A stretch of DNA of 64,000 bases, from positions 18,126,501 to 18,190,500 of the forward strand of contig CM072338.1 of the NCBI GenBank assembly GCA_036874045.1, in the 5' to 3' direction. Shown here piece after piece: positions 1 to 64,000 of this stretch. The DNA comes from Cymodocea nodosa (taxonomy: Eukaryota > Streptophyta > Magnoliopsida > Alismatales > Cymodoceaceae). A model generated the notes under the pieces. It was given only the letters and a program-made list of their open reading frames with translations, had not been told where the DNA came from and ran no database searches. Every line of letters begins with the position of its first letter. Positions within the stretch are counted from its first letter, which is position 1. The position numbers were made by a program, and so were the translations under genes.

Positions 1-1237
1 TATTAAACCGAAACTTAATGCATAATAAAGCATACCATACAAGCCTAACTAGTTGTATGAAATCATAAGTTTGTTTTAAAAAATAATTAAGCAAAATAGG
101 CACCTCTAGGAAATTAAATTCTTAGTATTACTTCTAAGAAAACTTTTCCATTCATACATGGTATGTTTTATGGTATTCGACTATAATAATCTTATCATTA
201 ACGTTTCTTCGTAATTTTCCCACTACTTATCATCTAACCTTTAAGCATCATCAAGAGATTTTCTTTATAATATTCTATTCTAAATTCTATAATTTTTTTT
301 ATTTTAATATGTTCCTAAAGTACTTCTAATTGTACGTCTTGAAATAAAATTTAGACACAAGAAAATGATCTTCCGTCTCTTCTTTGCAAGCCAAGTTCAG
401 TGGCAAACTTCCTAACGAGCACCGGAGAACAAAGGCAAAATATATGAGGGACTCTCCCACTTCTAAAACCCAAAAGTAATTGAATTGATTGAAATTACAT
501 GATTTCATATTCTCGACTAAGATTCAAATTTGTGGTACAATTGTTAAGACAAAGTCCAACATCGGTTAAACACAAATAGAACCTGACCATATATAATTAA
601 TGTAACATCATCACTCACTACCAATTAGTTTTAAGTTAAACTTTAACATGGTATATCAAAAAAGATTTATAATGTGAATCCCATGTTAGCATATAAAATA
701 TAAGAAAACTAGAAGTAAGAAAGTATGTTAAGACACAATTCTACATGGGTTAAAAATAAATGGAACCTAAGCTTATACAATATAAAACCCACCATTCGCT
801 ACCAATCAATTTTGAATTGAACTTTCACAGATATTTTCTCGCCAATTTAAAAAAATACTCTTCTATTTGGTAGGTCTTGAATCTGAGCTCTAAGGCACGA
901 TGACACTATCATACACTTCAACTCCTTTCTTACCTTCATATGCACTTAAATCGTTAAATTATGGACTAACAATTCATTTACCATTTATGCACATGGTTCA
1001 CATATTAAATTTATTTTTTCAAACTTATAAAATACAAGGTATTCACACTAAATTTTCAAATATTTTTATCTCTTCTATAATATTCCTTTTGTTTTACTTA
1101 ATCATCTGAAATTTTTATTGAAGATAAACTTTACATTACTATCGATGGATCAAAAAAACCCAATTTTAATAATGCAACCATCATGAAAATGAAGACCTTG
1201 GTAGTATAGCACAAGAGATATCATGTTCATCACGAAC
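1..1237 (-). other. Intron 5 of MADS gene 1 (start of it)
   Basis: Sequence downstream of exon 5 of gene 1, equivalent to 22983-24219. AT-rich. The open frame at 900-1109 also occurs in the other units but has no recognised family. Exon 6 is not reached inside the window. Confidence 0.6.
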
Positions 1238-3658
1238 CTTATTTTGAAGACCATTGATCTCTTCCATAATCTGACCACTCTGCTAGATTTCCACACCATG
1301 GGTTATATATAAATAACACAATGAACACTGTACTAGGATGGAAGAGCAATCACACGATTGTTTAAGTGAGACAGATCCACCTTTTTAGTTAGCACGCCAG
1401 CTAAACCTGCTTCAAGAGCTTTCTCTAGCGCCTGAAGCTCGTCCAGCGTCAACCCTTGGAGCTCCTCTCCCTTCATCTGTCTGAACTAGTGACAAGCAAC
1501 TCGATAAGGAATCTTGTCTCTAAACCATTTTACATAAAATCCTATACCTGATTCGATGGGTCATTTCGGCAATCTGCTTGCTTACTCTTGCACAGTCGCT
1601 GTTCACTAGCTGCAAATTAAAGATATCATGAAACACTTGAAGTCCAATATTCAAGTGTCTTGTATCTGATGTTTCTGAAGGTGAAGGGCTCAAAACAAAC
1701 GAAAAACTGATATCGAAGAAGAGTTAGTCTCGGCCCGATCAGGCACAGATTTGCATGCAGCTCAAGCATTTAAAGCTTAACAAATATTGAAAAGAAAGAA
1801 ATGACATGCAAGTTTTGCAAATTAATGAGTAGAACATTAATAGAACATTGATAGAGCCTTGTTATTATGCACACATCACATGAAATGCAAAACATCGAGG
1901 ATAAAGATTAGATGCAATTTTTATCTTGGTTGATATTTGTATTTGGTCGCAATTACTAATTGGATCCCACATATGAAAATAAATTATCCGTACTCTAAAA
2001 TTGTAGGGCTAGCTTTTTTTTGTTTTGGTGGTTTCAGTCCAAATTAGGGTGTTTTCTTAACTATGTATAAAAATAAGTTAATGTGTGAAAATACGTTAGG
2101 TTGAACTTTTTTAAAAACGATATGTATTTTCATATTTTAGATCTAATAATTGTTACCTTAAAATCTCTATGACTAAATGGATCTTCACAGAAGAATTCAA
2201 GGAATGTCATGTAACCTTTTTAAATCAACCTGGTAAATTATTAAAAACTAATTATTTTACATATACATACATTATAGGGCTTTTTTTTTTGGAAGATGCT
2301 CTTTTAATACAGCCGCATAAACATGCACTATCAGTATTAATTCCAAGTTAGACAAGATGTTCCTTTCTTTCATAACAAAGACATCAAGCCATGCATTAAA
2401 ATTCATGTTGGCAAAAAGGAAAATACACAATATGGAAAACTGGGGAGTTAGCACTAGTATACCAATTTCTAAATGCATTTTTTTAACGTCTACGCATGAG
2501 AGATGCTTCTGCTCAATGTTGTTCTGTGCTTTACGGCCTTCACACATTTCATAACCTGATCGATGAACAGTTCAAAATGTTTGGGGTCCCAAATCACGCG
2601 ATTAAATATTATGCACAAAAATTTATCTTTACTCGATCGATACAGTAGTTATCTACGTATGGATCACGGATGAAATATAAAAAATGAACAGGTGGGGGGA
2701 AGCTTAAAGGCTTACGTGCAATTCAAGAGACGGTTCGGCATGATTCTGTGGGGATTTTGAATGGCAGCCATGTCTTTCGATAATCTCCATCATGCTTCAT
2801 AAGAAAAGAGATTAAAATATGCTCCATGTAAAAGTTACGCAAGTAGTAATCAATTCTATAGAAGTGATCCATGACAAAGAATGTATCACTTTCGACTATG
2901 CAAATTAGAGAAGATGGATGGCGTTTCACATGTATAAATGCATAGATATCATGTGCTTCTGAGACTTATGCAGGTACTATTTCGTTCTTTAACCATATAA
3001 TTTATATACAAACATACGCATTTGACCGGCCAAAAAATATATATACGTACGTATCCGGTGAAGACTCAGTACTACCAATGTGCATCACATCAACCACCAA
3101 GACATCATGAAGAAAATCACACATAACTATAGACATGAAGCATGATTAATAGTCATCTTCTTAAACATTAAAACGCCATAAAAAAGGTGTACGCATTTTC
3201 TCACTTTCTAAGTAATTATGGAGAGAAAATAGATGGACTCGAGACACCCGACGTAATTAATTATTCAACCGGAACGAGAAGAAAAGGAAGGAGCCGCCTT
3301 TGCTTTGCACCGTCGTGCCTGCTTACACTCATCCCCTATAGATCCAGGAAGCTAGGAGCATTTGGCAGTAGTTCATAAATACATATTCTTAGCAATTATA
3401 TCTATCATAATTATATATATATATAGTTATTAGTTATCATACCTAATATACGTATATATAGTGTTGGTAATTATACCTGGAGCTGGCGTACTCCAAGAGC
3501 TTGCCGGTGGAGGAGAAGATGATGAGGCCGACCTCCGCATCGCAGAGTATGGAGAGCTCCTCCGCCTTCTTGAACAGTCCCCTCCGGCGCTTCGAAAAGG
3601 TGACCTGCCTGACCGTCGCATTGTCTATCTTCTTTATCTTTATCTTCTCTCTAGCCAT
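1238..3658 (-). CDS. SVP-like MADS-box factor, gene 1 (exons 1-5; 3' end off window)
   Basis: Type II (MIKC) MADS-box transcription factor of the SVP/StMADS11 clade, a nuclear DNA-binding protein expected to bind CArG boxes as a dimer. Exon 1, 3658-3477, encodes MADS residues 1-60, beginning [20 protein letters not shown] and including [16 protein letters not shown]. Exon 2, 2794-2716 (79 bp), gives [15 protein letters not shown] and ends PSLELH. Exon 3, 1609-1548 (62 bp), gives [20 protein letters not shown]. Exon 4, 1480-1381 (100 bp), gives the K-box stretch [20 protein letters not shown]. Exon 5, 1279-1238 (42 bp), gives [14 protein letters not shown]. All junctions are GT/AG and exon lengths match the Arabidopsis SVP pattern. 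Introns are 682, 1106, 67 and 101 bp. Exons 6-7 should lie to the left of the window, by analogy with genes 2 and 3. Start chosen as the only Met before the MADS domain. No defect is visible in these exons. Confidence 0.88.
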
Positions 3659-4493
3659 ACCGATCCCTCCAGTCTCTCGATTCTGCCGGTGGGGAAAAAA
3701 CCCTATTAAACGAAAGCAGCAGCAGGAATATATTTATATATATATATATTATCGACAAGGTGGGAGCCAAAGCAGTGCCCTCCGACGTACTATCCCTATC
3801 TATGCAGCCACGTATGTGTAAAGCTTGCCAAATTTGGAGAAAATACCGAAACCCTAACGCGACATGGAGGGAAGTGATCGATGATAGAGAGGGAGAGGAG
3901 GAGGGGGAGGAGGAAGCTCGCGGCTCACCAGATGTCCAGACTTCTGCTTCTTCCCCTCAAATGTATGCTCCCTTTTCCTCTCCCTTTTGTGGTCACCAAC
4001 ATTGACAGGGGGAGGAGATGGGCAAAGGCTTTTTAAGGGAAAAACTTTGCCTACATGACACCCAGAACAGTTCTCTCCGCTTTACTTTTAGGTTGCACAT
4101 TGTCTGTCTGTACAGACTTGTGCAAGAGATTAATGATTTATTTACAGACAATTTCGATCGAAAGAGAGAAAGAGAGAGGAGGAGGTCCGAAGGACAAGTG
4201 ACAAGAGGGGAAATGTCACGACGACGTACAACGCATTGCCATCCGTCCGTACGCTTAATCAGTCCGCAAGCTGCATTGATGATCAAGCTTATCGCCACTG
4301 CGACGAGCCGAAAAAGGAACCCGTGACCCGGCCGGATCTTTTACCATACTCCTTTTGGATTGATGACACCGTGCCTTTGTCGACTTCCCCTTAGCTTTCT
4401 CTTTTCTGAGTTAAAGAGTAATAAAATTAATAAGCTCAGTTGTATAATCATGGATGGGAGAAATCAATCTAGTAAAAGTAAAATTATCTTAAA
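3659..4493 (-). promoter_or_regulatory. Promoter region of MADS gene 1
   Basis: Upstream sequence of the minus-strand gene. A TATA-like run (3729-3752, reading TATATATAAATATA on the minus strand) lies about 70-95 bp before the ATG, allowing a short 5' UTR. A perfect CArG box is at 3828-3837, and GA/CT-rich tracts (3890-3915 and 4161-4185) could bind GAGA-type factors. Several small open frames on both strands here vary freely between units and are probably not genes. Compared with units 2 and 3 it has an extra GAGGGA and fewer CTTCTG units. Confidence 0.55.
3828..3837. promoter_or_regulatory. CArG box, MADS gene 1 promoter
   Basis: CCAAATTTGG, a perfect palindromic CC(A/T)6GG, 170 bp upstream of the ATG. 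This is the canonical binding site of MADS-domain dimers. The same site at the same place precedes genes 2 and 3, so auto- or cross-regulation within the array is possible (inference). Confidence 0.6.
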
Positions 4494-4827
4494 GTGGTGT
4501 TTGTGCATGATGAAATATCACAGAAAATGATATAAATTAACAAAAAATTAGTAAAAAATCAATTTATTTGTACATAAAACAGAAAATGATGAAATTTGAT
4601 ATACATGTATTTGTGTATAGAATATAAAATGATGAAAAATTATAAAATATAAAATATATTTATTTATTTATAAAATAAAAATATTAAAATTAATAAATTA
4701 AATATTTTTTATATTTATCTATAAAATAAAAAATAACAAAATTTATTATAAATAATATAAGATAAAATCATTTATAATAATTATTACAATATAAAATATA
4801 TTTTACACATCTTTGTTATTCCACATA
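4494..4827. other. AT-rich filler replacing the DnaJ 5' region in unit 1
   Basis: Immediately after a shared stretch ending aaaattatcttaaa, unit 1 switches to 334 bp of very AT-rich sequence with repeated aaaatgatga and ataaaatata motifs. Units 2 and 3 have about 1.75 kb of spacer plus the first ~75 codons of the DnaJ gene here. Homology resumes at tcctcctcgcg (4828). I recognise no element in it. Confidence 0.7.
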
Positions 4828-5068
4828 TCCTCCTCGCGTCTCAGAGGAGGATCAATAGCCATGTCGAATGGTACTCCATCCTCCAGCTCCAGCCGACACC
4901 TAATGGCATCGACTAAGTTGCCATCTGGAGCACCTACCGTCAACTGGCTCTCCTCCTCCACCTCGACAGGAACGACCACCCAAGTGCCGCCCTTACGTTC
5001 AAGCTCGTCTACGGAGCGTGGGCCTTCTCATCCAATCCCAATAAGAAGAGGATCTACGACGAAGAGAT
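4828..5068 (+). pseudogene. DnaJ-domain gene, 5' fragment, unit 1 (broken)
   Basis: Remnant of a J-domain co-chaperone gene. In the J frame it reads SQRRINSH-EWYSILQLQPTP, then a stop replaces Tyr (GAC TAA at about 4910), then AIWSTYRQLALLLHLDRNDH, where the essential HPD tripeptide has become HLD. It ends AFSSNPNKKRIYDEE where the copia LTR begins. The first ~75 codons are missing, replaced by AT-rich filler. Three independent defects (5' deletion, stop, HPD loss) plus the insertion make it a pseudogene. The 3' half resumes at 10482. Confidence 0.8.
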
Positions 5069-5287
5069 TGTTGAAATTAGTTAAAAAGGTCAAGTTTTAA
5101 ATTTAAATTTAAAATTGAATTTGAAATTTAATTTTTCATTATTATCGAAAATTAAAGAAAAGTTAGAGGTAGAAAATTCTTCAAATGTTATATATAGAGG
5201 TGATTAAAAGAATTAATAACAATACATAAAAATTCTTTTGATCACTTGGAATTTTCCATCAATGGAGGCCTAAACCGAAGAACAATA
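5069..5287 (+). repeat. 5' LTR of copia element, unit 1
   Basis: Starts TGTTGAAATTAG and ends near aagaacaata just before the PBS-like site. It is alignable with 10264-10481 but clearly diverged, so the insertion is old. It contains runs of aaatttaaattt and a tatatatag box. Confidence 0.7.
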
Positions 5288-6119
5288 GTGATATTAGAGT
5301 TGATTTCTCCACTGTTGGCGCTCCTTCACTGCTATAGCTTTGCCCTTGCATCGTTGCTCGTGCATCTCCACCCTTTCACATATGGCTATCGTCCTCCCCG
5401 CACGTCTCTGCTGCTCTGCTCGTGTACTCCCTCGACGCTCATATGCACTCCTCTGCTCGATCGCACCTTCAACGTTCATGTGTACTTCCGCCACTCGTGC
5501 ACACACCTCTATCACTCGCGTGCACATCTTCACCACTTCACTTCTTCGCATCTTTGCTAGCGCATTTCGCACACTTCACGCATGATTCCGTGCACCACTA
5601 CCACTCTCTGCTTGTCGAATAGCACATGGCGCACACATCTTCGCCCTTCTATGTGTGTGCGATGTCGTCGAAACGCCTACGCCATCGCCTATCCATGTAG
5701 ACCTCTACCTTCATATGCTACCCCTGTGCGTGGATATCTAGACTTTCACCTTTGGGCAATCCCAATTTGAGATATACGCTTTCCCCTTCTTTACTTAATA
5801 TTATAATATGATATAATATATTATATTGAATTTTTTTAAAAAAAAATTGTAATTTCTTTTTTGTTAATTTTTGTTAGTCATTATTTATATTACATGTTTA
5901 GAAATTACATGCTTTAATTAGTTAAAAAAATCACTATAATTTGAATTTAAATACTTTTCAAGAATTTGAAATTTAATTTTGAATTTTGAAATTTGAATTC
6001 AAATAGTTTTGAAATTTTTGAAATTTAAATTTAAATTTTGCATATTTTTTAGAATTGTATTTTGTTCAAAAGAAATTGTTTATTGAAATGGGAAATTGAT
6101 TTCAATTGTAGATATAAAT

Positions 6120-7240
6120 ATGACTTCAAAGATGTTTACAATTGAGTTGGCAAGGATAGATAAATTAAATGGAGTAAATTATGAGATGTGGTATCGAAAA
6201 ATAAATCAAGTATTAGAATATGAAGATCTTGAATATGTAATAGGTTTGCATCCTCTTGAAATAGATGAAAATGATTCTAAAGCAGAAATTAAAAGAATAA
6301 ATCAATGGAGGAAAGATGATAAAAAGGTGAAAAATTTAATATTCATATTCATGGAAGATTGTCTTATTAAATGCTATGAAACTTATACTAATACTTATAC
6401 ACTATGGAACACTTTGAGGGAAAAATATAATAAAACAACTGAAATGAACACTCAGTTACTCTTTCAAAAATATAACTCTTGCAAGATGCTAGAGGAATAA
6501 AACATGTTGGAACATGTAAATAATATGATAGTTATGGCAAAAGACTTGGCTAATATAGAAACTCCTATACCTAAAAAACTACAAATAACAACTATATTGA
6601 ATAGTTTGCCCCACAGCTATGATATGGTCAATACATCTCTTAGGCCTACCCCACTTCAATGATCTAAATTGCCAACCAAGTTGGGTACTAAATAGGAAAT
6701 AATAGTTAGTCGGAGGCAACATGAATCTCATTTATAAGAAGCCAACGCCACATTTCAAAAGCATAGATTTGATAAAAGCAACAAAAGAAGAAATGGACCA
6801 AATAAGAACAACTTCAAGCTAAATCAAGCATGTAGAAAGAAAGCACGAAGATAAGCCACGCTTGTGGCCAATTTGGTCATTTTAGGGCACATTGTCCCAA
6901 CAACGATGGAAATAAAAATGAGACCTCGAAATCAAACCTGAAGAACAAAAAAACCTTTGTTGGAGTTGTGGAATCTAATAATGTTGTAGTCCCTAATTTA
7001 GATGAATGGTGAGTTTATTCTAGTACCGCAAGGCACACTACCAAAACCAAAAAGGGACTTGACTCCTTTAAATAGTTGAGTCCTAGACAACAACACATCT
7101 GTATGGGTAATAATATTTATTTAGATGTGGAAAGTATTGGCACATATCGTTTAGACTTGGGAGACAACATTATGATTTTGAAAGACGTCCTCTATGCAAC
7201 TGGTATGAAGTAGAATTTAATATCTTTAGGTGCTCTCTTA
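6120..7240 (+). pseudogene. Copia gag, zinc knuckle and protease region, unit 1
   Basis: Gag opens at 6120 (MTSKMFTIELARIDKLNGVN) and stays open to a stop at 6498-6500 (LEE*). The region MWYRKINQVLEYEDLEYVI and EMNTQLLFQKYNSCKM matches the copia gag (UBN2-type) pattern. Downstream, in another frame, ACGQFGHFRAHCPNN is a CCHC knuckle whose first Cys has become Ser. The protease site region is decayed (DEW-VYSSTARHTTK). Several stops follow. Confidence 0.75.
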
Positions 7241-7249
7241 TAGAATGGT

Positions 7250-8000
7250 TTGGATGTTCGATTTTACAATAAACGTGTATCCATAAGAAAAGATAAAAAA
7301 AATATTGCTTTGAGAATTTTTGTATCGAAACATGATTTATTTAAACTTTCTATTGTTGCTAATGAAATAAATGAAGTAGTTTCTGATTATATTGTGTGTT
7401 ATTTATCTGAAATTGATTTGTGGTATTTAAAATTGGTGCATGTTAATAAATCTAAACTACAACAATTGATAAAATTGAACATGTTGCTTGAAATTAAAGA
7501 CATGGAATTAAATAAATGTCAATATTGCTTAGTTGGGAAAATGACTAAGAAATCCTTTGGTAAGGGATATAGATCAAATAAATTATTGGGCTTAATTCAT
7601 TCTGATGTATGTGGTCCTTTAAGAATTAAAACTCATGATGACAAGGAATATTTTGTGACTTTTATAGATAATTTTTCTAGATATGCTTATATTTATCTAA
7701 TAAGTCACAAAAGTCAAGTATTGACTTATTTTAAGAAATGCAAGTTGGAAGTAGAAAAATAACTTGGAAGAAGTATTAAGGTGTTAAGGTTAGATAGAGG
7801 AGAGGAATATAATTCTAAGGAATTTAAGATATTTTGTAAAATGCGTGGAATTAAAAGGCAAACTATAATGCCTTATACACCACAATAAAATGGTGTGGCA
7901 GAAAGAATAGAACAAAACACTTATGAATTCTGTTAGATAGATGCTTTCACAACTCCAAGTCTATTCCTAACACATCTTATGAATTATGGACTAGAACTAA
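7250..8000 (+). pseudogene. Copia pre-integrase and integrase region, unit 1
   Basis: The open frame 7250-7762 holds the pre-integrase part (WYLKLVHVNKSKLQQLI, then CQYCLVGKMTKKSF, the latter half of the HHCC zinc site) and the integrase core (LIHSDVCGPLRIKTHDDKEY, FVTFIDNFSRYAYIYL). A stop at 7760 is followed by LRLDRGEEYNSKEFKIF and MPYTPQ-NGVAER. The usual SDRGGEY has become LDRGEEY. Confidence 0.8.
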
Positions 8001-8392
8001 GCTCAACTTACATTAATTAAGAAAATGGGGATTTGTAGCCCATATACTTATTCTTGGATAATTAAGGGATAAGTTAGACATGAAGACTTTAAAGTGCAAG
8101 TTTATAGGCTATTTCGAAAATTCTTTCTATTATAGGTTCTATAATAAAGAAAATGAATTATTGAATATAAGGATGCCACTTTCCTAGAAAATCTGAATGA
8201 AAATGAAGAAATAGTAAAGGAATATGAACCACTATTTGTGGTGAATGATGACTATTTCAAGAATGTCTTGGAAAAGAACCTTAAAGTGTAAGGAGAACAA
8301 AACATTGAAAATATAGATCAACTAATGGAAATTGCCAATGGAAATGACCATGAACCTATGAAAGTCATGGGAGGAATCCAAAATGAGTCTAT

Positions 8393-10105
8393 ATGGGAAT
8401 TGAAGAAATTAATAGGAATGGAGAAGAAAGAGAACTAGATGTACCTATTAGCAACAAAAGGGTGAGACATCAACCAACATGGATGGATGACTACCATTTA
8501 TATTCCTGTGAGTTTTCTTATTTATTGATGGATATGAAGGAAAATCATATGGAACCCATGACATACAAGGATGTCACTGAATCTTATGAAAAGTATTTAT
8601 GGTTGAATGCCATGAGTGATGAGATTAATTCTATGAAAAGAAATCAAGTATGAGAATTATGTGATTTAACTCAAGGAAAGAAAGCTATAGGGTGCAAATA
8701 AATATTCTGGAAAAAGTTAAAAGTTGATGGGTTTATTGATAAATATAAGGCCCGTTTTAATTGCTAAAGGTTATACATAGAAATCGAGAATTGAATTTTA
8801 TGAGACATATTCTCCAATAACTAATTTTGCATCTATAATAATTATATTGGTTATAGTTGCACATTTAGATTTGGAATTACATCAAATGGATGTAAAAACT
8901 ACATCTCTAAATGGAGAATTGCAAGAAGAAATCTACATGTCACAACTTGAGGGATTTCAAGCGAAAAGACATGAAGAGAAAGTGCGCAAATTAAAGAAGT
9001 CAATATATGGTTTAAAACAAGCATCTAAAAAATGGTATCATAAGCTTCATGATATAATTGTCAAAATGGGATTTGTTTCAAATAGGTTAGATTATTATGT
9101 ATATGTCAGGAATAGTGGGAGTAAATTCATTATATTATCTTTGTATGTGGATGATATTTTACTTGTTGGAAATAATACTGACATGTTAAATGAAACAAAG
9201 GAATAACATAGTAAAAGATTTGAGATAAAGGATATGGGAAAAGCATCCTATATTCTTGGAATTCAGATCCAAAGAGATTAGAAATCTAGAACACTGAATA
9301 TAAATCAAGAAAGATATCTACGCATGGTGCTAAAAAGGTTTGGAATGGACAAGTGTTCCTCAACCTCCACACCTTATGTTTTAGGGAAAAGATTAAGTAA
9401 TGACCAATGTCCTAGAAAGGGGAAGGAACCTTTAAGGGCACATTATGCCCAAGTAGTTGGAAGTTTGATGTATGTTATGTTGTGTACAAGATTGGACTTG
9501 GCATATGCTATAAGTGTTGTCAATAGTTATTAAAGTAATCCCAAAACAAAACATTGAGAAGCTGTTAAGAGAATTTTGAAATATATAAAATAAACTTTGC
9601 ACCATAAATTGACTTATCAAGCAAATGAGCTTAAAGTGTTTGGTTATACAAATGCAAATTTAGGTGGTGACAAAAATGATAGGAAGTCCACTTCAAGACA
9701 TGTTTCATCTTTGATTGTGCAACTGTATTTTAGAGAAGTAATAAACAAGGGTGTGTAGTAAAATACACATAGGAAGCAAAATGTGTTGCCTATAGTGCAG
9801 CTACATCAAATGATGTTTGGATTAGGAGATTCATAAATAATATGAATCTAAACTTGATAAATGGTTCAATAAAAACGTATTGTAATAACCAAGCAGCAAT
9901 AAATCTTGTATATAGTGGTGCAAATACAATAAAAAGATAGTATATAAATATACATTATCATTATATACATGATATTATAGGAAATGGGAAAATAAAATTG
10001 AGTTATATCTCTATGAAAGATATGATTGTTGATCATTTAACAAAAGAGATACCAGTAGAAAAATTCATTAAATTTGTAAACTTGACGGGACTAAAGAACA
10101 TTTCT
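8393..10105 (+). pseudogene. Copia reverse transcriptase / RNase H region, unit 1
   Basis: RT segments include WLNAMSDEINSMKRNQV, LHQMDVKTTSLNGELQEEIY, KKSIYGLKQASKKWYHKL and the catalytic YVDD (9144-9155, in SLYVDDILLVGNN). Later come PYVLGKRLS, GSLMYVMLCTRLDLAYAISV and RNase H-like EAKCVAYSAATSNDVWIRRF with IHYHYIHDIIGNGKIKLSYI near the end. Stops interrupt nearly every segment. Confidence 0.82.
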
Positions 10106-10263
10106 ATGGATCATAGAAATGAACAATATTCTCATGAATAGTGGGAGTGAAAGATTAAAATTATGCTACCTAAGAATAGTGGGAGCAAAATTAAAAAGAA
10201 TATATGGCTTATAGGGTTTGACATATAAATGAATATAATTGATCTTTTTGATCAAATGAGAGA

Positions 10264-10481
10264 TGTTGAAATTGGTCAAAAATACTAAGTTTCAAATTTA
10301 AATTTAAAGTTGAATTTAAAATTTAATTTTTAATGGTTACCAGAAATCAAAAAGAGATTTGAAGACAAAAAATGTGAAGGTAAAGAATACTCTACATGCT
10401 ATATATAGATGTAATTAAAAGAATTAATGATAATACATAAAAATCATTTTGGTCACTTAAAATTTTCCATCATCGGAGCCC
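10264..10481 (+). repeat. 3' LTR of copia element, unit 1 (right end deleted)
   Basis: Begins TGTTGAAATTGG after a purine-rich aatgagaga (likely polypurine tract). It stops at catcggagccc, where the sequence jumps into the DnaJ gene (acaggtgat). Unit 3 keeps the full LTR end. Confidence 0.7.
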
Positions 10482-11235
10482 ACAGGTGATACACAACGGC
10501 AACAATCTTCACCTCCACCACCGGCTTCGTTCTAGACGATGTTCTTTGAATGTTTCCGGGGCATATGAGTTCACGAAGGAGTACGAAAACCGGACGCTAT
10601 TGTGTCAAAACTGTCGGAAAGTGTTTCGGGCAACGGAGCTACCGACGACCCCGTCGGTAGTGCCAGGAACTTATATGTATTACTGTTCATGGGGATTGTT
10701 TCCGCTAGGTTTTTCTAGTGCGTCACTTTTCAATGGCGTCGTTATTCCAGAAGGGATTGTTGGCATCCCAGCTTTCTCGGGCGATTCGGCGAATTAGCCG
10801 CCTAGCGGGGGACAGGGAGGAATTGACGTAGGCTAGCAGAATGCTTCTGGCAAGAGGAACTCTATAGATAGTAATCCCAATAGTGTTGTCACGAGATGGA
10901 GAGAGGTAGCTTCTGCTACTCCATCGGCTGCAACTAGAACAGTTGGGAGGAAGCCGAGAAAGGCATTGGCATCGAAGCCTAAGAAGCAGGATTCGGCACA
11001 GCAGCCACCGCCTCAGGCTCAGCTGCAACAACAAACGGGAATTACGTTTGGAGTGTAGAATAATAATGCACAGGGGACAAAGAATGATGGTGTTCCCACA
11101 ACACAGCATAACGATTCTGGAGGAGGATTTGACATGAATAGTTTCAGTATAGATTTGAATCACACAGCTGAGGTTCTCGGTAGCCTGGTGAACTTTCCAT
11201 ATCTGAAGGACGATGAAATTGTGGTCATGCGATGA
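10482..11235 (+). pseudogene. DnaJ-domain gene, 3' fragment, unit 1 (broken)
   Basis: The 3' half of the J-domain gene resumes after the copia element. It encodes a Gln/Pro linker, the zinc beta-ribbon (ECFR..., then LLCQNCRKVFRATELPTTPS), a Gly/Phe-Pro stretch (GLFPLGF), a basic AT-hook-like GRKPRKALASKPKK, a Gln-rich stretch and a conserved C-terminus (EVLGSLVNFPYLKDDEIVVM, stop 11233-11235). An extra G in ccggggcatatg shifts the frame inside the zinc ribbon, the first CxxC has become FFEC, and there are further stops (SAN*PPSG and IDVG*QNA). Confidence 0.78.
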
Positions 11236-12446
11236 TTATACAATTATGGGCACCACTCTGTAGGAGATGCATCAACGATATGCCATCTTATCCTCAATTT
11301 TCTTATTTTTCTAGTGGTACAGTACTTAAGTGCCTATTTATCGTGCCCGATATTTTTTGCTGTAACTTTGGAATCAGTGTTAAAGTTTGCTAAATTTCTT
11401 GAATTTCCTGAGATCCTTGAATTCCAGAATCTGGGGCGGTGGTGATTAAACTTACACGAGTTCAGCAAGGGATTATCCTTTCAATCTGTAAGAAAACATA
11501 AGCGCTTGGGTTTTTAGTTTATAATGCTTGCAAGAAATTATCATTCATCGTTCACTTCTTTACACGCTGATCGTCAATATCGATAGATTAATTGTAGTAG
11601 TGTTCTATCACTTCTGTTCCATTTTTGCCTCTTAGATTTGGCTCAAGGTGTTCATGGTTGGCTTCTTCACACCCAGAAACTACGCCCCTCACTATTCCCA
11701 ATCCGTCCCCTCAAATTTTTGTCTTTGGCACCCCAATAACATCTCTGCTCATGGCTAACCAGGCGTCCCCCACGAGAAACTCTCCCTCCTTCCCCTCACG
11801 ATAACAAAATCAGCAGTTCTGATTTGGGAATTCATAGGAAAATTGTTGTGAATGTCAATGGTAAAAATGTTCTCTTTTCTAATAGTATATATATCTATTT
11901 ATTGTAAATTAGGAGAAATTTTTAAACATCCTGAATTTGTCCTTAGGCTTCTAAACATTATATAAACACACCCATATGCTCTAAAATGAAATTTAAGCTT
12001 CGATAAAGTAGAAGTTCGTTACTTTTTTATTTTAATTATATTCTAGTACTGATACAATATTTAACAAGAATTAGTAATACCAAAAGAATAACACAGATCA
12101 ACGTGATATAGGTTGGGAACAATACGTTTTTATTTATTTATTCATTGGACCGTAATCCATAAGGCAATTGTGCAATATTGAGATTTAGGTCAACTTGACA
12201 TGTTATAATTTAACCATGTGATGTTACGATCTAAGCAATGACATGGTGCCTTACCAGACAATGTTTCTAATACCATTTATGATTATAAATTTTTATATAT
12301 TTTTCACATGATATTTAGAATTCAAAATTAATTAGATTATAAAAGAGATCAGTCATTCAATAAAAGAGATGTAATTACCAAAAGCAAAAATAGGAAGAAT
12401 GTGGATTTGACAATGAGAACTTACTTAAAAGAGATTTTTTACTAGT
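11236..12446. other. Intergenic spacer after DnaJ gene, unit 1
   Basis: Contains the presumed 3' UTR of the DnaJ gene and AT-rich non-coding sequence. I see no gene. About 610 bp (roughly 11335-11945) and 420 bp (roughly 12233-12653, reaching into the hAT-like element) are absent from unit 2. Confidence 0.5.
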
Positions 12447-12454
12447 TTTGTAAC

Positions 12455-13254
12455 TATACATGTCAAATAGGTTAGGTCGATATGCGTCGAAACAAAAGGC
12501 TTGAAAAATTAGACTAGACTAGACCAATAAATTTAAAGATTTCAACCCACAAGACAGGCTAAGTTGGGTTATAGATATAATTTATAAAATATTATAAATA
12601 ATTTATAATTTATAAATGATGTATAATTTATTAAATTAGTAAATGCATGTAGTAATTACATTTGTTACATTTTCATTTAATTTAACAAATTAATTGTGAT
12701 TTGTAAAAAAAAGTGATAACATATTTAACAATAATAAGTTAAAAATAATAAATACATAAAAATATAATATATAAAAAAATGTAAAAATTCTAAACAATGA
12801 ATAAATATTAAAATAATGATAATAAATGAATAAATAAAAAGATAATATTAACAACATATAAAGAATAAACTAACTAAAAAATAAAATATAAAATGTAAAA
12901 TACAAAAAGTAATAATAATAATAAACAAAATATTATATTATATATTAACAATACTTCGATTTAATTTAATAAATTTACATAAAAATACATAAAATTATTA
13001 TACTAGCGCATCGGTTAATCCACAGGCTGGCACATGGGCGACCCAGACGGACTAGCACATGGGCGACCCAGACGGGCTAGCACACGGCCGACCCAGACAG
13101 GCCGGCCCATGGGTGGCCAGGAGGCTAGCCCAAGTCCAACCTGTATGGGCTGGGCTGTGAGTCGGGCCTAGCCAGTTTGAAAAAAGAAAAAAAAAAGCCA
13201 TTATGGGCTTTTACTTTTGGGACGACGTAGCTAGCCTGTCCATTGACACCTCTA
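12455..13254. mobile_element. Non-autonomous hAT-like element, unit 1 (800 bp)
   Basis: The right end, read on the minus strand, is TAGAGGTGTCAATGGACAGG, typical of plant hAT termini. The left end is TATACATGTCAAATAGG, an imperfect inverted match. Flanks tttgtaac (12447-12454) and cttgtagc (13255-13262) match at 6 of 8 bases, the expected 8-bp hAT target duplication after decay. The interior is AT-rich with no transposase, plus a GC-rich minisatellite near the right end. Confidence 0.6.
13025..13118 (+). repeat. GC-rich minisatellite in hAT-like element, unit 1
   Basis: About 3.5 units of a ~25-bp motif (core ctagcacatgggcgacccag) ending in ggcccatgggtggcc. Subterminal GGCC/GGGC-rich repeats of this kind are common in plant hAT elements. 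Unit 2 retains only the last partial copy. Confidence 0.7.
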
Positions 13255-13262
13255 CTTGTAGC

Positions 13263-15379
13263 CTTATTTTTGTTGTTATACAATCTTTTCAAAATTTTGA
13301 AACTTTTTTTTGTTCTTAAAAATAAAAGAGCAATGATTTTCTTGTATATGTTTTCAACTTTCATTTATAGTTGAATTTTAGCATGCATGACATACTTTTC
13401 TTTTGTCTTTTTTTTAGATCATAATTAAACAAAAATAATATTCCTTTTTGAGGCCCTAACTAGAATATCATATTGATATTCGTCAAATTTTTTGATACCA
13501 CAATTTTTTTGTTATAGAGTATTCTTCTTCAAGAGTGGTTGTTGATAATTGCTGACGAGGCGCTCTTCATTTAGGATTAGCATGCTATTTCCCACGAAGC
13601 TTATGACAATCTTGTAAGTTCAACTTCAAATTCTGATGCACCTAGAAGGTGATCGAATGAGGTTGAGCTTGAAGGGAGAAATCAATCTTTTTTCTCTCAT
13701 AGGATTTTCTTTTCTTTCTTCCTCCTCTTCTGTCCTATGTTTTGACCTATTTTGTTATTTAGACTTTATTCGAAACCTTTTGCATCTTTCACTTTAATTA
13801 TAATTTCACAACTAGACTGTTTAATTTATGTTACCGTTTAACATTGCAAAAAACAGGAGTCGTACTGATGCAAGCAAACAAATCGTGTGGTGTAGCCTGC
13901 CGGTTTTACTTCGACTTAATCCATAGTTGAGTGAATTCATTTCATGCCTTTAACTCATATCTTACATTTTTACCAGTACATGTATGACCATTCATTTTCT
14001 TCTGTTTTGTTCCCTACAGGTGATTTTTTATTAGATAAATACGTGAACTTTCTAAAATCATTGTATCATGTTGAAATGTAGACATATAAATTACAATCAA
14101 TTAATTACAAGTAGAATTTTTTTTTCCCTATTAACTCACATTTTAAAACTCAAAATGCATCACTTGACTATCAGAAGGAAAGTCATTGCATTGGTGCAAC
14201 TACACTTTTCACCTGGGCACAGACCTCCAGAAACACGATCACAGATGAATGAAAGGAAAAGGCTTTCTGTGGAAGGAGGAACAAATAAATAGAAAAGAGG
14301 GAGCTGTTAATGTCTTAAATTCTCTTCTTTTAAACGCCCAAAGGTTCAAAGGTGTCACGAGAGTCTTTACTTAGCATGCCATAGATTGGAACTTGGTGGT
14401 GGCAGACCAAAAACCAGGTCCATGTCATACAACAAATCTGATTGTTGTCAGCTAAGTGAAAAACACCCTTCACCAACACATGTATTCCAACTGCTGCAAA
14501 CTAGTAACATGGTTGCTGCATAAAAACAATGACATCGACAAGAAAGAAAAGTGGAATTAAAGAGAGATCAGCAATATATCAGATGCTATTAAACACTACA
14601 TGTCCCGTAGTGTGCTTCAGTGATGGCAAGAAACTGGTGGACGATGCCTAACAAGTTCTTCCATGAAATCAAGACTTTTGAGGTCATACCCAAGCTTCAT
14701 TCCACAATCATACAAATTAACAGTAAATTATACATACATATATATATATCAGTGCAGCCACAAGGTCCTCTTTCTAATGGACATGTAACAGCTTCTCACT
14801 TTCAGCTGGAGAAGGGTAGCCTGCCAACAGAAGAATAAAGCGCATTGTCTAATGGTATACGGATGAGCTTCTACGAGTATCACAACAAAAAAAATACTAG
14901 CAGATATTTTTCTAAATGCTAGAGTTCATGGTTTAGATTAAATTGTTTAGGGGCGAACATTGGCCACCCTTCTTTCCACATTGCGTTTGCACCATCTTAT
15001 TAATGTTTTTTTTTTCGGCGAGGGAAATAAATCTGAGATTTGCATCTTCTCCTGAACTCCACAAAGATGCAGTCCTTGGTACTTTTCAAGAATAGACACT
15101 TCTAATGATGAAAGTGCTGAAATGTAAGCATTCAACTCAAAACTAAAGAAAAGATTATTTATATTTGCATGATTGAAGATATGCTATAAACTTCACAAGT
15201 AGTCCCATACATGTGGATTTTGAGGATGTTGGCGAGAAAAGTGAGGATGAGTAATAAGACATGATTACTCTTATGGACCCTTTTACCTTGTTAAAATAAT
15301 TTTAGGGAAACGAATCCTTAAAGATTAGATATCCTAAGAGGACAAAGGAATCAATGCATCGTGAGTTAACCCACAAAGG
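13263..15379. other. Unassigned spacer, unit 1
   Basis: No gene could be recognised. It contains short exon-like islands bounded by possible acceptors (e.g. aaaaaacag before gagtcgtactgatgc near 13857) and reading frames that are well conserved between units, but conservation follows from the duplication. A separate conserved minus-strand frame is listed at 14947. Confidence 0.4.
14947..15135 (-). other. Conserved unidentified open frame, unit 1
   Basis: 62 codons on the minus strand, starting MNAYISALSSLEVSILEKYQ and containing LHLCGVQEKMQISDLFPSP. In units 2 and 3 it is open for 65 codons and nearly identical (RRVANVRP here, RWVANVRPQTI there). No family recognised. It could be an exon of a degraded gene or chance. 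Confidence 0.2.
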
Positions 15380-15937
15380 AGAAGCCGAGAGTAAAGCCTT
15401 TATTTATTACATGCAAAATGATGAAGTCCAGTAGTAACAAAACCAGATCAAAAGACAAATTTTGTTACTGCTGAAAGAAAAAGGGGCATATAATGAAGTA
15501 TTACAAGCTTCAAAACAAAGAGAAGAGAAAGATAGAAGTATGAATTAAAGAAAGCTCAACTTAAAACTCAAGTTAGCACACAGATGAATTTGCATGTGTT
15601 CCTTCTTCTTGTCACAAATGAAAGTGGATGAAAGAATGAATAGATCCTAAGACTTCGGATGTACCAACATATGCGTTTATCTTATGTTAGAGATGTGCTT
15701 GAGGGCAACAATTCGGCATGCAAAACTATTAGAAGAGGTGCAATTCAGGTTAAAATGTATGATGACATACTAAAAGCCTTATCCAATATTTGTCGCATTT
15801 CTAAAATTGATGAATATGCACTCTTAAATCAAGTGGGTGAAAGTAGCCAAGTTCTCAAGCTGGATGTGGCTCTAATAATCTCTAGGTGTGCTCTTGTCAA
15901 TATGAAAGGCAAACATCCTAAAAGCTTGTTTATCTAG
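15380..15937 (+). mobile_element. Second copia element: gag / pre-integrase fragment, unit 1
   Basis: A decayed zinc-knuckle region near 15455-15530 reads KGHIMKYYKLQNKEKR in one frame. Further on GNNSACKTIRRGAIQVKMYD and DILKALSNICRISKIDEYAL (frame 15659-15937) match the copia segment between protease and pre-integrase, typically GNN.CK..G.G...KM.DG. It ends at a stop at 15937 without integrase. Unrelated in sequence to the 5.4 kb element. Confidence 0.6.
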
Positions 15938-16486
15938 CAAGGAAAAACAACCACATACTTGACTTCATCAACATCAACATCATCGCTCAATCTCCATCAA
16001 GATGATAAAAAAAGAGTGTGTGGTCTTTAACGATAAGACACACGAGTGAAAAGAGAATGGCATTGTTGACAAAACTATTAATTAATAGAGAGGTATGATT
16101 CGAGTTAAGATGCATGATGACAAATCAAATGTTCGTCGTGTTCATAAATGAGTGAAAATCCTCATTTCTTTAAGTTCTCTTATAAATTGAATGAGTGCAA
16201 GTACTTCTTTATCTGGCGAGATCATTGGATGTCACTGTAGAAGAGGCTTCAATGGACCGGCAGAGGCAATGGTTCTAGGGTACGAGATTAAGGTTCAAGG
16301 CTTAAGAGATAAAGGTTTATGAATAAGTAGAGAAGATGGATTATTGAACATGAGATGAGGAGCAGTGCTAGTAGTTTCCACAAGGCTTGTCAGCAATGGT
16401 AGTTGGAAGGGAGGAGGAGGGTGACAGCTAAAATTTTCCTCTTCCCTACCAAAATCTTTTAAAATTTCTTAGACTCTCAAAACCTA

Positions 16487-17046
16487 CGTTTTGATACCAT
16501 GTTAAAATATGAAAAATGGTTGAACGTTGCATATCATTCATAATAAAATAATGCTTTTATGTATAAATACTGCAAAAAGAGAACAGAAACATCATAAATA
16601 ATGCAAAACTAAACTCACTTAAAATACAAAATCCCAATACATTTTTTTTTCTTTAACAAGATTCTGAGGTATCTTTATGGTAACATGAATGTTTGCCTAA
16701 GGTTTAGAAGAAAAAAAGAACCGAGTGGCCTAGTAATTCATAAGTTTGAAGAAAAACGAATGCTTGGGTAGCTTTGTTGATTCATACTTTGTTGTTAATG
16801 GTTACGAAAGGAGATCTCTCACTAGGTACATATTCTCAATTGATGGTACCTATACAATCAATTGAAAAATCAACTTTAGTAGTCACAAACGTGTGATCCA
16901 AATGTCTACTTTAATCCTTGGAGTTCTACTTGCGATGTTGTGTGACATAACCAAACTCCATTTATGAAACCTATAAAACACGTAAACTCGTGTTTTGGCA
17001 CTTTGTTGCCATTCCAACCTCCTTCCTCTCCTTTATATTCCTAACA
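16487..17046 (-). mobile_element. Single LTR with primer-binding site, unit 1
   Basis: On the minus strand a 547-bp block runs from TGTTAGGAATATAAAGG (17046) to ATTTTAACA (16500), followed at once by TGGTATCAAAACG (16499-16487), a copia-type initiator-Met-tRNA binding site. About 300 bp of leader-like sequence follows to around 16190. No second LTR or coding region in this orientation is found, so it is a 5' LTR remnant. Confidence 0.7.
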
Positions 17047-17237
17047 AGAACAAATTAATTATGGAAAGTCTTACATTGATGAATGCAAGCATATAACTTA
17101 AGTTAATATATGATAAATTCTTCTATTCATTACTAATTGATTTCTTCCCAAATGGATATAAAGATAAAATCTGGATTAATATATAATGAACATTTTTACT
17201 CATTACTAATAGATTTTAAGATAAAATATTTTACACT

Positions 17238-20200
17238 TTATTCAATCAACTTTAAGTTACTAGAGACTGTAATCCAAGTTCCACAGGAACAAGAATAGAG
17301 ATGTGCAAACCCTAGTTTGAGAGAAGTGTCAGAGCTGTCGTCATAATCCAATGGAGCTCCGACATTGGCAGCATTGGTGATGGATTCCGAAGACTGCCTA
17401 TCCTCGTGGAAAAAGACCTCTTGATCAACAGCCACGTGGTTCCCTCCTCCAAATATTTCCAAAAGCTGCACCCATTGAATGCTCGCAATATGATCCAATG
17501 AGTGGCAAAAAAATCACATATGATGAAAAGCTTCATCAAGAAGAATGTAGTAGGTAGATGGGAAATGAATTGAAATAGTACTTGCTGTTTCAGACGTGCA
17601 TTTTCATCCATAAGTTGCATTCCCTGCAAAGGAGTATAGGGCAATCAGTTTATTTTCCTTTGTCCAATGGCTTCAGTGAAATGAATGGCTTAAAGTCTCC
17701 TAATTACCGAAAGCAATCCACATACCAACAAAGATTGCTAAGAAAAAACAATGTTTAAACTTTGAATTGGACGTCTCTTTTAGTTAATCATAATCTTAAG
17801 ACATACTTTATGTAATAATTGAATTACATTTCTTTATTGGATTACCATATTTGTGTTTTTATGATTATAAGTTAAAATTTTGATTATGAGAAATTAAATT
17901 CTTCGAAGCATCTCTCAACAAACCAAATATAAGCTTGAATGATAAAATTAATTCTTTATATAATTTTATAATTGGTTTATATTTAAAATGTAATTTAATT
18001 TAATTATATTACATTAAGATTACAATCAAATAAATGAGATCTTAATGTAATGTAATTATTACATGGTCAAATATAAACTAACCACAAAATCATATAAAAA
18101 ATTAATTTTATCATGTAAACCCAAGTTTAGCTAGATAAGTGATATTACAATTAACTTATTTTTATAAAATTAAATTACAAAGCTTACCATTATAAAAAAT
18201 CAAATATTATATATTCTAATAAAAAAACGTAACATATAGATTACAACTAAACATATCTTAAAGTTAATGACTCATTTGTGCACATTTTTGTCAAAAAAAT
18301 GAAATAACAAGAAATGATGGAAATAGTGAGAAATAGAGATGATAAGACACAATAGGACATGATAGAAAATATAAGGTTAATGTACCAAAGGAAATGTAAG
18401 GAAATACAAAAATAGGGTATTTGTGTAGTTGCAGAAAATGACAAGAAATTAAAATTTTAATAATTTTTAAAAGATTAAATAATAAATTAGAAAAATAAAT
18501 TAATAAAAATTATTATTAACTTGAAAAGTAATATTTTAAATAATATAGTATATATTAACAATTTGGTAAATACAGATGTAACATGTATTATACAAATAAT
18601 TACCTTACTAATTATTACATCACTAATTATTACCTCACTTTTGTCAACCAAAATTCTATCATCAACAAGTAACATGTACTAAGGTATTTTTTTTGTGAAT
18701 TTTCTTAATTATTTCATCTATAACAATGAAAAATAATTATATATTTAAAGAAGATACCTAGTGCAAACATACGCCTATTGGAAATTCCTTAATTTTTCCT
18801 TTTATATTTTTAATACTAGTAACTACTCTTTCATATGTATCTTTTGTAATATCAATATATCTTATTTGTACTCCTTTTCTTTTTAATACTCACTATAATA
18901 GGTTTTTAGACACTCTTAGTTTTTCTTCCACCTCTGAGGACAGCTAAGAAATGACATGTCATGGTGGGAGATACACAAATTTCCCTTAATTTATGATCAA
19001 TTACTATGTTTTTGCAACACAAAAATCACCAAAATCTTTCTCCTCTTGTCTCCACCATATAAAATTTCAACTTTTTTTTTCCCTCCTCTCCTTTTTGAAA
19101 TGATTGAAATCAAGGTTTTCACTCAACCTTGCGCTCTTCTACTTGCCTGCTATTTTCTCTCTCGACCACAACCCAGTAGAAGTCCTCTCTCGTCAATTTC
19201 ATGTGCTCGCCTACCATTTTCTCTCTCGACCATGATCCAATAGAAGCCCTCTCTCAATAGATTTCACATGATCATCTGCTTGTCCATTGTGTGTGAGCTC
19301 TTTGATGCATTGCTCTCCACTCAATAAGTTGTTGTGTCCGTTCTCCACTCAAACCTTCTCCATTTAAGAGGTGACATCCTTAACATGTTTGAAAATAAAA
19401 AAATGGCTCTATTCTCCACTCATTGATCTCTACATCTCATTGTCTTATTGTCTCATTTCCTACGGCACAAGACTCCATTGTTTGGGTTCTCCACTTATCG
19501 ATCTCTGCATCTCACCTCCTTACAAGTAAACATTTCTTTTTTTGCATAATAGCTCATTCACAAGTAAACATTTCATTTTTTGCTCATACTTCTTAGCCAA
19601 TGCATTCCTTTTTTTCACATCTGTTCATACTTATCAATGAACACATCACGAAAATATGATTTTGGGGCTCTTTAGTTTAGATGAAGATACTTTATGACAT
19701 ACCTGTTGAGTTAAAAGATTCTAGAGTTTCTAAACAATTGCTTGAAGAATAAGATTTGTTAGTCATATCTAGAAGACTATAGATATCGTTGCTACTAGCA
19801 TTTCATCAAAGACTTATAATTGCCGTTAATACTTTATGCTACATATATATTACATATTTTTATAGTTGATAAAAAGCCTAACTATATGTTTGGTGAGTTG
19901 AATGCCCCAACTATACATTATGTGTGAATGGTTGTCCAAATGATTTGTTGACTTCTTGTATGATTATATCATGTTGAATGAGTTTCTCTTGTGTGATGAT
20001 GATTGACTATGACTATCTATTGTATCATACTTAAGGAGTTATATGTGTAACTAAATGGAAGTTTCAATTTATTTAAGTCTAACACTTGATCATTACCATG
20101 TGTTCCACTATTGTTTATAATTATACTTGTTTAAATGTATAAATCTATTGTAAAAAAGGACATCAATTCATAAATTATGAACACATCATGAAAATATTTT

Positions 20201-23200
20201 CTATTTTTACTCGAGCTCTTGTGGTTATTATTAACTCTAATTTGAGTTTGATTTTGATCATCCAAATATATAGTCATGTTTGAAGTTACGTTTTATGACA
20301 ATCTATTACATGTTTTTAGAATTAAAACTTGTATGCATTTTTGAACTAGCCTTTGAAGTTGTTGTTTATTAAACACTTGGTCCTATTGTGACATTTATAG
20401 AGTAATGAAAATATCAATGAATGTTTTCTTTTTTATATGAAAAATTTTGATGTATTGGGTTGTTGCATGTTTGGTTGTGTTATAGATTTAACTTTGCATG
20501 TTTGGTTGTATTATAGATTTAACTTTGTATGTTTGGTTGAATTTTTTTTATTTATAAAGTTGTATTTTTAGGAAAATGACTTCAGAAAAGAGAAAATACA
20601 TCAATTATTACACAAAACAAGATTAAATTTTTTTAGGTATTTTAGTAGCAAAAATTAGAGAAGAGAGAATATGTACTTGTAATAAATTCCATGAGGGAGA
20701 GAGAGAATATGTAAGACAATTATTGAAATGTACTTGCAATGAATTACACTTTTGATAAAAAGGTTATTTCATATGTGCTTGTTATTATAGTTCTTTTAAG
20801 TTAATATACAAAAAAGTTATCAGAATTTATTAATATATATTTTATTATTTTATAAAAATAAGTTTAATTATTATAAAAATCTTTATTATCATTTCAAATC
20901 ATTTCTTAGTGTGTATAAATACTTCAATTTTCTTATCATTTTCAGGTGTACATAAACAGTAAATCACTTCTTGTTATTTCTCATCATCTCTTTTCCTTTT
21001 CATTTCCCACAATTTTTTTTTATCTCTCGTGGTTTTATTTCCTGTTGAGAAACATGCACAAGGGTACTCTTGATATTTTTACAACCCCTCCCCAAGTAGA
21101 AATTGTTTCCTATAAGTGCCTATATTTTTTTACATATTTTATAGTTAAAAATAAAAAATAACTATATAGATAATTAATCTATAGTATAATCTACTATAGA
21201 TTAAAATTCAAACATAATCTAAATTCTGTTCATTAAGATTTTCCAATATGTAAACAATGGTTGAAAGTCAGTAAAAATTGACCAATTTTAGTACCTTTAT
21301 ATCAAGAATCAATACTTATTTAATCCAAACAAAAAAAATTCTCATGTATTTTTTTATCATCTAATTATAATATTTGTATGTTTACTTCTATCCCATATGT
21401 ACTTAGGAAAGAGAAATACGACACTCATTAGACTTCTACCTGTAAGTTCCTACAGGAACGTTTATTTGAAATGCTAACTACGCCAACTACGTGTCCATCC
21501 TATAGTTTCTTATGTTGGCACAATCTATGATATTCTTTGTTGTTAAAAAGGACCAATCTATATATAAAGCACTTATGATCTCTTTTCCAAGGTAATATAC
21601 TCACTGGAGTACTGTTTTTGCACAGTTTTACATATATTAGTGTAGTGCACAAACACTTGCAAAGTTTCAAACCCACCTCAGATTTCTAGCACCCGTGAAA
21701 TTCTTGCAATGAACAGTGTAAGGAATTAAGTTGCAAGCTCCCACAATGATGATAGTAAAAAGTACATGCAATTCTGCATATGCAAAGCTATGATGAAATT
21801 ATAAAATAGAAGGAAGATAATTATAGATAAATATCATTAGCTACAGTAATATCAGAAGTTTGAGTCCTTTTCCCTAATTTCTTTTATTCAGTTACCGCAA
21901 AATCACTTCAATCTTTTTTAATTTTGTTTTGAATATTTAGATAGGTGTTGAAGATGGATGAATATACGCAGAACCTTTTGATCAAATTAAATATCGATCT
22001 GATCTACAATTCTCTTTTTGAGAATTTTGATACAGCTTTATATTAACAGAAAGAAACACTCTGTCTTCAACTTCCAAGATGAAACAAAAAATTTCAACTT
22101 TCTGATCTCTCTTTTACTTCTTTCCTTTATTTCTCTCACATGCTTTAATTAGATTCTTTTTAAATTTTGATTCCTAAAATATGGTTTGATGGACAAAGAA
22201 ACCTTAGGCACTCGCAACTAAAAATACTAGGTGTTTATCTTATGATTTAAATATATTAACTTAAATTCTGTCAACTATGAAGATTACATCTGAAGTTCAA
22301 ATTTTAAATTGATGTATTTAAATCTTAAGATGAATAAATCTTAGGGTTTGGTGTTGTGTCACTTTATTTCTCCAAAGTCAGTAGTAGTTGCACCATCCAG
22401 CTTGGGAAATGCCCTGTCATTCACCATTCATTTCTCTGAGGGAACACACGCCTCAAGCTATATCAATTTTTTCGTTTCTCCTTTGATCGTTTCCATTTTG
22501 TTTTCTTCCATTTTGCGTTGGGATTGTACGTTTTTCACCAATGGTTAGCTCCATGTGATGGCCTTTTTTTTGTGGGGGGCGGGGAATATCCTATCAGTTC
22601 GAAGATTTAAGCTTACGTTTACAGGGATAATGAGAAGAGCTCCATGTGATGGTTAGGTTTAACCAAATGATCAGAAGATCATGACACATCGTAAACAAGA
22701 ATCCAGGAATCGAGATCCATCTTCTATATCATTGAATTATCCTATCATCACCAGATCCTAAACAAGTATCCTATTTATGAATTCAAGAATTAAAAACAAT
22801 AAGAAGAAATTTAAGCTTTTTTCTAATAATGAATGTGTTTTTACATTTTCACTTGATTTATTACAGTTGGTGTGTAATCTAAGAATTTTATTAATTAATG
22901 ATCTTTACCGACGCAGGTTTAGGAATCTGTGAAATGATGCACTACACATTATAAAGTTCAAATGTAAAATGCATGCAACTCGTATTAAACCGAAACTTAA
23001 TGCATAATAAAGCATACCATACAAGCCTAACTAGTTGTATGAAATCATAAGTTTGTTTTAAAAAATAATTAAGCAAAATAGGCACCTCTAGGAAATTAAA
23101 TTCTTAGTATTACTTCTAAGAAAACTTTTCCATTCATACATGGTATGTTTTATGGTATTCGACTATAATAATCTTATCATTAACGTTTCTTCGTAATTTT

Positions 23201-26200
23201 CCCACTACTTATCATCTAACCTTTAAGCATCATCAAGAGATTTTCTTTATAATATTCTATTGTAAATTCTATAATTTTTTTTATTTTAATATGTTCCTAA
23301 AGTACTTCTAATTGTACGTCTTGAAATAAAATTTAGACACAAGAAAATGATCTTCCGTCTCTTCTTTGCAAACCAAGTTCAGTGGCAAACTTCCTAACGA
23401 GCACCGGAGAACAAAGGCACAATATATGAGGGACTCTCCCACATCTAAAAACCAAAAGTAATTGAATTGATTGAAATTACATGATTTCATATTCTCTACT
23501 AAGATTCAAATTTGTGGTACAATTCTTAAGACAAAGTCCAACATCGGTTAAACACAAATAGAACCTGAACTTATATAATTAATGTAAGATCGTCACTCAC
23601 TACCAAATAGTTTTATGTTAAACTTTAACATGGTATATCAAAAAAGATTTATAATGTGAATCCCATGTTAGCATATAAAATATAAGAAAAATATAAGTGA
23701 GAAAGTATGTTAAGACACAATTCTACATGGGTTAAAAATAAATGGAACCTAAGCTTATACAATATAAAACCCACCATTCGCTACCAATCAATTTTGAATT
23801 GAACTTTCACAAATATTTTCTCGCCAATTTAAAAAAATACTCTTCTATTTGGTAGGTCTTGAATCTGAGCTCAAAGGCACGATGACACTATCATACACTT
23901 CAACTCCTTTCTTACCTTCATATGCACTTAAATCGCTAAATTATGGACTAACAATTCATTTACCATTTATGCACATGGTTCACATATTAAATTTATTTTT
24001 TCAAACTTATAAAATACAAGGTATTCACACTAAATTTTCAAATATTTTTATCTCTTCTATAATATTCCTTTTGTTTTACTTAATCATCTGAAATTTTTAT
24101 TGAAGATAAACTTTACATTACTATCGATGGATCAAAAAAACCCAATTTTAATAATGCAACCATCATGAAAATGAAGACCTTGGTAGTATAGCACAAGAGA
24201 TATCATGTTCATCACGAACCTTATTTTGAAGACCATTGATCTCTTCCATAATCTGACCACTCTGCTAGATTTCCACACCATGGGTTATATATAAATAACA
24301 CAATGAACACTGTACTAGGATGGAAGCGCAATCACACGATTGTTTAAGTGAGACAGATCCACCTTTTTAGTTAGCACGCCAGCTAAACCTGCTTCAAGAG
24401 CTTTCTCTAGCGCCTGAAGCTCGTCCAGCGTCAACCCTTGGAGCTCCTCTCCCTTCATCTGTCTGAACTAGTGACAAGTAACTCGATAAGGAATCTTCTC
24501 TAAACCATTTTACATAAAATCCTATACCTGATTCGATGGGTCATTTCGGCAATCTGCTTGCTTACTCTTGCACAGTCGCTGTTCACTAGCTGCAAATTAA
24601 AGATATCATGAAACACTTGAAGTCCAATGTTCAAGTGTCTTGCATCTTATGTTTCTGAAGGTGAAGGGCTCAAAAGAAACGAAAAACTGATATCGAAGAA
24701 GAGTTAGTCTCGGCCCGATCAGGCACAGATTTGCATGCAGCTCAAGCATTTAAAGCTTAACAAATATTGAAAAGAAAGAAATGACATTCAAGTTTTGCAA
24801 ATTAATGAGTAGAACATTGATAGAGCCTTGTTTTTATGCACACATCACATAAAATGCAAAACAACGAGGATAAACATTAGATGCAATTTTTCTCTTGGTT
24901 GATATTTGTATTTGGTCGCAATTACTAATTGGATCCCACATGAAAATAAATTAGCCGTACTCTAAAATTGTAAGGCTAGCTTTTTTTTGTTTTGGTGGTT
25001 TCAGTCCAAATTAGGGTGTTTTCTTAACTATGTATAAAAATAAGTTAATGTGTGAAAATATGTTTGGTTGAACTTTTTTAAAAACTATATTTATTTTCAT
25101 ATTTTAGATCTAATAATTGTTACCTTAAAATCTCTATGACGAAATGGATCTTCACAGAAGAATTCAAGGAATGTCATGTAACCTTTTTAAATCAACCTGG
25201 TAAATTATTAAAAACTAATTATTTTACATATACATACATTATAGGGTTTTTTTTTTGGAAGATGCTCTTTTAATACAGCCGCATAAACATGCACTATCAG
25301 TATTAATTCCAAGTTAGACAAGATGTTCCTTTCTTTCATAACAAAGACATCAAGCCATGCATTAAAATTCATGTTGGCAAAAAGGAAAATACACAATATG
25401 GAAAACTGGGGAGTTAGCACTAGTATACCAATTTCTAAATGCATTTTTTTAACGTCTACGCATGAGAGATGCTTCTGCTCAATGTTGTTCTGTACTTTAC
25501 GGCCTTCACACATTTCATAACCTGATCGATGAACAGTTCAACATGTTTGGGGTCCCAAATCACGCGATTAAATATTATGCACAAAAATTTATCTTTACTC
25601 GATCGATACAGTAGTTATCTACGTATGGATCATGGATGAAATATAAAAAATGAACAGGTGGGGGGAAGCTTAAAGGCTTACGTGCAATTCAAGAGACGGT
25701 TCGGCATGATTCTGTGGGGATTTTGAATGGCAGCCATGTCTTTCGATAATCTCCTTCATGCTTCATAAGAAAAGAGATTAAAATATGTTCCATGTAATAG
25801 TTACTCAAGTAGCAATCAATTCTATAGAAGTGATCCATGACAAAGAATGTATCACTTTCGACTATGCAAATTAGAGAAGATGATGGCGTTTCACATGTAT
25901 AAATGCATAGATATCATGTGCTTCTGAGACTTATGCAGGTACTATTTCGTTCTTTAACCATATAATTTATATACACACATACGCATTTGACCGGCCAAAA
26001 AATATATATACGTACGTATCCGGTGAAGACTCAGTACTACCAATGTGCATCACATCAACCACCAAGACATCATGAAGAAAATCACACATAATTATAGACA
26101 TGAAGCATGATTAATAGTCATCTTCTTAAACATTAAAACGCCATAAAAAAGGTGTACGCATTTTCTCACTTTCTAGGTAATTATGGAGAGAAAATAGATG

Positions 26201-26608
26201 GACTCGAGACACCCGACGTAATTAATTATTCAACCGGAACGATAAGAAAAGGAAGGAGCCGCCTTTGCTTTGCACCGTCGTGCCTGCTTACACTCATCCC
26301 CTATAGATCCAGGAAGCTAGGAGCATTTGGCAGTAGTTCATAAATACATATTCTTAGCAATTATATATATATATAGTTATTAGTTATTATACCTAGTATA
26401 CGTATATATAGTGTTGGTAATTATACCTGGAGCTGGCGTACTCCAAGAGCTTGCCGGTGGAGGAGAAGATGATGAGGCCGACCTCCGCATCGCAGAGTAT
26501 GGAGAGCTCCTCCGCCTTCTTGAACAGTCCCCTCCGGCGCTTCGAAAAGGTGACCTGCCTGGCCGTCGCATTCTCTATCTTCTTTATCTTTATCTTCTCC
26601 CTAGCCAT
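17238..26608 (-). CDS. SVP-like MADS-box factor, gene 2 (complete, 7 exons)
   Basis: Complete SVP-clade MIKC gene spanning units 2 and 1. Exons: 26608-26427, 25760-25682, 24589-24528, 24462-24363, 24261-24220, 17623-17582, 17465-17238, totalling 735 nt (244 residues plus TAA) with phases that join in frame. MADS domain is residues 1-60, I region about 61-87, K-box about 88-169, then the C-domain. Exon 6 encodes [14 protein letters not shown]. Exon 7 starts [17 protein letters not shown] and carries the clade signature [17 protein letters not shown] and [10 protein letters not shown]. Distinctive residues against genes 1 and 3: IENATARQ instead of IDNATVRQ, and MKEII instead of MMEII (the more usual clade form). 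Intron 5 is 6596 bp, the others 65-1092 bp. The end of exon 7 is the least certain part: the tail after LKLGF runs about 20 residues beyond the usual stop and may be altered by an unrecognised splice. Likely role, from the family only: repressor-type control of flowering or dormancy. Confidence 0.85.
17925..18135. mobile_element. MITE-like foldback, unit 1 intron 5
   Basis: A long inverted repeat: left arm ataagcttgaatgataaaat... pairs with a right arm ending ...attttatcatgtaaacccaag, and the centre has attacattaagat facing atcttaatgtaat. Total about 210 bp, AT-rich, no coding capacity. Confidence 0.65.
20465..20540 (+). repeat. 31-bp tandem repeat, unit 1
   Basis: Two full copies and one partial copy of a unit beginning gcatgtttggttgt and ending gatttaacttt (20465-20495, 20496-20526, partial to 20540). 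Located inside intron 5. Confidence 0.85.
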
Positions 26609-27449
26609 ACCGATCCCTCAAGTCTCTCGTTTCTGCCGGTGGGGAAAAAACCCTACTAAACGAAAGCAGCAGCAGGAATATATTTATATATATATATATT
26701 ATCGACAAGGTGGGAGCCAAAGCAGTGCCCTCCGACGTACTATCCCTATCTATGCAGCCACGTATGTGTAAAGCTTGCCAAATTTGGAGAAAATACCGAA
26801 ACCCTAACGCGACATGGAGGGAAGTGATCGATGATAGAGAGGAGGAGGGGGAGGAGGAAGCTCGCGGCTCACCAGATGTCCAGACTTCTGCTTCTGCTTC
26901 TGCTTCTTCCCCTCAAATGTATGCTCCCTTTTCCTCTCCCTTTTGTGGTCACCAACATTGACAGGGGGAGGAGATGGGCAAAGGCTTTTTAAGGGAAAAA
27001 CTTTGCCTAAATGACACCCAGAACAGTTCTCTCCGCTTTACTTTTAGGTTGCACATTGTCTGTCTGCACAGACTTGTGCAAGAGCTTAATGATTTATTTA
27101 CAGACAATTTCGATCGAAAGAGAGAAAGAGAGAGGAGGAGGTCCGAAGGTCAAGTGACAAGAGGGGAAATGTCACGACGACGTACAAGGCATTGCCATCC
27201 GTCCGTACGCTTAATCAGTCCGGAAGCTACATTGATGATCAAGCTTATCGCCACTGCGACGAGCCGAAAATGGAACCCGTGACCCCGCCGGATCTTTCAC
27301 CATTCTCCTTTTGGATTGGTGACACCGTGCCTTTGTCGACTTCCCCTTAGCTTTCTCTTTTCTGAGTTAAAGAGTAATAAAATTAATAAGCTCAGTTGTA
27401 TAATCAAGGATGGGAGAAATCAATCTAGTAAAAGTAAAATTATCTTAAA
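26609..27449 (-). promoter_or_regulatory. Promoter region of MADS gene 2
   Basis: Same layout as upstream of gene 1: AT run 26679-26702 with a TATATATAAATA core on the minus strand, CArG box at 26778-26787, GA-rich tract 27118-27141. It has an expanded CTTCTG run near 26883-26908, shared with unit 3 but not unit 1. Confidence 0.55.
26778..26787. promoter_or_regulatory. CArG box, MADS gene 2 promoter
   Basis: CCAAATTTGG, 170 bp upstream of the ATG at 26608, identical in sequence and spacing to the site before gene 1. Confidence 0.6.
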
Positions 27450-28982
27450 TAACATCTAACAAACTTTAAAACGAATCAATTACAACAAAATGAAATAAAA
27501 TCTATAGAATTAATTTTCATTATCCTACTTCGATGATATCTATTCATCTGTTAGAAATAGAGCCAACGTGATCTTTAATTACAAAAAAGGTGACAGTAAA
27601 ATTAATTCCGAGTGTATTGAAATCTTAGTTAGCATTAAGCTAGGCAACATTTTACACTAATTAGACTTCAGTTAACTTATCTTTCTCGAAATATATAGAG
27701 TGCTTATCTAACTAAAAGAAAACCAAACCAACAATACTCAGTAATGTTAAAGTGATATTCAATGAAATGTCTTTTTATTTGAATGGTGTGTTTTGTTCAC
27801 GTTAACGTCGCCTTGTTCCTTTACCTCTTTTACTTCGGCATGATCATGTGATTCTCTCCAAGAAAGTTGACATGTGTTTTCCTTATCTTCATTGGTCCTT
27901 CAAAATTTTAATTGCAAGGTTTGACTAAAACCAACCAATTACGTCGAATCCAATATCTAAGAGGTTCGTATAGATTAACTATCTCTTGTCATCACATATT
28001 TTCTAATATATATAGCTCATTCCCTCGAGATCCAGACGATCTTAAAAAGGATCTTTCACAGTTTCAGTTTTACAATAATGTCCATCCTTAAAATTTTTAT
28101 TTACAATATAGAAATGTCATTATAGAATTATAGTACGGGTTCTATCTATCCAACCTAGCTCCACTTAGTTAGAGTTTTATTGGTTACTTTTTTATTAAAA
28201 ATCAAATTTTAAAATTTAAAACAAAACAAATGATGAATTTATCCCAATGCCCGGCCCAATTTTGTTTATATCTCGTCTTCTTATGTTTGTGTTGTAGGTA
28301 TCCGATTCTGTATGAACCATCATCATTTTTATTTATAAGTAGGATTTTTTTTTCTTGTAAGTTATTTTAAATTATCAGGTTTAAAACATCATTTTTTTAT
28401 AAGATTAACCTTAAGTACTGCTTTATCTTATAAACGAAATAACTAATTACACTTATTCTTTTCTTCTTCTAACTTAATTCAAGTTACTAACTTAGATGCA
28501 CTTTAGGGATGAAGGAGGTGATTTAGCGAAAGAGGAGCAAAAAACATATCATTCCAGTAAATAATATATTTTAAGGTAACATGTGTGATAATGCAAATTT
28601 TATAATAAAACGCAACAAAAAAATATCATTGAATTTTTTCAAAACATCACATGCCTCGCTATTATTACTTTTAATTTTTATATGTCACTACCATATAGAA
28701 TGTTAAATAGTTCAACCTTGGTAGATTAAAAAATCAATAAAAAACTTATATAAAATAAATTCATCTCAACGCTACATAGCCCGTAGCCACCTATCCACGG
28801 AGGGGGAAACTTACACTTTTAATTACAAGAAATCCGTGGGTGAACTTTACAAATTACACAGCTTTTGAAAGACGAAGGCGCCGACAACAGTCTCACGCCA
28901 GCACGTCGTATTGCCTTCGCTTTTCCGACGCTTATACCGAATTAAAAAATGAAGTAAATAAACACAAAAATATATCAAAACT
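27450..28982. other. Spacer between MADS gene 2 promoter and DnaJ gene, unit 2
   Basis: About 1.5 kb of AT-rich non-coding sequence between two divergent genes, presumed to hold the DnaJ promoter. It is present in unit 3 (about 45643-47159) with scattered substitutions and absent from unit 1. No gene seen. Confidence 0.5.
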
Positions 28983-30533
28983 GTGGAAAAAAGATCCGGC
29001 GCTTTCCGAACTGTGTTCTCTGGTATAGTCCGGACGGTGGGCATCGACGAACGCTGCAGCAAAGCCGAGGCGGAGCAGTGGTGCCAGATAGCTGGGAGGC
29101 TTCTCGAAGCACGAGACCTGGTGGGATGCAAGAGATTCACGGAGCGGTCCATGGAAGCGGATCCACTGGTCGAGGGAGTGGATCAGATCGTCGGTGCTGC
29201 CGATGTCCTCCTCGCGTCCCAGAGGAGGATCAATAGCCATCTCGACTGGTACTCCATCCTCCAGCTCCAGCCGACACCCGATGGCATCGACTACGTTGGT
29301 CGAGGAGCGCCTACCCTCGCCTGGCTCTCTTCCTCCACCCCGACAGGAACGGCCACCTGAGTGCCGCCCTTGCCTTCAAGCTCGTCTCCGAAGCGTGGGC
29401 CTTCTTATCCGATCCCAATAAGAAGAGGATCAATGATCCGGTCCGTAATTCAAGGGACTGGATGAGGACATGGATGGACGTGGGAGGACAAGTCCATTTG
29501 CATGCTTAACAGATGAGAACATGGATGGACGTGGGTGCAAAACTAACTTTAGGCCCAGGCGTAAAGTTATGCCGGTGCCTGTGTCGTTTCATTTTGGTGT
29601 AAAGTTCGTGGTGCTCCGGCGACATAACCGAACGAGTGGCTGAAGATGGTTGGGCACAACGTGCAGTTGTAGGAGTTGGGTTTTTATTCTATATTTAGAA
29701 GTTTCTATATTTACAACGTGCAGTTGTAGGAACGGAGCGTGGGCCTTCTTATCCAATCCCAATAACAAGAGGATCTACGACGATGAGAACAAGATCGCCG
29801 CCCACGTCGGATCCAACGATCAGGAGGAGCCCACAGGTGATACGCAACGGCAACAATCTTCACCTCCACCGCCGGCTTCGTTCCGGACGATGTGCTCGGA
29901 ATATTTCCGGGCATATGAGTTCGCGAAGGAGTACGAAAACCGGACGCTATTGTGTCAAAACTGTCGGAAAGTGTTTCGGGCAACGGAGCTACCGACGACC
30001 CCGCCGGTAGTGCCGGGAACTTATATGTATTACCGTTCAGGGGGATTGTTTCCACTAGGTTTTCCTGGTGCGCCACTTTTCAATGGCGTCGTTATTGCAG
30101 AAGGGATTGTTTGCATCCCAGCTTTCTCGGGCGGCAGAATGCTTCTGGCAAGAGGAACTCTATAGATAGTAATCCCAATAGAGTTGTCACGAGACAGAGG
30201 GAGGCAGCTTCTGCTACTCCACCGGTTGCAACTTGGACGGCTGGGAGGAAGCCGAGAAGGGCATTGGCATCGAAGCCCAACAAGCAGGATTCGGCACAGC
30301 AGCCATCGCCTCAGGCTTAACTGCAACAACAAACGGGAATTACGTTTGGAGTGCAGAATAATAATGCACAGTGGACAAAGAATGATGGTGTTCCCACAAC
30401 ACAGCATAACGATTCTGGAGGAGGATTTCACATGAATAGTTTCAGTATAGATTTTAATCACACTGCTGAGGTTCTCGGTAGCCTGGTGAACTTTCCATTT
30501 CTGAAGGATGATGAAATTGTGGTCATTCGATGA
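28983..30533 (+). pseudogene. DnaJ-domain / zinc-ribbon gene, unit 2 (no copia, frameshifted)
   Basis: Single-locus form of the J-domain gene, without the copia insertion. It reads KAEAEQWCQIAGRLLEARDL, a helical N-terminal region, then WYSILQLQPTPDGID (start of the J domain). A 1-nt loss after GIDYV (about 29301) shifts the frame. HPD survives in the shifted frame (LFLHPDRNGH). A ~300-bp insertion with a 40-bp duplication follows (29432-29735). Then come DENKIAAHVGSNDQEEP, the zinc ribbon (MCSEYFRAYEFAKEYENR and LLCQNCRKVF, second Cys replaced by Tyr), and after a ~53-bp loss GRKPRRALASKPNK, a Gln-rich part and EVLGSLVNFPFLKDDEIVVI, stop 30533. No in-frame ATG precedes the conserved region. 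GTG at 29037 sits where a Met would be expected. Related full proteins act as Hsp70 co-chaperones. Confidence 0.78.
29432..29735. other. Private insertion inside DnaJ gene, unit 2
   Basis: 304 bp with no counterpart in units 1 and 3, flanked by a 40-bp direct duplication of gene sequence (29392-29431 and 29736-29775, starting agcgtgggccttcttatcc). Inside are two copies each of acatggatggacgtggg and acaacgtgcagttgtagga. The element type is not recognised. Confidence 0.75.
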
Positions 30534-30933
30534 TTATACAATTATTGGCGCCACTCTGCAGGAGATGCATCAAGGATATGTCGTCTTATCCTCACTTTTC
30601 TTGTTTTTCTAGTGGTACAGTATTTAAGTGCCTATTATTAGGCTTCTAAACATTATATAAACACACCCATATGCTCTAAAATGAAATTTAAGTTTCGATA
30701 AAGTAGAAGTTCATTACTTTTTATTTGAATTATATTCTAGTATTGATACAATATTTAACAAGAATTAGTAATGCCAAAAGCATAACACAAATCAACGTGA
30801 TATAGGTTGGGAACAATACATTTTTATTTATTTATTCATCGAACCGTAATCCATAAGGTAATTTCGCAATATTGAGGTTTAGGTCAACTTGACATGTTAT
30901 AATTTGACCATGTGATGTTATGATCTAAGCAAT
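30534..30933. other. Spacer after DnaJ gene, unit 2
   Basis: Shortened version of the spacer in unit 1: the sequence jumps from aagtgcctatt to attaggcttctaaac (30635-30645), removing about 610 bp. No gene. Confidence 0.5.
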
Positions 30934-31431
30934 TACATTTGTTACATTTTCATTTAATTTAACAAATTAATGGTGATTTGTAAAAAAAAGTCATAATATA
31001 TATAACAATAATAAGCTAAAAATAATAAATACATAAAAAAAATGTAAAAATTGTAAACAATGAATAAATATTAAAATAATGATAATAAATGAATAAATAA
31101 AAAGATAATATTAACAACATATAAAAAATAAAATAACTAAAAAATAAAATGTAAAATACAAAAAAACAAAACAAAATAATAAACACAATATTATAATATA
31201 TATTAATAATACTTAGATTTAATTTAATATATTTACATAAAAATACATAAAATTATTTTACTAGCGCATGCGTTAATCCACAGGCTGGCCCATGGGTGGC
31301 CGGCAGGATATCCCAAGTCCAACCTGTACGGCCTGGGCTATGGGTCGGGCCTAGCCATTTTAAAAAAAAAATAGTCTGTATGGGCTTTTATTTTTGGGTC
31401 GACCTAGTTAGCCTATCCATTGACACCTCTA
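30934..31431. mobile_element. hAT-like element remnant, unit 2 (left end deleted)
   Basis: Interior and right end of the hAT-like element, ending in tgacacctcta at 31431. The left terminus was lost with the adjacent spacer (junction at ctaagcaattacatttg). The minisatellite is collapsed to ggctggcccatgggtggcc. Confidence 0.6.
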
Positions 31432-31439
31432 CTTGTAGC

Positions 31440-33559
31440 CTTATTTTTGTTGTTATACAATCTTTTCAAAATTTTGAAACTTTTTTTGTTCTTAAAAATA
31501 AAAGAGCAATGATTTTCTTGTATATGTTTCTAATTTTCATTTGTAGTTGAATTTTAGCATGCATGACATACTTTTCTTTTGACTTTTTTCTAGATCACAA
31601 TTAAACAAAAATAATATTCCACTTTGAGGACATAACTAGAATATCATATTGATATGCGTCGAAGTCCTTGATACCACTATTTTATTATTATAGAGTATTC
31701 TTCTTCAAGAGTGGGTGTTGATAATTGCTGATGAGGTGATCTTCATTCAGGATTAGCACGCTACTTCCCATGAAGCTTATGACAATCTAAAAGGTTCAAC
31801 TTCAAATTCTGATGCACCTAGAAGGTGATCGAATGAGGTTAAGCTTGAAGGGAGAAATCAATCTTTTTTCTCTCATAGGATTTTCTTTTCTTTCTTCCTC
31901 CTCTTCTGCCCTACGTTTTGAGCTATTTTGTTATTCGTCCTTTATTTGAAACATTTTGCATCTTTCCTTTTAATTATAATTTCACAACTAGACCGTTTAA
32001 TTTATGTTACCATTTAACTTTGCTAAAAACAGGAGTCGTATGGATGCAAGCAAACAAATCGTGTGGTGTAGCCTGCCGGTTTTACATCGACTTAATCCAT
32101 AGTTGAGTGAACTCTTTTCATGCCTTAACTCATATCTTATATTTTTACCAGTACATGTATGACCATTTATTTTCTTCTGTTTTGTTCCCTACAGGTGATT
32201 TTTTATTAGATAAATACGTGAACTTTCTAAAATCATTGTATCATGTTGAAATGTAGACATATAAATTACAATCAATTAATTACAAGTAGAATTTTTTTTT
32301 TCCTATTAACTCACATTTTAAAACTCAAAATGCATCACCTGACTATCAGAAGGAAAGTCATTGCATTGCTGAAACTACACTTTTCACCTGGGCATAAACC
32401 TCCTGAAACACGATCACAGATGAATGAAAGGAAAAGGCTTTCTTTGGAAGGAGGAACAAATAAATAGAAAAGACGGAGCTGTGAATATCTTAAATTCTCC
32501 TGTTTTAAACGCCTAAAGGCTCAAAGGTGTCACGAGAGTCTTTACTTAGCATGCCACAGATTGGAACTTGGTGGTGGCAGACCAAAAACCAGGTCTATGT
32601 CATACAACAAATCGGATTGTTGTCAGCTAAGTCAAACACCCTTCACCAACACATGTATTCCAACTGCTGCAAAACAAGTAACATGGTTGCTGGAAAAAAA
32701 CAATGACATCGACAAGAAAGAAAAGTGGAATTAAAGAGAGAACAGCAATATATCAGATGCTATTAAATTCTACATGTCCCGTAGTGTGCTTCAGTGATGG
32801 CAAGAAACTGGTGGACGATGCCTAACAAGTTCTTCCATGAAATCAAGACTTTTGAGGTCATACCCAAGCTTCATTCCACAATCATACAAATTAACAGTAA
32901 ATTATACATACATATATATATATATCAGTGCAGCCACAAGGTCCTCTTTCTAATGGACATGTAACAGCTTCTCACTTTCAGCTGGAGAAGGGTAGCCTGC
33001 CAACAGAAGAATAAAGCACATTGTCTAATGGTATACGGATGAGCTTCTACGAGTATCACAACAAAAAAAATACTAGCAGATATTTTTCTAAATGCTAGAG
33101 TTCATGGTTTAGATTAAATTGTTTGGGGGCGAACATTGGCCACCCATCTTTCCACATTGCGTTTGCACCATCTTATTAATGTTTTTTTTTTCGGCGAGGG
33201 AAATAAATCTGAGATTTGCATCTTCTCCTGAACTCCACAAAGATGCAGTCCTTGGTACTTTTCAAGAATAGACACTTCTAATGATGAAAGTGCTGAAATG
33301 TAAGCATTCAACTCAAAACTAAAGAAAAGATTATTTACATTTGCATGATTGAAGATATGCTATAAACTTCACAAGTAGTCCCATACATGTGGATTTTGAG
33401 GATGTTGGCGAGAAAAGTGAGGATGAGTAATAAGACATGATTACTCTTATGGACCCTTTTACCTTGTTAAAATAATTTTAGGGAAACGAATCCTTAAAGA
33501 TTAGATATCCTAAGAGGACAAAGGAATCAATGCATCGAGAGTTAACCCACAAAGGAGAA
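31440..33559. other. Unassigned spacer, unit 2
   Basis: Equivalent of 13263-15379. No recognised gene. Confidence 0.4.
33114..33311 (-). other. Conserved unidentified open frame, unit 2
   Basis: 65-codon version of the frame at 14947-15135, ending RWVANVRPQTI. Function unknown. Confidence 0.2.
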
Positions 33560-34113
33560 GCCGAGAGTAAAGCCTTTATTTATTACATGCAAAATGATGA
33601 AGTCCAGTAGTAACAAAACCAGATCAAAAGACAAATTTTGTTACTGCTGAAAGAAAAAGGGACATATAATGAAGTATTACAAGCTTCAAAACAAAGAGAA
33701 GAGAAAGATAGAAGTATGAATTAAAGAAAGCTCAACTTAAAACTCAAGTTAGCACACAGATGAATTTGCATGTGTTCCTTCTTCTTGTCACAAATGAAAG
33801 TGGATGAAAGAATGAATAGACCCTAAGACTTCGGAAGTACCAACATATGCGTTTATCTTATGTTAGAGATGTGCTTGAGGGCAACAATTCGGCATGCAAA
33901 ACTATTAGAAGAGGTGCAATTCAGGTTAAAATGTATGATGACATACTAAAAGCCTTATCCAATATTTGTTGTATTTCTAAAATTGATGAATATGCACTCT
34001 TAAATCAAGTGGGTGAAGGTATCCAAGTACTCAAGCTGGATGTGGCTCTAATAATCTCTAGGTGTGCTCTTGTCAATATGAAAGGCAAACATCCTAAAAG
34101 CTTGTTTATCTAG
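33560..34113 (+). mobile_element. Second copia element: gag / pre-integrase fragment, unit 2
   Basis: Same fragment as at 15380, with GNNSACKTIRRGAIQVKMYD and NICCISKIDEYAL, open to 34113. Confidence 0.6.
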
Positions 34114-34659
34114 AAAGGAAAAACAACCACATGCTTGACTTCATCAACATCAACATCGTCGCTCAATCTCCATCAAGATGATAAAAAAAGAGTGTGTGGT
34201 CTTTAACGATAAGACACACGAGTGAAAAGAGTATGGCATTGTTGACAAAACTATTAATTAATAGAGAGGTATGATTCGAGTTAAGATGCATGATGACAAA
34301 TCAAATGTTCGTCGTGTTCATAAATGAGTGAAAATCCTCATTTCTTTAAGTTCTCTTATAAATTGAATGAGTGCAAGTACTTTATCTGGCGAGATCATTG
34401 GATGTCACTGTAGAAGAGGCTTCAATGGACCGGCAGAGGCAATGGATCTAGGGTACGAGATTAAGGTTTAAGGCTTAAGAGATAAAGGTTTATGAATAGG
34501 TAGAGAAGATGGATTATTGAACATGAGATGAGGAGCAGTGCTAGTAGTTTCCACAAGGCTTGTCAGCAATGGTAGTTGGAAGGGAGGAGGAGGGTGACAG
34601 CTAAAATTTTCCTCTTCCCTACCAAAATCTTTTAAAATTTCTTAGACTCTCAAAACCTA

Positions 34660-35219
34660 CGTTTTGATACCACGTTAAAATATAAAAAATGGTTGAAAGT
34701 TGCATATCATTCATAATAAAATAATGCTTTTATGTATAAATACTGCATGAAGAGAACAAAAACATCATAACTAATGCAAAACTAAACTCACTTAAAATAC
34801 AAAATCCCAATACATTTTTTTTTCTCTAACAAGATTCGGAGGTATCTTTATGGTAACATGAATGCTTGTCTAAGGTTTAGAAGAAAAAAAGAACCGAGTG
34901 GACTAGTAATTCATAAGTTTGAAGAAAAACGAAGGCTTGGGTAGCTTTGTTGATTCATACTTTGTTGTTAATGGTTACGAAAGGAGATCTCTCACTTGGT
35001 ACATATTCTCAATTGATGGTACCTATACAATCAATTGAAAAATCAACTTTAGTAGTCACAAACGTGTGATCCAAATGTCTACTTTAATCCTTGGAGTTCT
35101 ACTTGCGATGTTGTGCAACATAACCAAACTCCATTTATGAAACCTATAAAACACGTAAACTCGTGTTTTGGCACTTTGTTGCCATTCCAACCTCCTTCCT
35201 CTCCTTTATATTCCTAACA
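34660..35219 (-). mobile_element. Single LTR with primer-binding site, unit 2
   Basis: 547-bp LTR (35219 down to 34673) and adjoining TGGTATCAAAACG. The inner terminal CA has become CG on the minus strand (plus strand cacgttaaaa), a change shared with unit 3 but not unit 1. Confidence 0.7.
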
Positions 35220-35410
35220 AGAACAAATTAATTATGGAAAGTCTTACATTGATGAATGCAAGCATATAACTTAAGTTAATATATGATAAATTCTTCTATT
35301 CATTACTAATTGATTTCTTCCCAAATGGATATAAAGATAAAATCTGGATTAATATATAATGAACATTTTTACTCATTACTAATAGATTTTAAGATAAAAT
35401 ATTTTACACT

Positions 35411-38400
35411 TTATTCAATCAACTTTAAGTTACTAGAGACTGTAATCCAAGTTCCACAGGAACAAGAATAGAGATGTGCAAACCCTAGTTTGAGAGAAGT
35501 GTCAGAGCTGTCGTCATAATCCAATGGAGCTCCGACATTGGCAGCATTGGTGGTGGATTCCGAAGATTGCCTATCCTCGTGGAAAAAGACCTCTTGATCA
35601 ACAGCCACGTGGTTCCCTCCTCCAAATATTTCCAAAAGCTGCACCCATTGAATGCTCGCAATATGATCCAATGAGTGGCAAAAAAATCACATATGATGAA
35701 AAGCTTCATCAAGAAGAATGTAGTAGGTAGATGGGAAATGAATTGAAATAGTACTTGCTGTTTCAGACGTGCATTTTCATCCATAAGTTGCATTCCCTGC
35801 AAAGGAGTATAGGGCAATCAGTTTATTTTCTTTTGTCCAATGGCTTCAGTGAAATGAATGGCTTAAAGTCTCCTAATTACCGAAAGCAATCTACATACCA
35901 ACAAAGATTGCTAAGAAAAAACAATGTTTAAACTTTGAATTGGACGTCTCTTTTAGTTAATCATAATCTTAAGACATATTTTATGTAATAATTGAATTAC
36001 ATTTCTTTATTGGATTACCATATTTGTGTTTTTATGATTATATAAGTTCAAATTTTGATTAAGAGAAATTAAATTCTTCGAAGCATCTCTCAACTAACCA
36101 AATATAAGCTTGGACGATAAAATTAATTCTTTATATAATTTTATAATTAGTTTATATTTAAAATGTAATTTAATTTAATTATATTACATTAATATTACAA
36201 TCAAATAAATGAGATCTTAATGTAATGTAATTATTACATGGTCAAATATAAACTAACCACAAAATCATATAAAAAATTAATTTTATCATGTAAACCCATG
36301 TTTAGCTAGATGAGTGATATTACAATTAACTTATTTTTATAAAATTAAATTACAAAGCTTACAATTATAAAAAATCAAATATTATATACTCTAATAAAAA
36401 AACATAACATATAGATTAAAACAACTAAACATATCTTAAAGTTAATGACTCATTTGTGCACATTTTCTATCAAAAAATGAAATGACAAGAAATGGTGGAA
36501 ATAGTAGGAAATAGAGATGATAAGACATAATAAGACATGATAGAAAATATAATGTTTATGTACCAAAGGAAATGTAAGGAAATCCAAAAATAGGGTATTT
36601 GTGCAGTTGCATAAAATGACAAGAAATTAAAAATTTAATAATTTTTAAAATATTAAATAATAAATTAGAAAAATAAATTAATAAAAATTATTATTAACTT
36701 GAAAAGTAATATTTTAAATAATATAGTATATATTAACAATTTAGTAAATACAGATGTAACATGTATTATACAAATAATTACCTTACTAATTATTACCTCA
36801 CTTTTGTCAACCAAAATTCTATCATCAACAAATAACATGTACTAAGGTATTTTTTTTATGAATTTTCTTAATTATTTCATCTATAACAATGAAAAATAAT
36901 TATATATTTAAAGAAGATACCCAGTGTAAACATACGTCTATTGGAAATTCCTTAATTTTTCCTTTTATATTTTTAATACTAGTAACTACTCTTTCATATG
37001 TATCTTTTGTAATATCAATATATCTTATTTGTACTCCTTTTCTTTTTAATACTCACCATAATAGGTTTTTAGACACTCTTAGTTTTTCTTTCTCTTCTCC
37101 CTTTTTTCTTTCCTTTTTACCCCTAACCCCTCTCTTCCACCTCTAAGGACAGCTAAGAAACGACATGTCATGGTGGGAGATACACAAATTTCCCTTAATT
37201 TCTAGTCAATTACTATGTTTTTACAACACAAAAATCACCAAAATCTTTCTCCTCCTGTCTCCACCATATAAAAGTTCAACTTTTTTTTTTCCCTCCTCTC
37301 CCTTTTGAAATGACTGAAATCAAGGTTTTCACTCGACCTTGCCCTCATCTACTTGCCTGCTATTTTCTCTCTCGACCACAACCCAATAGAAGCCCCCTCT
37401 CGTCAATTTCATGTGCTCGCCTGCCATTTTCTCTCTCGACCATGACCCAATAGAAGCCCTCTCTCGTAGATTTCATGTGATCATCTGCTCGTCCATTGTG
37501 TGTGAGCTCTTCGATGCATTGCTCTCCACTCAACAAGTTGTTGTGTCCGTTCTCCACCCAAACCTTCTCCATTTCTAAAGTGACATCATTAACGTGTTTG
37601 AAAATAAAAAAATGGCTATATTCTCCACTTGACATCATTAATGTGATCTCTACATCTCATCGTCTCATTTCCTACAACACTAGACTCCATTGTTTGGGTT
37701 CTCCACTTGTCGATCTCTACATCTCACCTCCTTACAAGTAAACATTTCTTTTTTTGCATATACTAGTTCATTCACAAGTAAACATTTCATTTTTTGCTCC
37801 TACTTCTTAGCCAATGCATTCATTTTTTTCACATCTATTCATACTTATCAATGAACACATCACAAAATTATGATTTTGAGGCTTTTTAGTTTAGATGAAG
37901 ATACTTTATGACAAACCTATTGAGTTAAAAGATTCTAGAGTTTTTAAACAATTGCTTGAAGAATAAGATTTGTTAGTCATATCTAGAAGACTTTAGATAT
38001 CATTGCTACTAGCATTTCATCAAAGACTCATGATTGCCATTAATAATTTATGCTACATATATATCACTTATTTTTATAGTTGATAAAAAGCCTAACTATA
38101 TGTTTGGTGAGTTGAATGCCCCAACTATACATTCTATGTGAATGGTTGTCCAAATGATTTGTTGACTTCTTGTATGATTATATCATGTTGAATGAGTTTT
38201 CTTATATGATGATGATTGACTATGACTATCTATTGTACCATACTTAAGGAGTTATATGTGTAACTAAATGGATGTTTCAATTTATTTAAGTCTAACACTT
38301 GATCATTACCATGTGTTCTACTATTGTTTATAATTATACTTGTTTAAATGTATAAATCTATTGTAAAAAAGGACATCAATTCATAAACTATGAACACATC

Positions 38401-41400
38401 ATGAAAATATTTTCTATTTTTACTCAAGCTCTTGTGGTTATTATTAACTCTAATTTGAGTTTGATTTTGATCATCCAAATATATAGTCATGTTTGAAGTT
38501 ACATTTTATGACAATCTATTACATGTTTTTAGAATTAAAACTTGTATGCATGTATGAACTAGCCTTTGAAGTTGTTGTTTATTAAACACTTGGTTCTATT
38601 GTGACATTTATAGAGTAATGAAAATATCAATGAATGTTTTTCTTTTTATATGAAAAGTTTTGATGTATTGGGTTGTTGCATGTTTGGTTGTGTTATAGAT
38701 TTAACTTTGCATGTTTGGTTGTATTATAGATTTAACTTTGTATGTTTGGTTGATTTTTTTTTTTTTATAAAGTTGTATTTTTAGGAAAATGACTTCATAA
38801 AAGAGAAAATACATCAATTATTACACAAAACAGGATGAAATTTTTTTAGGTATTTTTGTAGCAAAAATTAGAGAAGAGAGAATATGTACTTGTAATAAAT
38901 TCCATATGGGAGAGAGCATATCTAAGACAATTATTGAAATGTACTTGTAATGAATTACACTTTTGATAAAAAAGTTATTTCATATGTGCTTGTTATTATA
39001 GTTGTTTTAAGTTAATATACAAAAAGTTATCAAAAATTATTAATATATATTTTATTATTTTATAAAAATAAGTTTAATTATTATAAAAATCTTTATTATC
39101 ATTTCAAATCATTTCTTAGTGTGTATAAATACTTCAATGTTCTTATCATTTTCAGGTGTACATAAACAGCAAATCACTTCTTGTTATTTCTCATCATCTC
39201 TTTTCCTTTTCATTTCCCACAATTTTTTTTATCTCTCGTGGTTTTATTTCCTGTTGAGAAACATGCACAAGGGTACTCTTGATATTTTTACAACCCCTCC
39301 CCAAGTAGAAATTGTTTCCTATAAGTGCCTATATTTTTTTACATATTTTATATTTAAAAATAAAAAATAACTATATAGATAATTAATCTATAGTATAATC
39401 TACAATAGATTAAAATTCAAACATAATCTAAATTCTGTTCATTAAGATTTTCCAATTTGTAAACAATGGTTGAAAGTCAGTAAAAATTAACTGATTTTAG
39501 TACCTTTATATCAAGAATCAATACTTATTTAATCCAAACAAAAAAAATTCTCATGTATTTTTTTATCATCTAATTATAATATTTGTATGTTTACTTCTAC
39601 CCCATATGTATTTATGAAAGAGAAATACGACACTCAATAGACTTCTACCTGTAAGTTCCTACAGGAACGTTTATTTGAAATGCTAACTACGCCAACTACA
39701 TGTCCATCCTATAGCTTCTTATGTTGGCATAATCTATGATATTCTTTGTTGTTAAAAGGGACCAATCTATATATAAAACACTTATGATCTCCTTTCCAAG
39801 GTAATATATTCAGTAGAGTACTGTTTTTCCAAACCCACCTCAGATTTCTAGCACCCGTGAAATTCTTGCAATGAACAGTGTAAAGAATTAAGTTGCAAGC
39901 TCCCACAATGATGATAGTAAAAAGTACATGCAATTCTGCATATGCAAAGCTATGATGAAATTATAAAATAGAAGGAAGATAATTATAGATAAATATCATT
40001 AGCTACAGTAATATCAGAAGTTTGAGTCCTTTTCCCTAATTTCTTTTATTCAGTTACCGCAAAATCACTTCAATCTTTTTTAATTTTGTTTTGAATATTT
40101 AGATAGGTGTTGAAGATGGATGAATATACGCAGAACCTTTTGATCAAATTAAATATCGATCTGATCTACAATTCTCTTCTAGAGAATTTTGATCCAGCTT
40201 TATATTAACAGAAAGAAACACTCTGTCTTCAACTTCCAAGATGAAACAAAAAATTTCAACTTTCTGATCTCTCTTTTACTTCTTTCCTTTATTTCTCTCA
40301 CATGCTTTAATTAGATTCTTTTTAAATTTTGATTCCTAAAATATGGTTTGATGGACAAAGAAACCTTAGGCACTCGCAACTAAAAATACTAGGTGTTTAT
40401 CTTATGCTTTAAATATATTAACTTAAATTCTGTCAACTATGAAGATTATATCTGAAGTTCAAATTTTAAATTGATGTAATTAAATCTTAAGATGAATACA
40501 TCTTAGGGTTTGGTGGTGTGTCACTTTATTTCTCCAAAGTCAGTAGTAGTTGCACCATCCAGCTTGGGAAATGCCCTGTCATTCACCTTTCATTTCTCTG
40601 AGGGAACACACGCCTCAAGCTATATCAATTTTTTCGTTTCTCCTTTGATCGTTTCCATTTTGTTTTCTTCCATTTTGCGTTGGGATTGTACGTTTTTCAC
40701 CAATGGTTAGCTCCATGTGATGGCCTTTTTTTTGTGGGGGGCGGGGAATATCCTTTCAGTTCGAAGATTCAAGCTTACGTTTACAGGGATAATGAGAAGA
40801 GCTCCATGTGATGGTTAGGTTTAACCAAATGATTAGAAGATCATGACACATCGTAAACAAGAATCCAGGAATCGAGATCCATCTTCTATATCATTCAATT
40901 ATCCTATCATCACCAGATCCTAAACAAGTATCCTATTTATGAATTCAAGAATTAAAAACAATAAGAAGAAATTTAAGCTTTTTTCTAATAATGAATGTGT
41001 TTTTACATTTTCACTTGATTTATTACAGTTGGTGTGTAATCTAAGAATTTTATTAATTAATGATCTTTACCGACGCAGGATTAGGAATCTATGAAATGAT
41101 GCACTACACATTATAAAGTTCAAATGTAAAATGCATGCAACTCGTATTAAACTGAAACTTAATGCATAATAAAGCATACCATACAAGCCTAACTAGTCGT
41201 ATGAAATCATAAGTTTGTTTTAAAAAATAATTAAGCAAAATAGGCACCTCTAGGAAATTAAATTCTTAGTATTACTTCTAAGAAAACTTTTCCATTCATA
41301 CATGGTATGCTTTATGGTATTCGTCTATAATAATCTTATCATTAACGTTTCTTCGTAATTTTCCCACTACTTATCATCTAACCTTTAAGCATCATCAAGA

Positions 41401-44400
41401 GATTTTCTTTATAATATTCTATTCTAAATTCTATAATTTTTTATTTTAATATATTCCTAAAGTACTTCTAATTGTACGTCTTGAAATAAAATTTAGACAC
41501 AAGAAAATGATCTTCCGTCTCTTTTTTGCAAACCAAGTTCAGTGGCAAACTTCCTAACGAGCACCGGAGAACAAAGGCACAATTACATGATTTAGGGTTG
41601 AGGGACTCTCCCACATCTAAAAACCAAAAGTAATTGAAATTACATGATTTCATGTTCTCTACTAAGATTCAAATTTGTGGTACAATTCTTAAGACAAAGT
41701 CCAACATCGGTTAAACACAAATAGAACCTGAACTTATATAATTAATGTAAGATCGTCACTCACTACCAAATAGTTTTATGTTAAACTTTAACATGGTATA
41801 TCAAAAAAGATTTATAATGTGAATCCCATGTTAGCATATAAAATATAAGAAAACTATAAGTGAGAAAGTATGTTAAGACACAATTCTACATGGGTTAAAA
41901 ATAAATGGAACCTAAGCTTATACAATATAAAACCCACCATTCGCTACCAATCAATTTTGAATTGAACTTTCACAAATATTTTCTCGCCAATTTAAAAAAA
42001 TACTCTTCTATTTGGTAGGTCTTGAATCTGAGCTAAAAGGCACGATGACACTATCATACACTTCAACTCCTTTCTTACCTTCATATGCACTCAAATCGTT
42101 AAATTATGGACTAACAATTCATTTACCATTTATGCACATGGTTCACATATTAAATTTATTTTTTCAAACATATAAAATACAAGGTATTCACACTAAATTT
42201 TCAAATATTTTTATCTCTTCTATAATATTCCTTTTGTTTTTCTTAATCATCTGAAATTTTTATTGAAGATAAACTTTACATTACTATCGATGGATCAAAA
42301 AAACCCAATTTTAATAATGCAACCATCATGAAAATGAAGACCTTGGTAGTATAGCACAAGAGATATCATGTTCATCACGAACCTTATTTTGAAGACCATT
42401 GATCTCTTCCATAATCTGACCACTCTGCTAGATTTCCACACCATGGGTTATATATAAATAACACAATGAACACTGTACTAGGATGGAAGCGCAATCACAC
42501 GATTGTTTAATTGAGACAGATCCACCTTTTTAGTTAGCACGCCAGCTAAACCTGCTTCAAGAGCTTTCTCTAGCGCCTGAAGCTCGTCCAGCGTCAACCC
42601 TTGGAGCTCCTCTCCCTTCATCTGTCTGAACTAGTGACAAGTAACTCGATAAGGAATCTTGTCTCTAAACCATTTTACATAAAATCCTATACCTGATTCG
42701 ATGGGTCATTTCGGCAATCTGCTTGCTTACTCTTGCACAGTCGCTGTTCACTAGCTGCAAATTAAAGATATCATGAAACACTTGAAGTCCAATATTCAAG
42801 TGTCTTGTATCTGATGTTTCTGAAGGTGAAGGGCTCAAAACAAACGAAAAACTGATATCGAAGAAGAGTTAGTCTCGGCCCGATCAGGCACAGATTTGCA
42901 TGCAGCACAAGCATTTAAAGCTTAACAAATATTGAAAAGAAAGAAATGACATGCAAGTTTTGCAAATTAATGAGTAGAACATTAATAGAACATTGATAGA
43001 GCCTTGTTATTATGCACACATCACATGATATGCAAAACATCGAGGATAAAGATTAGATGCAATTTTTATCTTGGTTGATATTTGTATTTGGTCGCAATTA
43101 CTAATTGGATCCCACATATGAAAATAAATTATCCGTACTCTAAAATTGTAGGGCTAGCTTTTTTTTGTTTTGGTGGTTTCAGTCCAAATTAGGGTGTTTT
43201 CTTAACTATGTATAAAAATAAGTTAATGTGTGAAAATACGTTAGGTTGAACTTTTTTAAAAACTATATGTATTTTCATATTTTAGATCTAATAATTGTTA
43301 CCTTAAAATCTCTATGACTAAATGGATCTTCACAGAAGAATTCAAGGAATGTCATGTAACCTTTTTAAATCAACCTGGTAAATTATTAAAAACTAATTAT
43401 TTTACATATACATACATTATAGGGTTTTTTTTTGGAAGATGCTCTTTTAATACAGCCGCATAAACATGCACTATCAGTATTAATTCCAAGTTTGACAAGA
43501 TGTTCCTTTCTTTCATAACAAAGACATCAAGCCATGCATTAAAATTCATGTTGGCAAAAAGGAAAATACACAATATGGAAAACTGGGGAGTTAGCACTAG
43601 TATACCAATTTCTAAATGCATTTTTTTAACGTCTACGCATGAGAGATGCTTCTGCTCAATGTTGTTCTGTGCTTTACGGCCTTCACTCATTTCATAACCT
43701 GATCGATGAACAGTTCAAAATGTTTGGGGTCCCAAATCACGCGATTAAATATTATGCACAAAAATTTATCTTTACTCGATCGATACAGTAGTTATCTACG
43801 TATGGATCATGGATGAAATATAAAAAATGAACAGGTGGGGGGAAGCTTAAAGGCTTACGTGCAATTCAAGAGACGGTTCGGCATGATTCTGTGGGGATTT
43901 TGAATGGCAGCCATGTCTTTCGATAATCTCCATCATGCTTCATAAGAAAAGAGATTAAAATATGTTCCATGTAAACGTTACGTAAGTAGTAATCAATTCT
44001 ATAGAAGTGATCCATGACAAAGAATGTATCACTTTCGACTATGCAAATTAGAGAAGATGGATGGCGTTTCACATATATAAATGCATAGATATCATGTGCT
44101 TCTGAGACTTATGCAGGTACTATTTCGTTCTTTAACCATATAATTTATATACACACATACGCATTTAACCGGCCAAAAAATATATATACGTACGTATCCG
44201 GTGAAGACTCAGTACTACCAATGTGCATCACATCAACCACCAAGACATCATGAAGAAAATCACACATAATTATAGACATGAAGCATGATTAATAGTCATC
44301 TTCCTAAACATTAAAACGCCATAAAAAAGGTGTACGCATTTTCTCACTTTCTAGGTAATTATGGAGAGAAAATAGATGGACTCGAGACACCCGACGTAAT

Positions 44401-44801
44401 TAATTATTCAACCGGAACGATAAGAAAAGGAAGGAGCCGCCTTTGCTTTGCACCGTCGTGCCTGCTTACACTCATCCCCTATAGATCCAGGAAGCTAGGA
44501 GCATTTGGCAGTAGTTCATAAATACATATTCTTAGAAATTATATCTATCATAATTATATTTATATATAGTTATTAGTTATCATACCTAATATACGTATAT
44601 ATAGTGTTGGTAATTATACCTGGAGCTGGCGTACTCCAAGAGCTTGCCGGTGGAGGAGAAGATGATGAGGCCGACCTCCGCATTGCAGAGTATGGAGAGC
44701 TCCTCCGCCTTCTTGAACAGTCCTCTCCGGCGCTTCGAAAAGGTGACCTGCCGGACCGTCGCATTGTCTATCTTCTTTATCTTTATCTTCTCTCTAGCCA
44801 T
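35411..44801 (-). CDS. SVP-like MADS-box factor, gene 3 (complete, 7 exons)
   Basis: Complete paralogue spanning units 3 and 2. Exons: 44801-44620, 43937-43859, 42754-42693, 42625-42526, 42424-42383, 35796-35755, 35638-35411. Lengths equal those of gene 2 (182, 79, 62, 100, 42, 42, 228) and again give an open frame of 244 residues. The MADS domain reads IDNATVRQ like gene 1, but has a private Asp-to-Asn change at residue 40 ([10 protein letters not shown] in place of [10 protein letters not shown]). Exon 2 has MMEII. Exon 7 has [12 protein letters not shown], with Thr where gene 2 has Ile. Intron 5 is 6586 bp. No stop or frameshift is visible, so it could encode a full-length protein. Whether it is expressed cannot be judged here. 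The C-terminal tail carries the same uncertainty as gene 2. Confidence 0.85.
36097..36310. mobile_element. MITE-like foldback, unit 2 intron 5
   Basis: Second copy of the hairpin at 17925, same position within the intron, few substitutions. Confidence 0.65.
38678..38753 (+). repeat. 31-bp tandem repeat, unit 2
   Basis: Same 2.4-copy array as at 20465. Confidence 0.85.
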
Positions 44802-45642
44802 ACCGACCCCTCCAGTCTCTCGATTCTGCCGGTGGGGAAAAAACCCTACTAAACGAAAGCAGCAGCAGGAATATATTTATATATATATATATTATCGACA
44901 AGGTGGGAGCCAAAGCAGTGCCCTCCGACGTACTATCCCTATCTATGCAGCCACGTATGTGTAAAGCTTGCCAAATTTGGAGAAAATACCGAAACCCTAA
45001 CGCGACATGGAGGGAAGTGATCGATGATAGAGAGGAGGAGGGGGAGGAGGAAGCTCGCGGCTCACCAGATGTCCAGACTTCTGCTTCTGCTTCTGCTTCT
45101 TCCCCTCAAATGTATGCTCCCTTTTCCTCTCCCTTTTGTGGTCACCAACATTGACAGGGGGAGGAGATGGGCAAAGGCTTTTTAAGGGAAAAACTTTGCC
45201 TAAATGACACCCAGAACAGTTCTCTCCGCTTTACTTTTAGGTTGCACATTGTCTGTCTGTACAGACTTGTGCAAGAGATTAATGATTTATTTACAGACAA
45301 TTTCGATCGAAAGAGAGAAAGAGAGAGGAGGAGGTCCGAAGGACAAGTGACAAGAGGGGAAATGTCACGACGACGTACAACGCATTGCCATCCGTCCGTA
45401 CGCTTAATCAGTCCGCAAGCTGCATTGCTGATCAAGCTTATCGCCACTGCGACGAGCCGAAAATGGAACCCGTGACCCCGCCGGATCTTTCACCATTCTC
45501 CTTTTGGATTGGTGACACCGTGCCTTTGTCGACTTCCCCTTAGCTTTCTCTTTTCTGAGTTAAAGAGTAATAAAATTAATAAGCTCAGTTGTATAATCAT
45601 GGATGGGAGAAATCAATCTAGTAAAAGTAAAATTATCTTAAA
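44802..45642 (-). promoter_or_regulatory. Promoter region of MADS gene 3
   Basis: AT/TATA-like run 44872-44895, CArG box 44971-44980, GA tract 45310-45333, expanded CTTCTG run as in unit 2. Beyond about 45643 the sequence continues into the spacer of the DnaJ gene as in unit 2, unlike unit 1. Confidence 0.55.
44971..44980. promoter_or_regulatory. CArG box, MADS gene 3 promoter
   Basis: CCAAATTTGG at the same distance (170 bp) from the ATG at 44801 as in the other two promoters. Confidence 0.6.
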
Positions 45643-47159
45643 TAACATCTAACAAACTTTAAAACGAATCAATTACAACAAATGAAATAAAATCTATAGA
45701 ATTAATTTTCATTATCCTACTTCGATGATATCTATTCATCATTTAGAAATAGAGCCAACATGATCTTCAATTACAAAAAAGGTGACAGTAAAATTAATTC
45801 TGAGTGTATTGAAATCTTAGTAAGCATTAAGCTAGGCAGCATTTTACACTGATTAGATTTCAATTAACTTATCTTTCTCAAAATTTATAGAGTGCTTATC
45901 TAACTAAAAGAAAACCAAATCAACGATACTGAGTGATATTAAAGTGATATTCAATGAAATGTCTTTTTATTTGAATGGTGTGTTTTGTTCACGTTAACGT
46001 CGCCTTGTTCCTTCACCTCTTTTACTTCGGCATGACCATGTGATTCTCTCCGGAAAAGTTAACATGTGTTTTCCTTATCCTCATTAGTACTTCAAAATTT
46101 TAGATGCAAGGTTTGACTAAAACCAACCAATTACGTCGAATCCAATATCCAATAGGTTCGTATAGATTAACTATCTCTTGTCATCACTTATTTTCTAATA
46201 TATATAGCTCATTCCCTCGAGATCCAGACGATCTTAAAAAGGATCTGTCACAGTTTTAGTTTTATAATAATGTACAGCCTTAAAATTTTTATTTACAATA
46301 TAGAAATGTCATTATAGAATTATAGTACGGTTTCTTTCTATCCAACCTAGGTCCACTTAGTTAGAGTTTTATTGGTTACTTTTTTTATTAAAAATCAAAT
46401 TTTAAAATTTAAAACAAAACAAATGATGAATTTATCCCAATTTTGTTTATATCTCGTCCTCTTATGTTTGTGTTGTAGGTATCCGATTCTGTATGAACCA
46501 TCGTCATTTTTATTTATAAGTAGGATTTTTTTTTCTTGTAAGTTATTTTAAATTATCAGGTTTAAAACATCATTTTTTTATAAGATTAACCTTAAGTACT
46601 GCTTTATCTTATAAACGAAATAACAAATTACACTTATTCTTTTCTTCTTCTAACCTAATTCAAGTTACTAACTTCGATGCACTTTAGGGATGAAGGAGGT
46701 GATTTAGCGAAAGAGGAGCAAAAAACATATCATTTCAGTAAATAATATATTTTAAGGTAACATGTGTGATAATGCAAATTTTATAATAAAACGCAACAAA
46801 AAAATATCATTGAATTTTTTCAAAGCATCACATGCCTCGCTATTATTACTTTTAATTTTTATATGTCACTACCATATAGAATGTTAAATAGTTCAACCTT
46901 GATAGATGTAAAAAAAAAACCTTATATAAAATAAATTCATCTCAACGCTACATAGCCCGTAGCCACCTATCCACGGAGGGGGAAACTTACACTTTTAATT
47001 AAAAGAAATCCGGGGGTGGACTTTACAAATTACACAGCCTTTGGAAAGACGAAGGCGCCGACAACAGTCTCACGCCAGCACGCCGTATTGCCTTCGCTTT
47101 TCCGACGCTTATACCGAATTAAAAAATGAAGTAAATAAACACAAAAATATATCAAAACT
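45643..47159. other. Spacer between MADS gene 3 promoter and DnaJ gene, unit 3
   Basis: AT-rich non-coding sequence matching 27450-28982 with more substitutions than most of the array. No gene seen. Confidence 0.5.
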
Positions 47160-47623
47160 GTGGAAAAAAGATCCGGCGCTTTCCGAACTGTGTTCTCTGG
47201 TATAGTCCGGACGGTGGGCATCGACGAAGGCGGCACCAAAGCCGAGGCGGAGCAGTGGTGCCAGATAGCTGGGAGGCTTCTCGAAGCACGAGACCTGGTG
47301 GGATGCAAGAGATTCACGGAGCGGTCCATGGAAGCGGATCCACTGGTCGAGGGAGTGGATCAGATCGTCGCTGCTGCTGATGTCCTCCTCGCGTCCCAGA
47401 GGAGGATCAATAGCCATCTCGACTGGTACTCCATCCTCCAGCTCCAGCCGACACCTAATGGCATCGACTACGTTGCCATCTGGAGCACCTACCGTCACCT
47501 TGCTCTCCTCCTCCACCCCGACAGGAACGACCACCCAAGTGCCGCCCTTGCCTTCAAGCTCGTCTCCGGAGCGTGGGCCTTCTTATCCGATCCCAATAAG
47601 AAGAGGATCTACAACGAAGAGAT
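47160..47623 (+). pseudogene. DnaJ-domain gene, 5' half, unit 3 (intact J domain, interrupted)
   Basis: Best-preserved J domain of the window. The open frame has a helical N-terminus (KAEAEQWCQIAGRLLEARDL, ADVLLASQRRINSH), then WYSILQLQPTPNGIDYVAIW, RHLALLLHPDRNDHPSAAL with the catalytic HPD needed to stimulate Hsp70 ATPase, and AWAFLSDPNKKRIYNEE, helix IV. It then runs into the copia LTR and stops 4-5 codons later. No in-frame ATG is present. The GTG at 47214 (VGIDEGG) occupies the place where a start is expected, so the start may be lost or lie in an unseen upstream exon. The zinc-ribbon half is 5.3 kb downstream. Confidence 0.8.
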
Positions 47624-47786
47624 TGTTGAAATTAGTTAAAAAGGTCAAGTTTTAATTTTAAATTTAAAATTGAATTTGAAATTTAATTTTTCTTGATTAT
47701 CGGAAATTAAAAAAAAGTTAGGGGTAGAAAATTCTTTAGATCACTTGAAATTTTCCACCAATAGAAGCTTAAATCGAAGAACAACA
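47624..47786 (+). repeat. 5' LTR of copia element, unit 3 (internally deleted)
   Basis: 163 bp instead of about 219 bp: about 57 bp lying between two attctt repeats in unit 1 are missing. Confidence 0.7.
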
Positions 47787-48590
47787 GTGGTATTAGAGTT
47801 GGTTTCTCCACTACTAATGCTCATTCATTGTTATAGCTTTGCCCTTGCGTCGTTGCTCGTGCTTCTCCGCTCTTTTGTGTATGGCTATCGTCCTCCACGT
47901 ACGTCTCTATTGCTTTGCTCGTGTACTCCCTCGACGCTCATGTGTGCTCCTTTGCTCACACGCACCTTCACCACTCACGTGCACTTACAACGCTCGTGCA
48001 CACACCTCTATCGCTCGCGTGCACATCTTCACCACTTCACTTCTACGCATCTTTGCCAACGCATTTTGCACAACTTCGCACATGATTCCGTGCACTACTA
48101 CCACTCTCTACTCATCGAATTGCACATGCCACATGCATCTTTGCCCTTCTACGTGCGACATCGTCGAAACGCCTGTACCATCGCCTATCCATGCGAACCT
48201 CCACCTACAGATGCTACCCTTGTGCGTGGATATCTGGACTTACGCCTTTGGGCAATCCCAGTTTGGGATATATGTTTTCTCCTTCTTTACTTAATATTAT
48301 AATATGATATACTAATTTCTTTTTTGTTAATTTTTGTTAGTCATTATTTATATTACATGTTTAGAAATTACATGCTTTAATTAGTTTAAAAAAATGACTA
48401 TAATTTGAATTTAAATACTTTTCAAGAATTTGAAATTTAATTTTGAATTTGGAAATTTGAAATTTGAATTCAAATAGTTTTGAAATTTTTGAAATTTAAA
48501 TTTAAATTTTGCATATTTTTTAGAATTGTATTTTGTTCAAAAGAAATTGTTTATTGAAATGGGAAATTGATTTCAATTGTAGATATAAAT

Positions 48591-49690
48591 ATGACTTCAA
48601 AGATGTTTACAATTGAGTTGGCAATGATAGATAAATTAAATGAAGTAAATTATGAGATGTGGTATCGAAAAATAAATCAAGTATTAGAATATGAAGATCT
48701 TGAATATGTAATAGGTTTGCATCTTCTGGAAATATATGAAAATGCTTCTAAAGTAGAAATTAAAAGAATAAATCAATGGATGAAAGATGATAAAAAGGCA
48801 AAAAATTTAATGTTCATATTCATGGAAGATTGTCTTATTAAATGCTATGAAACTTACACTAATGCTTATACATTATGGAACGCTTTGAGGGAAAAATATA
48901 ATAAAACAACTGAAATGAACACTCAGTTATTCCTTCAAAAATATAACTCTTGCAAGATGCTAGAGGAATAAAGCATGTTGGAACATGTAAATAATATGAT
49001 AGTTATGGCAAAAGATTTGGCTACTATAGAAACTCCTATACCTAAAAAACTACAAATAACAACTATATTGAATAGTTTGCCACACAGCTATGATATGGTC
49101 AATACATATCTTAGGCCTACTCCACTTCAATTATCTAAATTGCCAACCAAGTTGGGTACTAAATAAGAAATAATAGTTAGTCGAAGGCAACATGAATCTC
49201 ATATAGAAGAAGCCAACACCACATTTCAAAAGCATAGATATAATAAAAGCAACAAAAGAAGAAATGGACCAAATAGGAACAACTTCAAGCATGTAGAAAG
49301 AAAGTACGAAGATCTTGCCATGTTTGTGGCCAATTTGGTCATTTTAGGGCACATTGTCCTAATAATGATGGAAATAAAAATGAGACCTCGGAATCAAACC
49401 TAAAGAACAAAAAATCCTTTGTGGGAGTTGTGGAATGCAATAATGTTGTAGTCCCTAATTTAGACGAATGGTGGGTTGATTTTAATATCACAAGGCACAT
49501 TACCAAAACCAAAAAGGGACTTGACTCCTTTAAAGAGCTGAGTCCTAGACAATAACACATCTATATGGGTAATAATACTTATTTAGATGTGGAAAGTATT
49601 GGCCACATATCGTTTGGACTTGGGAGACAACATTATGATTCTGAAAGACGTCCTCTATGCACCTGGCATGAGGTAAAATTTAATATCTGT
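48591..49690 (+). pseudogene. Copia gag, zinc knuckle and protease region, unit 3
   Basis: Gag opens at 48591 (MTSKMFTIELAMIDKLNEVN), stop at 48971, continuing MLEHVNNMIVMAKDLATIET. The zinc knuckle CHVCGQFGHFRAHC (49316-49357) is a perfect CX2CX4HX4C. The protease region WWVDFNITRHITK has lost the DTG/DSG catalytic triplet. Confidence 0.75.
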
Positions 49691-49700
49691 ACGCGCTCTC

Positions 49701-50420
49701 TTGAAGAATAGTTTGGAAGTTCGATTTTACAATAAACGTTTATCCATAGGAAAAGATAAAAAAATCTTTGCCATGAGAATTTTTGTATCGAAACATGATT
49801 TATTTAAACTTTATGTTGTTGCTAATGAAATAAATGAAGTAGTTTCTGATTATATTGTGTATTATTTATTTGAAATTGATTTGTGGTATTTAAGATTGGT
49901 GCATGTTAATAAATCTAAACTACGACAATTGATAAAATTGAACATGTTGCTTGAAATTAAAGACATGGAATTAAATAAATGTCAACATTGCTTAGTTGGG
50001 AAAATGACTAAGAAATCCTTTGGTAAGAGATATAGATCAGATAAATTATTAGGCTTAATTCATTTTGATGTATGTGCTCCTTTAAGTATTAAAACTCATG
50101 ATGACAAGGAATATTTTGTGACTTTTATAGATGATTTTTCTAGATATGCTTATATTTATCTAATAAGTTACAAAAGTCAATTATTGACTTATTTTAAGAA
50201 ATGCAAGTTGGAAGTAGAAAAATAACTTGGAAGAAGTATTAAGGTGTTAAGGTCAGATAGAGGAGGGGAATATAATTCTATGAAATTTAAGATATTTTGT
50301 GAATGCATGGAATTAAAAGGAAAACTATAATGCCTTATACACCACAATAAAATGGTATAGCAAAAAGAACAGAACAGAACACTTATGAATTCTGTTAGAT
50401 GGATGCTTTCACAGCTCCAA
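49701..50420 (+). pseudogene. Copia pre-integrase and integrase region, unit 3
   Basis: Open 49701-50225: WYLRLVHVNKSKLRQLI, CQHCLVGKMTKKSF, LIHFDVCAPLSIKTHDDKEY, FVTFIDDFSRYAYIYL. After a stop the frame continues LRSDRGGEYNSMKFKIF and MPYTPQ-NGIAKR. The D-D-E positions are largely recognisable. The polyprotein is broken by stops. Confidence 0.8.
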
Positions 50421-50541
50421 GTCTATTCCTAACACACCTTATGAATTGTGGACTAGAATTAAGCTCAACTTACATTAATTAAGAAAATGGGGATTTGTAG
50501 CCCATGTACTTATTCTTGGATAATTAAGGGATAAGTTAGAT

Positions 50542-52555
50542 ATGAAGACTCTAAAGTGTAAGTTTATAGGCTATTGCGAAAATTCTTTCAGTTATAGGTT
50601 CTACAATAAAGAAAAGGGAATTATTGAATATAAAGATGCCACTTTCCTAGAAAATTTGAATGAAAAGGAAGAAATAGGAAAGGAATATGAACCACTATTT
50701 GTGGTGAATGATGAATACTTCAATAATGTCTTGGAAAATAACCTTAGAGTTGAAGGAGAACAAAACATTGAAAATATAGATGAATTAATGGAAATTGCCA
50801 ATGGAAACGACCATGAACCTATGAATGTCATGGGAGGAATCCAAAATGAGTCTATAAATGGAATTGAAGAAATTAATAGGAATGGAGAAGAAAGAGAACT
50901 AGATGTACCTGTTAGCAACAAAAGGGTGAGACATCAACCAACATGGATGGAAGACTAACATTTGTATTCTTGTGAGTTTTCTTATTTATTGATGGATATG
51001 GAGGAAAATCACATGGAACCCATGACATACAAGGATGTCAGTGAATCTCATGAAAAATATTTATGGTTGAATGCCATGAGTGATGAGATTAATTCTATAA
51101 AAAGAAATCAAGTATGGGAATTATGTGATTTGCCTGAAGGAAAGAAAGTTATAGGGTGCAAATAAATATTCTGGAAAAAGTTAAAAGTTGATGGATTTAT
51201 TGATAAATATAAGGCTCGTTTTAGTTGCTAAAGGTTATATATAGAAATCAGGAATTGACTTTTATGAGACATTCTCCAATAGCTAAGTTCGCATCTATAA
51301 GAATTATATTGGTTAAAGTTGAACATTTAGATTTAGAATTACATCAAATGGATGTAAAAACTACATGTCTAAATGGAGAATTGTAAGAAGAAATCTACAT
51401 GTCACAACTTGAGGGATTTCAGGCGAAAAGACATGAAGAGAAAGTGCGCAAATTAAAGAAGTCAATATATGGTTTAAAACAAGCATCTAAAAAACGTTAT
51501 CATAAGTTTCGTGATATAATTGTCAAAATGAGATTTGTTTCAAATAAGTTAGATTATTATGTATATGTCAGGAATAGTGAGAGTAAATTCATTATATTAT
51601 TTTTGTATGTGGATGATATTTTACTTGATGGAAATAATACTGACATGTTAAATGAAACAAAGGAAGAACATAGTAGAAGATTTGAGATGAAGTATATGAG
51701 GAAAGCATCCTATGTTCTTGGAATTCAGATCCTAAGAGATCAAAAATCTAAAACACTAAATATAAATTAGGAAAGATACTTGCGTATGGTGCTAAAAAGG
51801 TTTGGAATGAACAAGTGTTCCTCAACCTCCACACCTTATGTTTTAGGGAAAAGATTAAGTAATGACCAATGTCCTAGAAAGGGGAAAGAACCTTTAAGGG
51901 CACCTTATGCCCAAGTGGTTGGAAGTTTGATGTATGTTATGTTGTGTACAAGATCGGACTTGGCATATGCTATAAGTGTTGTCAATAGGTATCAAAGTAA
52001 TCTCAAAACAAAACATTGGGAAGCTGTCAAGAGAATTTTGAAATATATAAAAGAAACTTTGCACCATAAATTGACTTATCAAGCAAATGAGCTTAAAGTG
52101 TTTGGTTATACAAATGTAAATTTAGGTGGTGACAAAAATGATGGGAGTCCACTTCAAGACATGTTTCATCTTTTGAGGTGCATCTGTATTTTAGAGAAGT
52201 AAGAAACAAGGGTGTGTAATAAAATACACATAGGAAGCAAAATGCATTGCCTATAGTGCAGCTGCGTCAAATGAAGTTTGGATTAGGAGATTCATAAATA
52301 ATTTGAATCTAAACTTGATAAATGGTCCAATAGAAATGTATTGTAATAACCAAACAACAATAAGTCTTGTATATAGTGGTGCAAATACAACAAAAAGATA
52401 GTATATAAATATACATTATCATTATATACATGATATTATAGGAAATGGGGAAATAAAATTGAGTTATATCCCTACGAAAGATATGAATGTTAATCCTTTG
52501 ATAAAAGTGATATCATTAGAAAAATTCATTAAATTTGTAAACTTGATGAGACTAA
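50542..52555 (+). pseudogene. Copia reverse transcriptase / RNase H region, unit 3
   Basis: Connector frame 50542-50958 (CKFIGYCENSFSYRFYNKEK...), then RT: WLNAMSDEINSIKRNQVWEL, KKSIYGLKQASKKRYHKF, YVDD (51606-51617), GSLMYVMLCTRSDLAYAISV and RNase H-like EAKCIAYSAAASNEVWIRRF. At least four stops or frameshifts. Confidence 0.82.
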
Positions 52556-52724
52556 AGAACATTTTTATAGATCATAGAAATGAACAACATTCTCATGAGT
52601 AGTGGGAGTGAAAGATTAAAATTATGATGACTACAAATACTGGGAGCAGAATTAAAAAGAATATATGCCTTATAAGGTTTGACATATGAATGAATATAAT
52701 TAGTCTTTGTGACCAAATGGTAGA

Positions 52725-52961
52725 TGTTAAAATTGGTAAAAAAGACTAAGTTTCAAATTTAAATTTAAAATTGAATTTAAAATTCAATTTTCAGTAGTTA
52801 TCAGAAATTAAAAAGAAGGTTGTAGACTAAAAAGGTGAAGGTAGAGAATAATCTAAATGCTATATATAGATATAATTAAAAAAATTAATGATAATACATA
52901 AAAAAATCCTTTTGATCACTTAAAATTTTCCATCATCGGAGCCCCAAACCGAAGAACAACA
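52725..52961 (+). repeat. 3' LTR of copia element, unit 3
   Basis: 237 bp, TGTTAAAATTGG to agaacaaca. This is the only complete LTR right end in the window. Confidence 0.7.
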
Positions 52962-53756
52962 AAGATCACCGCTCACTTCGGATCCAACGATTAGGAGGAG
53001 CCCACAGGTGATACACAACGGCAACAATCTTCACCTCCACCACCAGCTTCGTTCTGGATGATGTGCTCGGAATGTTTCCGGGCATATGAGTTCGCGAAGG
53101 AGTACGAAAATCGGACGCTATTGTGTCAAAACTGTCGAAAAGTGTTTCGAGCAACGAAGCTACCGACGACCCCGCTGGTAGTGCTGGGAACTGATATGTA
53201 TTACTGTTCATGGGGATTGTTTCCGCTAGGTTTTCCTAGTGCGTCACTTTTCAATGGCGTCGTTATTCCAGAAGGGATTGTTGGCATCCCAGCTTTCTCG
53301 GGCGATTCGGCGAATTAGCCACCTAGCGGGGGACAAGGAGGAATTGACGTAGGCTAGCAGAATGCTTATGGCAAGAGGAACTCTATAGATAGTAATCCCA
53401 ATAGAGTTGTCACGAGATGGAGAGAGGCAGCTTCTGCTACTCCATCGGTTGCAACTAGAACGGTTGGGAGGAAGCCGAGAAAGGCATTAGCATCAAAGCC
53501 TAAGAAGCAGGATTTGGCACAGCAGCCACCGCCTCAGGCTCAGCTACAACAACAAACGGGAATTACGTTTGGAGTACAGAATAATAATGCACAGGGGACA
53601 AAGAATGATGGTGTTCCCACAACACAGCATAACGATTCTGGAGGAGGATTTCACATGAATAGTTTCAGTATAGATTTGAATCACACAGCTGAGGTTCTCG
53701 GTAGCCTGGTGAACTTTCCATATCTGAAGGACGATGAAATTGTGGTCATGCGATGA
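52962..53756 (+). pseudogene. DnaJ-domain gene, 3' half, unit 3
   Basis: Resumes after the copia element: KITAHFGSND*EEPTGDTQR (stop where unit 2 has Gln), then the zinc beta-ribbon with both Cys pairs intact (FWMMCSECFRAYEFAKEYEN and LLCQNCRKVF), GLFPLGFPSA, two stops (SAN*PPSG, IDVG*QNA), GRKPRKALASKPKK (AT-hook-like), a Gln-rich segment and EVLGSLVNFPYLKDDEIVVM, stop at 53756. The two SAN*/IDVG* stops are shared with unit 1, so they predate the duplication or mark an unrecognised intron. Confidence 0.78.
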
Positions 53757-54967
53757 TTATACAATTATGGGCACCACTCTGTAGGAGATGCATCAACGAT
53801 ATGCCGTCTTATCCTCAATTTTCTTATTTTTCTAGTGGTACAGTACTTAAGTGCCTATTTATCGTGCCCGATATTTTTTGCTGTAACTTTGGAATCAGTG
53901 TTAAAGTTTGCTAAATTTCTTGAATTTCCTGAGATCCTTGAATTCCAGAATCTGGGGCGGTGGTGATTAAACTTACACGAGTTCAGCAAGAGATTATCCT
54001 TTCAATCTGTAAGAAAACATAAGCGCTTGGGTTTTTAGTTTATAATGCTTGCAAGAAATTATCATTCATCGTTCACTTCTTTACACGCTGATCGTCAATA
54101 TCGATAGATTAATTGTAGTAGTGTTCTATCACTTCTGTTCCATTTTTGCCTCTTAGATTTGGCTCAAGGTGTTCATGGTTGGCTTCTTCACACCCAGAAA
54201 CTACGCCCCTCACTATTCCCAATCCGTCCCCTCAAATTTTTGTCTTTGGCACCCCAATAACATCTCTGCTCATGGCTAACCAGGCGTCCCCCACGAGAAA
54301 CTCTCCCTCCTTCCCCTCACGATAACAAAATCAGCAGTTCTGATTTGGGAATTCATAGGAAAATTGTTGTGAATGTCAATGGTAAAAATGTTCTCTTTTC
54401 TAATAGTATATATATCTATTTATTGTAAATTAGGAGAAATTTTTAAACATCCTGAATTTGTCCTTAGGCTTCTAAACATTATATAAACACACCCATATGC
54501 TCTAAAATGAAATTTAAGCTTCGATAAAGTAGAAGTTCGTTACTTTTTTATTTTAATTATATTCTAGTATTGAGACAATATTTAACAACAATTAGTAATA
54601 CCAAAAGAATAACACAGATCAACGTGATATAGGTTGGGAACAATACGTTTTTATTTATTTATTCATTGGACCGTAATCCATAAGGCAATTGTGCAATATT
54701 GAGATATAGGTCAACTTGACATGTTATAATTTAACCATGTGATGTTATGATCTAAGCAATGACATGGTGCCTTACCAGACAATGTTTCTAATACCATTTA
54801 AGATTATAAATTTTTATATATTTTTCACATAATATTTAGAATTCAAAATTAATTAGATTATAAAAGAGATTAGTCATTCAATAAAAGAGATGTAATTACC
54901 AAAAGCAAAAATAAGAAGAATGTGGATTTGACAATGAGAACTCACTTAAAATATATTTTTTACTAGT
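53757..54967. other. Spacer after DnaJ gene, unit 3
   Basis: Nearly identical to 11236-12446. No gene seen. Confidence 0.5.
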
Positions 54968-54975
54968 TTTGTAAC

Positions 54976-55776
54976 TATACATGTCAAATAAGTTAGGTCG
55001 ATATGCGTCGAAACAAACAAGCTTGAAAAATTGGACTAGACTAGACAAATAAATTTAAAGATTTCAACCCACAAGACAGGCTAAGTTGGGTTATAGATAT
55101 AATTTATAAAATATTATAAATAATTTATTATTTATAAATGATGTATAATTTATTAAATTAGTAAATGCATGTAGTAATTACATTTGTTACATTTTCATTT
55201 AATTTAACAAATTAATTGTGATTTGTAAAAAAAAGTGATAACATATTTAACAATAATAAGTTAAAAATAATAAATACATAAAATATAATATATAAAAAAA
55301 ATGTAAAAATTCTAAACAATGAATAAATATTAAAATAATGATAATAAATGAATAAATAAAAAGATAATATTAACAACATATAAAGAATAAACTAACTAAA
55401 AAATAAAATATAAAATGTAAAATACAAAAAATAATAATAATAATAAACAAAATATTATAATATATATTAACAATACTTCGATTTAATTTAATATATTTAC
55501 ATAAAAATACATAAAATTATTATACTAGCGCATCGGTTAATCCACAGGCTGGCACATGGGCGACCCAGACGAACTAGCACATGGGCGACCCAGACGGGCT
55601 AGCACACGGCCGACCCAGACGGGCTGGCCCATGGGTGGCCAGGAGGCTAGCCCAAGTCCAACCTGTATGGGCTGGGCTGTGAGTCGGGCCTAGCCAGTTT
55701 GAAAAAAGAAAAAAAAAAGCCATTATGGGCTTTTATTTTTGGGACGACGTAGCTAGCCTGTCCATTGACACCTCTA
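54976..55776. mobile_element. Non-autonomous hAT-like element, unit 3 (801 bp)
   Basis: Same termini and same imperfect 8-bp flanks (tttgtaac at 54968-54975, cttgtagc after 55776) as in unit 1, so it is one ancestral insertion copied with the unit. Confidence 0.6.
55545..55640 (+). repeat. GC-rich minisatellite in hAT-like element, unit 3
   Basis: About 3.5 copies of the ~25-bp motif as in unit 1, with a few substitutions. Confidence 0.7.
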
Positions 55777-55784
55777 CTTGTAGC

Positions 55785-57819
55785 CTTATTTTTGTTGTTA
55801 TACAATCTTTTCAAAATTTTGAAACTTTTTTTTGTTCTTAAAAATAAAAGAGCAATGATTTTCTTGTATATGTTTTCAACTTTCATTTGTAGTTGAATTT
55901 TAGAATGCATGACATACTTTTCTTTTGTCTTTTTTTTAGATCATAATTAAACAAAAATAATATTCCTTTTTGAGGCCCTAACTAGAATATCATATTGATA
56001 TTCGTCAAATTTTTTGATACCACAATTTTTTTGTTATAGAGTATTCTTCTTCAAGAGTGGTTGTTGATAATTGCTGACGAGGCGCTCTTCATTTAGGATT
56101 AGCATGCTACTTCCCACGAAGCTTATGACAATCTTGTAAGTTCAACTTCAAATTCTGATGCACCTCGAATGTGATCGAATGAGGTTGAGCTTGAAGGGAG
56201 AAATCAATCTTTTTTCTCTCATAGGATTTTCTTTTCTTTCTTCCTCCTCTTCTGTCCTATGTTTTGACCTATTTTGTTATTTAGACTTTATTCGAAACCT
56301 TTTGCATCTTTCACTTTAATTATAATTTCACAACTAGACTGTTTAATTTATGTTACCGTTTAACTTTGCAAAAAACAGGAGTCGTACTGATGCATGCAAA
56401 CAAATCGTGTGGTGTAGCCATTTGACCATTCATTTTCTTCTGTTTTGTTCCCTACAGGTGATTTTTTATTAGATAAATACGTGAACTTTCTAAAATCATT
56501 GTATCATGTTGAAATGTAGACATATAAATTACAATCAATTAATTACAAGTAGAATTTTTTTTTCCTATTAACTCACATTTTAAAACTCAAAATGCATCAC
56601 TTGACTATCAGAAGGAAAGCCATTGCATTGCTGCAACTACACTTTTCACCTGGGCATAGACCTCCGGAAACACGATCACAGATGAATGAAAGGAAAAGGC
56701 CTTCTGTGGAAGGAGGAACAAATAAATAGAAAAGAGGGAGCTATTAATGTCTTAAATTCTCTTCTTTTAAACGCCTAAAGGTTCAAAGGTGTCACGAGAG
56801 TCTTTACTTAGCATGCCATAGATTGGAACTTGGTGGCGGACCAAAAACCAGGTCCATGTCATACAACAAATCGGATTGTTGTCAGCTAAGTGAAACACAC
56901 CCTTCACCAACACATGTATTCCAACTGCTGCAAAACTAGTAGCATGGTTGCTGCATAAAAACAATGACATCGACAAGAAAGAAAAGTGGAATTAAAGAGA
57001 GATCAGCAATATATCAGATGCTATTAAATTCTACATGTCCCGTAGTGTGCTTCAGTGATGGCAAGAAACTGGTGGACGATGCCTAACAAGTTCTTCCATG
57101 AAATCAAGACTTTTGAGGTCATACCCAAGCTTCATTCCACAATCATACAAATTAACAGTAAATTATACATACATATATATATATCAGTGCAGCCACAAGG
57201 TCCTCTTTCTAATGGACATGTAACAGCTTCTCACTTTCAGCTGGAGAAGGGTAGCCTGCCAACAGAAGAATAAAGCACATTGTCTAATGGTATACGGATG
57301 AGCTTCTACGAGTATCACAACAAAAAAAATACTAGCAGATATTTTTCTAAATGCTAGAGTTCATGGTTTAGATTAAATTGTTTGGGGGCGAACATTGGCC
57401 ACCCATCTTTCCACATTGCGTTTGCACCATCTTATTAATGTTTTTTTTTTCGGCGAGGGAAATAAATCTGAGATTTGCATCTTCTCCTGAACTCCACAAA
57501 GATGCAGTCCTTGGTACTTTTCAAGAATAGACACTTCTAATGATGAAAGTGCTGAAATGTAAGCATTCAACTCAAAACTAAAGAAAAGATTATTTATATT
57601 TGCATGATTGAAGATATGCTATAAACTTCACAAGTAGTCCCATACATGTGGATTTTGAGGATGTTGGCGAGAAAAGTGAGGATGAGTAATAAGACATGAT
57701 TACTCTTATGGACCCTTTTACCTTGTTAAAATAATTTTAGGGAAACGAATCCTTAAAGATTAGATATCCTAAGAGGACAAAGGAATCAATGCATCGAGAG
57801 TTAACCCACAAAGGAGAAG
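55785..57819. other. Unassigned spacer, unit 3
   Basis: Equivalent of 13263-15379, about 95 bp shorter through a deletion near 56417. A 69-codon minus-strand frame (56976-56767) is open here but has no recognised family. Confidence 0.4.
57373..57570 (-). other. Conserved unidentified open frame, unit 3
   Basis: 65 codons, same predicted protein as at 33114-33311. Confidence 0.2.
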
Positions 57820-58372
57820 CCGAGAGTAAAGCCTTTATTTATTACATGCAAAATGATGAAGTCCAGTAGTAACAAAACCAGATCAAAAGACAAATTTTGT
57901 TACTGCTGAAAGAAAAAGGGACATATAATGAAGTATTACAAGCTTCAAAACAAAGAGAAGAGAAAGATAAAAGTATGAATTAAAGAAAGCTCAACTTAAA
58001 ACTCAAGTTAGCACACAGATGAATTTGCATGTGTTCCTTCTTCTTGTCACAAATGAAAGTGGATGAAAGAATGAATAGATCCTAAGACTTCGGAAGTACC
58101 AACATATGCGTTTATCTTACGTTAGAGATGTGCTTGAGGGCAACAATTCGGCATGCAAAACTATTAGAAGAGGTGCAATTCAGGTTAAAATGTATGATGA
58201 CATACTAAAAGCCTTATCCAATATTTGTTGTATTTCTAAAATTGATGAATATGAACTCTTAAATCAAGTGGGTGAAGGTATCCAAGTACTCAAGCTGGAT
58301 GTGGCTCTAATAATCTCTAGGTGTGCTCTTGTCAATATGAAAGGCAAACATCCTAAAAGCTTGTCTATCTAG
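57820..58372 (+). mobile_element. Second copia element: gag / pre-integrase fragment, unit 3
   Basis: Third copy of the fragment with GNNSACKTIRRGAIQVKMYD, open to 58372. Confidence 0.6.
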
Positions 58373-58921
58373 AAAGGAAAAACAACCACATGCTTGACTT
58401 CATCAACATCAACATCGTCGCTCAATCTCCATCAAGATGATAAAAAAAGAGTGTGTGGTCTTTAACGATAAGACACACGAGTGAAAAGAGAATGGCATTG
58501 TTGACAAAACTATTAATTAATAGAGAGGTATGATTCGAGTTAAGATGCATGATGACAAATCAAATGTTCGTCGTGTTCATAAATGAGTGAAAATCCTCAT
58601 TTCTTTAAGTTCTCTTATAAATTGAATGAGTGCAAGTACTTCTTTATCTGGCGAGATCATTGGATGTCACTGTAGAAGAGGCTTCAATGGACCGGCAGAG
58701 GCAATGGTTCTAGGGTACGAGATTAAGGTTTAAGGCTTAAGAGATAAAGGTTTATGAATAGGTAGAGAAGATGGATTATTGAACATGAGATCAGGAGCAG
58801 TGCTAGTAGTTTCCACAAGGCTTGTCAGCAATGGTAGTTGGAAGGGAGGAGGAGGGTGACAGCTAAAATTTTCCCCTTCCCTACCAAAACCTTTTAAAAT
58901 TTTTTAGACTCTCAAAACCTA

Positions 58922-59481
58922 CTTTTTGATACCACGTTGAAATATAAAAAATGATTGAAAGTTGCATATCATTCATAATAAAATAATTCTTTTATGTATA
59001 AATACTGAAAGAAGAGAACAGAAACATCATAAATAATGTAAAACTAAACTCACTTAAAATACAAAATCCTAATTTGTTTTTTTTTCTTTAACAAGATTCT
59101 TAGGTATCTTTATGGTACCATGAATGTTTGTCTAAGGTTTAGAAGAAAAAAAGAACCGAGTGGCCTAGTAATTCATAAGTTTGAAGAAAAACGAAGGCTT
59201 GGGTAGCTTTGTTGATTCATACTTTGTTGTTAATGGTTACGAAAGGAGATCTCTCACTTGGTACATATTCTCAATTGATGGTACTTATACAATCAATTGA
59301 AAAATCAACTTTAGTAGTCACAAACGTGTGATCCAAATGTCTACTTTAATCCATGGAGTTCTACTTGCGATGTTGTGTAACATAACCAAACTCCATTTAT
59401 GAAACCTATAAAACACGTAAACTCGTGTTTTGGCACTTTGTTGCCATTCCAACCTCCTTCCTCTCCTTTATATTCCTAACA
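58922..59481 (-). mobile_element. Single LTR with primer-binding site, unit 3
   Basis: 547-bp LTR (59481 down to 58935) with the same decayed inner end (plus strand cacgttg) as unit 2 and the adjoining tRNA-binding site (TGGTATCAAAAAG). Confidence 0.7.
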
Positions 59482-59672
59482 AGAACAAATTAATTATGGA
59501 AAGTCTTACATTGATGAATGCAAGCATATAACTTAAGTTAATATATGATAAATTCTTCTATTCATTACTAATTGATTTCTTCCCAAATGGATATAAAGAT
59601 AAAATCTGGAATAATATATAATGAACATTTTTACTCATTACTAATAGATTTTAAGATAAAATATTTTACACT

Positions 59673-60058
59673 TTATTCAATCAACTTTAAGTTACTAGAG
59701 ACTGTAATCCAAGTTCCACAGGAACAAGAATAGAGATGTGCAAACCCTAGTTTGAGAGAAGTGTCAGAGCTGTCGTCATAATCCAATGGAGCTCCGACAT
59801 TGGCAGCATTGGTGGTGGATTCCGAAGATTGCCTATCCTCGTGGAAAAAGACCTCTTGATCAACAGCCACGTGGTTCCCTCCTCCAAATATTTCCAAAAG
59901 CTGCACCCATTGAATGCTCGCAATATGATCCAATGAGTGGCAAAAAAATCACATATGATGAAAAGCTTCATCAAGAAGAATGTAGTAGGTAGATGGGAAA
60001 TGAATTGAAATAGTACTTGCTGTTTCAGACGTGCATTTTCATCCATAAGTTGCATTCC
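59673..60058 (-). CDS. SVP-like MADS-box factor, gene 4 (exons 6-7; 5' part off window)
   Basis: Exon 6 (60058-60017, [14 protein letters not shown]) and exon 7 (59900-59673, with [17 protein letters not shown] and [10 protein letters not shown]) are present with a 116-bp intron. They match gene 3 exons almost exactly. Exons 1-5 are expected more than 6 kb to the right, beyond the window end, because intron 5 is about 6.6 kb in genes 2 and 3. This shows that the array continues or ends with at least one more 5' half to the right. If no such half exists, these exons are an orphan 3' remnant. Confidence 0.75.
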
Positions 60059-60353
60059 CTGCAAAGGAGTATAGGGCAATCAGTTTATTTTCCTTTGTCC
60101 AATGGCTTCAGTGAAATGAATGGCTTAAAGTTTCCTAATTACCGAAAGCAATCTACATACCAACAAAGATTGCTAAGAAAAAACAATGTTTAAACTTTGA
60201 ATTGGACGTCTCTTTTAGTTAATCATAATCTTAAGACATACTTTATGTAATAATTGAATTACATTTCTTTATTGGATTACCATATTTGTGTTTTTATGAT
60301 TATAAGTTCAAATTTTGATTACGAGAAATTAAATTCTTCGAAGCATCTCTCAA

Positions 60354-60570
60354 CAAACCAAATATAAGCTTGAATGATAAAATTAATTCTTTATATAATT
60401 TTATAATTAGTTTATATTTAAAATGTAATTTAATTTAATTATATTACATTAATATTACAATCAAATAAATGAGATCTTAATGTAATGTAATTATTACATG
60501 GTCAAATATAAACTAACCACAAAATCATATAAAAAATTAATTTTATCATGTAAACCCATGTTTAGCTAGA
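60354..60570. mobile_element. MITE-like foldback, unit 3 intron 5
   Basis: Third copy of the hairpin. Confidence 0.65.
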
Positions 60571-62673
60571 TGAGTGATATTACAATTAACTTATTTTTAT
60601 AAAATTAAATTACAAAGCTTACAATTATAAGAAATCAAATATTATATATTCTAATCAAAAAACATAACATATAGATTAAAACAACTAAACATATCTTAAA
60701 GTTAATGACTCATTTGTGCACATTTTCTATCAAAAAATGAAATGACAAGAAATGGTGGGAATAGTGGAAACAGAGATGATAAGACATAATAAGACATGAT
60801 AGAAAATATAATGTTTATGTACCAAAGGAAATGTGAGGAAATCCAAAAATAGGGTATTTGTGTAGTTGCAGAAAATGACAAGAAATTAAAAATTTAATAA
60901 TTTTTAAAAGATTAAATAATAAATTAGAAAAATAAATTAATAAAAATTATTATTAACTTGAAAAGTAATATTTCAAATAATATAGTATATATTAACAATT
61001 TAGTAAATACAGATGTAACATGTATTATACAAATAATTACCTTACTAATTATTACATCACTTTTGTCAACCAAAATTCTATCATCAACAAATAACATGTA
61101 CTAAGGTATTTTTTTTGTGAATTTTCTTAATTATTTCATCTATAACAATGAAAAATAATTATATATTTAAAGAAGATACCTAGTGCAAACATACGCCTAT
61201 TGGAAATTCCTTAATTTTTCCTTTTATATTTTTAATACTAGTAACTACTCTTTCATATGTATCTTTTGTAATATCAATATATCTTATTTGTACTCCTTTT
61301 CTTTTTAATACTCACTATAATAGGTTTTTAGACACTCTTAGTTTTTCTTCCACCTCTGAGGACAGCTAAGAAATGACATGTCATGGTGGGAGATACACAA
61401 ATTTCCCTTAATTTATGATCAATTACTATGTTTTTGCAACACAAAAATCACCAAAATCTTTCTCCTCTTGTCTCCACCATATAAAAGTTCAACTTTTTTT
61501 TTCCCTCCTCTCCTTTTTGAAATGATTGAAATCAAGGTTTTCACTCAACCTTGCGCTCTTCTACTCGCCTGCTATTTTCTCTCTCGACCACAACCCAGTA
61601 GAAGTCCTCTCTCGTCAATTTCATGTGCTCGCCTACCATTTTCTCTCTCGACCATGATCCAATAGAAGCCCTCTCTCAATAGATTTCACATGATCATCTG
61701 CTTGTCCATTGTGTGTGAGCTCTTTGATGCATTGCACTCCACTCAATAAGTTGTTGTGTCCGTTCTCCACTCAAACCTTCTCCATTTCAGAGGTGACATC
61801 CTTAGCATGTTTGAAAATAAAAAATTGGCTCTATTCTCCACTCATTGATCTCTACATCTCATTGTCTCATTGTCTCATTTCCTACACCACCAGACTCCAT
61901 TGTTTGGGTTCTCCACTTATCGATCTCTGCATCTCACCTCCTTACAAGTAAACATTTCTTTTTTTGCATACTAGCTCATTCACAAGTAAACATTTCATTT
62001 TTTGCTCATACTTCTTAGCCAATGCATTCCTTTTTTTCACATCTGTTCATACTTATCAATGAACACATCACGAAAATATGATTTTGGGGCTCTTTAGTTT
62101 AGATGAAGATGCTTTATGACAAACCTGTTGAGTTAAAAGATTCTGGAGTTTCTAAACAATTGCTTGAAGAATAAGATTTGTTAGTCATATCTAGAAGACT
62201 ATAGATATCGTTGCTACTAGCATTTCATCAAAGACTTATAATTGCCATTAATACTTTATGCTACATATATATTACATATTTTTATAGTTGATAAAAAGCC
62301 TAACTATATGTTTGGTGAGTTGAATGCCCCAACTATACATTATGTGTGAATGGTTGTCCAAATGATTTGTTGACTTCTTGTATGATTATATCATGTTGAA
62401 TGAGTTTCTCTTGTGTGATGATGATTGACTATGACTATCTATTGTATCATATTTAAGGAGTTATATGTGTAACTAAATGGAAGTTTCAATTTATTTAAGT
62501 CTAACACTTGATCATTACCATGTGTTCTACTATTGTTTATAATTATACTTGTTTAAATGTATAAATCTATTGTAAAAAAGGACATCAATTCATAAATTAT
62601 GAACACATCATGAAAATATTATCTTCTACATTTACTCAAGCTCTTGTGAAAAGTTTTGATGTATTGGGTTGTT

Positions 62674-62749
62674 GCATGTTTGGTTGTGTTATAGATTTAA
62701 CTTTGCATGTTTGGTTGTATTATAGATTTAACTTTGTATGTTTGGTTGA
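62674..62749 (+). repeat. 31-bp tandem repeat, unit 3
   Basis: Same 2.4-copy array as at 20465. Confidence 0.85.
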
Positions 62750-64000
62750 ATTTCTTTTACCCATAAAGTTGTATTTTTAGGAAAATGACTTCAGAAAAGA
62801 GAAAATACATCAACTATTACACAAAACAGGATGAAATTTTTTTAAATATTTTAGTAGCAGAAATTAGAGAAGATAGAATATGTACTTGTAATAAATTGCA
62901 TGAGGGAGAGAGAGAATATGTAAGACAATTATTGAAATGTACTTGTAATGCATTACACTTTTGATAAAAAAGTTATTTCATATGTGCTTATTATTATAGT
63001 TCTTTTAAGTTAATATACAAAAAGTTACCAAAATTTATTAATATATATTTTATTATTTTATAAAAATAAATTTAATTATTATAAAAATCTATATCATCAT
63101 TTCATATCATTTCTTAGTGTGTATAAATACTTCAACTTTCCTATCATTTCCAGGTGTACATAAACATTAAATCACTTCTTGTTATTTCTCATCATCTCTT
63201 TTTCTTTTCATTTCCCATAATTTTTTCAAGCTCCCGTAGTTTTATTTCCTGTTGAGAAATGTGTACAAATAGACCCTTATATTTTTAAGGTTCCTCTCCA
63301 AGTAGAAATTTTTTTCATATTATAAGTGCCTACATTTTTTTAAATATTTTATATTTAAAAATAAAAAATAACTATATAGATAATTAATCTATAGTATAAC
63401 CTACTATGCATTAAAATTCAAACAATCCAAATTCTGTTCATTAAGATTTTTCAATTTGTAAACAATGGTTGAAAGTCAGTAAAAATTAACTGATTTTAGT
63501 ACCTTTATGTCAAGAATCAATACTTAGTTAATCCAAACAAAAATATTCTCATATTTTTTGTTATCATCAAATTATAATATTTGTATGTTTACTTCTACCC
63601 CATATGTATTTATGAAAGAGAAATACGACACTCATTAGACTTCTACCTGTAAGTTCGTACAGGAACGTTTATTTGAAATGCTAACTACGCCAGCTACATG
63701 TCCATCCTATAGCTTCTTATGTTGGCATAATCTATGATATTCTTTGTTGTTAAAAGGGACCAATCTATATATAAAACACTTATGATCTCCTTTCCAAGGT
63801 AATATATTCAGTAGAGTACTGTTTTTGCACAGTTTTACATATATTAATGCAGCGCACAAACACTTGCAATGTTCCAAACCCACCTCAGATTTCTAGCACC
63901 CGTGAAATTCTTGCAATGAACAGTGTAAAGAATTAAGTTGCAAGCTCCCACAATGATGATAGTAAAAAGTACATGCAATTCTACATATGCAATGCTATGG

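Follow-up and report, generated by a model that had tools for sequence, protein, structure and literature searches.

A five-gene SVP array

Is a repeated stretch of MADS-box genes in Cymodocea nodosa a true tandem array, and if so, how did it form and what might its copies do? SVP-clade genes help time flowering or bud rest, and their relatives restrain flowering and bud growth. The window analyzed here, a stretch of 64,000 nucleotides, corresponds to C6:18126501-18190500 (contig CM072338.1) of an assembly of 374,616,459 bases in 28 contigs. When the window was compared with itself, long repeats of 88-98% identity appeared at offsets of about 18, 23-24 and 41-42.5 kb. Several of these matches between units are 4-8 kb long, far above what chance would give. 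A search with an SVP protein query entered by hand located three copies each of exons 1-5 and of exons 6-7, all on the minus strand. With 100 kb of flanking sequence added on each side of the window (264 kb joined, zero Ns), each of exons 1-7 is present five times, as is the eighth exon described below. The array thus comprises five complete SVP-clade MIKC genes, all on the minus strand, with a spacing of 18.2-26.1 kb and a total span of about 109 kb. In a self-comparison of the 264 kb, matches between units (>400 bases) end near window positions -10431 and 98883.

The units are numbered U1 to U5 in order of increasing window position. Their first exons start at 3658, 26608, 44801, 68834 and 94897, at successive distances of 22.95, 18.19, 24.03 and 26.06 kb. 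The genes of U2 (14802..26608, minus) and U3 (32978..44801, minus) lie whole within the window, each with eight exons and 226 aa. Their exons are at 26608-26427, 25760-25682, 24589-24528, 24462-24363, 24261-24220, 17623-17582, 17465-17311 and 14820-14802 in U2, and at 44801-44620, 43937-43859, 42754-42693, 42625-42526, 42424-42383, 35796-35755, 35638-35484 and 32996-32978 in U3. The window holds exons 1-5 of U1 (1238..3658, minus), whose exons 6-8 lie to its left (-5172..-5213, -5330..-5484 and -7973..-7991), and exons 6-8 of U4 (57237..60058, minus; 60058-60017, 59900-59746 and 57255-57237), whose exons 1-5 lie to its right (68834..66415). The gene of U5 is whole in the right flank (94897..84129, minus). 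An earlier note, made from the window alone, had proposed a tandem array of at least four SVP-clade genes, two complete and two partial, with open frames throughout and array ends outside the window. All of this stands: the repeat structure and the K-domain match and tree given below agree with it, the count is five in the present assembly, and both ends fall in the added flanks. Its period of 18-23 kb holds roughly, the true first-exon distances being slightly wider at their upper end.

Gene structure and clade

The same note had given each gene seven exons. Eight fit better, and we dropped the seven-exon model because a short, in-phase last exon is conserved in all five copies and in the SVP-like genes found on C5 and C12. 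The coding exons measure 182, 79, 62, 100, 42, 42, 155 and 19 nt and encode 226 residues in every copy; splice anchors and frames are consistent throughout, and none of the five units has a broken SVP frame. The eighth exon emerged from an alignment of the array to its C5 paralogue, in which 74 nt match at 82% identity (E 4e-16) and the rest of the downstream sequence aligns in short pieces only. It reads LPFSS-stop in the five array copies, LPFFS-stop in C5 and LPFC-stop in C12, each in the correct phase. Eight exons with a last intron that splits the C-terminal SLKLGL are expected in the SVP/StMADS11 clade, and at the sequence level this layout is found in the five copies, C5 and C12. The intron between exons 5 and 6 is long (5.6-6.6 kb), and order, phase and the equal layout of the C5 paralogue suggest that the two exons are joined as the note had assigned them. 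Within this intron, U2 carries a short piece (18785-18886, minus) with similar pieces in U3 and U4. The piece looked like LINE reverse transcriptase, but its 34 residues gave no Pfam match.

In all five array copies exon 7 ends in CTAGG followed by GTTTGC, and the corresponding donors are GTAAGT in C5 and GTAAGC in C12. Left unspliced, exon 7 would add 23 residues and turn SLKLGL into SLKLGF. We rejected the idea that this donor is lost, since T also stands at +3 in the intron 5 donor, which is GTTCGT in the array SVP genes and GTTTGA in the C5 gene. Given these intron 5 donors, the last donor is better read as weak yet probably usable, and a read-through form is possible. A C-terminal EAR motif is described for DAM proteins of Prunus mume, so the choice of splicing at the end of the array proteins may matter.

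The Pfam MADS (PF00319, E 6.9e-26 to 5.8e-24) and K-box (PF01486, E 9.2e-18 to 2.8e-14) domains are above cut-off in all three proteins scanned, namely U2 and U3 as seven-exon forms and exons 1-5 of U1. The best PDB match of the seven-exon U2 protein is the SVP K domain (E 1.9e-29), and the K domains of AGAMOUS (6.3e-5) and SEP3 (4.6e-4) also match. We built a tree of 15 proteins. Eight were reference sequences entered by hand rather than drawn from a database, and five of these eight were flagged as long branches. The SVP group stands apart from SOC1, SEP3 and AP1 (support 100/99), and the array genes join the C5 gene at 97/96, in one clade as is expected of tandem arrays of the DAM type. The tree gives no firm order of the array and the rice and Arabidopsis SVP genes. 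Judged by domains, closest structure and tree, the array genes belong to the SVP/StMADS11 clade of MIKCc genes.

A partner gene, decayed in four of five units

Two components of the units were missing from the earlier note. Every unit (five out of five) holds a J-domain gene or its remnants, oriented divergently from the SVP gene. Only in U5 is the J frame open, and its protein has a DnaJ domain (Pfam, E 3.7e-15). The remains in U1 (4827..11232, plus) lack the first 56 codons and show stops and a copia-type insertion at about codon 137. Those in U2 (29037..30530, plus) have frame breaks and one stop and are free of the insertion. In U3 (47214..53753, plus) the 5' part is open (PF00226, E 2.2e-15), with the insertion again at about codon 137, and stops. 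The U4 gene lacks the first 56 codons as well and also carries the element at about codon 137.

The copia-type element is the second component. It occurs in three of the five units at about the same J codon and is absent from U2 and U5. The copy in U1 (5070..10474, plus) has broken frames with RVT_2, Retrotran_gag_2 and gag_pre-integrs above their cut-offs; the one at the corresponding site in U3 (47626..52940, plus) was so classed on 91% DNA identity to that of U1, and the third lies in U4, right of the window (70249-75642). The U1 and U4 elements differ by 2.4%, and the U3 element differs from either by about 7%. Self-matches within the three elements are 67-224 bases long and 76-82% identical. 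We set aside dating by the element ends: these short matches are perhaps not LTRs, and their identity suggests an age above that of the divergence between units, at odds with the absence of the element from U2 and U5.

Right of the window, U4 also contains an extra stretch of ~4.2 kb (about 76615-80797) with two minus-strand ORFs of >150 aa. One of these may be a PIF/Harbinger transposase, and it had no Pfam match at E 0.01. Elsewhere in the assembly, plastid rbcL has a frame-broken nuclear copy at C17:1101700-1103200. Its open part scores highest against the rice and wheat chains 1wdd and 5wsk (892.7 and 892.1 bits), followed closely by the Arabidopsis chain 5iu0 (890.6), and has residues in common with each of them, a pattern too even to place the plant.

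A single-copy sister block on C5

A genome search returned SVP-like genes on C5 and C12 in addition to the C6 array, along with other MADS loci. About 14 kb from the C5 SVP gene lies a J-domain gene with an open frame, placed relative to it as in the rightmost unit, U5. The resemblance extends to the flanks. The gene left of the array has its best partner on C5 (66% identity over the segment used as query), and so does the HD-Zip gene right of the array (95% identity). C5 thus holds the flank gene, SVP, J and HD-Zip genes in the order and orientation seen on C6, with the SVP/J pair single. We interpret these parts of C5 and C6 as the two halves of a duplicated block, one of which probably gave rise to the array unit. 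Between the array and C5, dS is 0.64-0.69 and dN 0.096-0.105; within the array dS is 0-0.028. A second SVP gene outside the array lies on C12 (C12:16574273 region), and the HD-Zip gene has further partners on C12 (81%) and C14:16372495 (84%). Together, these genes on C12 and C14 hint at older duplicated blocks.

Sequence exchange between units

Pairwise differences between units are 0.6-1.9% over exons 1-5 and their introns, 0.7-1.9% in the near part of intron 5, 0.9-1.9% over exons 6-8 and their introns, and 1.0-2.5% in the proximal 820 bp upstream. They amount to 1.5-5.5% in the middle and 1.7-4.2% in the far part of intron 5, 1.1-3.5% in the first 800 bp downstream, 1.2-9.8% from 800 to 1700 bp downstream, 5.5-7.0% further upstream (three units only), 2.7-7.3% in the 3' part of the J gene and 3.1-11.8% in its 5' part. 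The SVP gene is less divergent than most of its flanks, but contains a high stretch within intron 5. Because of the middle and far parts of that intron, we rejected the simpler description of the whole gene, introns included, as <2% different.

All ten pairings of copies are found among 217 informative sites, and they fall in blocks. Neighboring informative sites conflict in 0.172 of comparisons; the mean after shuffling is 0.534, and none of 1000 shuffles was as low. Because the kinship of the copies conflicts in blocks, the units must have exchanged sequence, and it is chiefly this pattern that makes the case for exchange. We attribute the recombination to unequal crossing over or gene conversion. 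A lower mutation rate within genes could contribute to the low divergence but would not yield blocks. Exchange also makes ages computed from gene bodies underestimates.

Variation is scarcer at coding than at intron sites (9/681 versus 468/9931, Fisher p 3.4e-6), also when intron 5 is excluded (143/4522 intron sites, p 0.007). Of the nine variable coding sites, which distinguish the copies in part, 4 are silent and 5 changing, and seven lie in exons 1 and 2; this number does not allow a test of selection within the array. The proteins of U1, U3, U4 and U5 are 97.8-99.6% identical to that of U2. One of the seven sites gives D40N in the MADS domain of U3, which could weaken its protein. In a simulation of substitutions only, with 0.7%, 1.5% and 3% change per copy, the chance of five open frames is 0.39, 0.13 and 0.02. 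At gene-body divergence the five open frames are unsurprising, and on their own they are weak evidence.

Two classes of upstream region

In U1 and U4 the upstream sequence common to other units stops about 835 bp above the start codon, and the distal part is absent; U2, U3 and U5 retain a longer common stretch. In U2 the region between the SVP gene and the divergent J remains spans 26609..29036, and its distal part is without counterpart in U1 and U4. The distance from the proximal SVP upstream region to J codon 57 is about 1.7 kb in U5 and about 330 bp in U1 (4493-4825, AT-rich) and U4 (about 69671-70003). With their shorter common regions, U1 and U4 could be under different control.

Origin and possible function of the array

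We favor, with a probability of about 0.6, a recent amplification of an SVP-plus-J unit descended from the C5/C6 block by repeated unequal exchange, which would have raised the dose of an SVP-type repressor. The starting unit, about 18 kb at its shortest, would have comprised one SVP gene and one divergently oriented J-domain gene, derived from one half of the duplicated block. Repeated unequal exchange of this unit would have produced five tandem copies, exchange between units has continued, and most of the SVP gene has stayed near-identical while the J copies decayed. Five copies would then encode almost the same MADS repressor, giving a higher dose of SVP-type complexes and repression of flowering or bud growth. 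From the near identity of the five repressors we infer that a higher dose is the main effect; expression, splicing and repressor function are likewise inferred. More tentatively, the five genes may form a single dose module in which exchange keeps the repressors uniform, the J partners decay and the two upstream classes (long in U2, U3 and U5, short in U1 and U4) act as different switches.

The upstream classes would also suit a locus like that of Prunus DAM, in which the copies split the work and differing upstream regions set separate seasonal or tissue expression. The DAM genes are tandem SVP-clade genes too, and six DAM genes of European plum are described with eight exons. Such a split fits poorly with array proteins 97.8-99.6% identical to that of U2 and with a divergence of only 1.0-2.5% in the proximal 820 bp upstream; we consider it doubtful. 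About equally doubtful is a neutral recent amplification without functional effect, whose copies persist as they are young and still recombining. The small coding divergence within the array, five open frames that chance could give at the observed divergence and the decay of four of the five J copies would all be expected, but coding sites would not then be less variable than intron sites, as they are with intron 5 in or out.

An assembly artefact, with haplotypes joined end to end and fewer true units per chromosome, could explain why U1 resembles U4 and the gene body of U2 resembles that of U5, as the order would repeat. Against this, two of the ten segments available for U1 and U4 show differences of 6.1% and 6.9%, and those between U2 and U5 reach 7.0%; U5 has an intact J gene, whereas that of U2 is broken; and no flank of the array is repeated between units in the 264 kb self-comparison (matches >400 bases). 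We regard an artefact as very improbable and retain the recent amplification with increased dose as our preferred explanation.

Comparison with known tandem SVP genes

Tandem SVP genes are known from several plants, and the C6 array looks like a further example. In Prunus, DAM1-6 (EVG locus) are described as tandem SVP-clade MIKCc genes that arose through serial duplication. The array shares this arrangement and the eight exons of European plum DAM, a likeness drawn from descriptions rather than from alignment with DAM sequences. It differs from peach DAM, whose introns are published as being of low similarity, whereas divergence in most array introns is no more than a few percent. In lychee, eight of ten SVP homologues are reported in tandem; this lychee/longan cluster belongs to Sapindaceae, and the parts of its description available to us mention no J-domain partner. 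SVP3-clade copies in Castanopsis/Castanea, which belong to Fagaceae, are reported in tandem on one chromosome. Published counts give seven SVP genes in Spirodela, two in Arabidopsis and three in rice, while the Acorus (sub)genomes and two orchids have one or two (PMC10282084). The seven of Spirodela polyrhiza, for which the table is silent on tandem arrangement, equal the count here of five in the array plus C5 and C12, with other MADS loci unclassified. We found no published account of the C6 array in literature of partial coverage, which does not show that it is unpublished.

The earlier note had held that an independent expansion of this clade in a monocot, as this plant probably is, would be notable. 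That claim is weakened by the tandem genes already in print for lychee/longan and Castanopsis/Castanea, with the monocot Spirodela rich in SVP genes as well (tandem arrangement unstated); SVP-clade arrays have arisen more than once. Near-identical copies of this kind would collapse in short-read studies and lead to miscounts. The interest of the present array lies in its being complete in the assembly, with small differences between copies, decay of the partner gene and a single-copy sister block. With the C5 block as a built-in control, the complete array can be used to test whether SVP copies act through dose or through divided expression.
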